Part shown: piece after piece, positions 1-64,000 of the stretch | Numbering within the stretch: position 1 is the first letter of the stretch | Layout: the number at the start of each line of letters is the position of its first letter | Source of the DNA: Lysobacter sp. FW306-1B-D06B | GTDB lineage: Bacteria; Pseudomonadota; Gammaproteobacteria; Xanthomonadales; Xanthomonadaceae | Assembly: GCF_038446665.1 (NCBI RefSeq) | Contig: NZ_CP151802.1 | Span: forward strand, 2,356,001-2,420,000 | DNA length: 64,000 nucleotides | Direction: 5' to 3' | Position numbers and translations under genes: made by a program | Notes under the pieces: generated by a model | What the model saw: the letters and a program-made list of their open reading frames with translations, nothing else | What the model was told of the DNA's origin: nothing | Databases searched by the model: none

Positions 1-1
1 G

Positions 2-334
2 CAGGTCCACGGTGTGAAGGTGGTGGCGACGCGGTTGGAGGGCTTCGACGCCAAGGCGCTGCGTGACGCGGTGGACCGCCTGAAGCAGCAACTCGGCGAT
101 GCCGTCATCGTTCTGGCCGGCGCGGCGGACGGGAAGGCAGCCCTGGTGGCGGGAGTGAACGGCAGTGCGGCCGGCAAGGTGAAGGCCGGGGAACTCCTCG
201 CGCATGTCGCCAGTCGGATCAATGGCAAGGGCGGCGGTCGCGCCGACATGGCACAGGGAGGCGGCGAGGATGGTCCGGCCCTGGTCCAGGCACTTGCCGA
301 AGTGGCCCGTTGGGTGGAAAACAAGCTTGGCTGA
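2..334 (+). CDS. alaS: Alanyl-tRNA synthetase, C-terminal fragment (partial at window start)
   Basis: This is the 3' end of the cytoplasmic enzyme that charges tRNA-Ala; about 110 codons are visible and the gene starts before the window. The visible part is the C-terminal DHHA1-type domain, recognisable by the Gly-rich segment GKGGGRADMAQGGG near the end, which is typical of AlaRS C-termini. It ends at a TGA at 332-334. The next gene is csrA, the usual alaS-csrA order of Xanthomonadaceae and many other gammaproteobacteria. Catalytic and editing domains lie outside the window. Confidence 0.93.
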   Translation, partial: QVHGVKVVATRLEGFDAKALRDAVDRLKQQLGDAVIVLAGAADGKAALVAGVNGSAAGKVKAGELLAHVASRINGKGGGRADMAQGGGEDGPALVQALAEVARWVENKLG

Positions 335-472
335 ATGGTGAACGCAAGCCACCTGCGGTTGCGGGCCTGTTTGGCCCACCGCTAAGATGGCCTACGTTTT
401 TATGTGATCTGCGGCACTCCCCGGGGAGTGCCATATGCCGGACCCGTAAGCCGGCTTATAGGAGACGTTTAG
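335..472 (+). promoter_or_regulatory. csrA leader with a perfect 20-bp palindrome and a second hairpin
   Basis: Between alaS and csrA, 413-432 is a perfect palindrome (GGCACTCCCC followed by GGGGAGTGCC). A second stem follows (437-441 with 451-455), and then the csrA ribosome binding site AGGAGA at about 460-465. The GGA inside the Shine-Dalgarno could be a CsrA autoregulation site. The palindrome has no T tract, so it could be an operator, an mRNA hairpin or a weak alaS terminator. Confidence 0.4.
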
Positions 473-679
473 ATGCTGATCCTGACGCGTCGCGTCGGTG
501 AGACCTTGATGATCGGCGACTCGGTGACTGTCACCGTGCTCGGCGTCAAGGGAAACCAGGTGCGCATTGGAATTACCGCACCGAAAGATGTTGCGGTTCA
601 CCGTGAAGAAATTTATCAGCGCATCCAGCGCGGCGAGGAGCCTGCGGACAACGATTCGGGCAAGCACGGCGCGGCCTGA
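473..679 (+). CDS. csrA: Carbon storage regulator CsrA/RsmA
   Basis: This 68-residue RNA-binding dimer binds GGA motifs in mRNA leaders and controls translation of motility, biofilm and exopolysaccharide genes. The sequence is canonical from [16 protein letters not shown] through [21 protein letters not shown], with a short divergent acidic-polar tail as in xanthomonad RsmA. The start is fixed by AGGAGA 8 nt upstream. It lies directly behind alaS and before tRNA-Ser. In xanthomonads RsmA influences EPS production, so it may act on the large EPS locus downstream, but nothing here proves that. Confidence 0.97.
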
Positions 680-745
680 GAAAATCGTTTGCCGTATGCG
701 GGGCGAGCCGTTATCCTTTGCGCCCGCACCGTTTTGATGTTCCGC

Positions 746-838
746 GGAGACTTGCCCGAGAGGCCGAAGGGGCTCCCCTGCTAAGGGAGTATGGGGTCAA
801 AAGCTCCATCGAGGGTTCGAATCCCTCAGTCTCCGCCA
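746..838 (+). tRNA. tRNA-Ser(GCU)
   Basis: The acceptor GGAGAC pairs with GTCTCC, followed by a G discriminator and encoded CCA (835-838). The anticodon stem is CUCCC/GGGAG with loop CUGCUAA, giving anticodon GCU. A long variable arm follows, and the T arm has GGTTCGAATCC. The length of 93 nt fits a class II serine tRNA. Confidence 0.97.
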
Positions 839-1043
839 GTTCCATCGACCGGCCGGATTGGCCAGGATGCTTCGGCATGCTGGCGCTGCACGAAGCGGTA
901 CGCCGCGTCGCGCAGGCAATCCGAAGCGGTCGCACGAGATCCGCGCGGTCCGTGCACTGTCGAATCGCCTTCAACGGCATCGACAGAAATGTTCGAAAAA
1001 TGTTTGACGAATCGGAAACGGTCCTTCATAATTTTTCAACTCA

Positions 1044-1120
1044 GCGCCCGTAGCTCAGCTGGATAGAGCACCAGGCTACGAACTTGGTGGTCGGGAGTTC
1101 GAATCTCTCCGGGCGCGCCA
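1044..1120 (+). tRNA. tRNA-Arg(ACG)
   Basis: The acceptor GCGCCCG pairs with CGGGCGC, followed by G and encoded CCA. The anticodon stem is CCAGG/CUUGG (one G-U pair) with loop CUACGAA, giving anticodon ACG (inosine-modified in bacteria). The T arm is GGAGTTCGAATCTCTCC. The length is 77 nt, and a strong terminator follows 10 nt later. It is the left neighbour of the EPS locus. Confidence 0.97.
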
Positions 1121-1130
1121 TACAAGGCAG

Positions 1131-1166
1131 AAGGGCCGATGCGAAAGCATCGGCCCTTTTGTTTTG
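1131..1166 (+). terminator. Rho-independent terminator of the csrA/tRNA-Arg unit
   Basis: A perfect 12-bp stem (1131-1142 with 1147-1158) closes on a GAAA tetraloop and is followed by TTGTTTT. It sits directly after tRNA-Arg. Confidence 0.9.
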
Positions 1167-1193
1167 TCTGCGATTCGGGATTTTCTCTCGAGT

Positions 1194-1294
1194 CGTCATT
1201 CCCGCGACGGCGGGAATCCAACTCGCAAACGCCGCTGTGTCGTCCGGAAAGCGTGAGTCTGGAAAGTTGGATTCCCGCCTTCGCGGGAATGACG
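1194..1294. repeat. REP-like inverted pair
   Basis: CGTCATTCCCGCGACGGCGGGAATCC (from 1194) is repeated in inverse orientation at about 1268-1294. Each unit is itself a hairpin (CCCGC...GCGGG). It belongs to the family also found at 24.7-25.5, 28.3-28.5 and 57.5-57.8 kb. It lies between the tRNA-Arg terminator and the convergent 3' end of the epimerase gene. Confidence 0.8.
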
Positions 1295-1346
1295 GCACGA
1301 CAAGCGCAAGCCTGACCGACGCGAAGGCCGATATCGCCGACAACGC

Positions 1347-2408
1347 TCAACCCGCGGTCACTTCCGCTGCGGCGTTCGACTCGCGTCCATGCTCCGGCGC
1401 ATCGCCGTAATACTCGCGATACCACGCCACGAATCGCGCAATGCCTTCTTCCACCGTCACGCTGGGTGCATAGCCCATGTCGCGTGCGAGATCCGTGCAA
1501 TCGGCTTCGGTCGCGGGCACGTCGCCGGCCTGCAACGGCAGCATGCGCATCGTCGCCTTGCGCCCGAGGCATTGTTCGAGCACTTCGATGTAGCGCAACA
1601 GTTCGACGCTTTCACCGCTGCCGATGTTGTACAGCCGATAGGGCGCAACGCCACTGCTCGCGGGATCGGGCGAATGCCCGTCCCACCGCGTATCCACACC
1701 GGGCACGCGATCGAGCGCGCGCACCACGCCGGCGACGATGTCGTCGACATAGGTGAAGCTGCGCTTGTGGCGACCGTGGTTGAACACCGCAATCGGCTCG
1801 CTCGCCAGGATCGCGCGCGTGAACAGGAACAACGCCATGTCCGGCCGGCCCCACGGACCATACACGGTGAAGAAGCGCAGCCCGGTGCATGGCAATCCGT
1901 ACAGATGCGCGTAGCTGTGCGCCATCGCCTCGTTGGCTTTCTTGGTCGCGGCATAGAGCGTGAGCGGATGTTCGGTGTGCTGGTGTTCGGAGAACGGCAT
2001 CGCGGTGTTCGCGCCGTATACCGAACTGGTCGATGCATAAACCAGGTGCTCCACGCCGTGATGCCGGCATCCTTCGATGACATGCAGGAACCCGGTGACG
2101 TTGCTCGCCACGTATACGTGCGGATTCTCGGCGGCATAACGCACGCCCGCCTGCGCCGCCAGGTGCACGACGCGCGCGGGGCGATGGTCGCGGAACAGCG
2201 CTTCCACCGCGTCACGATCGGCGAGATCACCGTGCACGTGCGTGTAGCCGGGATGATCGGCGAAGCGGGCCAGCCGTGCGCGCTTGAGTCGCACGTCGTA
2301 ATAGTCGTTGAGGTTGTCGAAGCCGATCACCTCGTCGCCGCGGGCGAGTAGCGCCTGCGCGACATGCGATCCGATGAACCCTGCCGTACCCGTGACCAGG
2401 ACCTTCAT
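1347..2408 (-). CDS. NAD-dependent nucleotide-sugar 4-epimerase (UDP-GlcA / UDP-GlcNAcA type)
   Basis: This 353-aa cytosolic short-chain dehydrogenase/epimerase interconverts the C4 configuration of a UDP-sugar. It has the NAD-binding GTAGFIGSH at residues 7-15, an STSSVYG catalytic Ser segment, and the catalytic YAATK. The overall sequence (GFDNLNDYYDVRLKRARL near the N-terminus) is that of the UDP-glucuronate 4-epimerase (CapI/LpsL) family. Only 2 bp separate it from the upstream TviB-like dehydrogenase. The pair therefore probably makes UDP-GlcNAcA then UDP-GalNAcA, as TviB/TviC do for Vi antigen. UDP-GlcA to UDP-GalA is the alternative. The start is the ATG at 2406-2408; longer in-frame readings run into tviB. 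Confidence 0.88.
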   Translation of the reverse strand: MKVLVTGTAGFIGSHVAQALLARGDEVIGFDNLNDYYDVRLKRARLARFADHPGYTHVHGDLADRDAVEALFRDHRPARVVHLAAQAGVRYAAENPHVYVASNVTGFLHVIEGCRHHGVEHLVYASTSSVYGANTAMPFSEHQHTEHPLTLYAATKKANEAMAHSYAHLYGLPCTGLRFFTVYGPWGRPDMALFLFTRAILASEPIAVFNHGRHKRSFTYVDDIVAGVVRALDRVPGVDTRWDGHSPDPASSGVAPYRLYNIGSGESVELLRYIEVLEQCLGRKATMRMLPLQAGDVPATEADCTDLARDMGYAPSVTVEEGIARFVAWYREYYGDAPEHGRESNAAAEVTAG

Positions 2409-2410
2409 GC

Positions 2411-3793
2411 TCACAGCCGGCCGTCCACCGCATCGCGCGGAAGCACGTACTTGACGTCGTAGACCACCGACACGGGCTTGCCGAATGCGCGCACGCCGTT
2501 CCCGCCCAGTTCGGCGAATTCGCGGTGCGCGACCGCGACGATCACGGCGTCGTAGCCGCCCTGTGCGGGCGTGGGAACCGGTGTGATGCCGTATTCGTGC
2601 GCGGCATCGCCGCCATTCACCCAAGGATCGTGCACGTCCACCTGCGCGTTGTACCCGTGCAGTGCATGCACGATGTCGACCACGCGCGTGTTGCGCAGGT
2701 CGGGGCAGTTTTCCTTGAATGCCAGTCCGAGGATCAGGATGCGCGCCTGCACCGGGTTGATGCCCTTGCGCACCATCAGTCGCACGACCTCGCTGGCGAT
2801 GTACGCGCCCATGCCGTCGTTGGTGCGGCGGCCGGCGAGGATCACGTCCGGATGGTGGCCGATTTCCTGCGCCTTGTGGGTGAGGTAGTAGGGGTCCACG
2901 CCGATGCAATGACCACCGACCAGCCCCGGCCGGAACGGCAGGAAGTTCCACTTCGTTCCCGCTGCCTGCAGCACTTCCAGCGTGTCGATGCCGAGCTTGT
3001 TGAACAGGATCGCCAGATCGTTGACCAGCGCGATGTTGAGATCACGCTGCGTGTTCTCGATCACCTTCGCCGCTTCGGCGACCTTGATCGAACTGGCCTT
3101 GTGCGTCCCGGCCTCGATGATCGAGCCGTACAGCGCATCGACGAAATCCGCCACCTGCGGTGTCGAGCCGGAGGTGATCTTCAGGATGCTGGTGAGGCGG
3201 TGTTCCCGGTCGCCCGGGTTGATGCGCTCCGGGCTGTAGCCGGCAAAGAAGTCGCGATTGAACACCAGGCCGGAGGCGCGCTCCAGGATCGGCACGCAGA
3301 CTTCCTCGGTGCAGCCGGGGTACACGGTGGATTCGTAGACGACGACGTCGCCGCGCTTGAGCACCTTGCCCAGCGCCTCGCTCGCGCGCGCCAGCGGGCC
3401 CAGGTCCGGGCGCTTGGCCGCGTCGATGGGTGTGGGCACGGTGACGATGTAGACGTTGCATCGCTGCAACATGTCCAGGTCGTTGCTGCATCGCAGGCGG
3501 CGGGCTTCGGCCAGGTCGGCCGGTTCCACTTCCAGCGTGCTGTCGCGCCCGTCGCGCAGTTCCGCCACGCGCTGGGCGTTGATGTCGAAGCCCACGGTGT
3601 CGTACTGGCGGCCGAAGGCCACCGCCAACGGCAATCCGACATACCCCAGGCCGACCACGCCCACGCGCACCGTCTGCAGCGAGGGTGGCGATGCGGCGAC
3701 GCCTCCGCCTTGCGCTGCCGCGTCGGCATCGCGCCGGTGGGTGTCGCGTGTGGGCCGGTGGACCAGCCGTTCCCCGAAATCGGTCGTGTCCAT
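2411..3793 (-). CDS. tviB: UDP-N-acetylglucosamine 6-dehydrogenase, TviB/WbpA family
   Basis: This 460-aa UDP-glucose/GDP-mannose dehydrogenase family enzyme oxidises the C6 hydroxyl of a UDP-hexose(NAc) to a carboxylate in two NAD-dependent steps. It has an N-terminal Rossmann motif VGLGYVGLP (about 47-55), a central [10 protein letters not shown], the catalytic Cys296 in [12 protein letters not shown], and a C-terminal UDP-binding domain. The wording of [17 protein letters not shown] and [14 protein letters not shown] is that of Vi-antigen TviB rather than UDP-glucose dehydrogenase. About 40 N-terminal residues precede the Rossmann fold and are unusual. It supplies the acidic sugar for the EPS. 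It is transcribed divergently from the PPTase gene. Confidence 0.88.
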
Positions 3794-3940
3794 TCACTCG
3801 CTCGTTCGTTGGCTGGCGACCGGCCGCATGCGGCCACGGTCGCCTTGATGCAGCAAACGCAGCGCGGGCCCGGAACAGGCCGTGTCCGCGTCCAGGCCAC
3901 CGCTGCGTTCGTCTTCAGTTGAATCCGAATCGGAACCGGC
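3794..3940. promoter_or_regulatory. Divergent promoter region between tviB and the PPTase gene
   Basis: This 147-bp segment lies between two divergently transcribed genes, so at least the tviB promoter and probably the PPTase promoter should be here. I see no clear -35/-10 pair or operator; it is GC-rich. Confidence 0.35.
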
Positions 3941-4771
3941 ATGACCGGACAGGGGGCGAGGGTGGCGGTCGCATGGCGACAGGAAGCATCGGCGTGTTCA
4001 CTGCGCGAGGCGTTCGCGTGCGGGCCGATGGCGCCCGGCGCCTGTGCGACCGCCGTCGTCGACCTGCGCGACTGGCACCCCTGGCTGGACCAAGCCTGGG
4101 CGATGCTCGACGCGCCACACCGCCAGCGCGTGAGTCAGCGCCGTTTCGCGGCCGACCGTGAAGCGCTGGCGCTGACGTATGCGCTGCACCGGCTTTTCGT
4201 GGCGCGGGCGCTGGATCTGGACGAGGCGTCGGTCGTCATCGCGCGCGATGCCGAAGGCGCCCCGTGGTTGCCCGGCGTGCACCTGCGCGGCCGGCCCGTG
4301 CGCACCAGCCTCAGCCATGCCGACGGCGTGGCGGCCTTCGCGCTGTGCGCGGCGGGGCCGGTGGGCGTGGATATCGAAGCCGCGTTCCGCGCGGCCGAAT
4401 TGCCCGGCATCGCGGCCAGCGTCTGTCATCCGGACGAATGGCAGTCACTGGCGGGCTTTCCCGAACCGGCCTGCAGCCGCGCGCTGCTGGCGCTGTGGGT
4501 GCGCAAGGAAGCCCTGCTCAAGGCCGAAGGCATCGGCCTGGCGCGCGAGATGAGCAGTTTCCACGCCGCTGCCGGCGCGGAGTTTTTACTGGCCGGGCAC
4601 GCGCGGGAACCTGCGGCGTGCAGCGTGCGCCTGGCCATGCTCGATGTAGGCGAGCGATGGACCGCGGCCGTAGCGGCGCCGCGTGAGGCCGCGGTCGAAT
4701 GTTTGCTTGCGCACCCGCTTGGGAACTCCGCTGGCCGGACGGCCGGCGAGAGGGCGTTGTACCTGTCGTGA
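3941..4771 (+). CDS. Sfp-type 4'-phosphopantetheinyl transferase
   Basis: This 276-aa enzyme moves phosphopantetheine from CoA to the conserved Ser of carrier domains. Typical motifs are SLSHADGVAAFAL, the Mg-binding VGVDIE (about residue 143) and WVRKEALLKAEG (about residue 186). The length fits the Sfp class, which modifies NRPS/PKS carriers, rather than AcpS. It is the only such gene in the window and sits 3 kb upstream of the synthetases, which contain five carrier domains. It is therefore the likely activator of the assembly line. The start at 3941 has only a weak GGAA upstream; an internal ATG is possible. Confidence 0.88.
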   Translation: MTGQGARVAVAWRQEASACSLREAFACGPMAPGACATAVVDLRDWHPWLDQAWAMLDAPHRQRVSQRRFAADREALALTYALHRLFVARALDLDEASVVIARDAEGAPWLPGVHLRGRPVRTSLSHADGVAAFALCAAGPVGVDIEAAFRAAELPGIAASVCHPDEWQSLAGFPEPACSRALLALWVRKEALLKAEGIGLAREMSSFHAAAGAEFLLAGHAREPAACSVRLAMLDVGERWTAAVAAPREAAVECLLAHPLGNSAGRTAGERALYLS

Positions 4772-4907
4772 TGGCGTCGCAGAGGGGGAACGTCATGTCC
4801 ATGACGCGCGACGCACGGCCCACCGGGCCGGGGATCCTCCGAACCTTCGACCAGTTGTTTGACAGACGTGCGTGCGCCCGCGTGCGCACGTCGTGGGAGT
4901 GCGGTCC

Positions 4908-6302
4908 ATGACGTTCGGCAAGGCGAGTCTGAAGAACCGGGCGCTGCTGCTGTTGTGGCTGCTCGAAGTGCTGCTGCTGATGGCGGCGGTCATTGGTGCC
5001 GCGTGGCTGCGCTTCATGAACGACCCCGAGGGGCACGAAATCTTTTCCGAGAACCTCACCCTGCGCGCGGCGCTGGTGGCGATGTTCGTCACCACCGCGA
5101 TGTCGGCGCTGGGGCTGTACCAGGTGCACGTGCGCCTGAACCGGTTCGAATTCGCGCTGCGTCTGCTGGTGTCGTTCGCGATCGGCGGCATCGGGCTGAT
5201 GGTGCTGTACTACCTGATCCCTACCGCGTACATCGGCCGCGGCGTCATCGTGATCGCGATGGTACTGGGCCTGCTCGGGATGGCATTGCTGCGCTTCTGT
5301 GTGATGCACGTGTTCAGCGGCGACCTGTTCAGACGGCGCGTGCTGGTGCTGGGCGCCGGTCACAACGCGGACCTGATCAACACGCGCATGCGCCGCGGCA
5401 GCGACCGACGCGCCTTCACGCTGGTCGGTTTCGTGCCGATCAACGGGCAGGAATCGTGCGTGCCGACGTCGATGCAGGTGGTCGCGCCCGACGGGCTGTC
5501 GGAAGTTGCGCACCGCTTGCAGATCAGCGAAGTGGTGGTCGCGCCGGACGAGCGCCGCGGCGGCCTGCCGATGGAAGAAATGCTGACCTGCGTGCAGCGC
5601 GGCGTGGCGATGACCGACCTGTCCACGTTCTTCGAGCGCGAGGCGGGCATCGTCACCACCAACCTGTGCGATCCGTCCTGGCTGGTGTTTTCAGGCGGTT
5701 TCGACCACTCCACCTCGCGCTGCATGAACAAGCGGCTGTTCGACGTTCTGGCCGCGTCCGCGCTGCTGCTGGTGGCCTGGCCGTTCATGGTGGTGGTCGC
5801 GCTGCTGGTCCGGCTCGAATCGCGCGGTCCCATCCTTTACCAGCAGACGCGCATCGGCGAAGGCGGGCGCCCGTTCGAGCTGATCAAGTTCCGCAGCATG
5901 CGCGTGGACGCCGAAGGCGACGGCGTGGCGCGCTGGGCGCAACGCGGCGACGATCGCACCACGCGCGTGGGCAAGTTCATCCGCCTCACGCGGCTGGACG
6001 AACTGCCGCAGCTGTTCAACATCCTGCGCGGCGAGATGAGCATCGTCGGCCCGCGTCCGGAACGTCCGCAGTTCGTGGACATGCTCAGTCGCGAGATCCG
6101 CTACTACGCCGTGCGCCACTGCGTGAAGCCGGGCCTGACCGGCTGGGCGCAACTGCGCTACCCGTACGGCGCTTCGGTGCGCGATGCCGAAGAGAAGCTC
6201 AAGTTCGACCTGTTCTACGTGAAGAATCACGGCCTGGTGTTCGACCTGATCATCCTGTTGCAGACGGTCGAGGTGGTGCTGTTCCAGCGCGGGTCCCGGT
6301 AA
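4908..6302 (+). CDS. Initiating sugar-phosphate transferase of EPS synthesis (exosortase-A/EpsB type)
   Basis: This 464-aa polyprenyl-phosphate hexose-1-phosphate transferase starts repeat-unit assembly on undecaprenyl phosphate in the inner membrane. It has four to five N-terminal membrane segments, then a Rossmann-like domain (RVLVLGAGHNADLI). The C-terminal bacterial sugar transferase domain begins at KRLFDVLAASALLLVAWPF and carries FELIKFRSMRVDAEGD, LDELPQLFNILRGEMSIVGPRPERP and PGLTGWAQLRYPYG. The ending YPYGASVRDAEEKLKFDLFY plus ILLQTVEVVLF is the wording of the exosortase-A-associated family (TIGR03013 by memory). GGGAG 8 nt upstream fixes the start at 4908 rather than a GTG at 4872. 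Confidence 0.92.
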   Translation: MTFGKASLKNRALLLLWLLEVLLLMAAVIGAAWLRFMNDPEGHEIFSENLTLRAALVAMFVTTAMSALGLYQVHVRLNRFEFALRLLVSFAIGGIGLMVLYYLIPTAYIGRGVIVIAMVLGLLGMALLRFCVMHVFSGDLFRRRVLVLGAGHNADLINTRMRRGSDRRAFTLVGFVPINGQESCVPTSMQVVAPDGLSEVAHRLQISEVVVAPDERRGGLPMEEMLTCVQRGVAMTDLSTFFEREAGIVTTNLCDPSWLVFSGGFDHSTSRCMNKRLFDVLAASALLLVAWPFMVVVALLVRLESRGPILYQQTRIGEGGRPFELIKFRSMRVDAEGDGVARWAQRGDDRTTRVGKFIRLTRLDELPQLFNILRGEMSIVGPRPERPQFVDMLSREIRYYAVRHCVKPGLTGWAQLRYPYGASVRDAEEKLKFDLFYVKNHGLVFDLIILLQTVEVVLFQRGSR

Positions 6303-6469
6303 ACAACGCGCACCGCCGCGCTGGTCCTTATTGAGGGGAGGAGCGGGTTCGAACGAGGATCGCATCACCATAAAGACTGTTGCTGGTCGGCGGAGTCAAT
6401 TGCGACACATCAACGCGCCTCATAGCTGGACATGACGATAGTCATCGCGATCGGAATCGAGACAAGCGA
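6303..6469. other. Non-coding segment downstream of the sugar transferase
   Basis: This stretch is less GC-rich than its surroundings and contains a short dyad around 6432-6450 (ATGACGATAGTCAT). I see no convincing gene or T-tailed terminator in it. Confidence 0.3.
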
Positions 6470-6706
6470 CTAAGCTATCCAGTGCACCGCAAAGCCTCCT
6501 CTTCGTCTCCGAAGATTAAGGATGGAGGCAATGCCAAGGCAGAGCGCCATGATCGCTGACCAACCGATGACGATCCACGCTTCTTCGTCAGGTGACCTGG
6601 ACGTTATGAACGTCCAGCCGAACAGCAGCACGAACACAGCGCAGGCAACTGCGTCAGTGCGTCCGAACCATTTGTTCAAAGTCGGGATTGACCGGGCGGA
6701 GGGCAT
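6470..6706 (-). CDS. Small two-helix membrane protein, unknown function
   Basis: This 78-residue ORF has two hydrophobic helices (AVACAVFVLLFGWTFITS and AWIVIGWSAIMALCLGIASI) separated by the polar turn RSPDEE, and a basic tail (LRRRRGG) that predicts a cytoplasmic C-terminus. GGAGAGGAA sits directly upstream of the ATG, a good ribosome binding site, so I accept it as real. It lies opposite to the EPS run, between the sugar transferase and the J-domain gene, in a pocket of less GC-rich sequence. I do not recognise the family. Confidence 0.5.
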   Translation of the reverse strand: MPSARSIPTLNKWFGRTDAVACAVFVLLFGWTFITSRSPDEEAWIVIGWSAIMALCLGIASILNLRRRRGGFAVHWIA

Positions 6707-6947
6707 TTCCTCTCCAAGACGCCTGATGGATGCTCGCCACGAGCAGCAGATGGACGGTTACTGTCCCAGCGAGCATGGACGCTCTGCGAAGTGGTGAACA
6801 TGCGACGATTCTCAAATGACAGCCCAGCCTGCTGCCTGATCCCGGTACGTTAGGTCTTTCCGTTGCCCGCTCGACCCAGCGGCGACCTCGTCCGAACCCA
6901 CTCGCATGCTCGTTCGAAGGCCGCGCGTCACACACCGCGGACGGCCC

Positions 6948-7643
6948 TCAGGGCTCCTGCGCCTCGTCCTCTTCCGGCGTCGGCGGCCTGGGCGTGGGCG
7001 TCATCAGCCGGTTCGGCGGCACGCTTGCCCAGTCGACGAGGTGGCCTTCCTCGAAGCGCACCCACGAGGAACCGTAGTTCCACACATCGTCCTGCACGCG
7101 TTCCGGCGGGCCCTGGATCGCGACGACCGCCGCTTCCTCCATGCCCAGTTCCAGGCGGGGCGCATCCGGATCGGCGGTTTCGGCCACCGCGCCATTGGCG
7201 TCGGCCTGCGGCGTCACCTGTGCGGTCTCGGACCAGTGCAGCACCACCATCACGACCACCAGCACGAGCACGCTCAGCACCGCGATGCGCGGCGTAGCGC
7301 TGGTGGGGGTTTCGTGCGACGTGGCGGACATCGTCCGGGAATGCGTCTGCTGTGCCTGCGCCTGCGCGGGCGTGGCTGCATCGGGAACCGCTCGCTGCAC
7401 CGTGACCGGGCTGCGCAACGTCGATCCCGGAAGACGCCCGTGAATGCGATGGAAGCGGATCGCGCCGGAATACAGCGCAGTGAGTTCGGTGAGGGCGCTT
7501 GCGTCGTTCGAGGAAGGCCGGTCGAGGTGGCGATCCGGGTGCAGTTCGGCCACGCGGATACGGTACGCGCGCTTGAGGTCTTCGAGGCTGCAGTCCGGAT
7601 GCAGGCCAAGCTGCATGTACAGAAGCGCGAAGTCCTGGCTCAT
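6948..7643 (-). CDS. Membrane-anchored J-domain protein
   Basis: This 231-aa protein has an N-terminal DnaJ-like domain with the DnaK-stimulating motif H35-P36-D37 (AELHPDRH). A polar Ala/Gln/Thr-rich linker follows, then one membrane helix (IAVLSVLVLVVVMVVL) and a C-terminal domain of about 90 residues ending in a Pro/Glu-rich tail. The helix order suggests a cytoplasmic J domain and a periplasmic C-terminus. The start is MSQDFALLY at 7643, behind a G-rich stretch; the longer reading lacks support. It is opposite in strand to the synthetases and shows no obvious functional link to them. Confidence 0.78.
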   Translation of the reverse strand: MSQDFALLYMQLGLHPDCSLEDLKRAYRIRVAELHPDRHLDRPSSNDASALTELTALYSGAIRFHRIHGRLPGSTLRSPVTVQRAVPDAATPAQAQAQQTHSRTMSATSHETPTSATPRIAVLSVLVLVVVMVVLHWSETAQVTPQADANGAVAETADPDAPRLELGMEEAAVVAIQGPPERVQDDVWNYGSSWVRFEEGHLVDWASVPPNRLMTPTPRPPTPEEDEAQEP

Positions 7644-8050
7644 GGGCCCCCCTTGTCGGCGCCATCCTAGCGCGGTGGCCGTCGTCACGCACTGTCGCCG
7701 GCGAATGGCCGTTTGATCCGGCGAGAACCGTTTGGACTGATGAGAGGGGCAGGGAAGAGACAGATGCCGGGTGGCATCGGTCGTGCCGCATGTGGGGTGA
7801 GCGATGTCGTGGAGTTCCGGCAATTTCCGTTCGCGCAGGGGCCTGGCGTCCCGCGTCGAGGTGCCGGACACGTTGTGCGCAACGACACGCCCGCCATCGG
7901 CCGGGCAACGCATCGGCGCGCAATGACGTCGCCGAGCCGGCCCGACAACCGGCTTTCAACGCATGACCGGCGGCCGATCGTCGCCGGTTTGGACGTGATC
8001 GTTGCCGACGGCGCCTGCGCCGTCCGGCAGTTGCAGAAGGAGCAGGTGGA
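7644..8050 (+). promoter_or_regulatory. 407-bp upstream region of the NRPS-PKS gene with a sigma-54-like site
   Basis: No gene is convincing here. At 7772-7785 TGGCATCGGTCGTGC keeps the sigma-54 hallmark: GG and GC separated by 10 nt (consensus TGGCAC-N5-TTGC, two mismatches). It points toward the synthetase gene 265 bp downstream. The ribosome binding site AAGGAG is at about 8037-8042. The J-domain promoter must also be in this region. Confidence 0.3.
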
Positions 8051-11000
8051 ATGAGTACGCGGGCTGAAGCGGTTCGGGCACAGGCCATTCCCGGCGCGAC
8101 GCCGGCCATCGATTCCGCATTGCTGGACGTGCTGCCGCAGCACGCCGATGCCGCCGGCGACGCATCGCGTGCGCTGACGCTGGATGTGGATGACGGCCTC
8201 GCGTCCGCGCTCGCCGGCCACGGCCTGACCCGCGCCCATGCACTCGCCGCCGCGCTCGCGGCCGTGGAATCCTGGCTCTCAGGCAGCGAAGAAGTACTGG
8301 TGACGCTGTCGTGCGGCGATGCATGGCGGCAGGCGCGCATCGCGCCGGCATCGCTCGCCGCCGCGCATGTCGGTGCGACATTGAACGCCGCCGCCGAATC
8401 GACACAGCCGTGCGTGTGGGCGGTGAATGAAGCACCGGAAGCATCGCTTCCGGCGTTCGCCGCATCGCAGTGGCACCTGGACGACGGCGGCCTGCACGTC
8501 ACCTTCCGCGCACCGCTCACGCACGAGGCCGCGCTGCTGATCGGCGATGCGGCCACGCGTGTCCTTCGTGCGATCGCATCCGCTCCCGCGCAGCCGCTTT
8601 CGCGTATCGACGCACTCGATCCCGTCGACCGCGCCCGCCAATTGCAGGAGTGGGGCGTGGCGCCGCCCGCGCGCACGCTGCACGACACCGTGCACGCCTG
8701 CTTCGCACAGGCACTGGCGGCATGGCCGGACAAGGTCGCGGTGGAGCATCGCGATGCGCACATCACGTATTCCGAACTCGATCGTCGTGCCGCCGCGCTG
8801 GCCACGCGCCTGCGCGCGGCGGGCGTCGTCAAGGGCGACATCGTCGGCGTGGCGCTGCCGCGCTCGCTCGATGCCGTCGTCGCGCTGCTCGGCGTGATCA
8901 AGGCCGGCGGCGCGTATCTGCCGCTGGATCTTGCGCTGCCCGCCGATCGCCTGGCCTTCATGATCGACAACGCGCGTGTCCGCACGCTCGTGGCAGACCC
9001 CGCCATCGACGCCTCCGCGTTGCCGCGCGAACCGGCGCGCGTGAACGTCCACGGCGATGACGCCCCGGCCGCGTTCGATCCCGGCACGGACGGCGACTCG
9101 CTGGCCTACGTGCTGTTTACCTCCGGCTCCACGGGCGTGCCCAAGGGCGTGGAGATCCGCCACCGCTCACTGGTGCGCCGCCTGCACGGCATCGACTACG
9201 TCACCCTCGACACGCAAACGCGCATGCTGCACCAGGCGCCGCTGGGCTTCGACATCTCCGGACTGGAGCTGTGGGGCACGCTGTTCAACGGCGGCACGAT
9301 CGTGGTGCACGACGAAGTGGCGCCGACCGCCACGCGCCTGCGCGAGACCATCGAGCGCCACGATGTCAACGCCGGCATCATGGCCGCTGCGCTGTTCAAT
9401 GCCGTGGTGGACGAAGACGCCACGATCTTTGCCGGCCTGCGCGACCTGATCATCGGCGGCGAGGCGCTCTCCGTCGACCACGTGCGCCGCATGCACGCGA
9501 TCTCGCCGACGTTGCGCCTGCACAACGGCTACGGCCCGACCGAGTGCACGATCATGTGCACCTCCTACGAGATCCCGCGCGATCTGCCCGAAGGCACGGC
9601 GTCGATCCCGATCGGTCGGCCGTTGCAGGATGCCAGCGCCTACGTGCTCAACCGTCGCCTGCAGCCATTGCCGGCCGGCGTGATCGGCGAGCTGTGCGTG
9701 GGCGGCGTCGGCGTGGCGCGCGGTTATCTCAAACGCCCCGAACTCAATGCCGACCGCTTCGTGGCCAATCCCTATCGCGACGATGCGGACGTGCTGTACC
9801 GCACCGGCGACCAGGTGCGTTACCGCGACGACGGCCTGATCGAGTTCGTCGGCCGCACCGATGCGCAGGTGAAGATCCGCGGCTACCGCATCGAACTGAC
9901 CGAGATCGAGACCGTGCTTTCGCGCCACCCGGCGATCGCGCAGTGCGCGGTCGTGGCGCGCGCGGATTTCCCCGGCGAGAAGCGCCTGGTTGCGTACTAC
10001 GTCCCCACGGGCGTGGAGGCGCACACACCGCAGCTGCGCGCGCACCTGGCCGCGTCCCTGCCGCCGTACATGGTGCCCACGCGCTACGTGCGCCTGGACG
10101 AATTGCCGCTGACCGCGAACGCCAAGGTCGACCGTCGCGCGTTGCCGGCGCCCGATCGCCGCCGCCCGGAGCTCACCGTCGATCACGCGCCGCCCGTCAC
10201 GCCGCTGGAAACGAAGCTGTGCGCAGCCTTCGGCGCGTTGCTCGACATCGAGGGCGTCGGTCGCGACGACAACTTCTTCGAACTCGGCGGCAGCTCGCTG
10301 CTGGCGGTGCGCCTGGCCGAGCAGATCCGCAACGAAGGCTGGCAGACCGACGACGCCGGCCCGCGTGTGGCGGCGCCGACGATCTTCCAGAACCCGACGC
10401 CCGCGCGGCTCGCGGCCGTGCTCGAAGGCGTGCAGGCCGCGCAGGCGCCTGCGCGCCGCAGCGCGGTCGATGCACGCGAACCCATTGCGATCATCGCCAT
10501 GGCCGGGCGCTTCCCCGGCGCGGACGATGTCGAAGGATTCTGGAACAACCTCTGCGAAGGCCGCGACTCGATCACGAAGTTCCGCATCGACGAACTCGAT
10601 CCGGCAGTCAGCGCCAGCGACCGCAGCGACCCGTCCTACATCGCCGCACGCGGCGTGATCGACAACGTGGAGCTGTTCGACGCGGCGTTCTTCGGCATCG
10701 GCCCGCGCGAGGCGGAGTTGATGGATCCGCAGCAGCGCATCTTCCTGGAGCTGTGCTGGGAAGTCCTGGAGCGCGGCGGCCATGCACCGGATTCCACCGG
10801 CGCCACCGTCACCGGGATCTTCGGCGGCATGAACAACGCCACCTATTTCCAGCGTCACGCCTCCGCGCATCCGGAGCTGGTGAACCGCGTCGGTGCGTTG
10901 CAGGTGATGCTGGGCAACGAGAAGGACTACATCGCCACGCGCGTGGCGCACAAGCTCAACCTCACCGGCCCGGCCGTGAGCGTGCACACGGCGTGCTCGA

Positions 11001-14000
11001 CCTCGCTGGTGGCCATCGCGCAGGCGGTGGAGAGCCTGCAGTCCGGGCAGTGCGACATGGCGCTGGCCGGCGGTGTCGCGGTCACGTGCCCGCCGCGCAG
11101 CGGCTATCTGTACCAGGAAGGATCGATGCTGTCGCCGGACGGCCACACGCGCACGTTCGATGCGAACGCGAAGGGCACGGTGTTCGGCGACGGCGCGGCG
11201 GTGGTGCTGCTCAAGCGCCTGTCGGATGCGATTGCCGACGGCAACCCCGTGTACGCCGTGATCCGCGGCGCCGCGCTCAACAACGACGGCGCCAACCGCG
11301 CCAGCTTCACCGCGCCCAGCAGTGAAGGGCAGGCGGCGGTGATCGCGCTGGCGCACGACCGCGCCGGCATCGACGCGCGCAGCATTTCCTACGTGGAAGC
11401 GCACGGCACGGCGACGCCGCTGGGCGACCCGATCGAAGTCGAGGGCCTCACGCGCGCGTTCCGTCGCGGCACGCACGACACCGGCTTCTGCCGCATCGGC
11501 TCGCTCAAGAGCAACGTCGGCCACATGGTGACGGCCGCCGGCGCGGCGGGCGTGATCAAGACTGCGCTGGCGCTGCACGAGAAGCGCATTCCCGCGACGA
11601 TCCATTTCGAAGCACCCAACCCGACCATCGACTTCGCCAGCACGCCCTTTGTCGTCAATGCGCGCATGAGCGCATGGGACAACGAGGGCGACGCGCCGCG
11701 CCGCGCAGGCGTGAGTTCCTTCGGCCTGGGCGGCACCAACGCGCACGCGGTGCTGGAGGAAGCGCCGCTACTGCCCGAATCCGGCGACGCCGTCGGCGCG
11801 CAGCTGCTGGTGCTCTCCGCACGCACGCCGGCGGCGCTGGGCGCGGCGGTGAACCGGCTGGCCGATCATCTCCACGCGCATCGCGACCTCAACCTTGCCG
11901 ACGTGGCCTGGACGCTGGCCGTGGGCCGCAAGGCATTCGCGCACCGCATCGCCATCGCGGCCGACGACGTGTCCGGCGCGATCGACGCGCTGCGCGCGCC
12001 CGACACGCAGGCCGAAGCCGCACGCAGCCGACCGGCGCGCGCGGGCGGCATCGTCTTCATGTTCCCGGGGCAGGGCGCGACATACCCCGGCATGGGCCGC
12101 AGCCTGTACGAGAGCGAGCCGGTCTTCCGCGCCGCCCTCGATGAATGCGCGCAGCTGCTGCACACGGATCTGGGCTTCGACCTTCGCGAACGCATGTTCG
12201 GCGACGAACCCGAAGCGCTGCTGCCGACCTCGGTGATGCAGCCGGCGACGTTCGCCATCGAGTACGCACTGGCGAAGCTGTGGATCAGCCGCGGCATCGA
12301 GCCGGCGGCGATGATCGGCCACAGCATCGGCGAGTTCGTCGCCGCGACGCTGGCGGGCGTGTTCGAATTGCGCGACGCGCTGCATCTCATCGCCCGTCGC
12401 GGCGCGCTGATGCAGGCGCAGCCGGCCGGTTCCATGCTGTCGATCCGGCTGCCGGCGGACGCCGTGCAGTCGCGCCTGCCCGAAACGCTGTCGCTGGCCG
12501 CGGAGAACTCGCCGCTGGCGTGCGTGGTGGCCGGGCCGTCGGATGCCATCGCGGCATTCCAGGCGCAGCTGGAAGGCGAGGGCATCGCCTGCCGTGCGCT
12601 GCGCACCTCGCACGCGTTCCACTCGGTGATGATGGAAGCGGTGGTCGCGCCGTTCCGCGAAGCCGTGGCCGCCGTGCGCCTGAATCCGCCCACGCGGCCC
12701 ATCGTCTCCACCGTCACCGGCGCGGCGCTGGACGCAGACGAGGCCACCTCGCCCGACTACTGGGCCCGTCACCTCCGCGAGCCCGTGCGCTTCTCCAGCG
12801 CGCTGCAGGCGTTGCTGGAAGGCGAGGCTGACGTCGGGCGCGTGCTGCTCGAAGTCGGCCCGCGCGGCACGCTGAACGCGCTGGCGCGCCAGCAGCCGCT
12901 GGTGCAGAAGCAGCGCATCGCCGCCGTCGCCACGCTCACCGACAACCCCGCCAGCGAGTGCCGCGATGTCCTCGCCGCCGCCGGAAAGCTGTGGAGCCAG
13001 GGCGCCGCGGTGGATCCGGCGGCCTTCGACACGCGTGCGATTCGCCATCGCCTGCGCCTGCCGACCTATCCATTCGAGAGACAACGTTATTGGGTGGAGG
13101 CAGTACCCGCGAACCCGAGCAACGTCATTCCCCATCCGGCCGTCGCGGCCGCCGCACGAACCCCGACCGTACTGGAGACCGTCATGCCGCAGTCCACGCC
13201 CGCCGCCGTCCCCGTCGCCCCCGCGGCCGCCACCGGCCGTCGCGAGCGCCTGGTCGGGCAACTGCGCGGCCTGTTCGAGAACGTCGCCGGCTTCGACATG
13301 ACCGACGCGGACGCGGACACCAACTTCATCGAGCTGGGCCTGGACAGCCTGATGCTGACCCAGGTCGCGGTGCAGTTGCAGAAGGAATTCGGCGTGCCGG
13401 TGAACTTCCGCCAGCTGATGGGCGACTGCGCCAGCCTGGATCGCCTGGCCGGAATGCTCGATGCGGAACTGCCGGCCGAAGCCGTACCCGCGCCAGTGGC
13501 CGCCGCGCCGGTGGCCGTCGCCGCACCTGCCGCGTACGCGCCGGTCGCGATGGCGCCGGTCGCATTGCCTGCGCTCGATGGCGGCAACGACTTCACCCGC
13601 CAGGTCATCGCCCAGCAGATGCAGTTGATGGCGCAGCAGCTGGCGCTGTTGTCCGGCGGCGTCGCCGCGCCGGTCGCGACGGCTCCCGTCGCCGTGCCCG
13701 CACCGCAGCCCGTCGCCGCGGCGCCGGTTCCGGTCGCATCCGCACCGGCCGCCGCGCCCAAGCCCGCCGAAGGCGAGGAAGACACCGGTGCCGTGCAGCA
13801 GAAGTACGACGTCAAGAAGGCCTTCGGCGCGATCGCGCGCATCGACAACAACGCCGAGCTGGACCTCTCGCCGCAGCAGAAGGCCAAGCTCGACACGTTC
13901 TTCGACCGCTACATCGCGCGCACGCGCAAGTCGAAGGAGTACACGCAGGCCAACCGCGCCCAGCTCGCCGATCCGCGCGTGGTCAACGGCTTCCGTCCGC

Positions 14001-15352
14001 TGACCAAGGAGATCGTCTACCAGATCGTGGTGGAGCGCTCCAAGGGTTCGCGCGTGTTCGACATCGACGGCAACGAGTACATCGACGCGCTCAACGGTTT
14101 CGGCATGAGCCTGTTCGGCTGGCAGCCGGACTTCGTGCTCGACGCAGTGCGCGAGCAGCTCGACAAGGGCTACGAGATCGGCCCGCAGCACCCCGTCGCC
14201 GGCGAAGTCGCGCAGCTGGTGTGCGAGCTCACCGGTCACGACCGCGCCGCGCTGTGCAACACCGGTTCCGAAGCGGTGCTCGGTGCGCTGCGCATCGCCC
14301 GCACGGTGACGGCGCGCAGCACGGTGGTGCTGTTCACCGGCTCCTATCACGGCATCGTCGACGAAGTGATCGTGCGCGGCACCAAGTCGCTGCGCGCGGT
14401 GCCGGCGGCGCCGGGCATCCTGCGCAACACGGCCGAAAACGTGCTGGTGCTCGACTACGGCACGCCGGAGTCGATGGAGATCATCCGCTCGCGCATCGGC
14501 GAGATCGCCGCGGTGCTGATCGAGCCGGTGCAGAGCCGCCGCCTGGACTTCCGTCCGGTGGAGTTCCTGAAGGAACTGCGCCAGCTCACCCAGGACAACG
14601 GCGCGCTGCTGATCTTCGACGAAGTGGTCACCGGCTTCCGCTCAAACCCGGGCGGCGTGCAGGCGATCTTCGGCATCAAGGCCGACATCGCGACCTACGG
14701 CAAGGTCGTCGGCGGCGGCTTCCCGATCGGCGTGATTGCCGGCAAGCGCGAGTACATGGACGCGCTCGACGGCGGCCACTGGCAGTACGGCGACGATTCT
14801 GTGCCGACGGTGGGCGTGACGTACTTCGCCGGCACCTTCGTGCGCCATCCGCTGGCGCTGGTCGCGGCCAAGGCCGTGCTCGAACACTTCAAGGCCGACG
14901 GCGGCGAGTTGCAGAAGCGCCTCAACGCCAAGGCCGAAGCGCTGGCGACGGACATCAACGCCTACTGTGCCGATGTCGGTGCGCCGGTGTCGGTGAAGCA
15001 GTACGCGTCGGTGTGGAAGACCCACTGGCCCGAGAACCACCCGCTGCAGGACCTGCTGTTCGCGGCGATGCGCCTGCGCGGCATCCACATCCTCGACAAC
15101 TTCCCGTGCTTCATCACCACGGCGCACAGCGACGAGGACATCGCGCGGATCGCCACCGCGTTCAAGGAATCGGTGAGCGAGTTGCAGGACATGGAACTGT
15201 TGCCACGCCGCGCGGCCACGCCAAAAACGGTGATGGACGCGAGCAAGCCCGTCGTGCCCGGCGCGCGCCTGGGCCGCGAGCCCGACGGCACGCCGGCCTG
15301 GTTCGTGCCGAACCCGGCGGAGCCGGGCAAGTACATGAAGGTGAGCGCATGA
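8051..15352 (+). CDS. Hybrid NRPS-PKS: (truncated C)-A-PCP-KS-AT-ACP-aminotransferase
   Basis: This 2433-aa synthetase has the following domains. Residues 1-205 look like a C-domain remnant without HHxxxDG. The A domain is about 209-720 (FTSGSTG from 356; A4 Asp401). The PCP Ser is 749. The KS is about 810-1235, with Cys982 in TACSTS. The AT is about 1335-1650, with Ser1425 in GHSIGE and HAFH at 1521-1524 pointing to malonyl-CoA. The ACP Ser is 1766. An Ala/Pro/Val linker follows, then a class III PLP aminotransferase (about 1950-2380; D2190, Lys2218 in YGKVVGGGFPIG). There is no KR or DH, so the beta-keto group should be transaminated to a beta-amine, as in the iturin/mycosubtilin first module. 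A strong AAGGAG supports the start. It overlaps the next gene by 4 bp (ATGA). Confidence 0.95.
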   Translation: MSTRAEAVRAQAIPGATPAIDSALLDVLPQHADAAGDASRALTLDVDDGLASALAGHGLTRAHALAAALAAVESWLSGSEEVLVTLSCGDAWRQARIAPASLAAAHVGATLNAAAESTQPCVWAVNEAPEASLPAFAASQWHLDDGGLHVTFRAPLTHEAALLIGDAATRVLRAIASAPAQPLSRIDALDPVDRARQLQEWGVAPPARTLHDTVHACFAQALAAWPDKVAVEHRDAHITYSELDRRAAALATRLRAAGVVKGDIVGVALPRSLDAVVALLGVIKAGGAYLPLDLALPADRLAFMIDNARVRTLVADPAIDASALPREPARVNVHGDDAPAAFDPGTDGDSLAYVLFTSGSTGVPKGVEIRHRSLVRRLHGIDYVTLDTQTRMLHQAPLGFDISGLELWGTLFNGGTIVVHDEVAPTATRLRETIERHDVNAGIMAAALFNAVVDEDATIFAGLRDLIIGGEALSVDHVRRMHAISPTLRLHNGYGPTECTIMCTSYEIPRDLPEGTASIPIGRPLQDASAYVLNRRLQPLPAGVIGELCVGGVGVARGYLKRPELNADRFVANPYRDDADVLYRTGDQVRYRDDGLIEFVGRTDAQVKIRGYRIELTEIETVLSRHPAIAQCAVVARADFPGEKRLVAYYVPTGVEAHTPQLRAHLAASLPPYMVPTRYVRLDELPLTANAKVDRRALPAPDRRRPELTVDHAPPVTPLETKLCAAFGALLDIEGVGRDDNFFELGGSSLLAVRLAEQIRNEGWQTDDAGPRVAAPTIFQNPTPARLAAVLEGVQAAQAPARRSAVDAREPIAIIAMAGRFPGADDVEGFWNNLCEGRDSITKFRIDELDPAVSASDRSDPSYIAARGVIDNVELFDAAFFGIGPREAELMDPQQRIFLELCWEVLERGGHAPDSTGATVTGIFGGMNNATYFQRHASAHPELVNRVGALQVMLGNEKDYIATRVAHKLNLTGPAVSVHTACSTSLVAIAQAVESLQSGQCDMALAGGVAVTCPPRSGYLYQEGSMLSPDGHTRTFDANAKGTVFGDGAAVVLLKRLSDAIADGNPVYAVIRGAALNNDGANRASFTAPSSEGQAAVIALAHDRAGIDARSISYVEAHGTATPLGDPIEVEGLTRAFRRGTHDTGFCRIGSLKSNVGHMVTAAGAAGVIKTALALHEKRIPATIHFEAPNPTIDFASTPFVVNARMSAWDNEGDAPRRAGVSSFGLGGTNAHAVLEEAPLLPESGDAVGAQLLVLSARTPAALGAAVNRLADHLHAHRDLNLADVAWTLAVGRKAFAHRIAIAADDVSGAIDALRAPDTQAEAARSRPARAGGIVFMFPGQGATYPGMGRSLYESEPVFRAALDECAQLLHTDLGFDLRERMFGDEPEALLPTSVMQPATFAIEYALAKLWISRGIEPAAMIGHSIGEFVAATLAGVFELRDALHLIARRGALMQAQPAGSMLSIRLPADAVQSRLPETLSLAAENSPLACVVAGPSDAIAAFQAQLEGEGIACRALRTSHAFHSVMMEAVVAPFREAVAAVRLNPPTRPIVSTVTGAALDADEATSPDYWARHLREPVRFSSALQALLEGEADVGRVLLEVGPRGTLNALARQQPLVQKQRIAAVATLTDNPASECRDVLAAAGKLWSQGAAVDPAAFDTRAIRHRLRLPTYPFERQRYWVEAVPANPSNVIPHPAVAAAARTPTVLETVMPQSTPAAVPVAPAAATGRRERLVGQLRGLFENVAGFDMTDADADTNFIELGLDSLMLTQVAVQLQKEFGVPVNFRQLMGDCASLDRLAGMLDAELPAEAVPAPVAAAPVAVAAPAAYAPVAMAPVALPALDGGNDFTRQVIAQQMQLMAQQLALLSGGVAAPVATAPVAVPAPQPVAAAPVPVASAPAAAPKPAEGEEDTGAVQQKYDVKKAFGAIARIDNNAELDLSPQQKAKLDTFFDRYIARTRKSKEYTQANRAQLADPRVVNGFRPLTKEIVYQIVVERSKGSRVFDIDGNEYIDALNGFGMSLFGWQPDFVLDAVREQLDKGYEIGPQHPVAGEVAQLVCELTGHDRAALCNTGSEAVLGALRIARTVTARSTVVLFTGSYHGIVDEVIVRGTKSLRAVPAAPGILRNTAENVLVLDYGTPESMEIIRSRIGEIAAVLIEPVQSRRLDFRPVEFLKELRQLTQDNGALLIFDEVVTGFRSNPGGVQAIFGIKADIATYGKVVGGGFPIGVIAGKREYMDALDGGHWQYGDDSVPTVGVTYFAGTFVRHPLALVAAKAVLEHFKADGGELQKRLNAKAEALATDINAYCADVGAPVSVKQYASVWKTHWPENHPLQDLLFAAMRLRGIHILDNFPCFITTAHSDEDIARIATAFKESVSELQDMELLPRRAATPKTVMDASKPVVPGARLGREPDGTPAWFVPNPAEPGKYMKVSA

Positions 15353-18300
15353 ATGCAGCCGTGTTCGATAAGGGCAGGTTGGACAAGTCGAATGGAACCG
15401 ACACGGCCGTCGACTACGATCCGTTCGCCGACGGCCCGCTCTCCCGCGTAGCGCCCACCACCGAACCGCAGCGCGAAGTCTGGCTGGCCGATCGCCTCGG
15501 CAACGACGCCTCGCTGGCGTACAACGAGTCGATCTCGCTGGACTTCCGCGGTCCGCTGTCCGTGGATGCGCTGCAGGCCGCGCTGGCTGGGCTGGTGGCG
15601 CGGCACGACATCTTGCGCGCCAACTTCGGCCCCGACGGCAAGACGCTGTGCGTCGGCGACGAGCGCGCCATCGACTTGCCGCTGATCGACCTGTCCGCAC
15701 TGGACGACGCCGAGCGCGCCGCACGCATCGCCGCGCACGCGCGCGAGGTCGTGGAGACGCCGTTCGATCTCGACCACGGCGCACTGCTGCGCGCCGAACT
15801 GCTGCGCCTGTCCCTCGACCATCATCATCTCGTGCTCACCGCGCATCACCTGGTCTGCGACGGCTGGTCGTGGTGGGTGATCGTGCGCGAACTGGGCACG
15901 CTGTATACGCAGGCGGTGGGCCAGAGCGCGCAGCCGCTGCCGCCCGCCGAATCCTTCGCCGACTACGCGCTGGCCGAGGCCGAACATCCGCACGGTGCGA
16001 CGTACCGCTCCGACGAGGCGTACTGGCTCAAGCGTTTTGCCGACGGCGGCCCGGTGCTGGATCTTCCGACCGACCGCACGCGGCCGACGCGCCGCACGTT
16101 TGCGTCGATCCGCGAAGACCACATCCTCGACAACGAACTCGTCGCCGCCGTGCGTCGCCTCGGTGCGCGCCAGGGCGCGAGCCTGTTCGCGACGTTGCTG
16201 GCGGGTTTCGCCGGCCTGCTGTCGCGCCTGACCGCGCAGAACGACGTGGTCATCGGCATTCCCGCCGCCGGTCAGTCGGTGGACGGCCACGACCATCTGG
16301 TCGGTCATTGCGTGAATCTTCTGCCGCTGCGCTTCGAACTCGACCAGGCGCAGCCGTTCGAACAGGCACTGGGCGCGGCCCAGTCCACGCTGCTGGATGC
16401 CATCGAACACCAGCGCTACACCTTCGGCACGCTGCTGAAGAAGCTGCCGTTGCAGCGCGATCCCGCACGCCTGCCGCTGTGCAGCGTGATGTTCAACATC
16501 GACCAGGCGATGGACCAGGAGAGCACCGGCTTCCACGGCCTGGGCATGCGCCTGATCACCAACCCGCGCAGCTACGAGAACTTCGAGCTGTTCGTCAACG
16601 CCGTGCAGGTGCAGGGCGGCATGCGCCTGGAGTGCCAGTACAACACCGACCTGTTCGACAACGCCACGATCCGCCGCTGGCTGGCCGCGTACGAAACGCT
16701 GTTGCGCGCCGCCGTGGCACGGCCCACGCTTGCGTTCGGCCGGTTGTCGGTGGTCTCCGATGCCGCGCGCGATGAACTGCAGGCGCTGCAACCGGCAGCG
16801 GTCGCGTTCGACCGCGAGTGCCGCATGCACGAGGCGTTCGAACGTCAATGCGATCGCACGCCGGAGCGCGTGGCGGTGGAGTTCAACGGCGAGTCCATCC
16901 GCTACGACGAACTGGAAGCACGCGCCAACCGCATCGCGCACCTGTTGCGCGCGCGCGGCGTGCACCGCGGAACGCTGGTCGGGTTGGTGCTCGATCGCGG
17001 CGTGGACATGCTGGCCGGCCTGCTCGGCGTGTTGAAGGCCGGCGCGGGCTATGTGCCGCTGGACCCCAATTTCCCCGCCGAACGCCTGGCCTACATGGCC
17101 GGCGACGCGGGCCTGGCTGCGCTGCTGACGACGACGAAGCACGCCGCCCATTTCGATCTGCGCGGGCGCCCCGTGTTGTCGCTGGACACGCTGCACGACG
17201 AACTTGCATCGCTGCCGGCCACGCGCCTGGGCCGCGACGAGGGCGCGGCGCAGCCGGAGTCGATCGCGTACGTGATCTACACCTCCGGCTCCACCGGCCG
17301 ACCGAAAGGCGTGCAGGTGCCGCATCGCGCGGTGAGCAACTTCCTGGCGAGCATGGCGAAGGAGCCCGGGCTGTCCGCCGAGGACCGCCTCGTCGCGGTG
17401 ACCACGCTATCGTTCGACATCGCCGTGCTCGAACTGCTGTTGCCGCTGAGCGTGGGCGCGCGCGTCGTACTGGCCGACCGCGTCACCGCCGCCGACGGCG
17501 TCGCGCTGAAGGCGCTGATTGCCGCCAGTGGCGCCACCGTGATGCAGGCAACACCGGCTTCGTGGCGGCTGCTGCTGGACGCCGAATGGAAGGGCGATGC
17601 GAACTTCAAGATCCTGTGCGGCGGCGAAGCGCTGCCGCCGGACCTGGCCGCGCAGTTGCTCAAGCGCTGCGGCTCGCTGTGGAACGTGTACGGGCCGACC
17701 GAAACCACGGTGTGGTCGACCTGCTCGCGCGTGACGACGGCAAGCGACATCCACATCGGTCGGCCGATCGACAACACGCAGGTGTGGATCCTGGATCCGC
17801 GCGGCGAGCTGTGCCCGCTCGGCGTGCCGGGCGAGATCTGGATCGGCGGCGACGGCGTGACGCTGGGGTATCTCAACCGCCCCGAACTCACCTCCGAGCG
17901 CTTCGTGCCCGATCCGTTCTCCACCGCGAGCGGTGCGCTGCTGTATCGCACCGGCGATCGCGGCCGCTGGCGTCCGGACGGCGTGCTCGAGCACCAGGGC
18001 CGCCTGGATTTCCAGGTGAAGGTGCGCGGTTATCGCATCGAACTGGGCGAGATAGAAGCACTGCTCGCGGCGCATCCGCAGGTCGCGCGCGCCGTGGTCG
18101 TGGCGCGCGAGGATCGCCCGGGCGATGTGCGGCTGGTGGCCTATGTGGTGTCCGACAGCCTGACCACGGGGGAGGGCGAATCGCTGCTCGCGTCCTACCT
18201 CAAGGGCTCGCTGCCCGACTACATGATCCCGCAGCACATCCTGTTCCTCGACGCGATCCCGCTGCTGCCCAACGGAAAGATCGACCGCAAGTCCCTGCCG

Positions 18301-21300
18301 GTGCCGGACCTGGCGGTGAAGCTCGCCGGCGAACGCGTCGCGCCGCGCAACGCGCTGGAACGCACCATCGCCGAGGCGATGGCGCAGGTGCTGGGCGTGG
18401 CCGAAGTCGGCGTGGACGATGATTTCTTCTCGCTGGGCGGACACTCGCTGCTGGCCGCGCAGCTGACCTCGCGCATCAACAAGGAACTGGGCATCGCGCT
18501 GTCGCTGCGTGCTCTGTTCGACGGCCCGACCGTGGCCAAGCTCGCGCGCATGGTGCAGGGCATCGACGGCGAAGCCGCGCCGAAGCGCGAGCCGATCAAG
18601 CCGCTGGCCGACCGCACGCGCGGGCCGATGTCGGTGATGCAGGAACGCCTGTACCTGCTGGAGCAGTTCAATCCTGGGCAGATCACCTACAACACGCCCA
18701 GCGCGCACCGACTGCGCGGGCCGTTGCAGCTGGATGCCTTCCAGGCCGCGATCGACGCGATGATCCAGCGCCAGAGCGTGCTGCGCACGACGATCGGTCT
18801 GGTCGACGGCGAACCGATGCAGATCGTGCACGACGCGGTGGATGTCGACATCACCGACGTCGTCGACGTCAGCCACTTGCCGAAAGACGAGCGCGAGGCC
18901 GAAGTCTCGCGTCGCATGGACGCGTTGATCCAGACGCCGTTCGAACTCGACCGCGCGCCGCTGGTCCGCTCGCGCCTGTTCCGCCTGGGGCCGGAAGAAC
19001 ACGTGTGGTTCTTCATGACCCACCACCTCATCTGGGACGGCTGGTCGTTCGACCTGATGTACACCGACATGGCCGAGCTCTACGCCGCGCAGATCGAAGG
19101 CCGCGAGCCGACGCTGCCGGAACTGACGGTGAGCTACGCCGACTTCTCCGCCTGGCACCACGAATGGCTGCAGGGGCCGGAGTACGCCAAGCAACTGGCC
19201 TTCTGGCGCGAGCGCCTCGGCGGTACAGCGCAGGGCACGGCGTCCAGGGGAATCGAAGCGTTGCCGACCGACATGCCGCGTCGTCCCGGAATGTCGGGCA
19301 AGGGCGTCACGCATCGGATCGTGGTGGCGCACGACGTGACGGCAGCGCTGCACGACACCGCCAAGCAGGTCGATGCCACGCTGTACATGGTGCTGCTCAC
19401 CGCGTACTTCGCGTTGATCAGCCGCACCTCGGGCCTGCGCGAGCTGATCGTCGGCACGCCGGTGCGCGGTCGCAACACGGCCGAGGTGGAGAACCTGATG
19501 GGTTACTTCACCAGCCTGCTGCCGCTGCGGATGGAGATCGATCCGACGATGACGTTCGCGCAGGCCGTCAAGCAGGTGAAGGACGTGGTGCTCGACAGCT
19601 TCGCGCACCCCGACATCCGCCTGGAAGACCTGGTGCGGGAGCTCAGCGTACGCAGCCGCGAAGGCGGCGCCGTGCTCTACCACGCGCTGTTCTCGTTCCA
19701 GGACATCCGCCAGCGCGTGTGCGAATGGGGTCCGCTCACGCACGAGCGTTATCCGGTGTTCCAGACCGCGTCCACGCAGGACCTGGGCCTGTGGTTCGTC
19801 GAACAGGACACGGGTCTGTCGGGCGGCTTCATCTACAACGCCGACATCTTCCTCGACGACACCGCCGCGCTGCTGCGCGACCGTTACATCGCCGTGCTCA
19901 AGGCGCTGGGACGCGATCCGTCGTTGACGCTGGATCAGATCACGCAGTTCGACGACGGCCAGGCGCTGCAGTTCGGCCGCAGCGTCGAGTCGACGCCGAT
20001 CGAGGCTGCGCCGGCCCCGGCGGCGCTGGACGCCGAACTGTACGAACCGCTCGACGAACTGGGCACGCAGCTGCTGGCGATCTGGCGCGACCTGCTGCGC
20101 AAGCCCGACATCGGCGCGGACGATGATTTCTTCTCGCTCGGCGGGCACTCGTTGCAGGCCGTGCAGATGTTCCACCGTTTCAACCGCGAGACCGGCGTGA
20201 ACCTGCCGCTGGCAACGCTGCTCACCGCGCGCACCGTGCGTGCGCTGGCGCGCGAGTACCAGCGCGCCCGCAACGACGCCGACGCGCTGGACGGCGGCGA
20301 GCGCGATCCGTGGGCGCCGCTGGTGTCCATCCGCGCGCAGGGCGATGCCAAGCCGCTGTTCCTGGTGCATGCCGTGGGCGGCAACGTGCTCAACTACCGC
20401 CCGCTGGCCGAAGCGATGCCTGCCGGCATCCCGGTGTACGGCCTGCAGGCGCTGGGTCTGGACGGCCGCACCGCACCGCTGGAAAGCGTGGAGGCGATGG
20501 CGCAGCGTTACGTGGCCGAGATCCGCAGCGTGCAGCCGCACGGCCCGTACCACCTGGCCGGCGGTTCGATGGGCGGCATCATCGCCTACGAAATGGCGCA
20601 GCAGTTGATGGCTGCCGGTGAGACGGTCGGCCTGCTGGGCCTGGTCGACACCTCCGCCGAATTCGGCCTGCGCTATCGCGACGACGCCCGCCGCGGCCTG
20701 TCCGCGCGCGTGCAGCGACTGCATCGACGCATGCAGGGGCAATCGCTGGGCGAACGCATCGCCACGATCGGCGGTGTGGTCAACGGCCGACTGCAGGCAT
20801 CCAAGCTGCGCCAGCAGGCGCAGGCCGCGCGTGAAGCGGGCGAGGCCCTGCCGCACAACGTGCGCTATGCGGAGCTGGAAGCCACGCACATGCGCGCGTA
20901 CGGGAAGTACGTGGTCAAGCCCTATCCGGGCGCGCTGGTGCTGTTCCGCGCCAGCGATCAACCCTCGATGCTGCGCAACAAGCCCACGCTGGGCTGGGAC
21001 GGTCTGGTCGGTTCGGTGGATGTCCTCTCGATCCCCGGCGACCACCGCGTGATGATCGAATCGCCGTCGCTGGTGGCCCAGCTCAGCAACGCCATCCTGC
21101 GCGCGCAGGGTCGGGTCGCCGTGACCGCGCCGGACGCACCGCGCGAAACCGCCGCAACGGGCGATGGCGTGGCCGCGCAGGACCCGCGCGCCGAGTACCT
21201 GCGCAGCGTGTGGAAGGACCTGCTCGGTGTCGAGGTCGGCATCGACGACAACTTCTTCGACCTGGGAGGCAATTCGATGCTTGCCGTGCAGATGTCCAGC

Positions 21301-21477
21301 CGCGTGGTGAAGGACACGGGCGTGCGCATCCAGCTGATGCGGCTGGCGGCGCAGAACCTTGCGCAGATCGCCTCCGACCTGCCCGAGCACATCGTCCGCG
21401 AGGAAAAGGGCGGCGTCGGCGCGCGCATGGCGCGGCAGATGAAGCGCCTGCTGCGCACGCCGGGGACGGTGGAATGA
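15349..21477 (+). CDS. Nonribosomal peptide synthetase C-A-PCP-C-PCP-TE-PCP
   Basis: This 2042-aa synthetase has these domains. C1 has H166-H167...D171-G172. The A domain is about 490-1000 (YTSGSTG from 644; A4 Asp690), and its specificity residues read approximately D-I-L-Q-L-G-V-V-W, close to the glycine code. PCP1 Ser is 1033. C2 has H1225-H1226...D1230-G1231. PCP2 Ser is 1601. The TE has Ser1740 in GGSMGG, Asp1767 and His1899. A third PCP (Ser1976) follows the TE. All catalytic residues are present. The second condensation module has no A domain, and the TE is not C-terminal; both are unusual. The start is coupled to the previous stop (ATGA); the open frame upstream is only a GC-rich shadow. 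Confidence 0.95.
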   Translation: MNAAVFDKGRLDKSNGTDTAVDYDPFADGPLSRVAPTTEPQREVWLADRLGNDASLAYNESISLDFRGPLSVDALQAALAGLVARHDILRANFGPDGKTLCVGDERAIDLPLIDLSALDDAERAARIAAHAREVVETPFDLDHGALLRAELLRLSLDHHHLVLTAHHLVCDGWSWWVIVRELGTLYTQAVGQSAQPLPPAESFADYALAEAEHPHGATYRSDEAYWLKRFADGGPVLDLPTDRTRPTRRTFASIREDHILDNELVAAVRRLGARQGASLFATLLAGFAGLLSRLTAQNDVVIGIPAAGQSVDGHDHLVGHCVNLLPLRFELDQAQPFEQALGAAQSTLLDAIEHQRYTFGTLLKKLPLQRDPARLPLCSVMFNIDQAMDQESTGFHGLGMRLITNPRSYENFELFVNAVQVQGGMRLECQYNTDLFDNATIRRWLAAYETLLRAAVARPTLAFGRLSVVSDAARDELQALQPAAVAFDRECRMHEAFERQCDRTPERVAVEFNGESIRYDELEARANRIAHLLRARGVHRGTLVGLVLDRGVDMLAGLLGVLKAGAGYVPLDPNFPAERLAYMAGDAGLAALLTTTKHAAHFDLRGRPVLSLDTLHDELASLPATRLGRDEGAAQPESIAYVIYTSGSTGRPKGVQVPHRAVSNFLASMAKEPGLSAEDRLVAVTTLSFDIAVLELLLPLSVGARVVLADRVTAADGVALKALIAASGATVMQATPASWRLLLDAEWKGDANFKILCGGEALPPDLAAQLLKRCGSLWNVYGPTETTVWSTCSRVTTASDIHIGRPIDNTQVWILDPRGELCPLGVPGEIWIGGDGVTLGYLNRPELTSERFVPDPFSTASGALLYRTGDRGRWRPDGVLEHQGRLDFQVKVRGYRIELGEIEALLAAHPQVARAVVVAREDRPGDVRLVAYVVSDSLTTGEGESLLASYLKGSLPDYMIPQHILFLDAIPLLPNGKIDRKSLPVPDLAVKLAGERVAPRNALERTIAEAMAQVLGVAEVGVDDDFFSLGGHSLLAAQLTSRINKELGIALSLRALFDGPTVAKLARMVQGIDGEAAPKREPIKPLADRTRGPMSVMQERLYLLEQFNPGQITYNTPSAHRLRGPLQLDAFQAAIDAMIQRQSVLRTTIGLVDGEPMQIVHDAVDVDITDVVDVSHLPKDEREAEVSRRMDALIQTPFELDRAPLVRSRLFRLGPEEHVWFFMTHHLIWDGWSFDLMYTDMAELYAAQIEGREPTLPELTVSYADFSAWHHEWLQGPEYAKQLAFWRERLGGTAQGTASRGIEALPTDMPRRPGMSGKGVTHRIVVAHDVTAALHDTAKQVDATLYMVLLTAYFALISRTSGLRELIVGTPVRGRNTAEVENLMGYFTSLLPLRMEIDPTMTFAQAVKQVKDVVLDSFAHPDIRLEDLVRELSVRSREGGAVLYHALFSFQDIRQRVCEWGPLTHERYPVFQTASTQDLGLWFVEQDTGLSGGFIYNADIFLDDTAALLRDRYIAVLKALGRDPSLTLDQITQFDDGQALQFGRSVESTPIEAAPAPAALDAELYEPLDELGTQLLAIWRDLLRKPDIGADDDFFSLGGHSLQAVQMFHRFNRETGVNLPLATLLTARTVRALAREYQRARNDADALDGGERDPWAPLVSIRAQGDAKPLFLVHAVGGNVLNYRPLAEAMPAGIPVYGLQALGLDGRTAPLESVEAMAQRYVAEIRSVQPHGPYHLAGGSMGGIIAYEMAQQLMAAGETVGLLGLVDTSAEFGLRYRDDARRGLSARVQRLHRRMQGQSLGERIATIGGVVNGRLQASKLRQQAQAAREAGEALPHNVRYAELEATHMRAYGKYVVKPYPGALVLFRASDQPSMLRNKPTLGWDGLVGSVDVLSIPGDHRVMIESPSLVAQLSNAILRAQGRVAVTAPDAPRETAATGDGVAAQDPRAEYLRSVWKDLLGVEVGIDDNFFDLGGNSMLAVQMSSRVVKDTGVRIQLMRLAAQNLAQIASDLPEHIVREEKGGVGARMARQMKRLLRTPGTVE

Positions 21478-22283
21478 GCGCGCCCTTCTTCTTCGGCGCG
21501 GCGGACCGCCACCTGTTCGGCCTGCTGCACGAATGCGACGGCGCCGCGGCGTCGACCGACCACGCGTTGCTGGTCTGCGCGCCGCTGTTGCAGGACGGCA
21601 TACGCAGCCATCGTGCCTTGTGGGCGCTGGCGGAAGCGGTCGGTCAGCATGGCGTTCCGACGCTGACCTTCGACTGGTTCGGCACGGGCGATTCGGCCGG
21701 CGAGGACACCGCGCTCACGCTGCCGGGCATGCTCGACGATCTGCAGCAGGCATCGAGCGAACTGCTGCGTCGCAGCGAAGTACCGCGCCTGCACTGGCTG
21801 GCGCTGCGCAGCGCCGCGTTGCCGCTGTTCGCACACCTGGAGCGCAGCGCCGAGCCGGCGGAAGTGGTGCTGTGGGATCCGCAACTCGACGGTGCGCGCC
21901 TGGTGCGCGAGTGGAGAGCGCAGCACCAGCGGCAACTTCACGAAAGCGGGCGCTACGTTAACGCGCGCCACGAGTCCGATGCCGGCGAGCTGCTCGGCTT
22001 CGGTGTCGACGACGCGCTGCTGTCGGCGCTGGAAGGCCTGGACGCGGCGAAGCTGCGCTTGCCGAGCGGCACCCGTGTGCGCATGGCGGTGTGGGAGATG
22101 GACGAGGAACTCGACCGCTTCGCGCGCGAGCAGCGCGCCAACGGCGTGTCGGTGGAGGCCGTGCTGCTCGACGAAGGCGAGCGGCCGGAATGGACCGTGC
22201 CGTCGCGCTTCGGCGGCCAGGTGTTTCCGCGACGCGCCGTGGCCCAGCTGGCGCAGCGCATGACCGAACAGGTGCCGTGGTGA
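21474..22283 (+). CDS. Alpha/beta hydrolase-like protein, exosortase-A-associated hydrolase 2 type
   Basis: This 269-aa alpha/beta-hydrolase fold protein reads MSAPFFFG...LFGLLHECDG, then FDWFGTGDSAGED, then WDPQLDGARLVREW. The family resemblance is to hydrolase 2 of exosortase-A EPS loci (TIGR03101 by memory). The expected nucleophile elbow GxSxG reads LALRSAAL, without the flanking glycines, so classical serine-hydrolase activity is doubtful. It overlaps the NRPS stop by 4 bp (ATGA) and is followed by its partner with another 4-bp overlap. This suggests an editing, carrier-unloading or scaffolding role for the assembly line. Confidence 0.7.
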   Translation: MSAPFFFGAADRHLFGLLHECDGAAASTDHALLVCAPLLQDGIRSHRALWALAEAVGQHGVPTLTFDWFGTGDSAGEDTALTLPGMLDDLQQASSELLRRSEVPRLHWLALRSAALPLFAHLERSAEPAEVVLWDPQLDGARLVREWRAQHQRQLHESGRYVNARHESDAGELLGFGVDDALLSALEGLDAAKLRLPSGTRVRMAVWEMDEELDRFAREQRANGVSVEAVLLDEGERPEWTVPSRFGGQVFPRRAVAQLAQRMTEQVPW

Positions 22284-23161
22284 ATCTGCAGCTCGACGAG
22301 AAAGCGCTGGAACAACGCCAGGAACTGCCCTCCGCACGCGCAGCCGAAGGGCTGCCCGCACTGGAGGCCACGGAGACGGCGCACCGCTTCGGCGATGGCC
22401 TGGTCGGCGTGGTCACCCGTCCGCTGGGCGCGGCCTCGAAGGTGGGTGTCGTGCTGCTCAATGCCGGCCTGACGCGCCACACCGGGCCGTTCCGCGTGCA
22501 CGTGGACCTCGCAAGAATGCTGGCGGCGCAGGGTTTCGCCGTCCTGCGTTTCGACCAGTCGGGACTGGGCGACAGTGCGCTGCCCGGCAAGGCCGCGGGC
22601 GAGCGCCGCCATCGTGAGACCGATGCCGCGATGCGACTGCTCGCGCAGGAAGCCGGGGTGGAGCGTTTCGTGCTGTGCGGTCTGTGTTCCGGCGCGGACG
22701 ACGCCTTCCATGTCGGCGCGAGTGATCCGCGCATCGCCGGTGCGATCCTGCTGGACGGCGTCGCGTATCCCACGCCGGGCTTCTGGGTGCGGCACGCGCT
22801 GCCGCGCCTGCTCGACTTCGGCAAGGTGCTGCGCTTCCTGCTGTCGCGCCGCAACGCCGGGCCATCACTGGCGGATTTCCGCGACTGGCCCGCGCGCGCG
22901 GATGCACGGCGCATGCTGGCCGAGATGGTCGAGCGCGACGCGAGGCTGCTGTTCGTGTTCACCGGCGGCGCGTACCACTACTTCAACCACCGCTCGCAGC
23001 TGACCGCCTGCCTGGGGCGCGCGGCGGCATCGCCGCAGGTGAGGCTGGAGTTCTGGCGCGAGTACGACCACACCTTCTTCCTGCGCAAGCACCGGCGCGT
23101 GCTGCTGGCGCGGATCGGCGCGTGGATGCGTTCGGAATTCGGCGCAGTGGGGTCGCATTGA
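22280..23161 (+). CDS. Alpha/beta hydrolase, exosortase-A-associated hydrolase 1 type
   Basis: This 293-aa alpha/beta hydrolase has GVVLLNAGLTRHTGPFRVHVDLAR (oxyanion region), FDQSGLGDS, and a nucleophile elbow CGLCSGADD with Cys rather than Ser at the nucleophile position. The late segment YDHTFFLRKHR carries a likely catalytic His. The resemblance is to hydrolase 1 of exosortase-A loci (TIGR03100 by memory), which often has such a GLC elbow. The GTG start at 22280 overlaps the previous stop as GTGA, and no nearby ATG is in frame. By position it could be a type II thioesterase-like or transfer enzyme for the NRPS product. Confidence 0.72.
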   Translation: MNLQLDEKALEQRQELPSARAAEGLPALEATETAHRFGDGLVGVVTRPLGAASKVGVVLLNAGLTRHTGPFRVHVDLARMLAAQGFAVLRFDQSGLGDSALPGKAAGERRHRETDAAMRLLAQEAGVERFVLCGLCSGADDAFHVGASDPRIAGAILLDGVAYPTPGFWVRHALPRLLDFGKVLRFLLSRRNAGPSLADFRDWPARADARRMLAEMVERDARLLFVFTGGAYHYFNHRSQLTACLGRAAASPQVRLEFWREYDHTFFLRKHRRVLLARIGAWMRSEFGAVGSH

Positions 23162-23165
23162 CGCG

Positions 23166-24662
23166 ATGAGCGAGTCTTCCCCCGGTCTGGCAAAGCACTA
23201 CCTGCGCTATTCCACCGCCAACGTGCTGGTGATGATGGCGGGACTGGTGTCGTTCCCGCTGCTCACGCGCCTGCTCGACAACACGCAGTACGGCATCCTG
23301 GGCTACTACGAGACCTGGGTGCTGATGGCGGTGGCGGTCGCCAAGCTCGGCGCGCAGCATTCCATCCAGCGCTTCTATCCGCACGGCGGCGACGAAGCGC
23401 GCATGCGCGCCTTCGCCACCAACCTGTTCTACCTGCCGATGCTCGGCTCGCTGGTGCTGTGGGCGTTCGTCGGCGCGGTGGCGATCGTGCACGGCTACGC
23501 GACGGGCGACGGCCATTCGCCGGTGTTCTGGATGGCATTGGTGATGACGCCGATGCTGGTTTATTCCAGCCTGGTGGAGACCGTGCTGCGCGTGACCGAG
23601 CAGTCGCGAACGGTGATGTTCACGCGCGTGGCGTGGCGCTGGTTGCAGCTGGCGCTGATGCTCGGCGCGGTGATGGCGGTGCAGCACACGGCGGCCGCCG
23701 CGTACGGCGGCAAGCTGCTGGCGGTGGTGATCGGCCTGGTGTTCTACCTGGGCTGGGCACGCCGGCACCTGCACTTCGCGCGCGATACGGTGAACGCGGG
23801 CGAGATGCGCCAGTCGTTCGCCTACGGCATGCCGCTGGTGATGACCGAAATCCTCGCCGTCGCGCTGGTGTCGATCGACCGGATCATGCTCAAGGGCCTG
23901 TCGGGCGATTTCGCGGTGGTGGGCATCTACAGCGTCGGCGCGGCGCTGGCGATGCAGGTGCACATGTTCATGAACCTCACGGTGTTCGAGTCGTTCACGC
24001 CCGCCGCCAATCGCGTCTATGTGACCGAAGGCGCGGCCGCCGTGCGCGCGCTCAAGCGCACCATGCTGATGCCGATGACCTACGCCGCGATCGGCGTGGC
24101 GCTGCTGTTGTGGACGCTGGGCACCGATCTGATCATCGCGCTCAGCGGCGCGAGCAAGGCGGCGTCGGGGCCGGTGTTCGAGCTGATGGGCGCGATGAAC
24201 GCTGTGCTGCCGGTGCTGCTGGTGTGCGGTTTCGGCCTGGTGCTGGAACGTCGCACCAAGACGGTGATGGTGCTGATGTGCGGTGCGGTGGCGATCAACG
24301 CGGCGCTGAACTGGTGGTGGATTCCGGCCTGGGGTGTGATGGGCGCGGCGTATGCGACGCTGGCGAGCTCGGCGGTGTCGAGCATCGCGGCCTGCCTGCT
24401 GGTCAACCCGGCGCTGCGGCAGTTCCCGGATCGACGCACGCTGCTGACGGCGTTGTGCGCGGGAGTGCTGGCGCTGGCGGGCGAGTGGATCACCGTGCAT
24501 CTGGACCTGCGGCCGGGCTGGCAGCGGATGCTGGTCGGTGGGATGTTGATCGGCGGGCCGTATCTGCTGGCGTTGCTCACGCTCGATGGGCGCTTGCGCG
24601 CGATGCTGTATCCGAAGTTGCGTGCGGTGGAGCGGCGGGTGAGTGAGGGGGTTGTGGGGTAG
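23166..24662 (+). CDS. Polysaccharide flippase (Wzx-like, MOP superfamily)
   Basis: This 498-aa polytopic inner-membrane protein has about 12-14 hydrophobic helices. It opens with the typical HYLRYSTANVLVMMAGLVSFPLLTRLL and continues QYGILGYYETWVLM, a signature of lipid-linked oligosaccharide translocases. Its job would be to flip the undecaprenyl-linked repeat unit to the periplasm. It starts 4 bp after the hydrolase stop, so it is the last gene of the PPTase-to-flippase run. The synthetases are therefore embedded in, not merely next to, EPS genes. Confidence 0.88.
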   Translation: MSESSPGLAKHYLRYSTANVLVMMAGLVSFPLLTRLLDNTQYGILGYYETWVLMAVAVAKLGAQHSIQRFYPHGGDEARMRAFATNLFYLPMLGSLVLWAFVGAVAIVHGYATGDGHSPVFWMALVMTPMLVYSSLVETVLRVTEQSRTVMFTRVAWRWLQLALMLGAVMAVQHTAAAAYGGKLLAVVIGLVFYLGWARRHLHFARDTVNAGEMRQSFAYGMPLVMTEILAVALVSIDRIMLKGLSGDFAVVGIYSVGAALAMQVHMFMNLTVFESFTPAANRVYVTEGAAAVRALKRTMLMPMTYAAIGVALLLWTLGTDLIIALSGASKAASGPVFELMGAMNAVLPVLLVCGFGLVLERRTKTVMVLMCGAVAINAALNWWWIPAWGVMGAAYATLASSAVSSIAACLLVNPALRQFPDRRTLLTALCAGVLALAGEWITVHLDLRPGWQRMLVGGMLIGGPYLLALLTLDGRLRAMLYPKLRAVERRVSEGVVG

Positions 24663-24967
24663 GGGCTTGCGGTCCCCGTCATGCCGGCGAAGGCCTGTCC
24701 TGAGCTGGTCGAAGGGCCGGGACCCAGGCCCGCAGGGCGTGGGCACTCCCCGTGCGGCGACCCACTTCACCGTCATCCCGGCGAAGGCCTGTCCTGAGCT
24801 GGTCGAAGGGCCGGGATCCAGGCCCGCAGTACGTGGGCACTCCGATAGTGGCAAACCTTGTCACCGTCATTCCAGCGAAAGCTGGAATCCATTTTGATTT
24901 GGCTTTCTCAGGCTTCTCAAAGAAGGAGCAATAGCAAAGCTTCCGATCGGCTACGCCGCTCGGGTCA

Positions 24968-24993
24968 CTTTTCTTTGCTTGCCCAAAGAAAAG
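24968..24993. repeat. Perfect CTTTTCTTTG / CAAAGAAAAG hairpin
   Basis: A 10-bp perfect inverted repeat (24968-24977 with 24984-24993) encloses a 6-nt loop CTTGCC and is followed by TAACCAAAAGAAAGGGC. From memory this segment recurs in many xanthomonad genomes as an intergenic element of unknown role. Confidence 0.7.
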
Positions 24994-25146
24994 TAACCAA
25001 AAGAAAGGGCCTTCCATTTGCCCAAACCAATCCCACGACCGGACAGCGAGTAGGCGCGTTCGCGATTCGCCATCCATGGCTCAGCGCTCACCGCCGCACA
25101 TCCATGTGCGGCGCCCTTCGGGGCTAGTGATCTGAAAGGCTGTTCG

Positions 25147-25177
<31 letters not shown>

Positions 25178-25183
25178 ATTCAC

Positions 25184-25428
25184 CGTCATCCCGGCGAAGG
25201 CCGGGACCCAGGCCCTCAGCGTCCGGGCACTCCCTCTGCGGTGAACGCCCTCACCGTCATTCCCGCGAAGGCGGGAATCCAGGGACTTTTCACGCTTGCC
25301 TGTTGCCTGTGAACAGCAACAGCAAAATGGATTCCAGCTTCCGCTGGAATGACGTGACATGTCGGATGGCGTGACAGCCTGGATCCCGGCCCTTCGACCA
25401 GCTCGGACAGGCCTTCGCCGGGATGACG
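25184..25428. repeat. Composite nested inverted repeat (REP/BIME-like), copy 1
   Basis: The order is unit A (CGTCATCCCGGCGAAGG...), unit B (CGTCATTCCCGCGAAGG...), a centre of about 60 bp, B inverted (ATGGATTCCAGC...), then A inverted ending GGGATGACG. The same order and spacing recur at 28282-28523 and 57548-57797. The inverted A unit here carries the CTTCGACCAGCTCGGACAGG interruption. Confidence 0.8.
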
Positions 25429-25531
25429 GCATTGGCAATGCGCTTATGTGCTGATGCGTTCGCTGAAACGACGTGATGTAACGGATAGCGTGACGACCTG
25501 GATCCCGGCCCTCGCCGGGATGACCGGCGAA

Positions 25532-27367
25532 CTACGCGCCTTTCCGCCCGCGCTGCTTCCGCATTGCCGCCGCGACACCGGCCGTCAGCAGCGATGCCGC
25601 CGCCAGCGTGCCAATCATCCAGCCCGACGATTGCGTCGGCGTCGCCGCGCCGGAGGTCTGGTCGATCTTCGTGCCGTCCGCATCGCCGGAGGCGGCCTTC
25701 GATGTGGAGGGCGTGGCGCCCGTCGCCTTCGCCTGTCCACCCTGGTATTCGATCGCGCCGATGTCCGGTGCCGCGCCCATCGGGCGCGACTGGCGCAGGA
25801 AGTCCGAAGTCACGCTGGTCTGGTGCGTCGCATGGTCGATCAGCGGGCTGCCGGCGAGCGGTGCAGGATCGAAGCTCCCCATCTCCATGCTCGCGATCTT
25901 CGGCTCGCGGCCGCATACGTTGCCCGGCGGGCACATGTCGTCCTTCACGTCCCAGAAGGCGTTGCCGGCGAAGGTCACCACCGCCGTGCTCTCGTCGGCG
26001 TAATGGCCGCAACTGCGCATGTCGCCGTCGCTGGCGGTGACGTCCTTCTGGCCGATCAGCGCGTTGTTGTAGATGTCCACGCGCGAGGTCGCGTTGCCGC
26101 CCGCGGTAAGGATCAGGCAGTCGCCTTCGCCGGTGATGGTGTTGTGGCGCACGGTCGCGGTCTGTTTCGGGCCGATGCCTATCGACAGCGCGTTGCCGTA
26201 GGCGCGGCACATGTCGCCGTCGCTCATCGCGAACTTGCCGTGGAAGTAGGCGCACTGGCCGACGATCACCGAGTTCTCGATCAACGCGTTGCCCGCCGTC
26301 TTCACCTGGTTGCCCGCGTTGGCGGCGGCGTAGAGGCGGCGCACGACGACGGTGGCGGTCTTGGATTCGTCGGTGTAGAGCAGGTCGAGTCCGTCGGAGG
26401 TGTTGTGGTGGATGCGCGAGTCTTCGATCAACCAGTGGCCGTCGGTCTTGCCGGTGCCCAGTCCGTCGCCGTAACCGCCTTCCTCCTGCGCCCAGCACGC
26501 GAACGGTTCGCCGGTCTGCCAGCGCTCGGCGCAGCCATTCCAGGCGATCTCGACATTGCGGAACACGATGTCGCCGTCGTTGGAACTCTCGCCTTCGCCG
26601 ACATCGCCATCCCAGCCGGCCCATCCGTTGGCGACGATGCGCACGCGCTCGATCGTCCAGTCGCGCAGGCCGCCGGCCATGATGCCGCGGCCCGACAGCC
26701 CGTGGACGTTGAGGTCGTGCAGATAGACGTTCTTCGAATTCTTGGCGCCGATTCCGATCGACGCCCATTGCCCGAACGGCGGTGCGTCGCGCTCGCAGCG
26801 CACGGCGTCGTCGGCGTGGAATTCCACGCAGTCGCTCTTGTCGGTGATTTCCAGGCAGCCGACTTCGACGTTGTCGGCATCCTGCAGGTTGAAGACGAGC
26901 TCGACGCGGTTGGTGCCCCACAACTTCGGCGGCGCCTTGCAGCCGCTGTCGTGGCCCGCGCCGAGGATGCGCGTCTTCGCATCGGGCTTGCCGCTGGGCG
27001 GCGCGGCGGGGTAGCAGTCGTAGGGCGAACTGCGGTCGCAACGCAGGCTCTTGGTCGAAAGCCCCGGCGAATCCCAGCCGATCATGTACTCGCCCGGGCC
27101 GATGATGAGCGTGTCGCCGCCGTCGATGCGCGGCTTGTCGTTGGCGGGCAGGGCGTAGTTGGGATGCTTCCACGCGCAATCCACGTTGCTGCCGCTGCCC
27201 GGATACGCCACGTCGGCGCGGCCGTTGCACTGCGCGTCGTCGCCGCCGTCGGTGCGCACGTAGTACGTCGCTGCCGATGCCTGCGCGGACAGCGAACCCG
27301 CGAGTGGGGCGAGCACGCACCATGCGAGCAGGGCGAGGGAGGCGGAGCGAAGGCGTGGAAGCTTCAT
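25532..27367 (-). CDS. Secreted right-handed parallel beta-helix protein with C-terminal membrane anchor
   Basis: This 611-aa protein has a Sec signal peptide (MKLPRLRSASLALLAWCVLA... ending near ASA). A Cys-rich N-terminal region and many beta-helix rungs follow (IERVRIVANGWAG, IENSVIVG, VDIYNNALIG), typical of polysaccharide lyases, epimerases or binding proteins. The C-terminus has a Ser/Thr/Ala-rich linker, SSGW, a hydrophobic helix (MIGTLAAASLLTAGVAAAM) and a basic cluster RKQRGRKGA. That is the tripartite layout of sortase-like CTERM signals, but no PEP motif is seen. It probably acts on or holds the EPS in the envelope. The start is chosen at the signal peptide; the longer reading is implausible. 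Confidence 0.8.
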   Translation of the reverse strand: MKLPRLRSASLALLAWCVLAPLAGSLSAQASAATYYVRTDGGDDAQCNGRADVAYPGSGSNVDCAWKHPNYALPANDKPRIDGGDTLIIGPGEYMIGWDSPGLSTKSLRCDRSSPYDCYPAAPPSGKPDAKTRILGAGHDSGCKAPPKLWGTNRVELVFNLQDADNVEVGCLEITDKSDCVEFHADDAVRCERDAPPFGQWASIGIGAKNSKNVYLHDLNVHGLSGRGIMAGGLRDWTIERVRIVANGWAGWDGDVGEGESSNDGDIVFRNVEIAWNGCAERWQTGEPFACWAQEEGGYGDGLGTGKTDGHWLIEDSRIHHNTSDGLDLLYTDESKTATVVVRRLYAAANAGNQVKTAGNALIENSVIVGQCAYFHGKFAMSDGDMCRAYGNALSIGIGPKQTATVRHNTITGEGDCLILTAGGNATSRVDIYNNALIGQKDVTASDGDMRSCGHYADESTAVVTFAGNAFWDVKDDMCPPGNVCGREPKIASMEMGSFDPAPLAGSPLIDHATHQTSVTSDFLRQSRPMGAAPDIGAIEYQGGQAKATGATPSTSKAASGDADGTKIDQTSGAATPTQSSGWMIGTLAAASLLTAGVAAAMRKQRGRKGA

Positions 27368-27488
27368 GGCGAACACCGGGCGCGGGAAAGGGAGCGGGCG
27401 AGGGCCCGATACCGTGAAGAACGCGTTGTACGCCGTGCTTCGGCCTTCGCGTGCGCAGCCCGCCTGTTCATGCAAGACTGCGCCGGCC
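27368..27488. promoter_or_regulatory. Divergent promoter region between the beta-helix gene and the ydcF-like gene
   Basis: A 121-bp spacer separates two divergent starts, so both promoters must lie here or overlap it. No recognisable box is seen. Confidence 0.35.
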
Positions 27489-28232
27489 ATGCACCACCTC
27501 CTGCTCTCGCCGATGACCTGGGCCCTGCTGTGGATGGCGGTGGCGTGGATGTCGTGGCGACGCGGGCGTGCGTGGTGGCGCGTGGTGCTGGTCGCCGCGG
27601 GGCTGGCCATCGTGCTGCTGTGCACGCCGCTGGGCGCGAACGCGCTGATCCGCGTGGTGGAATCGCATGTGCCCACCGACGCGCGATGCGGTGCCGGTGA
27701 TGCGGGCGCCCCGATCGTCGTGCTGTCCGGCGGCCTGGCGGACGAACCCCGCGCGCAGGACGATTACATCGCGCTGATGCCCGCGAGCTGGCGCCGACTG
27801 CGCGGCGGCGTGGCGCTGTGGCGCAGCGGGCCGCCGGTGCCGATGGTCATCGCCGGCGGCGGTCCGTTCGCGATCAAGGAAGCCACGGTGCTGTCGCGGC
27901 TGGCGCAGGACTGGGGCATTCCTGCGGCCATGCTGAGCGAAGAGACGCAATCCACGACGACGTGGGAGAGCGCGATGGCGCTGCGAGGCACGCTGCCGGC
28001 GCGCGTGCGCGTGGTGAGTTCGGCCACGCACCTGCCGCGTGCGGTGGTGGCCTTCCGAGCGGCGGGATTCACGCCGTGCGCGGTGGCGAGCGATTCGGCG
28101 TTCGTGCCGATGGGGAGCGTGGGTTACTTCATGCCGCAGTTGTCGGCGATGCAGAAGACGCAGCTGGCGTTGTATGAGCTGGCGGGGACGGTGAGTTATC
28201 GGTGGAAGGCGGGGCGGAGTAAGGCGGAGTGA
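27489..28232 (+). CDS. YdcF-like DUF218 membrane protein
   Basis: This 247-aa protein has two N-terminal membrane helices (LLSPMTWALLWMAVAWMSW and VVLVAAGLAIVLLC) and a DUF218 domain: APIVVLSGG, PMVIAGGG, SEETQSTTTWESA, SSATHLPRA. DUF218 proteins of the ElyC/SanA group act in envelope or undecaprenyl-lipid homeostasis, and several EPS loci carry one. The start at 27489 is the first Met before the helices; the longer reading begins inside the divergent promoter. The gene stands alone, divergent from the beta-helix gene and convergent with the long GT operon. Confidence 0.82.
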   Translation: MHHLLLSPMTWALLWMAVAWMSWRRGRAWWRVVLVAAGLAIVLLCTPLGANALIRVVESHVPTDARCGAGDAGAPIVVLSGGLADEPRAQDDYIALMPASWRRLRGGVALWRSGPPVPMVIAGGGPFAIKEATVLSRLAQDWGIPAAMLSEETQSTTTWESAMALRGTLPARVRVVSSATHLPRAVVAFRAAGFTPCAVASDSAFVPMGSVGYFMPQLSAMQKTQLALYELAGTVSYRWKAGRSKAE

Positions 28233-28281
28233 AGTAAGGCGGAGTGAAGCGGTGGCGTCGCGCGCGGTCGTCTTCGTAATC

Positions 28282-28523
28282 CGTCATCCCGGCGAAGGCC
28301 GGGATCCAGGCCCGTTGCGTTCGGGCGCTCCTTCACGGGTGAACCACATCACGTCATTCCAGCGAAAGCTGGAATCCATTTTCGCTCTTCGCTTCTACCT
28401 TGTTGTCCTGAGGAGCAAAAGCAAATGGATTCCAGCTTTCGCTGGAATGACGGTGACAGGGTTTGCCGCCACCGGAGTGCCCATGCGCTACGAGCCTGGG
28501 TCCCGGCCTTCGCGGGGATGACG
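28282..28523. repeat. Composite nested inverted repeat (REP/BIME-like), copy 2; fills a 308-bp gap
   Basis: The order is A (CGTCATCCCGGCGAAGG), B (CGTCATTCCAGCGAAAG), centre, B inverted (ATGGATTCCAGCTTTCG), A inverted (TCCCGGCCTTCGCGG...GATGACGG). The B arms match over more than 20 bp. The element occupies almost all of the gap 28233-28540 between the convergent ydcF-like and glycosyltransferase genes. I see nothing else there. Confidence 0.85.
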
Positions 28524-28540
28524 GTGTCTGGTAACACCCC

Positions 28541-29788
28541 TCAAGCCTCAATCGCCCCCAACGTCTCCACATGCGCCCGCGGCACGCGCACGTTCGAGGT
28601 GAGCAGCGGCTCATACGCGTTCAGCAGTCGCGTGCCGATCGCGTCCCAGCCGTACTCGGCTTCGGCCAGTTGCCGCGCCCGGACGCCCAATTCCGCGGCA
28701 CGCGAAGGCGACGCCAGCAGCGCCAGCACCGCATCGGCGAACGACGCCGCATCGTCCGCATACAGCGCATCGCGTTCATGGCGAAGCACGATGCCCTCGC
28801 TGCCGACCGAGGTGGTGACGATCGCCTTGCCCAGTGCCATCGCTTCAAGCACCTTCAGCCGCGTGCCGCTGCCCGCGCGCAACGGGACCACGTAGACCGA
28901 GCCCGCGTGCACGTGCGGGCGCAGGTCGTCGACGAAACCGGCGAGGGTGACGTTGGCGCGCACCGCCTCGGGTATTTCGAATCCGTCCGCCTTGCCCACC
29001 AGTTCGAACCGCGTCGTCGGGCGCTGCGCGAGGATGCGCGGGAAGACCTCGCGCAGGAACCACTCCACGCCGTCGCGGTTCGGAAACCAGCCCATCTGGC
29101 CGACGAAGACGAGCCGGTCGGGGTCGGGCGCCTGCGGTGAGGGGCGGTTCGCATCCAGGTCCACGCCGTTGGCGATGACGTGCACCTTGCATCCGGGGGC
29201 CAGCTCGCGCAGTGCCTGCGCATCGGTGACCGAGCACGACAGCACGGCGTCGGCACGCGCGCAGGCCGCGCGCTCGAACGCTTTGAGCCGTTGCACCTGG
29301 CCTGACAGGAAACGCCGCGCCCAGGCGCGCGTTTCGATGCGCGCGCGCGTGGCGAGCAGGTCGTGTTCGACGTTGTGCGCATTGAGCGTCACCGGGATGC
29401 CGTCGGGAACGCAGTCGGCGTGCGCCATCAGCGGCAGCATGTCGAAGTGGACCAGGTCCGCGTCGCCCGCCAGCGCGGTGAGTCGCGAACGCAGTGCGGG
29501 CGAGTCGTACTTCGCCGCCAGGAACGGCGTGCGCGTCATCGTGCCGCGCACCACGGCGGTCGCCAGCGCGGCGCGGGAACGCTCGCAGGGAATGCGGAAG
29601 GTCTCCACGCGCGCCATCGCGGCGTGCAGCGGCGCGGCTTCGTCGGCCAGGTCGTCGTTGCGCTGGAAGCTGAGCAGCGTCACCTCGTGGCGTGAAGCCA
29701 GTGCGCGCAGTACGTGCCAGGCGCGCAGTTGGTGGCCTTCGCGCGGCGGGAATGGCAGGCGGCTGGTTACGGCGAGGATGCGGGCCAT
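28541..29788 (-). CDS. GT4 glycosyltransferase, exosortase/EpsH-associated type
   Basis: This 415-aa GT-B glycosyltransferase opens with MARILAVTSRLPFPPREGHQLRAWHVLRAL and contains HNVEHDLLATRAR, VIANGVDLDANRP, VFVGQMGWFPNRDGVEWFL and SVYVVPLRAGSGTRLKVLEAMALGKAIVTTSVGSEGI. The last block is the donor-binding E-x7-E region. The wording matches the sugar transferase of PEP-CTERM/EpsH1 loci (TIGR03087 by memory). It is the last gene of the minus-strand EPS operon, 10 bp after the GT2 stop, and should add one sugar to the lipid-linked repeat on the cytoplasmic face. Confidence 0.9.
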   Translation of the reverse strand: MARILAVTSRLPFPPREGHQLRAWHVLRALASRHEVTLLSFQRNDDLADEAAPLHAAMARVETFRIPCERSRAALATAVVRGTMTRTPFLAAKYDSPALRSRLTALAGDADLVHFDMLPLMAHADCVPDGIPVTLNAHNVEHDLLATRARIETRAWARRFLSGQVQRLKAFERAACARADAVLSCSVTDAQALRELAPGCKVHVIANGVDLDANRPSPQAPDPDRLVFVGQMGWFPNRDGVEWFLREVFPRILAQRPTTRFELVGKADGFEIPEAVRANVTLAGFVDDLRPHVHAGSVYVVPLRAGSGTRLKVLEAMALGKAIVTTSVGSEGIVLRHERDALYADDAASFADAVLALLASPSRAAELGVRARQLAEAEYGWDAIGTRLLNAYEPLLTSNVRVPRAHVETLGAIEA

Positions 29789-29798
29789 CGTGTCCCTC

Positions 29799-30929
29799 TC
29801 AGTGCTTCTTCCATAGACGCGACGGATCCATCGCCAGCGAGGCCGGCAGCGACAGCAGCGCGGCGAAGTTGAGCATCACGAAACTGCTGGCCGCCGGCAG
29901 CAGCGGCATGCGCGCCGCCAGTCGCGGCAGCACCAGACCACCCAATGCACCGCCATAGCCGAGCAGTTGCGCGCCGAAGGCAACGCGGTAGAACGTCCCT
30001 TCGGCGAAGGCCGAAGCCGCCAGCGCGATCAACAGCGCCCACGGCACCAGCAGGCGCAGGAACTTGTGCGAGCACCAGGCGAAGAACACCGGGTTCGCGA
30101 ACGGATTGAGCAGCCACGGCAGACGCGCCACCAGTTGCCAGTTGCCGGCCAGTGTGCGCAGCTTGCGCTGGAATTCCTCGTCGACGCTGACGCTGGCGCG
30201 GTCGAAGGCGACGGCCTCGCGCGCCATCCAGACCCGATGGCCCGAGCGCAGCACCTGCAACGGCATCCACATGTCGTCGAGCACGGTGCCGGCAGGAATG
30301 GGCACGAACAAACGGCGGCGCAGCGCATGGATCGAGCCGCTCACGCCGTGCAGCCATCCCAGCCGCGCTTCGTCGGAACGAAGTCGTTTCTCCATGCGCC
30401 AGTACAGGCCGACGCCTTCGCCCGTGCCGTGTTCGGCTGCGGCGATCATCAGCTCGCCGCTCACGGCGCCGATGGACGGATCGGCGAACGGCGCCGTCAG
30501 CGCACGCAATGCGCCGGGCGCGAAGCGCTGTCTGACGTCGGTGAACACCACCAGTTCGCTGTCCACCTCGCGCAGCGCGGCGTTTAATGCGGCGGCCTTG
30601 CCGACATTGCGCGGCAGTTCGAGCACGGCCACGCGCGCATCGTCCACCGAAGCGGCCGCACGCGCGGTGCCGTCGCGGCTGCCGTCGCTGACCACCAGCA
30701 CGCGCAGGCGATCGGCCGGGTAGTCCTGGTCGAGAATGTCATGCACGCGCGCGGCGATGCGCGCCTCTTCATCGAATGCGGCGATGACGACGGTGAGGTG
30801 TTCGCCGTCGTCGTGCTCGAACGGCGAGTGCCCGTAGCGCCGCGCCAGCAGCGTCATCAACAGCGGATAGCCCGCGTAGGCGTACGCGACCAGCGCGATG
30901 CAGCACCAGAACAGCAGCGCCGCGCTCAC
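29799..30929 (-). CDS. GT2 family membrane glycosyltransferase
   Basis: This 376-aa GT-A glycosyltransferase has an N-terminal membrane helix (AALLFWCCIALVAYAYAGYPLL), then VVIAAFDEEARI, VSDGSRDGT, a FTDVRQRF metal-binding acidic pair, DDMWMPLQVL, and EEFQRKLRTLAGNWQ (RxxRW-like acceptor motif). Three or four C-terminal helices follow. The start GTG at 30929 overlaps the deacetylase stop as GTGA; the long upstream extension is a shadow. It is likely to add a sugar during EPS repeat assembly, or less likely to act as a processive synthase. The operon position supports the former. Confidence 0.85.
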   Translation of the reverse strand: MSAALLFWCCIALVAYAYAGYPLLMTLLARRYGHSPFEHDDGEHLTVVIAAFDEEARIAARVHDILDQDYPADRLRVLVVSDGSRDGTARAAASVDDARVAVLELPRNVGKAAALNAALREVDSELVVFTDVRQRFAPGALRALTAPFADPSIGAVSGELMIAAAEHGTGEGVGLYWRMEKRLRSDEARLGWLHGVSGSIHALRRRLFVPIPAGTVLDDMWMPLQVLRSGHRVWMAREAVAFDRASVSVDEEFQRKLRTLAGNWQLVARLPWLLNPFANPVFFAWCSHKFLRLLVPWALLIALAASAFAEGTFYRVAFGAQLLGYGGALGGLVLPRLAARMPLLPAASSFVMLNFAALLSLPASLAMDPSRLWKKH

Positions 30930-31690
30930 AGCAGGCGCTCGCGCAGGCGCTGGTAGCCGCCGTTGCCGAGCACGCGCTTGGGCAGCGCGAGCGCGGCGTG
31001 GCGTGCCTGCATCCAGCGGGGCGGGATTCCGCGCCAGTGCACCAGCGCGGCGAAGTCGTCGAGCGCGAGTTGGCGCGTCACCGGCAACCGCTGCAACCAG
31101 GCATCGGCACGCAGACGGCGGTTCGGTCCGGGCACCGAGCCGAGCAGGTGGCGATAGCCCAGTCGCTGCGCGGCGAGCAGTTCGCGTTCGCCGCCACGGC
31201 CGCCGGGCAGGGCGAGCGAGTCGATCGGCCGCCCGCAGATCGCCTGCAAGCGGCAGCGGCTGTCGTCGAGCTCGGCCATCAGATCGGTCACGTCCAGGTC
31301 GGAGAGGAACGAGTGCGTGCATCCGTGCGAGCCGATGCCCATGCCGTGCGCGGCGAGGCAGCGGATGTCGTCCGGCGCGAGCATGCCGCACTGGCCGACG
31401 AAGTCGGTGGTGACGAAGAACTCCGCGCGCAGGCCGCGTTCGGCGAGCAGCGGCAGGGCGATCTCGACGTTGGACACGTCGCCGTCGTCGAAGGTGATGA
31501 CGACATCGCGTCCGTCGCGGCGGCCGGCGGGGAGTTCGTCGAGCAGCGCCGTGCGATGGCCCTGCTGCAGCAGCCAGTCGAGCTGGCGGGCGAACATCTC
31601 CGGATGCACGCTGTACACCGGATCGAAGCGGCCGCGCGAGGACGTCTCGCGATGCAGGCCGTGGTACATCAGGATCGGAAGCGTGCTCAC
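30926..31690 (-). CDS. NodB-type polysaccharide deacetylase 1
   Basis: This 254-aa NodB-homology protein starts STLPILMYHGLHRE. The metal and catalytic motifs are intact: TFDDG (Asp-Asp) and SHGCTHSFL (His-x3-His). The family removes N- or O-acetyl groups from polysaccharides. There is no signal peptide, so it may act on lipid-linked precursors in the cytoplasm. GTG at 31690 lies 8 nt behind GAGG and is preferred over GTG at 31699. It sits 10 bp behind the second deacetylase and overlaps the GT2 start by 4 bp. Confidence 0.87.
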   Translation of the reverse strand: MSTLPILMYHGLHRETSSRGRFDPVYSVHPEMFARQLDWLLQQGHRTALLDELPAGRRDGRDVVITFDDGDVSNVEIALPLLAERGLRAEFFVTTDFVGQCGMLAPDDIRCLAAHGMGIGSHGCTHSFLSDLDVTDLMAELDDSRCRLQAICGRPIDSLALPGGRGGERELLAAQRLGYRHLLGSVPGPNRRLRADAWLQRLPVTRQLALDDFAALVHWRGIPPRWMQARHAALALPKRVLGNGGYQRLRERLL

Positions 31691-31700
31691 GGGCAGCACC

Positions 31701-32735
31701 TCATGCGGTTCGCGCCTCGCGCAGCCAGCCGAGCATGCCGCTGGTCTCGCTGAAGAACAGCGCCCTGGACAGTCGGCCGGATGGCGCGCGGAAGCGGTCT
31801 TCGTGCACGTTGAAGCGGAGCAGGCGGTACGGGTCCGCGCCGGGGCGGTTGACGCCCTCGATCGACGTGGTGGCGGTGGCGAAGCCGGCGTCGCGCACCA
31901 GGCGCACGTCGCGTTCGCCGAAGTCTTCGCGCCCGCCGTTGGGGTAGGCGAAATGGCGCGGCGGCGTGCCCAGCGCGGCGAGGATGCTGGCGTGCGAGAG
32001 ACCGATTTCCTCGCTCGCCGCCGCATCGTCCAGGCGGCTGAGGATCGCGTGGCTGCAGGTGTGGCCGCCGATCTCGATGCCGCCGTCGGCCAGGCGCCGC
32101 ACGTCGCTCCACTCGAGCATCTCGCGATCTTCGTGCGGCAGCGGCCGCGGCCGCGTCTGTTCGCAGACATGGTCGACCCAGGCTTCCAGTTCGGCCGGTT
32201 CCAGTTTCTTCAGGCGCGGCGGCAACAGTTCGTAGAGGCGCACGCGGTCGTCGCTGAGCGAGAGATCGAAATGCCCCAGCCCCAGGCCGCCGAGGTCGAG
32301 CGCGTTGCGGCTGCGCGATTCCACCGCGTGCACGAGGCGATAGGCCCAGATGGGCTCGCCGCCGATGTGGCCGGTGGCGACGTACACCACCGCCGGTACG
32401 GGACCGAGGTGGGCGTCGATCAGGCCGAGGTTGTCGCGGTAGCCGTCGTCGAAGGTGAGCGCGTAGTGGATGCGCTGCGCGCGTTCGGGTGAGAGCGCGC
32501 GCAGGCCGTCGTCCAGCCCGACCAGCGCGCCGCGCGCGCGCAGCCACGTCACCAGCTGCCGCAGTTGCGCGCGCGAGACGCTGAGCGGGTAGGGGTCGTG
32601 GTCATCGCGCAGGCGGTGCAGCATCAGGATCACCAGGCCCGAGCCGCTGAGCCGGCGGTACAGCGCATCCAGCCCGCTGTAGTGGCTGCACAGGGCGAGC
32701 GTGTAGCGCATCCAGGCGCGCAGTGCGGCGGTCAT
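31701..32735 (-). CDS. NodB-type polysaccharide deacetylase 2
   Basis: This 344-aa protein has an N-terminal stretch MTAALRAWMRYTLALCSHYSGLDALYRRLSG, then LVILMLHRLRDDHDPYPLSVS, TFDDGYRDN and GGHTCSHAIL, and ends with FRAPSGRLSRALFFSETSGML. The metal site is complete. It differs clearly from the adjacent deacetylase, so the two are not a recent duplication. The ATG at 32735 overlaps the O-antigen ligase stop (ATGA), and GGAGGA lies about 10 nt upstream. The wording of the N-terminus resembles exosortase-locus deacetylases. It probably edits a different sugar or a different stage than its neighbour. Confidence 0.87.
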   Translation of the reverse strand: MTAALRAWMRYTLALCSHYSGLDALYRRLSGSGLVILMLHRLRDDHDPYPLSVSRAQLRQLVTWLRARGALVGLDDGLRALSPERAQRIHYALTFDDGYRDNLGLIDAHLGPVPAVVYVATGHIGGEPIWAYRLVHAVESRSRNALDLGGLGLGHFDLSLSDDRVRLYELLPPRLKKLEPAELEAWVDHVCEQTRPRPLPHEDREMLEWSDVRRLADGGIEIGGHTCSHAILSRLDDAAASEEIGLSHASILAALGTPPRHFAYPNGGREDFGERDVRLVRDAGFATATTSIEGVNRPGADPYRLLRFNVHEDRFRAPSGRLSRALFFSETSGMLGWLREARTA

Positions 32736-34087
32736 CGTGAGGAATCCTCCGGCGGCAGGTGGCGTGCCTTCATCACCAGGGCCACATAGGCCCAGAAGTA
32801 GGCGACTACCGGGTAATACGTGAAACGGTCGCCGAACAGGTTGCTGATGATCATCGACACCCACGCGCCCATCAGCCCGAGCGCGAGGGCGTAACGCCAG
32901 GTGCCTGTCCGCGATTGGGCCACCTCGCGCATGGCCGTGCGCAGCACCGCCAGCAGGATGCCCAACAGCACGATCGCCCCGAGCACGCCGCCCTCGCTCA
33001 GCTGGCGGATGTAGAGGTTGTGGGTGTCGCGGCCGTAGGGGTTGATCTCGCGGTGGTGGAAGGTGTGGTAACCCGTTCCGACCACGGGATTTCGCAGGAA
33101 GTTGGACCAGGCGATCTTCCAATATTCGATGCGAAGCTCCGTGCTCTCGTCGCGCTTGCCTTCCTCCACCGTGGTGCTGTCGAAGCGCTCCACCACCGAT
33201 TTGGGCAGCACCGCCGGCGCCACGGCCACGGCCAGGCACAGCGGCAGGATCAGCTTCAGCCGCCCGCGCCAGACCATGATGACCACCACCATGCCCATGA
33301 TCAGGCTGATGTAGGCCGTGCGCGAATAGGCGTAGAGCACGCCCACGATCATGCAGCCGATGCCGCCGAGCAGCAGCAGCTTCCACTTGCGCGAGATCCG
33401 GCAGGCGAGCAGCAGCGCGAACAGGACGACGGCAACCGTCACGCAGAACGCGGCGAATTCGTTCGCGCCCAGCAGGGCGAAGGTGCCGCTGATGCGCAGG
33501 TCGTCGGTGTAGTGCGTGCTGGCGACGCTGACGTGCTGGTTCCACACCACCTTGGCGATGTAGGGCAGCGGCAACAGCGTCGCCAGGACGACCATGCGCA
33601 CGCCGTTCCAGTCGCGCACGCTCATCTGCACGACGTAGACCACGAACAGACCGACGAGGTGATCCTTGAGCTGGTTGAAGTGGTTGGCCGGATCGTCGAC
33701 GAAGTGATAGCCGACCAGCAGCGACAGCACCATGTAGCCGGCGTAGAGGCCGGCCCACAGGTTGACGGGTTCGTTGGGTGCCAGCTTCCCGCCCTGTGCC
33801 ATCGCCGTGAACAGCGAGATCAGGAACATCACGTTGAGGAAGTTGAAGCCACCGCCGATGTTGGGCAGGTAGCCGGCGGTGATGTTCTGCAACGGAAGCA
33901 GGATCAGGAACAGGTACAGCGCCCAGTTGCGCGGTGCGCGGCCCGCCGTGGGCACGGCCGCAGCGGTGTTGATGGCGCCGGGCAGGGCCGGCACACGCGT
34001 GCGCGTGGCCGTCGGCATGCCGCCGCGCAGCGCACGCGCCGCGAGCGGGAAGCGCGAACCGCCGGAGTCAGGATGCGCGCCGGGCAT
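32732..34087 (-). CDS. O-antigen ligase/polymerase family protein (Wzy/WaaL type)
   Basis: This 451-aa polytopic membrane protein has about 11-12 helices from WALYLFLILLPLQNITAG onward. It has a large periplasmic loop with GTGYHTFHHREINPYGRDTHNLYIRQLSEGG, whose His and Arg residues are typical of O-antigen ligase/Wzy proteins. It is expected to polymerise EPS repeat units or ligate the chain. The ATG at 34087 has GGGAG 8 nt upstream and overlaps the preceding glycosyltransferase by 20 bp; MPTATRT at 34018 is the alternative. Exosortase-A loci carry a similar putative ligase (TIGR03097 by memory). Confidence 0.88.
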   Translation of the reverse strand: MPGAHPDSGGSRFPLAARALRGGMPTATRTRVPALPGAINTAAAVPTAGRAPRNWALYLFLILLPLQNITAGYLPNIGGGFNFLNVMFLISLFTAMAQGGKLAPNEPVNLWAGLYAGYMVLSLLVGYHFVDDPANHFNQLKDHLVGLFVVYVVQMSVRDWNGVRMVVLATLLPLPYIAKVVWNQHVSVASTHYTDDLRISGTFALLGANEFAAFCVTVAVVLFALLLACRISRKWKLLLLGGIGCMIVGVLYAYSRTAYISLIMGMVVVIMVWRGRLKLILPLCLAVAVAPAVLPKSVVERFDSTTVEEGKRDESTELRIEYWKIAWSNFLRNPVVGTGYHTFHHREINPYGRDTHNLYIRQLSEGGVLGAIVLLGILLAVLRTAMREVAQSRTGTWRYALALGLMGAWVSMIISNLFGDRFTYYPVVAYFWAYVALVMKARHLPPEDSSR

Positions 34088-35222
34088 GGCCCCGCTCCCG
34101 AAGCGATCGGTAGATGTCCACGTATCCCATCGCCATGGCGTGTGCGCTGTGGCGCTCGCGCACGTAATCGCGCGCGCTCGTGTCGCGCGCAGTCGCTTGC
34201 GATGCGGCTTCGTCGAGCGCCTGCTCCAGCGCGTCCGCATCGCCCGGCGGCACCAGTCGGCCATGCGCGCTTTGCGCCAGCAGGCGCGGGACGTCGCCTA
34301 CGGCGCTGGCGATCACCGGCACTTCGCAGGCCATCGCCTCCAGCACCACCAGCGGCATGCCTTCGGTAAGCGAGGGCAGTACGAGGTGGTCGCTGAGCGT
34401 GTAGACGGCGGGCATGTCGTGGCGCACGCCGAGAAAGCGCACGCGCGTTCCCAGCGACAGGCGCTCGGCCAGCGCCTGCAGTTCTTCCCGCTGCGGGCCG
34501 TCGCCGGCGAGCAGCAGCACCGCATCGGGATGACGATTGGCCACCGGCGCGAACGCCCGCAGCAGCATCGCCAGGTTCTTCTCGCTCGACAGCCGCGCGA
34601 CGGCGGAGAACACGCGCGCCTTCGGCGACAGCCTCAGTTCCGCGCGCAGACTGGAGGCGCCGCGCTCGTCGCGCACCGGGCAGTCGATGCCGTTGTCGAC
34701 GTGGCGGATGCGCGAGCGCGGTACGCCGGCGCGGACGAGGCGATCGATCTGCTCGCCGGCGACCACGACCAGCGTATCGAAGCGGCGCAGCAGTGCGAGC
34801 TCGAGCCGCGTGTACAGACGCAGCGAGGTGGAACCCTCGACCCAACCGTGCAGCGTGGCGACCAGCGGCGCCGGTTGGCGTCGCGTCGCCAGCCAGGCGT
34901 AGAAAGCACTCTTGTAGTCGTGCACGTGGACGACGGGCGCGCGGCCCTCGCGTTCGCGCGCGGCGTCGATCTGCGCGGCCAGCGCGCCGACGGTCGCCGT
35001 GTCCACGCGGCCCCGGCAGGGCAGCAGCACCGCGTCCTGGCCGGTGGCCGAGGCGATGTCGTGCAGCGCCTGCTCCTGCATGCGGTAGTTGTTGATGCTG
35101 AGCAGCCGGCCGCGTGCGCCTGCGTGCACGAGCGCGCGGTTCAATGCGAGCACCACGCGGTCGGCACCGTAGAGTCCGGCGCTGGAGCGGACCTGCAGGG
35201 CGACGGGTCGACGTTCGCTCAT
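34068..35222 (-). CDS. GT4 glycosyltransferase
   Basis: This 384-aa GT-B enzyme has an N-terminal Rossmann half with VVHVHDYKSAFYAWLA and a C-terminal half with FSAVARLSSEKNLAMLLRAF, LLLAGDGPQREELQ and SLTEGMPLVVLEAMACEVPVIASAVGD (E-x7-E donor site). It is cytoplasmic and transfers a sugar from a nucleotide donor to the lipid-linked EPS precursor. It begins 7 bp after the next upstream glycosyltransferase ends. Specificity cannot be read from the sequence. Confidence 0.88.
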   Translation of the reverse strand: MSERRPVALQVRSSAGLYGADRVVLALNRALVHAGARGRLLSINNYRMQEQALHDIASATGQDAVLLPCRGRVDTATVGALAAQIDAAREREGRAPVVHVHDYKSAFYAWLATRRQPAPLVATLHGWVEGSTSLRLYTRLELALLRRFDTLVVVAGEQIDRLVRAGVPRSRIRHVDNGIDCPVRDERGASSLRAELRLSPKARVFSAVARLSSEKNLAMLLRAFAPVANRHPDAVLLLAGDGPQREELQALAERLSLGTRVRFLGVRHDMPAVYTLSDHLVLPSLTEGMPLVVLEAMACEVPVIASAVGDVPRLLAQSAHGRLVPPGDADALEQALDEAASQATARDTSARDYVRERHSAHAMAMGYVDIYRSLRERGHARRAS

Positions 35223-35229
35223 GGCGGCC

Positions 35230-36444
35230 TCAGGCACGGCCCAGCAGGCGCCGGTAGAGCTGGTCGAAGGCCAGCACCATCGCGTCGAGCGAGAACTCGC
35301 GCTCGATGCGCGTGCGTGCGGCCAGTCCCATGCGGCGGCGCGCGTGCGGCGATTGCGCCAGCCATTGCAGCGAAGCGGCCAGCGAGATCGGATCCATCGG
35401 CGGAACCAGCAGGCCGGTCTGTTCGTGCTGCACCAGGTGCAGGTTGCCGCCGACCGCGGTGGCGACGACCGGCAAGCCGCAGGCCATCGCCTCCAGAATC
35501 GCGTTGGACATGCCCTCACTGGAGGAGCACAGCACCAGCGCGTCCATCGCCGGCAACAGGTCGTCGACGTCGTCGCGGAAGCTGAGCAGCGTCACCGCGT
35601 CGCCCACGCCGAATTCGGCGATCTTCGCCTGCACCTGCGGCAGGTCGGGGCCGTCGCCGACCAGCAGCAGGTGCGCCTGCGGCAGCTCCCGATGCACGGT
35701 GGCGAAGGCTTCGATCAGGTCGACGTGGCGCTTCACTGGCGTCATGCGTGCGACGCAGCCGAACACGATCGCTTCGGAATCCAGCCCCAGCGCGGCGCGC
35801 GCATCGAGCCGGCGCTGCAACGGCGCGGGCGCGTAACGGCGCGTGTCCACGCCGTTGGGGATCCAGGTCATGCGCAGCGGGTCCAGACGCTCGCAATCGG
35901 CCAGGCCCGCGAGGATCTGCCGCGCCGGTGCGACGACGGTGTCGTAGCGCGGATTCAGCCAGCGGAAGGCGTATTGCAGCTTCGGGCTCTTCTTGAAACC
36001 CATGTCGCGGCGGTTGGAGATGTATACGGTGCCCGGCAGTCGCGGCAGGAGCGCGTTGAGCACGTCGGCCTTCTCATGTTGCGATTGCACCACATCGAAG
36101 CGTTCGCGACGCAGCATCTCGCCCAGGCGGCGCCAGACGCTCACGCCGCTGCGGTCGTACACCGCGTGCACCGGCAGCGACAGCATGCGCAGGTGCGGCT
36201 GGCTCAGCAGGTGATGGCCGTGGTTGCCGGGCATCTTCTGCTCGTGCAGCTGCACCAGCGTGATCCGGTACGCATCGGCCGGAAGGCGCGTGGCGAGGTT
36301 CTGCAGGAAGCGTTCGCTGCCGCCGGGCGCGAGCACCGGCGTGTCGGTGATCAGCAGCAGTCGGATGCGCCGATCGCCCGCGCGCACGGCGGCCGCCGGC
36401 TCAGCGGGTATAGCGAACGCTGAAGATGGCGGCATTCTCGTCAT
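35230..36444 (-). CDS. GT4 glycosyltransferase
   Basis: This 404-aa GT-B enzyme has LLLITDTPVLAPGGSERFLQNLA (acceptor half), ERFDVVQSQHEKADVLNALLP, WIPNGVDTRRY, FGCVARMTPVKRHVDLIEAF, LLLVGDGPDLP and CSSSEGMSNAILEAMACGLPVVAT (E-x7-E). It overlaps the 3' end of the outer-membrane barrel gene by about 44 bp if it starts at 36444; ATG 36435 is also possible, so the exact start is uncertain. Its order behind the barrel and kinase genes matches exosortase-A type EPS operons. Confidence 0.87.
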   Translation of the reverse strand: MTRMPPSSAFAIPAEPAAAVRAGDRRIRLLLITDTPVLAPGGSERFLQNLATRLPADAYRITLVQLHEQKMPGNHGHHLLSQPHLRMLSLPVHAVYDRSGVSVWRRLGEMLRRERFDVVQSQHEKADVLNALLPRLPGTVYISNRRDMGFKKSPKLQYAFRWLNPRYDTVVAPARQILAGLADCERLDPLRMTWIPNGVDTRRYAPAPLQRRLDARAALGLDSEAIVFGCVARMTPVKRHVDLIEAFATVHRELPQAHLLLVGDGPDLPQVQAKIAEFGVGDAVTLLSFRDDVDDLLPAMDALVLCSSSEGMSNAILEAMACGLPVVATAVGGNLHLVQHEQTGLLVPPMDPISLAASLQWLAQSPHARRRMGLAARTRIEREFSLDAMVLAFDQLYRRLLGRA

Positions 36445-37756
36445 AGCTCGCTTCGGGAGTGTTGGAGTCGCGTTCCTGGTGGCGCAGATCGAAGGCGAAG
36501 CTCCAGTGGCGGGTCAGCACCTTGAGGATGCCGACGTAGACGGAGAAGTCGTCGTCGTCGCGGTCGAAACTGTCGAAACTGCGCACGCCGGCGGACATCG
36601 AGCCGGTCAGGAACAGCGAGGGCTGGATCGCCCAGCTCATGCCCACGCCGATGCCGTAGTTGCCTTCGCTGTCGGCGGTGGGGTCGATGTAGTCGTTGTC
36701 TTCGTAGTACGGGCGAACGCTGGCGTTGAAGCGCTCGCCGTTGTAGCGGTAGCCGATGTCGATGCGACGCTGGCGGTACAGGTCCGGTCCGATGGTGACG
36801 CCGGTCGGATCCGCGCTGGGCGTGTCCACCGGCGTGAGCGGCGTGCCGCCCAGCGTCGGGTCGCCGGAGTTGATCATCAGTTCCTGCGCGGCGTCGGAGA
36901 ACTGGTAGTACAGGCCCATGTCCAGCGTGCTGCGCGGTGTAGCGCGCCAGGTGAACACGGTGCGGAACAGCGGCGCGTCGTCCTTGGTGCCGAAGTCGGT
37001 CAGCTCGATCCACGAATAGCCGGCGCGTACTTCGACGTTGATGTTGGCCAGGTTGCGGTTCCAGGTCACGTAGGTGTCCAGGCGGCGGTAGTCGGCGCCG
37101 AGCGTGTCGAGGCTGACCTGGTCGTACTTGACCTCACTGCCTTCCACGGTCACGGCGAAGCGCGTGGTCGCGCTGGGTTCCTGCCACAGGGTGAAGGCCG
37201 CGTTGTAGCGGTCGCCGTTGAAGTCGTCGGTTTCCTCGGCCCAGTAGTTGTTGTAGCGAAGGTCCAGCCGCACGCGCGTGGCCGCGCCCGGGCGCAGGTT
37301 GAACTGCGCACCGGCGACGAACACGTTCACCTGCTGCTGGTTGTTGGGCGCGTCGGCGGCGAGTACGTCGATCGGCTCGTAGTTCGCGTAGTCCTCGATG
37401 ATGAACTTCAGCCGGTCCTGCCACGTGTTCCAGTTGAAGGTGCCCACCATCGTGGCGCGCAGGTCGTCGTCGAAGAGATCGCCGGTGTAGTAGAGGTACT
37501 CCAGGCCGCCGCGCGCGGTGAGTGCCGTGTTGCGGCCGGTCTGGGTGAGGTCGAAGTCCAGGTCGGTGGCGAGCGTGCTTTCTTCCTGCGGATTGGTTTC
37601 CGTCAGCGCGATGTTGTCGCTGTGCTCGACGCGTCCGCCGATCGAATAGTTGATCTGCGCCGCCTTCGCTCCCATCGGAAGCGTGGCCAACAGGGCGATG
37701 CAGAGCGCGGATCGACGGGACGAGCCCGCGACCGCATGGAGTCTTCCGTTGGCCAT
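36401..37756 (-). CDS. Outer-membrane beta-barrel protein of the EPS export system
   Basis: This 451-aa protein has a signal peptide (SALCIALLATLPMGAKA) and then repeated amphipathic strands with alternating aromatics (IGGRVEHSDNIAL, ARGGLEYLYYTGDLF, DIGYRYNGERFNASVRPYY). The last strand, AAIFSVRYTR, ends the protein as barrel proteins do. The family resembles the outer-membrane protein of PEP-CTERM/exosortase loci (TIGR03016 by memory), which is thought to serve as the export pore together with the small export lipoprotein. It sits between the kinase-like gene and the GT4 genes. Confidence 0.83.
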   Translation of the reverse strand: MANGRLHAVAGSSRRSALCIALLATLPMGAKAAQINYSIGGRVEHSDNIALTETNPQEESTLATDLDFDLTQTGRNTALTARGGLEYLYYTGDLFDDDLRATMVGTFNWNTWQDRLKFIIEDYANYEPIDVLAADAPNNQQQVNVFVAGAQFNLRPGAATRVRLDLRYNNYWAEETDDFNGDRYNAAFTLWQEPSATTRFAVTVEGSEVKYDQVSLDTLGADYRRLDTYVTWNRNLANINVEVRAGYSWIELTDFGTKDDAPLFRTVFTWRATPRSTLDMGLYYQFSDAAQELMINSGDPTLGGTPLTPVDTPSADPTGVTIGPDLYRQRRIDIGYRYNGERFNASVRPYYEDNDYIDPTADSEGNYGIGVGMSWAIQPSLFLTGSMSAGVRSFDSFDRDDDDFSVYVGILKVLTRHWSFAFDLRHQERDSNTPEASYDENAAIFSVRYTR

Positions 37757-37778
37757 TGAATCTCCCCTGAGCTGGCTC

Positions 37779-38549
37779 TCAAACGCCTTCGTTGAAGACG
37801 ACGCCGGCGAACTTGCCCGGATCGAAATTCGCCGCCGCCTGCGCGATCGACGCGGCCGTGTCGCGTCCGTAGCCGGCGACGAGGATCACCACGTCGGCGA
37901 TGTCGGCCAGGATGCGTGCGTCCGGCGTGCCCCGCACCGGCGGTCCGTCCAGGAACACGTAGCAGTTCGGATGCCGGCTGCGGATCGAATCCAGCAGCAG
38001 GCGCATGCGCACGGAGGAGAAGTACTCCGCACCGATTTCGCGCGGCGTGCCGGCCGGGATCAGGCGCAAGCCGTTCACGCCGGTCTCGTAGATGACATCG
38101 CCCAGGTCGCCTTCGGGATCTTCCAGGTACTCGACCAGGCCGCCGGCCTCGGTCTCGATCTTCATCGTGCGCGCCTGCGTGGGATGGCGCAGGTCGCAAT
38201 CGACCAGCAACGCGCTCTTGGTTTCGTCGAAGGCCATCGCGGTGGCGAGGTTGCGCGCGACGAAGCTGCCGCCGCTGCCGGCACTGACCGGCGCGACCAG
38301 GGCCACGAAGCTGCCTTCCATCGCCGAAAGCAGGCGCGTGCGCAGTTCGCGGAAGGCATCGACCTCCGGACGCGACACGCCGCCGCGGTGGATGATCGCG
38401 CGGTCTTCCAGCTGCGTCGGCGTGAGCTGGGCAACGCCCGCCGTGCGCGAGATGGTGGGGCGAAGGTCGCGTTCGCGGCCGTCTTCGTGGGCGGAGTCTT
38501 CCTGCGCGGGTGCGAGTTCGGGTGCGAGTTCGGGATTGGCGGCGCTCAT
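37779..38549 (-). CDS. BY-kinase-like EPS co-regulator with degenerate Walker A (likely pseudokinase)
   Basis: This 256-aa homologue of the CpsD/Wzc cytoplasmic domain has a disordered N-terminus (about 1-55) and then DAFRELRTRLLSAM, as in BY-kinases. The Walker A position reads PVSAGSGGS (residues 87-95) without the invariant Lys-Ser/Thr. Walker A' is LLVDCDLRHP (Asp117/119) and Walker B is VFLDGPP (Asp201). There is no Tyr-rich tail; the protein ends FAGVVFNEGV. ATP hydrolysis and autophosphorylation are therefore doubtful. The reading frame is intact and it is translationally coupled to the chain-length gene (ATGA), so it is not a decayed pseudogene. Confidence 0.82.
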   Translation of the reverse strand: MSAANPELAPELAPAQEDSAHEDGRERDLRPTISRTAGVAQLTPTQLEDRAIIHRGGVSRPEVDAFRELRTRLLSAMEGSFVALVAPVSAGSGGSFVARNLATAMAFDETKSALLVDCDLRHPTQARTMKIETEAGGLVEYLEDPEGDLGDVIYETGVNGLRLIPAGTPREIGAEYFSSVRMRLLLDSIRSRHPNCYVFLDGPPVRGTPDARILADIADVVILVAGYGRDTAASIAQAAANFDPGKFAGVVFNEGV

Positions 38550-40159
38550 TGCAGGTTCACCATCTTCAGGGCGAGGGTCAGGCCGTACACGAGCGGTACC
38601 ACCAGGAAGATCATCGCGGCGATCACGAAGCGGCGCGTGCCCTGGCGGCGCGAAGGCGCGGTCTGGTAGCGCGGCACGGAGCCCAGCACCGGCAGCGCCG
38701 CCGCTGTTTCGATCTGATAGGGCGAACGCACGCGCGGATCCAGGCGGACGAAGCCGAACAGCAGCAGCAACGGCGCCAATGCGGCGGCGCCGAGGCCGGC
38801 GCTGGCGACGTGGACCAGACGCAGGCCGACACCGCGCAGCGGGAAGCTGGCGGGTTCCTGCACGCGGAAACTCAGGCCGCGCTGCTCGGAGTCCAGGCTC
38901 ATCGACACGCGCGCGTTCTCGCGGCGCTTGAGCAGGTCCTGGTAGAGATCGCGGTTGACTTCGTAGTCGCGCGAGAGCTCGGCGAGCGTGCTCTCGGAAG
39001 CGGCGATGTGGCGGCTGCGCGCCAGTTCCTGATCGAGCAGGGCCTGGCTGGTGTTGATGCGCGACGTCACCGCGGCGGCCTGGCGGCGGTTCTCGGAGAG
39101 CTTGCTCTTGAGTTCGCCGTACAGCGGGTTGAACCCGGCGACGCCGCCAAGCGCGGTGCCGTTGCTGGCCATGTCCTGCCCCGACGAATTGCCGGGACCG
39201 GCGGCCTTGCGCGCGGCCACGCGTGCGTCTTCGTTGCGGACTTCTTCTTCCAGGTCGCGGATCTGGTGCTGGATGCGCACCACGTCCGGATGCTGTTCGG
39301 TGTAGTTCATCATCAGCTTGTCGTGCTCGGCTTCCAGTTCGGCCATGCGCGCCAGCAGCTGGCCCGAACGCGTCTGCACCACGTTGACTTCGTTCTCGCC
39401 GTTGAGCTGGCCCTGCAGCGCATTGCCCTGCGATTCCAGGTCCATCAGCTCCATGCGCGAGGTGTCGGCCATGCGGCGCAGCTCGCCGATGCGCGAGTTC
39501 ACGTCGCCGTCGATGCCCGGGCGCGCGTCCGGATTGGACTTGCGGTAGGCCTCGAGCTTGGACTCGGCGTCGGTGAGTTTCTTGTGGTACGCGCGCACCT
39601 GGGAGTCGATGAAGTCGTAGGCGTCGCGGCTTTCGTTCGCCTTGGTCGCCAGGCTTTCCTGGATGATCAGTTCGGCGAAGCGCTGGGTGACGTCGTGCGC
39701 GCGCGCCGCATCGGTGTCGGTGTAGGACACGCGGATGAGGTTGTCGCGCGGATTGGAGATGATCGTGCGGCCGGTGATCATCTCGATGATCTGATCCTTC
39801 TGCAGCGGCGTGGGGTTCTTCGCCAGCCAGCCACCGGTCTTGAGGATCTCTTCCATCGTCTTGCGGCTGAAGGCGACCTCGCGCGTGATCGCGGCGCGGC
39901 TCACCACACTGGTCGGCACGGCGCGGCCTTCCATCAGCGGTTTGATGATGTTGCTTTCCTCGACCAGGATCGTCGTCTGCGAGTTGTACTTCTTCGGCAG
40001 CAGCAGGCCGAAGACCAGGGCACCCAGCGCGATCAGGGTGAACACCGTCGCCAGCATCACCGGGCGGCGGCGCCATTCCTCGAAGGCCACCGGCACCATC
40101 GCCGCGACGGCGGAGGGGCGCGTCTCCGGGACCGTCAGGTCCATCGATGCCCCGTTCAC
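38546..40159 (-). CDS. Polysaccharide chain-length determinant (Wzz-type, exosortase-locus class)
   Basis: This 537-aa inner-membrane co-polymerase has a first membrane helix (VMLATVFTLIALGALVFGLLL) and a long periplasmic coiled-coil region (about 160-430; ESKLEAYRKSNPD, LEAEHDKLMMNYTEQHPDVVRIQ). A Pro-rich FRVQEPASFPLRG before the second helix is typical, and a third hydrophobic segment lies at the end. It controls EPS chain length and partners the adjacent kinase-like protein and export lipoprotein. The GTG start at 40159 overlaps the lipoprotein stop as GTGA; ATG 40144 is the alternative. Confidence 0.88.
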   Translation of the reverse strand: MNGASMDLTVPETRPSAVAAMVPVAFEEWRRRPVMLATVFTLIALGALVFGLLLPKKYNSQTTILVEESNIIKPLMEGRAVPTSVVSRAAITREVAFSRKTMEEILKTGGWLAKNPTPLQKDQIIEMITGRTIISNPRDNLIRVSYTDTDAARAHDVTQRFAELIIQESLATKANESRDAYDFIDSQVRAYHKKLTDAESKLEAYRKSNPDARPGIDGDVNSRIGELRRMADTSRMELMDLESQGNALQGQLNGENEVNVVQTRSGQLLARMAELEAEHDKLMMNYTEQHPDVVRIQHQIRDLEEEVRNEDARVAARKAAGPGNSSGQDMASNGTALGGVAGFNPLYGELKSKLSENRRQAAAVTSRINTSQALLDQELARSRHIAASESTLAELSRDYEVNRDLYQDLLKRRENARVSMSLDSEQRGLSFRVQEPASFPLRGVGLRLVHVASAGLGAAALAPLLLLFGFVRLDPRVRSPYQIETAAALPVLGSVPRYQTAPSRRQGTRRFVIAAMIFLVVPLVYGLTLALKMVNLQ

Positions 40160-40776
40160 AGTGTGCGTTCCGGGACGGTGATGACGTCGCCCGGCGCGAC
40201 CTTGAAGTTGGTCGTCAGGTCGCCGTCTTCCAGGATGTGGTCCAGCCGCACGGCATAGCTGCGCGTGCTTTCGCCGGTCTTGCGGTAGAGGTCGGACTTG
40301 GCGGGCGCGGCGAACTCGGTCACTCCGCCCGCGGCGAGAACGGCGTCGAGCACCGTCATGCCCTGGCGGAAGGGGATGGAGATCGGTTGGCGCACGGCGC
40401 CGGTCACGCGCACGCGGGAGAGGTATTCATGGCTGCGCAGGTCGGTGAGGATCACCGCCACCTGCGGGTCGCGGACGAAGACGGCCAGGCGCTCCTGGAT
40501 CTCCTTGGCGACGGCGTTGGGCGTGCGGCCGCCGGCCGACACGTCGCCGACGAGCGGCACGGAAATCTTGCCGTCGGGCCGGACGGGCACGGTGATGCCC
40601 AGTTCCGGGTTGCGCCACACCGACACCTGGACGATGTCATCGATGCCGATCTGGTAGGCGTCGACCAGATTTTCCGATTCCGCCGGAGGCGGCGAGTTTG
40701 CCGAGCGCCCCGACGAGGCGCAGGCGGAGACGAACACCATCAAAGCAATGACGAGTACGAAGTGGAACGTGCGCAT
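40156..40776 (-). CDS. Polysaccharide export lipoprotein (short Wza-like, exosortase-locus class)
   Basis: This 206-aa lipoprotein has a signal peptide MRTFHFVLVIALMVFVSAC with lipobox Cys19. A poly_export domain follows (YQIGIDDIVQVSVWRNPELGITVPVRPDGKISVPLVGDV) and then a SLBB-like domain (VRVTGAVRQPISIPFRQGMTVLDAVLAAGGV). Short proteins of this type (about 200 aa) are those of PEP-CTERM/exosortase EPS loci (TIGR03027 by memory), unlike the 370-aa Wza of capsule systems. It is the first gene of the long minus-strand operon. The start is ATG 40776, with AAGGGGG upstream. Confidence 0.9.
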   Translation of the reverse strand: MRTFHFVLVIALMVFVSACASSGRSANSPPPAESENLVDAYQIGIDDIVQVSVWRNPELGITVPVRPDGKISVPLVGDVSAGGRTPNAVAKEIQERLAVFVRDPQVAVILTDLRSHEYLSRVRVTGAVRQPISIPFRQGMTVLDAVLAAGGVTEFAAPAKSDLYRKTGESTRSYAVRLDHILEDGDLTTNFKVAPGDVITVPERTL

Positions 40777-41048
40777 GTCGGACAACCCCCTTGCATTCGT
40801 CCTGAGCGAACGGCGCGACGGCGGAAATCCGGCCAATTGGGCTCGTGCCGGGGGCATGCCGGCGCATGCCGGATTTCACGCCATTCCGACCTGCCCGGCG
40901 CGGGCCGCACTTTGCGTTGGAGGTATCAGGACGGCGGATCAGCGTCGTCCGGGGGAGCCGCCACGAAACACCGGCGGCGCGTGCGTGTCGGTCGCCCGGG
41001 CGGTCGTCACGCGTTGCCCGGTGAGGGCCTTTCCGGAATCGACCGTCC
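40777..41048. promoter_or_regulatory. Divergent EPS operon / galE promoter region with nested inverted repeats
   Basis: This 272-bp spacer drives the export-lipoprotein operon leftward and galE rightward. It holds a perfect 10-bp inverted repeat, GAAATCCGGC at 40824-40833 and GCCGGATTTC at 40868-40877. The arms enclose a smaller one, GGCATGC at 40853-40859 and GCATGCC at 40864-40870. Either may be an operator for an EPS regulator, or an mRNA hairpin. No clear -35/-10 pair is visible. Confidence 0.45.
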
Positions 41049-42134
41049 ATGCGAATCCTCGTCTGCGGTGGCGCGGGCTACATCGGCAGCCATACCTGCC
41101 TGAGCCTGGCCGAACGCGGCCACCAGGTGGTCGTCGCCGACAGCGGCGTGAACAGTTCCGCGCGCGTGGTGCCGCGCCTGCGTCGCCTGGCCGGCATGCC
41201 GGTCCCGGTGCATCGTGTCGACCTGCGCGATCGCGGGGCGTTGTCGGTGCTGTTCGCCACGTACCGTTTCGACGCGGTGCTGCACTTCGCCGCACTCAAG
41301 GCGGTGGGCGATTCCTGCCGACGCCCGCTGGAGTACTTCGACAACAACATCAGCGGGACCATCGTCCTGCTGCAGACGATGCAGGCGGCGGGCGTGCGCC
41401 GGCTGGTGTTCAGTTCATCGGCCACGGTCTATGGCGAGCCAGCCCAGGTGCCGGTTCGCGAAGACGCGGCGCTGTCGGTGATGAACCCCTACGGACGCAC
41501 CAAGCTGGTGGCCGAGCAACTCATCGGCGACCTGTGCACTGCCGACACCGGTTTCCGCGCGGCGAACCTGCGCTACTTCAATCCGGTGGGCGCGCACGCC
41601 TCCGGCCTCATCGGCGAGGACCCCTGCGGCGAGCCGACCAACCTGATGCCCTACATCTGCCAGGTCGCCGTGGGCGTTCGCGAGAAACTGCGCGTGTTCG
41701 GCGGCGACTACCCCACCGTGGACGGCACCGGCGTGCGCGACTACATCCACGTCGTGGACCTGGCGCGCGCGCATGTGGACGCGCTGGAGTACATGGTGCG
41801 CGAGGATCGCAGTGTGACCGTCAACCTCGGCACCGGCCGCGGCGTGAGCGTGCTGGAACTGGTGCACGCGTTCGAGCGGGCGAGCGGGCGGCGGATTCCC
41901 TACGAGATCGTCGACCGCCGCCCCGGCGATGCGGCGTCCGTCTTCGCCGATCCCTCGCTGGCGCAGGAACTGCTGGGCTGGCGCGCGGAGTTCGACGTGG
42001 ACGCGATGTGCCGGGACGCGTGGCGGTGGCAGGCGATGAATCCGGAGGGCTACCGCACGTCGGTACGCCGCACGCCGGTCATGCGGGTTCGCAGGCCGAA
42101 GATCGTGGCGGCGCGGGTGGCCGATGCGTATTGA
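41049..42134 (+). CDS. galE: UDP-glucose 4-epimerase
   Basis: This 361-aa enzyme interconverts UDP-glucose and UDP-galactose (or the GlcNAc/GalNAc forms). It has NAD-binding VCGGAGYIGSH at the N-terminus, HFAALKAVGDSC, SSSATVYG and the catalytic YGRTK. GVRDYIHVVDLA and YEIVDRRPGDAAS are typical of GalE. The C-terminal tail of about 20 residues is longer than in E. coli GalE. It is divergent from the EPS operon and forms its right edge, so it probably supplies a galactose-type donor for the EPS. Confidence 0.93.
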   Translation: MRILVCGGAGYIGSHTCLSLAERGHQVVVADSGVNSSARVVPRLRRLAGMPVPVHRVDLRDRGALSVLFATYRFDAVLHFAALKAVGDSCRRPLEYFDNNISGTIVLLQTMQAAGVRRLVFSSSATVYGEPAQVPVREDAALSVMNPYGRTKLVAEQLIGDLCTADTGFRAANLRYFNPVGAHASGLIGEDPCGEPTNLMPYICQVAVGVREKLRVFGGDYPTVDGTGVRDYIHVVDLARAHVDALEYMVREDRSVTVNLGTGRGVSVLELVHAFERASGRRIPYEIVDRRPGDAASVFADPSLAQELLGWRAEFDVDAMCRDAWRWQAMNPEGYRTSVRRTPVMRVRRPKIVAARVADAY

Positions 42135-42139
42135 TGCGT

Positions 42140-42176
42140 GCGGCTCCGCTTGCGCGTAAGCGCTCGCGGGGAGCCG
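42140..42176. terminator. Possible bidirectional hairpin between galE and the sulfatase-like gene
   Basis: CGGCTCCGC...GCGGGGAGCCG forms an imperfect outer stem around an inner GCTT...AAGC stem, in the 78-bp gap between two converging genes. It lacks a strong T tract. Confidence 0.4.
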
Positions 42177-42212
42177 TTCGTCAAAGTGTCGTGGTACGTG
42201 CGACGACGGCGC

Positions 42213-44009
42213 TCAAGGCGCCGCGCCAGCCGTGCCCGTGTCGCCCGCGAGGGGGCGTCGATCGTCGTCGGCCAGGGCCTGCTGGAGTCCGTCGCGCAGT
42301 TGTGCGGGGCGGCCGATGGAATTCCACACCGGATCCCGTCCGAAACGCACGAAGTAAGTGGACAGGAATGCGCGTCGGTCTTCAGGCAAAGTCGCCATGA
42401 GGTCCGGTTCGAAATTCGCCTGCGCCGACGGGGGGCCATAGCCCATCAGCGTCAGCAGCGTGGGATAGACGTTGAAATGGGTCGTCTTGTCCTGGTTGCG
42501 CCGCGAGGCATCGCGCAGCAACGGCGAGAGTTCGGCATTGCGCGTGATCGCCGCCATCGGCACGCGGCCTTCGCCCGCCGAAGCGCGGCCGGGGGTGCAG
42601 TGCGTCTGCTCGCCGGGGCTTCCGTCTTCGTGGAAGTTCTGGCCGTGGTCGGCGGTGTAGAGGATCAAGGTGTCCGACAGATCCACGTTCGCCAGCGCCT
42701 CGCGGAAGAAGCCGCGCGTGTTCCAGGCCACGCAGTTGCGGTAGCTGTTGACCTGGCGCCAGCGTTGTTCGGCGTTCTCGGCCAGGCGGTAGCCCGTGCC
42801 GTCGTCGGCTTCCTTCGACAGGAACGTGCGCGGCATCGTGGGCGAGTACAGCGTGTTCGCCGTCGGATACTTGCCCTCGTACGGGAAGTGGCAACCCATC
42901 TTGTTGACGTAGGTGAAGCTGGGGCGGTCGCGCAGCAGCACGCTGTTGAGCAGGCGGCCGGCCTGGATGTCCTTCGCGTCCGGCGCGTATGCGGTGCCGA
43001 CCTGGACGAACTCGTCGATCTCGCCCACTTCGCGCTTGTCCATGAAGTTCTGCAACTTGCCGTCGTTGCGCTGTGCGTCGATGTAGACCGTGCGGTAGCC
43101 GGCGCGGGATGCGTAGCGCCAGAACGATGGGTTGATCTGCAGGTCCTTGAGGTAGCTGTCGCGGGTGACGCCGTAGCGCACGCTGGCGTTGGAGGTGGAC
43201 GAGCAGTTGGCCGACGAGGCCGCGACGCCGAAGTTGAACAGCGCCGGGCCCAACGGACGCAGTCCCGTTTCCACGCCGTCCTCGACGTTGAGATCGACAT
43301 AGTCGCCGCGCACGCTTTCGTCCATCACCAACACGATGTGGCGGAACGGGCGTTGGCCCAGGTGCGCCAGCGCGATGTCCTCGCGCTCCGGTGCGGGAGG
43401 TGCCAGAAGCTTTTCAGCGCTGAGCACGCCGGCGAACGCCGCGGTGTTGTACTGGCCGGGAAAACCGTTGGAGCCTTCACCACCGCGCAGGTACAGGATC
43501 GCGCCGATCGCCAGGATCGGCAGGAACTGGAGCAGTCCCGGATTGCGCTGCGGCCAGCGCAGCAGCGAGGCGGAGTTGGGCGGCGCCAGCCACGGCGGCA
43601 GATTGATCGCGATCACGCCCAGCGCCGACCACGCGACGGCCTGCAGCACCTGCGTGTCGTGGAAGCCTTTCAGGTTGCTGGCGAAGCCGATCAGGCCCAG
43701 CAGTTGTTCGAATTCGAGCAGACCAAGATGCCGCGAGACGATCAGCGCGTGGGCGAGGGTGAAGGTGCTGCCGAGGAAGAAGATCGCGCTCCATACGAGG
43801 CGTGTGACCGCACGCGCATGGAACGCGAGTACCAGCATCGAGACGATGCACAACAGCCAGACCGCGGCGAACACCGCCAGGCCGGGTTGCAGCCCGATGT
43901 GGGCCACGCGCTCGGCGAGCAGGCGGTTGGTGCCAAGCAGATAGATGCCGATCAGGACCAGCTTCACCACGATCCATGCAGCCGGAAACCTCGATACCCA
44001 TCCGCCCAT
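42213..44009 (-). CDS. Membrane sulfatase-like hydrolase / phosphoethanolamine transferase-like protein
   Basis: This 598-aa protein has four to five N-terminal membrane helices and a periplasmic alkaline-phosphatase-superfamily domain. HIVLVMDESVRGDY holds the first metal ligands, the nucleophile region reads SSANCSSTSNASVRYG, and LYTADHGQNFHEDG holds late ligands, followed by a HCTPG segment. The layout is like EptA/OpgE phosphoethanolamine or phosphoglycerol transferases. The nucleophile context differs from EptA, so substrate and reaction are open: lipid A, EPS or membrane glycan. It lies next to galE, facing it. Whether it belongs to the EPS locus is unclear. Confidence 0.75.
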   Translation of the reverse strand: MGGWVSRFPAAWIVVKLVLIGIYLLGTNRLLAERVAHIGLQPGLAVFAAVWLLCIVSMLVLAFHARAVTRLVWSAIFFLGSTFTLAHALIVSRHLGLLEFEQLLGLIGFASNLKGFHDTQVLQAVAWSALGVIAINLPPWLAPPNSASLLRWPQRNPGLLQFLPILAIGAILYLRGGEGSNGFPGQYNTAAFAGVLSAEKLLAPPAPEREDIALAHLGQRPFRHIVLVMDESVRGDYVDLNVEDGVETGLRPLGPALFNFGVAASSANCSSTSNASVRYGVTRDSYLKDLQINPSFWRYASRAGYRTVYIDAQRNDGKLQNFMDKREVGEIDEFVQVGTAYAPDAKDIQAGRLLNSVLLRDRPSFTYVNKMGCHFPYEGKYPTANTLYSPTMPRTFLSKEADDGTGYRLAENAEQRWRQVNSYRNCVAWNTRGFFREALANVDLSDTLILYTADHGQNFHEDGSPGEQTHCTPGRASAGEGRVPMAAITRNAELSPLLRDASRRNQDKTTHFNVYPTLLTLMGYGPPSAQANFEPDLMATLPEDRRAFLSTYFVRFGRDPVWNSIGRPAQLRDGLQQALADDDRRPLAGDTGTAGAAP

Positions 44010-44196
44010 GCGATCGAGCCCCCCGTTGCTCCGTTACCCCTTCCAGCGTCCCTTGCGGGCAGTGGAGGGACGGAAACCGCTTGTATGCCCGGCGCGCGGC
44101 CGGATTCCGGCCGCCGACCCTTCGGCAAGGGAAGGTGGCCTCATTCCGGGCTAACGCAAGGCGGGGGCGACGTCGGTCGCGTGCCCGGACGAACGG

Positions 44197-45045
44197 TCAG
44201 GGCGAGGGATCCAGCAGTGCCTCGACGACGGCGTCGGGCTGCTTCATCCAGGCGTAGTGATCGGCGCGCGCGCCCAGCGCGGAGGCGCTCAGCACGTCGA
44301 TGCGCGCATTGGCGCGGCGCAGCTTGGACAACAGGAAGTCCAGCGAGGACGGCGGCCCGAGCCAGTCCTGTGCGAGCACGACGGCGCGCACGTCCAGCGT
44401 GAGCGCGGCCATCGCCGCTTCCAGGTCCAGATCGACGCCTTGCGCCGCATAGCGGCCGGACAGGCCGGTGCGGCTCCAGTCGTGGATGACGCCGCGCGCT
44501 TCCTGGCCTCCGAAGCCGATGCGGCGACCGGGCAGGGCACCGTGGAACTGCGCCAGCCAGGCCAGGAATCGATACACGAACGGCAGCCAGCACGCGGTGC
44601 GTAGCGGAAAGGCGCGCCAGTACGGGGCGCCACTGCCGACCAGCCACAGCCGCTGCGCGCTCTCCGGCGACAGGCCGAGGCGGCAGCAGGCAAGCTGCCC
44701 ACCGAGGCTGTGGCCGCCCAGGATGCGCGGTGTGTCGGGCGCGTGCTGTGCGACGAGTGCCTCGCTGGCGGGGATGTCGAGGGTGAGCAGTTCGCGATAA
44801 CCCCAGTCGCTGCCGCGCCCGGCGCGCAGGCTGCTGGAGCCCGCGCCGCGCCATTCATGCAGGAAAACCGCGACGCCGCGCCGCGCGAGGGCTTCGGCAA
44901 AGGGCAGGTAGTGCTTGGCGCCTATGCCCATCGCCGGCAACCACAGCAGACTTGCGTGAGGCGCGGACGGAATGCGCGCGATCAGCTGGAAGCGATGGCC
45001 GTCGGCGCTTTGGGCGTCGAGGTCGAGCGCCTTTACGGACTGCAT
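44197..45045 (-). CDS. Alpha/beta hydrolase (serine nucleophile)
   Basis: This 282-aa protein has LLWLPAMGIGAKHYLPFAEALARRGVAVFLHEWRGAGSSS (oxyanion region), the nucleophile elbow GGHSLGGQ, and a late DHYAWMK with the probable catalytic His. It resembles the YheT/poly(3-hydroxybutyrate)-associated hydrolases of xanthomonads with unknown substrate. It starts 10 bp after the thiD stop, so it is cotranscribed with thiD and the DUF1275 gene. No signal peptide is seen, so it is cytoplasmic. Confidence 0.78.
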   Translation of the reverse strand: MQSVKALDLDAQSADGHRFQLIARIPSAPHASLLWLPAMGIGAKHYLPFAEALARRGVAVFLHEWRGAGSSSLRAGRGSDWGYRELLTLDIPASEALVAQHAPDTPRILGGHSLGGQLACCRLGLSPESAQRLWLVGSGAPYWRAFPLRTACWLPFVYRFLAWLAQFHGALPGRRIGFGGQEARGVIHDWSRTGLSGRYAAQGVDLDLEAAMAALTLDVRAVVLAQDWLGPPSSLDFLLSKLRRANARIDVLSASALGARADHYAWMKQPDAVVEALLDPSP

Positions 45046-45055
45046 TCGCGTTGCG

Positions 45056-45873
<818 letters not shown>

Positions 45874-45877
<4 letters not shown>

Positions 45878-46554
45878 GGCGACAGTGTGCCTGCCGGACC
45901 GCGGTGCAGGCGATAGGCGACGTACGCCACTCCGGTCACGCCGGTGATTGCGGCGGGCACGTACAAGGCGCGGTAGCCCAGGTGCGGAAACAGCAGCGCG
46001 CCGACCACGCCGCCGAGCAGGAAGCCGCCGATGATCGACAGGCACAGCCACAGCCGGCGTGGTTCGGCCGGCACGCCGCGCAGGCGGTGGCCGAGGAAGA
46101 CGCCCAGGTCGGTGAACATGCCGGTGAGGTGCGAGGTGCGTACCAGCGTTCCGCTGTAGGTGGCGGTCATCGCGTTCTGCAGGCCGCAGGCCATCGCCGC
46201 GAGCGCGGCACCGGCGATCTGCTGGCGTTCGAACAGCGGCACGGCGGCGACGAGCAGCGCCGACTCGATCGCCAGTGCCACGCCGTAGCGGCGGCCCAAT
46301 CGCAGCGTGCTGTCCTGGATGATGAGCCCGCTCAGCACCGCGCCGCCGACGAACGACAGCACCACGGTCAGCAGATGCCATGAAGCGCGGGTATCGCCCT
46401 GTGCGAGCGATGCGCCGAGCAGGGTCGTCGTGCCGGTGAGGTGGGTGATGGCCTGGTGTTCGAAACCCAGGTAACCCACGACATTCACCATGCCCGCCAC
46501 CAAAGCGAGCGTCGCGGCGCCGAGCCAGACCCAGGCGGGAAGGCGTTTGATCAT
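45874..46554 (-). CDS. DUF1275 (YoaK-like) membrane protein
   Basis: This 226-aa inner-membrane protein has about six helices. It contains [14 protein letters not shown] and the family hallmark [26 protein letters not shown]. The function is not established for the family. It is the first gene of the unit DUF1275-thiD-hydrolase, with a 4-bp overlap to thiD. Confidence 0.88.
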
Positions 46555-46624
46555 GGAGCGACGCAGCCCGTTCGAAGTGGATGCGTTGCATTGTGCCTGA
46601 CGGCAACCAGGCTCCCCACTCCAA

Positions 46625-46652
46625 CCCCCCTCCCGCGAGCGGGAGAGGGGCT
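46625..46652 (-). terminator. Hairpin downstream of phoH
   Basis: CCCCTCCCGC / GCGGGAGAGGGG forms a GC-rich stem with a bulge, 17 bp beyond the phoH stop. Similar CCCTCTCCC hairpins are common intergenic elements in xanthomonads, so it may be a repeat rather than a classical terminator. Confidence 0.5.
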
Positions 46653-46668
46653 TATTCGACGCGGTGGT

Positions 46669-48066
46669 TCAGAGCACTTCGGAGGCGTAGTCCGCCAGGC
46701 GCGAGCGCTCGCCGCGACGCAGCGTCACGTGCGCGCTGTGCTCCCAGTTCTTGAAGCGGTCCACGGCGTAGGTGAGGCCCGAGGTGGTCTCGGTGAGGTA
46801 CGGCGTGTCGATCTGCTCCACGTTGCCCAGGCAGACGATCTTCGTGCCCGGGCCGGCGCGGGTGATCAGCGTCTTCATCTGCTTGGGCGTGAGGTTCTGC
46901 GCTTCGTCCAGGATCAGCCAGCGGTTGAGGAAGGTGCGGCCGCGCATGAAGTTGAGCGAGCGGATCTTGATGCGGCTGGCGAGCAGGTCGTTGGTCGCCG
47001 CACGGCCCCAGCTGCCGCCGTCCTGGTTGTGCGTGAGCACTTCCAGGTTGTCGGTCAGCGCGCCCATCCACGGCGTCATCTTTTCCTCTTCGGTGCCGGG
47101 CAGGAAGCCGATGTCCTCGCCCACGCTCACCGTCGCGCGGGTCATGATGATTTCGCGGTAACGCTGCTGGTCCATCGTCTGCGCCAGGCCCGCGGCGAGC
47201 GCGAGCAGCGTCTTGCCGGTGCCGGCGGTGCCGAGCAGGGTGACGAAATCGATCTCCGGATCCATCAGCGCGTTGAGCGCGAAGTTCTGCTCGCGGTTGC
47301 GCGCGGCGATGCCCCACACCGCGTGCTGGTGGTGGCGGTAGTCGTCGACGATCTGCAACACCGCCTTCTCGTCGGTGACGCGCGCGACCTTCAGTTCGGA
47401 TTCCTCGTCGCCGGGCAGGTAGAGGAACTGGTTGGGATGGAAGTCGTCTTCGTCGCGACGGGAGATTTCGTAGAACGTGCGGCCCTTCTCGGTCCAGGAC
47501 TTGAGGTCCTTGCCGTAGCGCTGCCAGAAGTCTTCCGGCAGCGCGGTCGCGCCGGTGTACAGCAGGCTGAAGTCGTCCAGCGCGCGGTCGTTCTCGTAGT
47601 CCTCCGATGCGATGCCGGCGATGGACGCCTTGATGCGCAGGTTGATGTCCTTGGAGATGAACACCACCGGCACGCCCGGCTCGCTTTCCTTCAGCGCCAG
47701 GATCGAACCCAGGATGTGGTTGTCCGGGATCACCGCGCCGAAGCGCTTGCCGGAGTCGAAATCGCGCGTCTGGAAACGCAGCCGGCCGATGCTCTGCTCG
47801 CCGCGCAGCTGCAGGCCCTGCGGGCGGCTGAGCGGGATGCCGGTGGAGATCTTGTCGCTGCCCTGCGCTTCGATCAGCTCATTGAGGAACCGGCTGACCT
47901 GGCGGGCGTTGCGGCTGGCTTCGGAGTTGCCTTTCTTGGCGTTGTCGAGTTCCTCGATGACCTGCATCGGCAGGAAGACATCGTGCTCCTCGAATTTGAA
48001 CAGCGCGGTCGGGTCGTGCATGAGGACGTTGGTGTCGAGCACGTAGATCCGCTTGCTTCTGGTCAT
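46669..48066 (-). CDS. phoH: PIN-PhoH family ATPase/ribonuclease
   Basis: This 465-aa two-domain protein has an N-terminal PIN nuclease domain (about 1-140: YVLDTNVLMHDPTALF, VIEELDNAKKG) and a C-terminal PhoH ATPase domain (about 225-460). The ATPase domain has Walker A LLGTAGTGKTLLA, Walker B RWLILDEAQNLTPKQMK and GPGTKIVCLGNVEQID. Such PhoH2-type proteins are RNA helicase/ribonucleases; the biological role is not settled. It is a stand-alone minus-strand gene, with bcp 176 bp upstream. Confidence 0.93.
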   Translation of the reverse strand: MTRSKRIYVLDTNVLMHDPTALFKFEEHDVFLPMQVIEELDNAKKGNSEASRNARQVSRFLNELIEAQGSDKISTGIPLSRPQGLQLRGEQSIGRLRFQTRDFDSGKRFGAVIPDNHILGSILALKESEPGVPVVFISKDINLRIKASIAGIASEDYENDRALDDFSLLYTGATALPEDFWQRYGKDLKSWTEKGRTFYEISRRDEDDFHPNQFLYLPGDEESELKVARVTDEKAVLQIVDDYRHHQHAVWGIAARNREQNFALNALMDPEIDFVTLLGTAGTGKTLLALAAGLAQTMDQQRYREIIMTRATVSVGEDIGFLPGTEEEKMTPWMGALTDNLEVLTHNQDGGSWGRAATNDLLASRIKIRSLNFMRGRTFLNRWLILDEAQNLTPKQMKTLITRAGPGTKIVCLGNVEQIDTPYLTETTSGLTYAVDRFKNWEHSAHVTLRRGERSRLADYASEVL

Positions 48067-48241
48067 CGAACACTCCGGAGCGAGTGAGACAGCGTGGAGA
48101 ACGGTGGCTGATGGAACGATTTACTGCGTTGTGCGTTCGGAAACCTGACTGCGGCACATGCAAGACGCGGACCGCGCGCGCACGGCGACGCCGCCGTGGC
48201 CCGCGGGGCGGGACGGCGGCGCGAAGGGCAGGCGGAGGGGG

Positions 48242-48724
48242 TCACTGCGTTGCGTGTTCCTTGAGCGCGTCGAGTACGGCCTGGGCATGGCCGGGCACCT
48301 TGACCGGGCGCCATGACTGGGCGATGACGCCCTTGGGGTCGATCAGGACGGTGCTGCGCTCCACGCCGACGTACTCGCGGCCGTAGAGCTTCTTGGGCTT
48401 GATCACGCCGAAGGCGTTGCACAGCGCTTCGTCGCCGTCGCTGACCAGGTCGAACTTGAAGCCCTGCTTGGCGCAGAAGTTCTGGTGCGATTTGATCGAG
48501 TCGCGCGAGACGCCCAGCACGGTGGCGCCGGCCTTCTTGAACTTCGGCAGCAGGGCGTTGAAGTCGATGCCCTCGGTGGTGCAGCCGGGCGTGCTGTCCT
48601 TCGGGTAGAAGTACAGGACCAGCCACTGGCCGGTGAAATCCTTGAGCGAGGCGGTTTCACCGCTGGACAGCGCCAGGGGCAGGGCGGAAACGGTCTTGGG
48701 AATTCGGTCGCCGGTGTCGAGCAT
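48242..48724 (-). CDS. bcp: Peroxiredoxin, BCP/PrxQ type
   Basis: This 160-aa thiol peroxidase reduces hydroperoxides. The peroxidatic Cys lies in DSTPGCTTE (about residue 48), in the usual YFYPKDSTPGCT context. No Cys lies five residues later, so the resolving Cys is probably one of the later ones (NFCAKQ, ALCNAF). KPKKLYGREYVGVERSTVLID completes the family pattern. It lies 71 bp downstream of gcvR on the same strand, an order seen in other xanthomonads. Confidence 0.93.
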   Translation of the reverse strand: MLDTGDRIPKTVSALPLALSSGETASLKDFTGQWLVLYFYPKDSTPGCTTEGIDFNALLPKFKKAGATVLGVSRDSIKSHQNFCAKQGFKFDLVSDGDEALCNAFGVIKPKKLYGREYVGVERSTVLIDPKGVIAQSWRPVKVPGHAQAVLDALKEHATQ

Positions 48725-48795
48725 CGTACTTCTTCATCGCTCCTGCGCTGGCCCGCTGCGGGTACCAACTTGCCGCGTTCGCGCGCGTTTCGCAA

Positions 48796-49356
48796 TCAGA
48801 ACTTCATGGGGTCCATGATCGCGTCGAGGTTGAGGTGGTCGCAGAACTCCAGGAAGTCGTCGCGCAGCGCCGCGATGTGCATGCTCGACGGCACGCCGAT
48901 GGTGATCTGCGCCGAGAACATCTCCGCGCCCGTCTGCATGGCGCGGTAGCGCGAGGAATGCAGGCTTTCGATGGTGATGCCCTGGCGGTCGAAGAAATCG
49001 GCCAGCTGGAACAGGATGCCCGCCTTGTCGGCCGCGACCACTTCGACCACGTACGGCAGCAGGTTGGACTGCGCCTGCTTGGCGCCGGTCCGGTACCACA
49101 CCAGCTTCAGGCCTTCTTCCCGCTCCAGGCGGGTCAGCATGGCCTCCAGCTTGGCGACCGAGTCCCAGGAACCCACCGCCAGCGCGGTCACCGACACGTC
49201 GCGACCGACCGTGGCCAGGCGCGCGTCCACCAGATTGCAGCCCGAATCGGCGATCCGGCGCGTCACCGAAAGCAGCGGCGACTCCGGATGCGTCGTGTAG
49301 GCGTTGATCAGGAGGTGGTTTTCGTTCGGCGACGGCCGGGAAGCGGAATCGGTCAA
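48796..49356 (-). CDS. gcvR: Glycine cleavage system transcriptional repressor GcvR (two ACT domains)
   Basis: This 186-aa ACT-domain regulator is read from a TTG start (TDSASRPSPNENHLLINAY...). The first ACT is about 14-90 (ESPLLSVTRRIADSGCNLVDARLATVG) and the second about 95-180 (VVAADKAGILFQLADFFDRQGITIESL). E. coli GcvR is 190 aa, which favours this start over the 254-aa reading whose first 70 residues look non-coding. It is known to bind glycine and sequester the activator GcvA. It is divergent from dapA. Confidence 0.8.
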   Translation of the reverse strand: MTDSASRPSPNENHLLINAYTTHPESPLLSVTRRIADSGCNLVDARLATVGRDVSVTALAVGSWDSVAKLEAMLTRLEREEGLKLVWYRTGAKQAQSNLLPYVVEVVAADKAGILFQLADFFDRQGITIESLHSSRYRAMQTGAEMFSAQITIGVPSSMHIAALRDDFLEFCDHLNLDAIMDPMKF

Positions 49357-49598
49357 GGCGGCGCCTGCGTCGGGAGCGTGAGCTGCGATACTGAATGGTG
49401 GCCCGTGAGGGGCCCGTGCTTGCCGAGGAGCATACTTGCCCGCGCTTTCGGGCCGCAAGTAACATCGCAAGGCGCTGAGCGCGCGCTCGACACCGCTCGA
49501 ACGCCCCGAGTCGACGACGCAGGTCGACGGCCCGGCCCAACGACCCGTGCGAAATCGCACGGACCTAGAAGCAAACGCGGCCTCGGACCCTGAAGACC

Positions 49599-50504
49599 TT
49601 GCGACTTACCGGCAGCATCACCGCGCTGGCGACGCCTTTCACCGCGTCCGGCGAACTCGACCTCGACGCCTGGAACCGACTGCTCGACGAGCAACTGGAG
49701 TCGGGCACGCAGGGCCTCGTGGTGGCCGGATCGACCGGCGAGGCGGCGGCCTTATTCGACGCCGAATACGACACGCTGCTGCGCACGGCGGTGGAACGCG
49801 TGGCCGGCCGCGTGCCGGTGCTGGCCGGCACCGGCCTGTCGAACACCGCCAAGACCATCGAACTGACCCGCCGCGTTGCGCGCCTGGGCGCCGACGCCGC
49901 GCTGGTCGTGACGCCTCCCTATGTGCGCCCGACCCAGGCCGGCCTGATCGCGCACTACCGCGCCATCGCCGACGACGGCGCACTGCCGCTCGTGCTCTAC
50001 AACGTGCCCGGTCGCACCGGCGGCGACCTGCTGCCGGAAACCGTGGCCGAACTCGCGCCGCATCCGCGCATCGTCGGCATCAAGGAAGCGCGCAGCGAAC
50101 CCGACCGCATGGCCGCGCTGCTGGCGCTCAAGGACAACGGCTTCGCCGTGCTCAGCGGCGACGATCCGACGGCGTGCCGTGCGATGTTCGCCGGCGCCGA
50201 CGGTGTGATCTCGGTCGCGTCCAACGTCGTGCCGCGCGCGTTTCGTCGCCTGGCCGACCTGTCCCGCGCCGGCAAGCGCGACGCGGCGCTGGCACTCGAT
50301 GCGCGTCTGCAACCGGCCTACGATTTCCTCGGCGTCGAGCCCAACCCGATCCCGGTCAAGGCACTGCTGGCGGGAAGGGGCATCGGCCACGGGCTGCGTC
50401 TGCCGCTGCTGTCGCTCTCGGCCGCACACACGGACACCGCGACGGCGATCGCCGCGCTGGTGGCCGAACTCGAACTGGAATGCCGCGAATCGCTCGTGGC
50501 CTGA
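49599..50504 (+). CDS. dapA: 4-hydroxy-tetrahydrodipicolinate synthase
   Basis: This 301-aa lysine/peptidoglycan-precursor enzyme condenses pyruvate with aspartate semialdehyde. Motifs are GSTGEAA (Thr pair of the proton relay), [15 protein letters not shown] (active-site Tyr) and [13 protein letters not shown] with the Schiff-base Lys. The start appears to be TTG at 49599, after GAAGACC; no in-frame ATG is near. It is followed 19 bp later by bamC, as in E. coli. Confidence 0.93.
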
Positions 50505-50523
50505 ACCTCTGCAGGAGACTTAC

Positions 50524-51024
50524 ATGCGTCCCAATGTTTCGATGACCCGTGCCGCCGTGGCCGGCCTGTTGCTGGCCGGAATCGTGGTCGGCTCCGGTTG
50601 CAGCTGGTTCCGCAAGGGCAGCGACCTCTACGCCCAGAGCCCGGAAACGCGTCCGCTGGAAGTCCCGCCGGACCTGGACCAGCCGCGCACCGACACTGCG
50701 GTGAACGTACCGTCCGCAGCCGCCGCCAAGGCGATCAGCACCGGCCAGGCCTCCGGCGGCTTCACGCTGCCGATCGCCCGCGAAGAGGCCTACGCCCAGG
50801 TCGGCGAGGCGCTGGCGGCGGTGGAGGGCGTCAACATCACCAGCCGCGCCGAAGCGCTGGGCGTTTACGACGTGGGCTACGAGGGCAGCAACTTCCTCGT
50901 GCGCGTGGCCGGTGCAGGTGCGGGCTCCTACGTTTCGGCCGTCGACCCGCGCGGCCTGCCGGCCACCGGCGATGCGCCGAAGAAGCTGGTCGACACGCTG
51001 CGCACGGCGCTGGGCGCGCAGTAA
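50524..51024 (+). CDS. bamC: Short BamC-like outer-membrane lipoprotein
   Basis: This 166-aa lipoprotein has signal peptide MRPNVSMTRAAVAGLLLAGIVVGSGC (Cys26), then SDLYAQSPETRPLEVPPDLDQP. That N-terminal segment is the part of E. coli BamC that binds BamD. One small alpha/beta domain follows (IAREEAYAQVGEALAAVEGVNITSRAEALGVYDVGYEG). E. coli BamC has about 340 aa with two helix-grip domains, so this is a reduced form. A strong AGGAGAC precedes the start, and the position after dapA matches E. coli nlpB. A strong terminator follows. Confidence 0.75.
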   Translation: MRPNVSMTRAAVAGLLLAGIVVGSGCSWFRKGSDLYAQSPETRPLEVPPDLDQPRTDTAVNVPSAAAAKAISTGQASGGFTLPIAREEAYAQVGEALAAVEGVNITSRAEALGVYDVGYEGSNFLVRVAGAGAGSYVSAVDPRGLPATGDAPKKLVDTLRTALGAQ

Positions 51025-51042
51025 GCGTCGACGCCGCGGCAG

Positions 51043-51080
51043 CACAAAAAACGGGCGCCGTGGGCGCCCGTTTTTTTGTG
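51043..51080. terminator. Bidirectional terminator between bamC and fdxA
   Basis: CACAAAAAACGGGCGCC / GGGCGCCCGTTTTTTTGTG is a long stem with A tract on the left and T tract on the right, midway between two converging genes. It should work on both strands. Confidence 0.95.
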
Positions 51081-51131
51081 CGTCAGCCAGACAGCATCCG
51101 CGCGGCTCAACCGCTCTCGCGGGAAACGGGC

Positions 51132-51455
51132 TCAGCGCTCCAGCAGATCCAGCTTCCCCGGCTTGCCTTCCCACTCCTTCGCGTCCGGCAGCGGGTCCTT
51201 GCGCGTGGTGATCACCGGCCAGGCCTTCGACAGCTCGGCGTTGAGCGCGACATAGCCTTCCTGGCCGGCCGGCACGTCGTCCTCGGGGTAGATGGCATTG
51301 ATCGGGCACTCCGGTTCGCACAGCGTGCAGTCGATGCACTCGTCCGGATCGATCACCAGGAAATTCGGGCCCTCGTGGAAGCAGTCGACCGGGCACACCT
51401 CCACGCAGTCGGTGTACTTGCACTTGATGCAGTTCTCGGTGACGACGAAGGGCAT
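51132..51455 (-). CDS. fdxA: 7Fe ferredoxin FdxA
   Basis: This 107-aa low-potential electron carrier starts [29 protein letters not shown] and has a second cluster motif [12 protein letters not shown]. Together these ligate a [3Fe-4S] and a [4Fe-4S] cluster, as in Azotobacter-type ferredoxins. The C-terminal extension of about 50 residues is normal for the family. The start at 51455 follows from the conserved N-terminus. Confidence 0.95.
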
Positions 51456-51566
51456 GGCGGGAATTTCCGTGGGAAAGGCGCGCGTGAGCAGTGGCGCGGG
51501 AGGTAGTTTAACGATTCGCCGCCGCAGGTCCCAATCCGGGGTTTGGCTGATCGCCGGGGCCGCAAC

Positions 51567-51596
51567 GAAAAAGCCCGCGCATCGCTGCGCGGGCTT
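51567..51596 (-). terminator. Terminator of tRNA-Glu
   Basis: A perfect 9-bp stem (51573-51581 with 51586-51594) with TCGC loop; on the minus strand it is followed by TTTTT. It lies 7 bp beyond the tRNA. Confidence 0.9.
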
Positions 51597-51602
51597 CGGA
51601 AT

Positions 51603-51678
51603 TGGTACTCCCAACGGGATTCGAACCCGTGTTACTGCCTTGAGAGGGCGGTGTCCTAGGCCTCTAGACGATGGGAGC
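51603..51678 (-). tRNA. tRNA-Glu(CUC)
   Basis: Read on the minus strand: acceptor GCUCCCA with UGGGAGU, then A and CCA. The D arm is UCGUCUAGAGGCCUAGGA, and the anticodon loop CUCUCAA gives CUC. The T arm is ACGGGUUCGAAUCCCGU. The anticodon stem CCGCC/GGCAG has a C-A mismatch at the second pair, and the first acceptor pair is G-U. The length is 76 nt with encoded CCA. Confidence 0.95.
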
Positions 51679-51793
51679 GGATGGAGCGGTGAACCCCGCG
51701 GAGGCTCTCAACACAACGCGGCTTGCTAGTATATGCGCCGCCGTAGCCCCAGGCAACGACCATCTTTCAAAGGACCCGCGGCAAGCCCGCCTG

Positions 51794-53122
51794 ATGCAAG
51801 CCAACATCCAAACCCATCTGCAGATCATCCCGCGCGACCAGCACAACGTCTCGCGGCGTGACATCAGTCCCAACGCCCTGCGCGTGCTCTACCGGCTGCG
51901 GGAGGGCGGTTTCGACGCCTATCTGGTGGGCGGCGCGGTGCGCGACCTTCTCATCGGCGGCCACCCCAAGGACTTCGACGTCGCCACCAACGCGACGCCG
52001 GAAGAGGTCAAGGGGCTGTTCCGCAACTGCCGCCTGATCGGCCGCCGCTTTCGCCTGGCGCATGTGGTTTACGGCCGCGAGATCATCGAGGTCGCGACCT
52101 TCCGCGCCAACAGCGACGACGGCAGCGGCGACCGCGAGTTGCACGAGGGCGGCCGCGTCCTGCGCGACAACGTGTACGGCACGATCGAGGACGACGCGGT
52201 CCGTCGCGACTTCACCGCCAATGCGCTGTATTACGCGATCGAGGACTTCTCGGTGCGCGACTACACCGGCGGCTACCAGGACGTGCGCGATCGCCTGATG
52301 CGGCTGATCGGCGATCCGCATACGCGCTACCGCGAAGATCCGGTGCGCATGCTGCGCGCGGTGCGCCTGGCGGCGAAGCTCGACTTCGAGATCGAAGCAG
52401 CCACCGCGGTGCCGATCCCGGAGCTCGCGCCGTTGCTGCGCGAAGCAGCGCCGGCGCGCCTGTTCGAGGAGTGCCTGAAGCTGTTCCTGTCCGGCCACGC
52501 GGTGAAGAGCTTCATCGGCCTGGAACGCCATGGCCTGTTGCCCGCACTGCTGCCCGAGACCGCGGCCGCGCTGAAGTCCAACCGCACCGGTGCGCTGCGT
52601 CGCATGCTGCTGGAAGGCCTGAGCGGCACGGACGCGCGCGTCGCCAATGACGAGCCGGTATCGCCTGCGTTCCTGTTCGCGCTGCTGCTGTGGCCGGCGT
52701 ACTGCCGTGCCCTGGCGCAGCTGCAGGCGCAGGGTGTGCACGCGGCCGAAGCGCAGCGTCGCGCTGCCGATCGCGTGACCGTGCACCAGTTGGAGACGAT
52801 CGCGCTGCCGCGCCGTTTCTCGCTGCCGATGCAGGAGATCTGGCTGCTGCAGTCGCGCTTCTCGCAGCGCCAGCGCAAGCGGGTGTTCCGACTGCTTTCG
52901 CATCCGCGCTTCCGGGCAGCGTTCGACTTCCTCAACCTGCGCCTGGCCGCGTCCGACGAACACGCCGACGACGTGGCGTTCTGGCGCGAAGCGCAGCTTC
53001 ATCCGGGTGAGGCGCTGGCCGTGGAGGCGCACGCGCATCACGAGGTGGAACCGGGCGAGGAGGGCGATGCACCGCGCAAGCGCCGTCGCCGTCGTCGCAA
53101 GCCCGTCAACGGCGGCGAATGA
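51794..53122 (+). CDS. pcnB: Poly(A) polymerase I
   Basis: This 442-aa nucleotidyltransferase adds 3' poly(A) tails to RNA for decay. It has VGGAVRDLLIGGHPKDFDVATNATPEE with the catalytic Asp pair, RRFRLAHVVYGREIIEVATFR, and RRDFTANALYY. DPHTRYREDPVRMLRAVRLAAKL is the neck region, and the tail RKRRRRRRKPVNGGE is basic, as in bacterial PAP I. The start is the ATG at 51794 (MQANIQTHLQ); the longer reading starts inside tRNA-Glu on the opposite strand. It overlaps folK by 4 bp. Confidence 0.93.
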   Translation: MQANIQTHLQIIPRDQHNVSRRDISPNALRVLYRLREGGFDAYLVGGAVRDLLIGGHPKDFDVATNATPEEVKGLFRNCRLIGRRFRLAHVVYGREIIEVATFRANSDDGSGDRELHEGGRVLRDNVYGTIEDDAVRRDFTANALYYAIEDFSVRDYTGGYQDVRDRLMRLIGDPHTRYREDPVRMLRAVRLAAKLDFEIEAATAVPIPELAPLLREAAPARLFEECLKLFLSGHAVKSFIGLERHGLLPALLPETAAALKSNRTGALRRMLLEGLSGTDARVANDEPVSPAFLFALLLWPAYCRALAQLQAQGVHAAEAQRRAADRVTVHQLETIALPRRFSLPMQEIWLLQSRFSQRQRKRVFRLLSHPRFRAAFDFLNLRLAASDEHADDVAFWREAQLHPGEALAVEAHAHHEVEPGEEGDAPRKRRRRRRKPVNGGE

Positions 53123-53652
53123 GCGAAACCGACGACCGCCCGGTCGCCTTCATTGGCCTGGGCAGCAACCTGGGCGACAGCATCGCGACGTTGCGGGCTG
53201 CGTTGCGCGCGCTGGATGCGCTGCCGGGAACGCAACTGGTGCGCGCCTCCCGGCTGTACCGGACCGCCGCGTGGGGCGTTACCGAGCAGCCGGATTTCAT
53301 CAACGCGGTGGCCATGCTGCGCACCTCGCGCGCGCCGCAGCAACTGCTGGCCGACCTGCTCGACATCGAGCGCCATGCCGGCCGCCATCGCCTCGCCGAT
53401 GGCAGCGACCGCTGGGGGCCGCGCACGCTGGACCTCGACCTGCTGCTCTACGGCGAACAGCGCATCGACGAGCCGGGCCTGCACGTGCCGCATCCGCGCC
53501 TGCACGAGCGCGCCTTCGTGCTGGTGCCGCTTGCGGAAATTTCGCCCGACGCCCGCATTCCCGGCGTTGGAACGGCCGCGCAGGCACTGGCCGGGATGGC
53601 ACCGGCGCAGGTGCAGGGGGTAACGTATGCGGACCCCCACGATCCCGCCTGA
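53119..53652 (+). CDS. folK: 2-amino-4-hydroxy-6-hydroxymethyldihydropteridine pyrophosphokinase
   Basis: This 177-aa folate-pathway enzyme transfers pyrophosphate from ATP to the pterin alcohol. The motifs GLGSNLGD, QPDFINAV, WGPRTLDLDLLLYG and LHVPHPRLHERAFVLVPLAEI are all present. It is translationally coupled to pcnB (ATGA). panB follows 30 bp later, the usual pcnB-folK-panB order. Confidence 0.96.
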   Translation: MSETDDRPVAFIGLGSNLGDSIATLRAALRALDALPGTQLVRASRLYRTAAWGVTEQPDFINAVAMLRTSRAPQQLLADLLDIERHAGRHRLADGSDRWGPRTLDLDLLLYGEQRIDEPGLHVPHPRLHERAFVLVPLAEISPDARIPGVGTAAQALAGMAPAQVQGVTYADPHDPA

Positions 53653-53682
53653 GCCTCCTCGGCCGGCGCCAACTCAGACCCC

Positions 53683-54501
53683 ATGTACAGCGGAACTCCG
53701 AACGAGAAGCCCTGGACCGTGCCCGCGCTGGCAGATGCCAAGCGCGACGGCCGCAAGCTGGTGATGCTGACCTGCTACGACGCAGGTTTCGCTCGCACGA
53801 TGGACAGCGCCGGTGTCGACCTGGTGCTGGTGGGCGATTCGCTCGGCATGGTGGTGCAGGGCCAGGACAGCACGCTGCCCGTGGCCGTGGCCGACATCGC
53901 CTATCACACGACGTGCGTCGCGCGCGGCTTGGACAAGGCACTGCTGGTCGCCGACCTGCCGTTCGGTGCGGACGCCACACCGGAACGGGCGCTGGAAGCT
54001 TCGATCGCATTCCTCCAGGCCGGCGCGGCGATGGTCAAGCTGGAGGGCGCGGGCCACAAGCTCGAGGTCATCCGCTTTCTGGTCGATCGCGAGATTCCGG
54101 TCTGCGCCCACCTCGGCCTGACCCCGCAGTCGGTGCTGCGCCTGGGCGGCTACAAGGTGCAGGGTCGTGACGAACTCGCCGCTCGACGCCTGCGCGAAGA
54201 CGCTCGCGCCGTGCAGGACGCCGGCGCCAGCCTGCTGGTGCTGGAATGCGTGCCGACGCCGGTCGCCGCCGCGATCACCACCGACCTGCACATCCCGACC
54301 ATCGGCATCGGCGCCGGCCCGCAATGCGACGGGCAGGTGCTGGTGCTGCACGACATGCTGGGCGTGCACTCCGGTCACCGCCGCCCGCGCTTCGTGAAGG
54401 ATTTCCTGGTCGAAGGCGGTTCGGTGGCCGGTGCCTTCGCCGCCTACGCCCAGGCGGTGCGCGACGGTTCCTTCCCGGACGCCGAACACTCCTACGCCTA
54501 A
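53683..54501 (+). CDS. panB: 3-methyl-2-oxobutanoate hydroxymethyltransferase
   Basis: This 272-aa enzyme makes ketopantoate from ketoisovalerate and methylene-THF, the first committed step of pantothenate (and so CoA) synthesis. It has [29 protein letters not shown] with metal and substrate ligands, and [29 protein letters not shown] and [21 protein letters not shown]. It precedes panC and panD. Confidence 0.96.
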
Positions 54502-54593
54502 GCGCCTGCGGGCCGCTTCCGAGCCCGTGCTCGGTTCGTCCGGCGTATACCTGCCTCCCTCTGCTTTCCGCGTCTGATCCCCACGCTCACACC

Positions 54594-55442
54594 ATGATCG
54601 AAACCTTCACCGACCTGGCCCGCCTGCGCGAACGCGTCCGCGGCTGGAAACGCGACGGCCTGCGTGTCGCCTTCGTGCCGACGATGGGCAACCTGCACGA
54701 CGGGCATTTCTCGCTGGTGAAGCTCGCGCGCGAGCATGCCGATCGGGTGGTCGCCAGTGTCTTCGTCAATCCGACGCAGTTCGGACCGAACGAGGATTTC
54801 GCCCAGTACCCGCGCACACCCGACGCCGACGCGCGCGGCCTGGAGGCCGCGGGCTGCGACGCGATGTGGCTGCCCACGGTGGAAGCGATGTACCCCTACG
54901 GGGTGGAGGCCACCGTGCGCGTGCAGGTGCCGCAGGTGACGCAGACGCTCGAAGGCGCGCACCGTCCGGGCCACTTCGACGGCGTCGCCACGGTGGTCTC
55001 GCGGCTGTTCAACCAGGTGCAGCCGGATGTGGCGGTGTTCGGGCGCAAGGATTACCAGCAGTTGGCCGTGGTGCGCTACATGGTCCGCGACCTGGCGTTC
55101 CCCATCGAGATCGTCGGCGCGCAGATCGTCCGCGAGGCCAACGGCCTGGCGATGAGTTCGCGCAACCAGTACCTGTCGGCCGACGAGCGCGCGCAGGCCG
55201 CCGGAATCCACCGCTGCCTGTCCGCCATGGCCGACGCCGTGCGGGCCGGGCAGCCGCGCGAAACGGTGGAAGCCGCCGCGCACGGAGGCCTCGTGTCCGA
55301 AGGGTTCGTCCCGGATTACGCCGTGGTCCGTCGCCCCGACCTGACCGTGCCCGCCGACGGCGAGGCCGGACCGTGGGTCGCCCTGATCGCCGCCCGCCTG
55401 GGCCGTACGCGGCTGATCGACAACCTCGAATTTACCGCCTGA
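54594..55442 (+). CDS. panC: Pantothenate synthetase
   Basis: This 282-aa ATP-dependent ligase joins pantoate and beta-alanine. It has VPTMGNLHDGHFSLVKLA (HIGH-like), VFVNPTQFGPNEDFAQYPR, VFGRKDYQQLAVVRYMV and MSSRNQYLS (KMSKS-like). The start ATG 54594 opens the conserved N-terminus. It sits 92 bp after panB in the pan operon. Confidence 0.96.
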   Translation: MIETFTDLARLRERVRGWKRDGLRVAFVPTMGNLHDGHFSLVKLAREHADRVVASVFVNPTQFGPNEDFAQYPRTPDADARGLEAAGCDAMWLPTVEAMYPYGVEATVRVQVPQVTQTLEGAHRPGHFDGVATVVSRLFNQVQPDVAVFGRKDYQQLAVVRYMVRDLAFPIEIVGAQIVREANGLAMSSRNQYLSADERAQAAGIHRCLSAMADAVRAGQPRETVEAAAHGGLVSEGFVPDYAVVRRPDLTVPADGEAGPWVALIAARLGRTRLIDNLEFTA

Positions 55443-55583
55443 ACGCCGCCGCCATGGGCGGGCTTAACCGTTCCATGGCCGTCGACAATGGCGAAGGCGG
55501 GGTGATGTTGCACCGCGCCATGCGCTGCTAGACTTTCCCCAATTGCGTCCACACGCCCGCGCCCGCGGTCGGAGCCGAACACC

Positions 55584-55964
55584 ATGCAACTGAACGTCCT
55601 CAAGGCCAAGATCCACCGTGCCACGGTGACCCACGCCGAGCTTCACTACGAAGGCTCGTGCGCCATCGACGGCCGCCTGCTCGACATCTCCGGCATCCGC
55701 GAGTACGAGCAGATCCACATCTACAACGTAAACAACGGCCACCGTTTCGTCACCTACGCCATCCGCGGCGAAGAGGGCAGCGGCGTGATCTCGGTGAACG
55801 GCGCCGCCGCGCACTGCGCGCAGCCGGGCGACCTGGTCATCATCTGCGCCTATGGCGTGTGCGACGAGGCCGAAGCCGCCAAGTACAAGCCCACGCTGGT
55901 CTACGTCGACCGCGACAACGCGCTCACGCACACCAACCGGTCCATGCCGGCCCAGGCCGCCTGA
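55584..55964 (+). CDS. panD: Aspartate 1-decarboxylase proenzyme
   Basis: This 126-aa pyruvoyl enzyme makes beta-alanine from aspartate. The autocleavage site is Gly24-Ser25 in [36 protein letters not shown] and DLVIICAYG are canonical. It completes panBCD. The gap of 141 bp to panC holds no gene. pgi starts 7 bp later. Confidence 0.96.
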
Positions 55965-55971
55965 TCCGGAC

Positions 55972-57489
55972 ATGAGTGCCGACGCCCGTCTGAGCCAACT
56001 TCGCGCCCAGGCCGGGCGTGCCCTCCAGCAACCGCTGAAGACCCTCATCGCCGACGACTCGGCACGCGCGCAGGATTTCGCCCTGCGCGTCGGCCCGATC
56101 TACGCGAATTTCGCGCGCCAGCATTACGACCGCGAAGCACTGCAGGCGCTGTTCGCCCTCGCGCAGTCGGTCGATGCGCCGGCGCGCGTGAAGGCGCTGT
56201 TCGACGGCGAGAAGATCAACCTGACCGAAGGCCGCTCGGTGCTGCACACCGCGCTGCGCAGTGATCTGTCCGACGCGCCCGTCGCGAAGGCCGCGCACGC
56301 GCAGGCGCTGGACGCGCGCAAGCGCATGCGCACGCTGATCGACGCGCTGGCGGCCACTGACGTCACCGACATCGTCAGCGTCGGCATCGGCGGTTCGGAC
56401 CTCGGACCGCGCCTGGCGGTCGACGCCCTGAGCGGGCCGGCGCCGGGGCGCTTCCGCGTGCATTTCCTCTCCAACGTCGACGGCCATGCCGCACAGCGCG
56501 TGCTCGCCGGACTCGATCCCGCGCGCACTGCCGCGGTGCTGATCTCCAAGACGTTCGGCACGCAGGAGACGCTGCTCAACGGCACGATCCTGCGCGACTG
56601 GCTGGGCGGTACCGAGCGCCTGTACGCCGTCTCGGCGAACGTCGAACGCGCCGCGCAGGCGTTCTCGATCCCGCCCGAGCGCATCCTGCCGATGTGGGAC
56701 TGGGTCGGCGGACGTTATTCGCTATGGTCGGCGGTGGGTTTCCCGATCGCGCTGGCGATCGGCATGGACGCGTTCGAGCAGATGCTGGCGGGCGCGGCCG
56801 AGATGGACGCGCACGTCCTGCGCGCGCCATTGGAACGCAACCTCGCCGCGTGGCACGCCTTGACCAGCGTGTGGAACCGAAACGGCCTGGGGTATTCGAC
56901 GCAGGCGGTGTTGCCGTACGACGAACGCCTGAAGTTGCTGTCGAACTACCTGCAGCAGCTGGTCATGGAAAGCCTGGGCAAGTCGGTGCGCACCGACGGC
57001 ACGCCGGTCGGCGTCGAAACCGTGCCGGTGTGGTGGGGCGGTGCAGGCACCGACACGCAGCACAGCTTCTTCCAGGCGCTGCACCAGGGCACCTCGATCG
57101 TGCCGGCGGACTTCATCGGCGTGGTTCGTGCCGATGCGCCGTATCCGCAGAACCATCGCGCGCTGCACGCCAACCTGCTCGCGCAGACCGAGGCGTTCGC
57201 CAACGGCCAGCACAGCGACGACCCGCACCGGAACTACGCCGGTGGGCGGCCGACCACGACGATCCTGCTCGACGCGCTGACGCCGTTCTCTTTCGGCGCG
57301 CTGCTCGCGCTGTACGAACACAGCGTCTACCTGCAGTCGCTGGTGTGGGGGATCAATGCGTTCGACCAGTTCGGTGTCGAGCTGGGCAAGCAGGTCGCCA
57401 GCCGTCTGTTGCCGGCACTGGAAGGGCAGGCGGGTGCGGATGATCCGGTGACGCGCGAGTTGCTGGGGCGTTTGCGCGGGGACGTGTAG
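55972..57489 (+). CDS. pgi: Glucose-6-phosphate isomerase
   Basis: This 505-aa enzyme interconverts glucose-6-P and fructose-6-P. It has [15 protein letters not shown], the PGI signature [40 protein letters not shown] (catalytic Glu and His) and [18 protein letters not shown]. It is shorter than E. coli Pgi (549 aa) but complete. It feeds sugar-nucleotide synthesis that the EPS locus draws on, though not specifically. Confidence 0.96.
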
Positions 57490-57547
57490 CGTTCGCTGCG
57501 CAGCGCTCACGCTGCCGGCCCGCCATCACCGCAACCACCGCAAATAC

Positions 57548-57797
57548 CGTCATCCCGGCGAAGGCCGGGACCCAGGCCCGCAGCGTACGGGCACTCCGTT
57601 TGCGGCAAACCGCCTCACCGTCATTCCCGCGAACGCGGGGCTTTTGGGCCGCCGTATGGCGGTACTCTCCAGGGACGTTTCACGCCTTCCCGATTACCTG
57701 TGAACATCACCAACAAGATGGATTCCAGCTTCCGCTGGAATGACGTGAGGTGTCAGACAGCGTGACAACCTGGATCCCGGCCTTCGCCGGGATGACA
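57548..57797. repeat. Composite nested inverted repeat (REP/BIME-like), copy 3; fills a 396-bp gap
   Basis: The order is A (CGTCATCCCGGCGAAGG), B (CGTCATTCCCGCGAACG), a centre that includes GTTTCACGCC...CCTGTGAACA, B inverted (ATGGATTCCAGCTTCCG) and A inverted (GGATCCCGGCCTTCGCC). The centre is recognisably related to that of copy 1 (TTTTCACGC...CCTGTGAACAGC). It lies between the convergent pgi and queG genes. The remainder of 57490-57885 shows no gene. Confidence 0.85.
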
Positions 57798-57885
57798 GCA
57801 GTTCTGGCACACACTCGACCTTCTGCGAAGGCGGTCCCGTTCCCGCTACCGCATGGCGGCACGCCATCCCGTCGCTGCGTCTTCC

Positions 57886-58974
57886 TCAGCCAGCCCCATG
57901 CCTTCGCAGCGCCCATTCGATGTGCTCGCGCAGGACGGGGCTGGACGTTTCGCGCCTTGCGCGCAGTGCATCGATCACCTCCGGCGTCGATGGCGCATTC
58001 CCCAGCGCGACGGCGATGTTGCGCAACCAGCGCTCATGGCCGCTGCGACGAATAGCGGAACCCTCGGTGCGCTGCATGAATTCATCCTCGCTCCACGCGA
58101 ACAGCTCCACCAGCGTGGCCTTGTCCAGATTGTTTCGGACACGGAAATCGGGTTCGTCCGTGCGTTGCGCGAACTTGTTCCAGGGACAGATCAGCTGGCA
58201 ATCGTCGCAGCCGAAGATGCGGTTGCCGATCGGGGCGCGCAGTTCTTCCGGAATCGCGCCTTCGTGCTCGATGGTGAGATACGCGATGCAGCGCCGCGCA
58301 TCCAGTCGGTACGGCGCGACGATCGCCTGCGTCGGGCAGATGTCGATGCAGCGCCGGCAGGTGCCGCAATGCGCGCTGGCGGGCGTGTCGATCGGCAGCG
58401 GCAGGTCGACGTAGATCTCGCCCAGGAAGAAAAACGAACCGCCGTCCTTGTCGATCAGGCAGGTGTGCTTGCCGATCCAGCCCAGCCCTGCGTTGCGCGC
58501 AAGCGCGCGCTCCAGCACCGGCGCGGAGTCGACGAACACGCGATGGCCGAACGGCCCCACGACGTCGGCGATGCGGTCGGCCAATCGTTGCAGACGCTGG
58601 CGCATCAGCTTGTGATAGTCGCGGCCGAGTGCGTAACGCGCCACGTAGCCGCGCTCGCTGTCGTCCAGCGTGGCCCAGGCTTCGTCGCTGTCGCGGCCGT
58701 AGTCCAGGCCGACGGAGATCACGCGCACCGTGCCCGGATGCAGTTCGTGCGGGCGCGCGCGCAGTTCGCCGTGGCGCGCCATCCAGTCCATCGAGCCGTA
58801 CAGCCCCTGCGCAAGCCAGTCGCGCAGGTGGGCCTCGTCCTCGCCAAGCTCGATGCCGGTGATGCCGCAGCGCTGGAAGCCCAACTCGCGCGCGAGTTCG
58901 CGCACGCGGTCGGCCAGCGCCTCGAGGTCGGGCGCGGTGGTCGGAGGGAGCGGCGGCGATTCGACGGGTTTCAC
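57886..58974 (-). CDS. queG: Epoxyqueuosine reductase
   Basis: This 362-aa cobalamin-dependent iron-sulfur protein performs the last step of queuosine tRNA modification. It has GITGIELGEDEAHLRDWLAQGLYGSMDWM and YARDYHK-like ALGRDYHKLMR. The two [4Fe-4S] motifs are HCGTCRRCIDICPTQAI and CDDCQLICPWNK, followed by a C-terminal HEAT-like region. It is divergent from nnr with only 25 bp between starts, an arrangement seen in many proteobacteria (queG-nnr-tsaE). Confidence 0.94.
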   Translation of the reverse strand: MKPVESPPLPPTTAPDLEALADRVRELARELGFQRCGITGIELGEDEAHLRDWLAQGLYGSMDWMARHGELRARPHELHPGTVRVISVGLDYGRDSDEAWATLDDSERGYVARYALGRDYHKLMRQRLQRLADRIADVVGPFGHRVFVDSAPVLERALARNAGLGWIGKHTCLIDKDGGSFFFLGEIYVDLPLPIDTPASAHCGTCRRCIDICPTQAIVAPYRLDARRCIAYLTIEHEGAIPEELRAPIGNRIFGCDDCQLICPWNKFAQRTDEPDFRVRNNLDKATLVELFAWSEDEFMQRTEGSAIRRSGHERWLRNIAVALGNAPSTPEVIDALRARRETSSPVLREHIEWALRRHGAG

Positions 58975-58999
58975 GGCGCGCCAAGTATAGAATCGCGCG

Positions 59000-60517
59000 A
59001 TGGCCCACGCTGCCGCCCCCTTCGTTCATCCGCTCTACGATGCGGCCGCGCTGCGCCAACTCGAGACGCACGCCGCGCAGCGCCTGGGCGACGCCTTCGA
59101 GCTGATGCGCCGTGCCGGCCAGGCCGCATGGCGCGATCTGCTCGCGCACTGGCCGCAAACGCAGCGGATCGTGGTGGCCTGCGGGCCGGGCAACAACGGT
59201 GGCGATGGCTATGTGTTGGCGCGCCACGCCCATGAATCCGGGCGCGAAGTCCGGGTCGTGCGCCTGCGCGAGCACGCGCCACGCGGCGAACTGGCCCGTC
59301 GCGCGGCCGACGACTATGCCGCAGTCGGCGGAGTCGTCATTGACTTCGAACAAGCTCTGCCGCGCGCCGAGGTGATCGTCGATGCCGTGTTCGGCATCGG
59401 ATTCTCGCGTGCGCCCGACGCGTCGACGCAGGCGCTGATCGCGGCGATCAACGGCGCGCATGCTCCGGTGTTCGCGCTCGATGTGCCCAGTGGTGTGGAC
59501 TCCGATCGCGGCTGCGTGCCCGGCGACGCCGTGATCGCGACGCGGACGCTCGAATTCATGGCGGGCAAGGCCGGCCTTCGCACCGGCAGCGCGCTCGATC
59601 ACGCGGGCGCGCTGTCGCTTGCATCCCTCGGCTTGGAAGCCGCGGATTTCGAAGGAATCGCGCACGCCGCCGAGCGCCTGTCCGCGACGGATCTTCCGCG
59701 TTGGCTCGCACCGCGTCCGCGCGACACGCACAAGGGTCGCAACGGGCGCGTGCTGTGCATCGGCGGCGACCACGGCAGCGGCGGCGCGATCATGCTGTGC
59801 GCGCAAGCAGCGCTGCGCAGTGGCGCGGGGCTGGTGGAAGTCGCCACGCGCGAGCGACACATCGCGCCATTGCTCGCGCGCGTGCCCGAAGCGATGGTGC
59901 ACGAAGTCGGCGACACCTACGCTTTCCACGCCGCATTGGAGCGCGCCGATGCGATCGCGCTGGGGCCGGGGCTGGGGCGTGACGACTGGGGGCCGCCGCT
60001 GTACGAACGCGCGATCGCCAGCGGAAAAGCGCTGCTTCTGGATGCGGATGCGTTGAATCTGCTGGCAACCAAACCCTTCGCATTGCCTGCCGATGCGGTC
60101 ATCACGCCGCATCCCGGCGAAGCGGCGCGACTGCTCGGCGTGAGTACCGCCGACGTGCAGCGCGATCGCTTCGCCGCCGCACGCGCGTTGTGCGAGCGGT
60201 ATGCGTGCGTGGTTGTGCTCAAGGGCGCAGGCACCATCGTCATGTCCGCGCACGAAGCGCCGCGCGTGATCGCCGCGGGCAATCCCGGCATGGCGGTGGG
60301 CGGCATGGGGGATGTGCTGAGCGGCGTGATCGCGGCCTTGCGTGCGCAAGGCAACGACGCGTTCGATGCGGCCAGTTGCGGTGCCTTGCTGCATTCGGTG
60401 GCCGGTGACGCCGCCGCGCATGACGGCGGCGAGCGCGGCTTGCTGCCCAGCGATCTGATGCCGTGGTTGCGTCATTTCGCCAATCAAGAACCGTACGTCC
60501 CGGAGCCGATGCGATGA
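59000..60517 (+). CDS. nnr: Bifunctional NAD(P)HX epimerase / ADP-dependent NAD(P)HX dehydratase
   Basis: This 505-aa repair enzyme has an N-terminal YjeF epimerase domain (about 1-215; CGPGNNGGDGYVLARHA, DAVFGIGFSR, DVPSGVDSDRG). A C-terminal carbohydrate-kinase-like dehydratase domain follows (about 225-500; GGDHGSGGAIMLCAQAALRSGAGLVEVAT, ITPHPGEAARLLG, NPGMAVGGMGDVLSG). It restores hydrated NAD(P)H. It overlaps tsaE by 4 bp (ATGA). Confidence 0.95.
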   Translation: MAHAAAPFVHPLYDAAALRQLETHAAQRLGDAFELMRRAGQAAWRDLLAHWPQTQRIVVACGPGNNGGDGYVLARHAHESGREVRVVRLREHAPRGELARRAADDYAAVGGVVIDFEQALPRAEVIVDAVFGIGFSRAPDASTQALIAAINGAHAPVFALDVPSGVDSDRGCVPGDAVIATRTLEFMAGKAGLRTGSALDHAGALSLASLGLEAADFEGIAHAAERLSATDLPRWLAPRPRDTHKGRNGRVLCIGGDHGSGGAIMLCAQAALRSGAGLVEVATRERHIAPLLARVPEAMVHEVGDTYAFHAALERADAIALGPGLGRDDWGPPLYERAIASGKALLLDADALNLLATKPFALPADAVITPHPGEAARLLGVSTADVQRDRFAAARALCERYACVVVLKGAGTIVMSAHEAPRVIAAGNPGMAVGGMGDVLSGVIAALRAQGNDAFDAASCGALLHSVAGDAAAHDGGERGLLPSDLMPWLRHFANQEPYVPEPMR

Positions 60518-60990
60518 CCGAAGTGTGGTTGCCCGATGCCGATGCCACCGACGCGCTCGGTGCGCGTCTGGCGATCACGCGTCCCGCGCAGGCCGTGGTG
60601 CATCTGCACGGCGATCTCGGTGCCGGCAAGTCGACGCTTGCGCGCGCACTGCTGCGCGCGCTCGGCGTGCAGGGCGCGATTCGCAGCCCGACCTACACGC
60701 TGGTCGAGCGCTATCCGTTGGCCGACGGCGGCGAGGCCTGGCATCTGGACCTGTATCGAATCGCCGATCCGGGCGAGCTGGAATTCCTTGGCCTGGACGG
60801 CGCGGAAGTGCGGCTGTGGTTGGTCGAATGGCCGGAGCGGGGCGTCGGCGCGCTGCCGTCGCCGGACCTTACGGTCGAACTGGCGATGCGCGGTCCCGGG
60901 CGGGTTGCCCGGCTGCGCGCGGGGTCCGGAACCGGGGAGGCGTGGGTCGGGCGGGTCTCCGTCGGGCACGGAGTTGCGGCCGACTCCTGA
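60514..60990 (+). CDS. tsaE: tRNA t6A biosynthesis ATPase TsaE
   Basis: This 158-aa P-loop protein works with TsaB/TsaD in threonylcarbamoyl-adenosine tRNA modification. It has Walker A HGDLGAGKSTLARALLRALG, SPTYTLVERYPL, WHLDLYRIADPGELEFLGLD and LWLVEWPERG. The start ATG 60514 is coupled to nnr; the upstream extension is shadow. Confidence 0.95.
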   Translation: MTEVWLPDADATDALGARLAITRPAQAVVHLHGDLGAGKSTLARALLRALGVQGAIRSPTYTLVERYPLADGGEAWHLDLYRIADPGELEFLGLDGAEVRLWLVEWPERGVGALPSPDLTVELAMRGPGRVARLRAGSGTGEAWVGRVSVGHGVAADS

Positions 60991-61077
60991 ACGGGTTTGA
61001 AGGAAACGCCAGCAGGTCCCGGATTCGTAAGGAAAAAGTGCTTGCAAATTTGATTTGCCGGTGCTTGACTACCGCTC

Positions 61078-62703
61078 ATGCGTGTCAAGGCCGCCACCGT
61101 CCAGAAGTGTCTGCTCGGCCTCGCGCTGCTCGCGGCACTCGCCTGGAATCTGGCTCACGCCAGTGAAATCAAAGGCTTGGAGTTGAGCGAAGGCGCCACC
61201 GGCACGCGCGCCGAAATCGCGCTCGACCGCGCCGCCGACTTCAAGGTCATCAACCTCAAGGGACCGGACCGGCTCGTCATCGACCTGCCGGCCTCGGCAT
61301 TGGCGCGCGGCTTCCGCATGCCGAGCGCCACCGGTGTGGTCAAGTCCGTCCGCACCGGCGAGCCGACGCCGGGCACCGCACGCATCGTGTTCGATCTGGC
61401 CCAGCCGGTCGCCGTCCTCAAGCCGCGCATCGAGCAGGGCGGCAACGGACCGCGACTGGTGCTGGAGTGGCCGGGTGATGGCGCCCCCTCTGCGGCGGTG
61501 GCTGCCACCGCGCCTGCACCGGCGGCAACTGTTTCCGCGACCGCGCCCGCGACTGGCGCCGCTCCGGCAGCGCCTGCCGCAGGCGAGCCAAGCAAATTCG
61601 ATCCGGCCGCATCCTCGGCCGCGACCACCCGTCTGATCACCGAGATCGTTGCGCGCAACGATGGCGGTACGTCGGCTCCATCCACCGTGGCGACCACCGC
61701 AGCGCCGCCTTCGGCGATGCCGACGGTCACGCCGGTGGTGCCGTCGGCGGCGATACCGCAGGCGTCGGCGGGGTCGGCGACCGCCAATGCGCCCGTCGCC
61801 ACGACCATCGCGACCGGCGTTCCCACCCGCATCGCCACAGGCGTCCCGACCCCCGTGCCGGGCGCCGCCACGGCCTCCGCCGCCGATCCCGCGACCACGC
61901 AGGCCCCGGTCAAGACCATGAAGGACGTGATGCGCGGCCGCGGCATGCGCCCGCTCGTCATCGCCATCGACGCCGGTCATGGCGGCCAGGACCCCGGTGC
62001 ACTCGGGCCGTCGGGCAAGCGCGAGAAGGACGTGACCCTGGCAATCGCCCGCGAACTCGCACGCCAGATCAACGGCACGCCGGGCCTGAAGGCCTACCTG
62101 ACGCGCGATACCGACGTGTTCATCCCGCTGCCGCGTCGCGCCCAGCTGGCGCGCCAGGCCAAGGCGGACATGTTCATCTCGATCCACGCCGACGCGGCCG
62201 AGAACCGCTCCGCCAAGGGCTCGTCCGTCTACGTGCTCTCGTTGAAGGGCGCGTCGTCGCAGCGTGCGCGTTGGCTGGCCGACAAGGAAAACGCCTCCGA
62301 CCTCATTGGTGGCGTGCGCCTGGAGCAGACCAACAACACGCTGGCCTCCGTGCTGCTCGATCTCACCCAGAGCGGCCACATGAAGGCGTCCGAAGACGCC
62401 GCCGGGCACGTGCTGGATGGCCTCAAGCGCGTGGGTTCCAACCACAAGCCGAACATCGAGCGCGCGAACTTCGCCGTGCTGCGCACCTCCGACATGCCGG
62501 CGATGCTGGTCGAAACGGCCTTCATCTCCAACCCGGACGAGGAGCGCCGTCTCATCGACCCCGCCCACCAGCGCAACCTGGCGCGCGCGGTGCTGGACGG
62601 CGTCAACACCTACTTCACCCGCCAGCCGCCGCCGGGAACGCTCTACGCGGCGCGCGCCGACGCGCAGTACGCCACGAGCGAAGCGAACGGCGGCAGTCTC
62701 TGA
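61078..62703 (+). CDS. amiC: N-acetylmuramoyl-L-alanine amidase AmiC (AMIN + Amidase_3)
   Basis: This 541-aa periplasmic zinc amidase splits septal peptidoglycan. It has a Sec-type signal peptide ([19 protein letters not shown]), an AMIN domain (about 30-135: [25 protein letters not shown]), and a long Ala/Pro/Thr-rich linker (about 140-275). The catalytic domain (about 297-520) has [16 protein letters not shown] (Zn His), [14 protein letters not shown] (Zn Glu), [22 protein letters not shown] (Zn His) and [14 protein letters not shown] (catalytic Glu). The linker is longer than in E. coli AmiC. It has no twin-arginine motif. Confidence 0.94.
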
Positions 62704-62725
62704 ACCATTGCCCCTCGTACACGCC

Positions 62726-62752
62726 AACGCCCGGGATTCCCGGGCGTTTTTG
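62726..62752 (+). terminator. Rho-independent terminator of amiC
   Basis: A 10-bp stem AACGCCCGGG / CCCGGGCGTT with ATT loop is followed by TTTTTG, 23 bp after the amiC stop. Confidence 0.93.
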
Positions 62753-62836
62753 TTTGTCCGGGCCGGGTCGGCGGGCATTGCGTCGGCTATCATTCCTGTC
62801 GATTCCCTCGACGATGCCGGAGCGCATCGCCACACC

Positions 62837-64000
62837 GTGACGATCCGTCAGCTCCCCGACACCCTCATCAACCAGATCGCGGCCGGCGAGGTCATCGAGC
62901 GCCCGGCGTCGGTGGTCAAGGAACTCGTCGAGAACGCGCTCGACGCGGGCGCGCGTCGCATCGACATCGACCTGGAAGAAGGCGGCGTCCGACTCATCCG
63001 CATCCGCGACGACGGCAAGGGCATCGAGCCCGCCGAACTGCCGCTGGCGGTGTCGCGCCACGCCACCAGCAAGATCGCTTCGCTCGACGACCTGGAAGGC
63101 GTGGCCACGCTCGGCTTCCGCGGCGAAGCGCTGCCGTCCATCGCCTCGGTCAGCCGGTTCGCGCTGACGTCCCGCCGCGACGGCAGCGACCGCGCCGCGA
63201 CGCTGGAAGTCGACGGCGGTCGCGTCGGTGAGATCACGCCCAAGCCGCATCCGCAGGGGACGACGGTCGAGGTGCGCGACCTGTTCTTCAACGTACCGGC
63301 GCGGCGCAAGTTCCTGAAGGCCGAGCGCACCGAGCTGGGCCACATCGAGGAATGGCTGCGCCAGCTGGCGCTGGCCCGTCCGGACGTCGAGCTGCGTGTC
63401 TCGCACAACGGCAAGCCGTCGCGGCGCTGGAAAGGCGAGGGCGACCTGCTTTCCGAAGTGCGCCTGCACGAAGCACTGGGCGAGGAGTTCGCGCGCAACG
63501 CGCTGCGCGTCGACCACGCCGGTGCGGGGCATGCGATGGGCTCCGGACAGGGCCTGCGCCTGCACGGCTGGATCGCACAGCCCGCGTACAACCGCGCCAG
63601 CGCGGACCAGCAGTACCTCTATGTCAACGGCCGCGCGGTGCGCGACCGCAGCATCGCGCATGCGATCAAGCAGGCGTACGCCGACGTGCTCTTCCACGGA
63701 CGGCAGCCGGCTTACGTGCTGTTCCTGGAACTCGATCCGCGCCGCGTCGACGTCAACGTGCATCCGGCCAAGCACGAAGTGCGTTTCCGCGATGCGCGCC
63801 TGATCCACGATTTCGTCTACCGCACGCTGCAGGACGCGCTGGCGGAAACGCGCGCCGGCACCGTGGCGGGTGTCGCCGGCGTGCCCGCGAACGATGGGCC
63901 CGGCGCGCCGTCCGCTTACTCCGCCGGATACGGTGCGTCCTCGCCGTCGTACAGCTACCTCGAACGCGCGTCCCAGGCACCGTTGCCGATGCAGGTTGCG
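62837..64000 (+). CDS. mutL: DNA mismatch repair protein MutL, N-terminal part (partial at window end)
   Basis: 388 codons are visible and open to the window edge. The GHKL ATPase motifs are clear: [29 protein letters not shown] (motif I), IRDDGKGI (II), [15 protein letters not shown] (III) and [22 protein letters not shown]. The transducer domain includes VNGRAVRD and [14 protein letters not shown]. The visible part ends in the variable linker. The start is GTG at 62837 ([12 protein letters not shown]). It follows amiC behind a terminator, so it has its own promoter. Confidence 0.95.

Follow-up and report, generated by a model that had tools for sequence, protein, structure and literature searches.

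The 64,000-nucleotide stretch of DNA analyzed here (hereafter, the window) contains an NRPS-PKS assembly line that is part of an exopolysaccharide (EPS) locus, as the original prediction had proposed: its place is kept across genera, and KS distances track those of the initiating sugar transferase EpsB_2. Judging from gene content and motifs, the chance is slightly better than even that this line is dedicated to the EPS locus, builds a short acyl peptide and hands it to the polysaccharide pathway. The locus arrangement, common to many distant bacteria, suggests short made-to-order peptides on the sugar coat.

The gene of an Sfp-type phosphopantetheinyl transferase (PPTase) was located at positions 4028–4771 of the plus strand (the start could be 3941); it matched PF01648 with 58.1 bits, and the genome has just one further match to that family. 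In many relatives whose loci were fetched, a PPTase gene also lies near NRPS1. The EpsB_2 initiating polyprenyl-phosphate sugar transferase (4908–6302, plus strand) exceeded the cut-offs of both TIGR03013 (535.9 bits, cut-off 393.35) and TIGR03025 (390.7 bits). Both genes lie upstream of the synthetases and on the same strand, as predicted. A DnaJ-like gene occupies 6948–7643 of the minus strand between the transferase and NRPS1, and a single transcript from PPTase to flippase is for this reason unlikely. Further minus-strand genes at 1347–3670, which we take from their translations, rather than from a profile scan, to encode an NAD-dependent sugar epimerase and a UDP-sugar dehydrogenase-like protein, have homologues adjoining the locus in many relatives. 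The coordinates and lengths of both synthetases proved correct (NRPS1, 8051–15352, 2433 aa; NRPS2, 15349–21477, 2042 aa; plus strand), and the chain of short overlaps running through synthetases, hydrolases and flippase was read from the sequence: ATGA at 15349–15352 (NRPS1/NRPS2) and at 21474–21477 (NRPS2/hydrolase 2), GTGA at 22280–22283 (hydrolase 2/hydrolase 1; an alternative earlier GTG at 22277 gives a 7-bp overlap), and a 4-bp gap at 23162–23165 between hydrolase 1 and the ATG of the Wzx-type flippase (23166–24662, plus strand; PF01943, 70.9 bits). The flippase is the sole transporter-like gene among the genes called beside the line. A siderophore or antibiotic cluster, a candidate of lower odds, was set aside, as these called genes include no other exporter.

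According to Pfam and local profiles, the domain order is A-T-KS-AT-T-AMT in NRPS1 and C-A-T-C-T-TE-T in NRPS2. The N-terminal ~210 aa of NRPS1 are perhaps a condensation-domain remnant; some relatives have a partial C domain at this position. In NRPS1, the adenylation domain A1 (8705–10150; pocket code D-I-L-I-L-G-G-I-M) is followed by a KS with its Cys and two His motifs (10472–11764), by an AT whose HAFH motif we take to be of the malonyl type (12047–12967; Pfam and motif reading), and by a class-III aminotransferase domain (AMT) with the PLP Lys motif GKVVGGG (13928–15085). NRPS2 contains the adenylation domain A2 (16840–18303; code D-I-L-Q-L-G-V-V-W, presumably glycine type), a C-T module without an A domain (18607–20268; HHxxxDG present), a type I thioesterase (TE) with a GGSMGG motif (20347–21081) and, by domain profiles, a further T domain (21187–21390). 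Both condensation matches (PF00668) of the 4.24-Mb genome fall within NRPS2. The KS-AT-T-AMT order with intact catalytic motifs, followed by the C domain that opens the next protein, NRPS2, is that of a hybrid NRPS-PKS line with a beta-aminotransferase, and from it the beta-amino unit of the original prediction is to be expected. A pattern scan of 118 AMT domains picked up the Lys pattern GK..GGG in 92 of them. The beta-amino step is not universal across EpsB_2 loci of the same family, since local profiles found no AMT domain in the NRPS-PKS genes of three such loci (G011, G015 and G063), in which hydrolases 1 and 2 are present.

The main run of EPS genes (28541–40785, minus strand) comprises, by profile matches, an export protein, a chain-length determinant, a tyrosine kinase, a beta-barrel protein, two GT4 glycosyltransferases, a Wzy/O-ligase-like protein, two deacetylase-like proteins (one matched weakly, 20.2 bits), a GT2 and an stp1-type glycosyltransferase. 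The export protein (TIGR03027, 199.2 bits, cut-off 180) and the chain-length determinant (TIGR03007, 333.7 bits, cut-off 278.85) exceeded their cut-offs, and the remaining proteins of the run scored under theirs. Because EpsB_2, the chain-length determinant and the export protein are all over curated cut-offs, this is an XrtA-type EPS locus. An exosortase search of the whole genome (TIGR02602) gave no match at E ≤ 0.001, and the XrtA/PEP-CTERM system was not assigned; the ten genome matches to ligase_PEP_1 (TIGR03098) were all under the cut-off (best 233.7 bits, cut-off 592.35).

Among 297 genomes of the same family, 51 had both the NRPS-PKS line and EpsB_2 over the cut-off, one had the line only, 40 had EpsB_2 only, and 205 had neither; EpsB_2 was thus present in 51 of 52 genomes with the line versus 40 of 245 without it (Fisher p = 5e-31, kinship not corrected). 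It should be noted that 7 of 59 genomes, with a sole AMT match at 36–41% identity, were not counted as carriers. The original prediction would have been weakened by relatives carrying the line apart from EPS genes; one such case was found (G013, 690 kb from EpsB_2, the line being flanked by hydrolases 1 and 2 and a flippase-like gene at 27.1 bits, just under the Pfam cut-off), whereas 44 of 45 same-contig pairs were spaced at 7.2–17.5 kb. An EpsB_2 homologue was present in 29 of 30 fetched loci across genera, and gene order, as read in relatives' loci (like their domains and fusions) by simple ORF calling, was retained in other genera while most EPS proteins dropped to about 50% identity. The distances of KS and EpsB_2 were correlated (r = 0.80; 26 genomes, window included). 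With gene order kept, co-occurrence and this correlation, a chance neighbourhood is very unlikely.

That shared descent alone keeps the two gene sets side by side, with separate expression and independent functions, is quite improbable. The minus-strand gene splitting EpsB_2 from NRPS1, the opposite strand of the main EPS run and the missing kinship correction in the association test are compatible with this explanation; however, the linkage holds where the surrounding order differs, the line occurs in only 1 of 206 genomes without EpsB_2 over the cut-off, and the line is linked with hydrolases 1 and 2 in other phyla as well (loci L138, L146 and L181). Relatives of the line were found in Bacteroidota, Myxococcota, Acidobacteria and Oligoflexia. 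The Bacteroidota core is mostly A-T-KS-AT-T-AMT / C-A-T-TE, and hydrolase 1 was absent from the flanks that were read. Glycosyltransferases rank with the most frequent families of these flanks (PF00535 in 16 of 126 ORFs, a raw count with no control set), a few of the 126 ORFs, for example those of L153, being pieces of the line itself.

As for the claim that canonical loci carry a ligase beside the same two hydrolases, it holds outside the family, where the hydrolase pair was present in all 20 EPS-type genomes with ligase_PEP_1 over the cut-off, but not in the family itself. Ten of the 40 family genomes with EpsB_2 and no line were read: six loci were of the ligase type, three had NRPS-PKS genes in which no AMT was found, together with hydrolases 1 and 2, and one had neither. 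In the six ligase-type loci, hydrolase 1 or 2 was not found (profile > 40 bits). These loci have stand-alone adenylating enzymes, four of which, from three genomes, were profile-scanned; an 88-aa ORF beside one ligase (L119) had no NCBIfam match at 1e-20, although a carrier protein could be missed at so strict a threshold. A strict swap of the ligase set for the NRPS was rejected as a rule, since some relatives (G022, G028, G174 and G265 among them) carry both the line and stand-alone ligases.

The two hydrolases were borne out in fold and place, although the curated cut-offs of their families were far from reached: hydrolase 2 (21474–22283, plus strand; alpha/beta-hydrolase fold) scored 64.2 bits with TIGR03101 (cut-off 202.75), and hydrolase 1 (22280–23161, plus strand) scored 72.5 bits with TIGR03100 (cut-off 168.45), so they are hydrolase-2-like and hydrolase-1-like proteins. 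Hydrolase 1 has a Cys nucleophile (C137, numbered from GTG 22277) and His265, and hydrolase 2 has Arg112 in the nucleophile place. The Cys was found in 120 of 120 hydrolase 1 homologues (the best 120 of 517) and the Arg in 88 of the 90 hydrolase 2 homologues found. These residues are a new observation, and both also occupy the nucleophile place in canonical EPS loci (Cys in 15 of 15 and Arg in 14 of 14 members over the cut-off; Arg also in 22 of 22 of a second, overlapping set). Among 229 genomes drawn from the class of the source organism, the two hydrolases were confined to the identical 30. Also new are four loci in which an NRPS-type protein continues from its last carrier domain into hydrolase 2 (A-T-hydrolase 2 C-termini; two of the proteins are multimodular, two have a single module) and the following gene encodes hydrolase 1; P0313 is an additional fusion case, and hydrolases 2 and 1 form one open frame three times. 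Hydrolase 1 was found in 29 of 42 loci without a TE, and thirteen loci had neither within the stretch read; 54 loci, nearly all from Bacteroidota, had a TE while hydrolase 1 was missing from the flanks that were read (the window's own row is left out of this comparison, its hydrolases being absent from that set). In structure searches, the best matches of both proteins were mostly esterases and lipases (9–20% identity), and such matches cannot separate a hydrolase from a transferase. The pair is likely, from these sequence features, to be an off-loading or acyl-transfer device.

The two A domains of the window anchored the alignment from which pocket codes were read, and one A1 position reads L or I depending on the anchor chosen; the meanings of the codes, including glycine for A2, and the GrsA position numbers are taken as background. 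The A2 code DILQxGxxW was present in 72 of 115 domains and absent from 43, and it occurred in 19 of 28 A3 domains; many relatives have a glycine-type A3 in the second C-T module. The A1 pocket varied, with 37 different codes among 102 domains, and in L. prati (L197) A1 is mosaic (43%, versus 76% for KS and 75% for AMT). The counts on codes, hydrolases and TE hold a few duplicates (L128/G165 and L149/G191), and L125 is from the window's own species. The most likely product, as predicted from domain order and codes, is X-(beta-amino C2 unit)-Gly(-Gly).

In the proposed mechanism, the local PPTase would arm the carrier domains, A1 would load a lineage-specific amino acid X, and KS-AT would add one malonyl-derived C2 unit, whose keto group the aminotransferase would convert to an amine. 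If X is an alpha-amino acid, the acyl chain expected from the order of the domains and their intact motifs is a 3,4-diamino one. NRPS2 would add glycine via A2, and its second C-T module, lacking an A domain, would most likely take a second glycine from A2, because many relatives have a glycine-type A3 at that module. Both the TE and the two hydrolases would take part in release: the Arg pseudo-hydrolase 2 may dock on the last carrier domain, while the Cys enzyme hydrolase 1 would bind the peptidyl group in thioester linkage. An amine or hydroxyl in the EPS repeat unit, perhaps of a sugar that a deacetylase has exposed, would then accept the group from hydrolase 1 before flipping by Wzx. The outcome would be an EPS bearing a small peptide that is probably cationic and has a different head group from lineage to lineage. 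We infer the transfer itself, whether to the polysaccharide or to its lipid carrier.

Several observations weigh against this reading. The TE motif of NRPS2 is intact, so the line could let go of a free peptide with no help from the hydrolases; the Bacteroidota core, mostly TE-ended and lacking hydrolase 1 in the flanks that were read, can work without that enzyme; and an alpha/beta hydrolase of the Cys type can be simply a thioesterase. The first two also favour a diffusible small peptide (a signal, metal ligand or protease inhibitor) exported by the Wzx-like protein or another route and encoded in the EPS locus owing to co-regulation with the biofilm matrix, and the variable A1 suits a secreted metabolite equally well. 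This alternative is nevertheless rather unlikely, in view of the genetic coupling with EpsB_2 across many genera, the lack of another exporter among the genes called beside the line, the hydrolase pair shared with the ligase_PEP_1 genomes and the frequency of glycosyltransferases, uncontrolled as that count is, in the Bacteroidota flanks. It is improbable that the target which the peptide caps or modifies is not the mature EPS but its undecaprenyl-linked intermediate, or some other molecule of the envelope such as lipid A, a lipoprotein or O-antigen, with the EPS genes providing the carrier only. The position of the line and hydrolases immediately 5' of Wzx agrees with this possibility, as does, in the accessible text of PMC11340318, the proposal that acylation of lipid-linked intermediates is a needed step of repeat-unit assembly in another EPS system.

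Returning to peptide transfer to the EPS, a broader reading is tentative: surface polysaccharides may undergo a widespread, undescribed diversification in which an NRPS-PKS diamino peptide is hung on EPS by a two-part acyltransferase. Its parts would be, equally tentatively, an exchangeable first amino acid with a mostly constant glycine tail, and a Cys alpha/beta-hydrolase with an Arg pseudo-hydrolase, which are hydrolases 1 and 2 of exosortase loci; a swap of the first adenylation domain might then alter surface chemistry, like a serotype switch, although we hold this too with some doubt. If true, nonribosomal synthesis would, beyond free metabolites, also decorate the extracellular matrix in several phyla; the two exosortase-associated proteins, named merely hydrolases by NCBIfam, would gain a testable role, and the adenylating ligase of canonical EPS loci a reason; and the cell surface, instead of the medium, would be the place to look for the products of many uncharacterized assembly lines.

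Among known systems, XrtA-associated EPS loci (TIGR03098, TIGR03100 and TIGR03101) resemble the window: EpsB_2 and the chain-length and export proteins exceed the cut-offs, the Cys/Arg hydrolase pair is shared, and a carboxylic acid is activated by an adenylating enzyme, presumably with a carrier protein. They differ in that the window has no exosortase match, no ligase_PEP_1 over the cut-off and hydrolases far below theirs, and has a multimodular NRPS-PKS where a single ligase stands. Lines of the iturin/mycosubtilin and microcystin types are hybrids with an aminotransferase after KS-AT-CP, and the accessible text on flavipulchrin describes the same (PMC12819058). All share with the window an AMT-bearing PKS module followed by NRPS modules and the C-3 amine, whereas in the window an amino-acid-type A domain loads the starter instead of a fatty or phenylacetic acid, the product would be very short, and EPS genes and hydrolases 1 and 2 are linked. 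Pedobacter heparinus C6XWU5 (A-CP-KS-AT-CP-PLP1; predicted product Nrp-Mal-Gly-Pk) is similar in domain order and predicted glycine, its product being, in the accessible text, predicted and not isolated (PMC3870968, Table 2); the word exopolysaccharide does not occur in the main text of that paper. The AMT of other Pedobacter is 53–55% identical to that of the window. In the accessible text on the EPS of Lysobacter soyae, a strain that may or may not hold the locus, no peptide is named on the EPS (PMC10456730). An EPS-linked NRPS of this kind was not found in the papers searched, in which no characterized cluster of this architecture turned up, as the original prediction had stated. D-alanylation of teichoic acids by DltA/DltC, in which an A domain charges a carrier protein with an acyl group that finally reaches a surface polymer, works like the proposed line, and membership is not claimed: DltA/DltC delivers a single amino acid rather than a built peptide and relies on other transfer enzymes.

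The original prediction of five genes, namely, two synthetases, two hydrolases and a flippase, was borne out upon reading of the sequence: all are real and closely packed. NRPS1 (8051–15352, plus strand) had the domain order A-T-KS-AT-T-AMT and NRPS2 (15349–21477, plus strand) the order C-A-T-C-T-TE-T. Motifs were intact in the KS, AT (HAFH), AMT (GKVVGGG), both C (HHxxxDG) and TE (GGSMGG) domains; HAFH is a motif of malonyl-type AT domains. In the window genome (4.24 Mb, one contig; near relatives Lysobacter sp. MMG2, L. soli and L. panacisoli), PF00668 had no match beyond those in the line, and one of two PPTase-superfamily matches was at this locus. Curated NCBIfam cut-offs for an XrtA-type EPS system were exceeded by EpsB_2 (initiating polyprenyl-phosphate sugar transferase, TIGR03013; 4908–6302, plus strand), the chain-length determinant and the export protein, and a Wzy/O-ligase-like protein exceeded its Pfam cut-off. 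Glycosyltransferases, a tyrosine kinase, a beta-barrel protein and two deacetylase-like proteins (one with 20.2 bits) were below the cut-offs yet recognizable. In the same genome, the exosortase model TIGR02602 had no match, and ligase_PEP_1 (TIGR03098) had none above the cut-off. A DnaJ-domain gene (6948–7643, minus strand) lay between EpsB_2 and NRPS1, as in many relatives. The stretch 25532–28232 encodes a parallel beta-helix protein of the choice-of-anchor Q type (35 bits) together with a DUF218 protein; both also accompanied the locus in many relatives, some of which had two or three copies of the beta-helix gene.

Linkage of the line with EpsB_2 was assessed in 297 Xanthomonadaceae genomes. 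A search with the AMT region (1e-60) matched 59 genomes, seven of which were dropped (only 36–41% identity), leaving 52 carriers, a count that covers AMT-bearing lines only; EpsB_2 was above the cut-off in 91 genomes. Both were found in 51 genomes, the NRPS only in 1, EpsB_2 only in 40 and neither in 205 (Fisher p = 5e-31, kinship ignored). The single NRPS-only genome was an assembly of approximately 360 contigs, 85% complete, with an EpsB_2 match below the cut-off. The line and EpsB_2 were on the same contig in 45 genomes, with a spacing of 7.2–17.5 kb in 44 of them, and on separate contigs in six. In the outlier G013, they were 690 kb apart; hydrolases 1 and 2 flanked the line, and a flippase-like gene beside it scored 27.1 bits against a Pfam cut-off of 28.2. 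The G013 line (L061/L062) was a fused 4258-aa protein, also neighboured by a small PP-binding protein, two PKS-like ORFs and a Cupin_8 gene. Among 30 loci read for gene order, an EpsB_2 homologue was found in 29 and hydrolase 1 in 26. Distances correlated with those of EpsB_2 for KS (r = 0.80), AT (0.84) and A1 (0.58) in 26 genomes including that of the window.

Ten of the 40 EpsB_2-only loci were read, and six contained stand-alone adenylating enzymes, four of which, from three genomes, scored 361–457 bits for ligase_PEP_1, below the cut-off; amidotransferase-like proteins were nearby in two of three genomes scanned. Three loci (G015, L105/L106; G063, L107/L108; G011, L113/L114) carried NRPS-PKS genes with hydrolases 1 and 2, in which an AMT domain was sought and not found, so that the 52 carriers represent lines with AMT only. 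One locus had neither type of gene.

The DILQxGxxW pattern, which we take to be a glycine-type code, was found in 72 of 115 A2 domains (43 were off pattern) and in 19 of 28 A3 domains. A1 had 37 codes among 102 domains, some presumably of the Pro, Val, Ser, Thr and Asp types. L. prati shared with the window 43% identity in A1, 76% in KS and 75% in AMT, and eight lines with Pro-type codes shared 41–44% in A1 and 70–75% in KS. As judged from these identities, sequence change is local, in A1. The codes and identities together thus suggest a product with a variable head, a constant beta-amino C2 unit and a mostly glycine tail; the head would be the amino acid loaded by A1, and the A-less C-T module in the window is probably supplied with a second glycine by A2. 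A 2013 survey lists a Pedobacter heparinus protein of NRPS1 layout with the predicted product Nrp-Mal-Gly-Pk (PMC3870968), an entry independent of our glycine reading.

Relatives of the line were found in 315 stretches of named genomes. The best 80 of these were from Lysobacter, Rhodanobacter, Frateuria, Luteibacter, Luteimonas, Pseudoxanthomonas and many Bacteroidota, as well as from MAGs bearing the labels Myxococcales/Myxococcaceae, Deltaproteobacteria, Acidobacteria and Oligoflexia. Most of the complete examples shared the NRPS1 domain order. NRPS2 usually had the form C-A-T-TE in Bacteroidota; in the Proteobacteria read, it was mostly C-A-T-C-(A)-T and frequently lacked TE. Hydrolases 2 and 1 were downstream of the line in one MAG each of Myxococcales, Acidobacteria and Oligoflexia (L138, L146 and L181). 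The 126 flanking ORFs of 25 Bacteroidota loci, taken without a control set and including a few pieces of the line itself (e.g., L153), contained 16 PF00535 glycosyltransferases, 10 PPTase folds and 8 Cupin_8 proteins. A Cupin_8/JmjC-like gene, whose product may hydroxylate the peptide, adjoined the line in other genera (L031:5450–6385, L045:6158–7063 and L062:1201–2043), and none was called among the immediate neighbours of the window's line. An approximately 525-aa protein with a GINT1_N-like region was encoded 3' of hydrolase 1 in other genera (L032:1925–3499, L066:761–2335 and L076:97–1674).

Hydrolase 2 (TIGR03101; in the window a hydrolase-2-like protein at 21474–22283) and hydrolase 1 (TIGR03100; in the window a hydrolase-1-like protein at 22280–23161) co-occurred in the same 30 of 229 Gammaproteobacteria genomes. 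The nucleophile position was Cys in all of the best 120 of 517 hydrolase 1 homologues and Arg in 88 of 90 hydrolase 2 sequences (Gly in one of the others and a gap in the second); in AlphaFold models (pLDDT 86.8 and 90.4), both residues are predicted at the strand–helix elbow. Hydrolase 2 formed a C-terminal domain directly behind the last T in G484 (C-A-T) and G440 (A-T-C-A-T, L235), and directly behind T in G492 (L236) and G346 (L237), where the protein consists of a single A-T module; the next gene in all four was hydrolase 1. Both hydrolases shared a single open frame once in G497 and twice in G366. Among the loci with such fusions (L235–L239), L236 and L237 also had a stand-alone AMT-like gene. 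The fusions and adjoining hydrolase 1 assign both proteins to the step at which carrier-bound chains are released. With the window left out, 29 loci had hydrolase 1 without TE, 13 had both, 13 neither and 54 TE only; TE and hydrolase 1 are thus partly complementary, but the pattern is largely explained by phylum. It is possible that the peptide is secreted free, because the window retains TE and Bacteroidota appear to manage without hydrolase 1. The best-supported reading is that of an EPS-dedicated line, in which the hydrolase pair would transfer the peptide, instead of hydrolysing it, to a putative acceptor in the polysaccharide pathway.

In the open-access papers searched, no description was found of a stable NRPS-PKS/EPS union, of the variable-head/glycine-tail logic or of the Cys/Arg pair. 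The assembly line and the EPS locus are each of a known kind. In canonical exosortase-A loci, the positions were Cys in 15 of 15 hydrolase 1 and Arg in 14 of 14 hydrolase 2 sequences, and Arg in 22 of 22 of a second, overlapping set, including 14 members above the TIGR03101 cut-off; the signature was seen in canonical members above the NCBIfam cut-offs, from genomes with ligase_PEP_1 (L205–L234). Outside the family, ligase_PEP_1 was above the cut-off in all 20 genomes with hydrolase 1 above the cut-off, and comparison of coordinates placed it within 21 kb of hydrolase 1 in all 12 genomes with both on the same contig.
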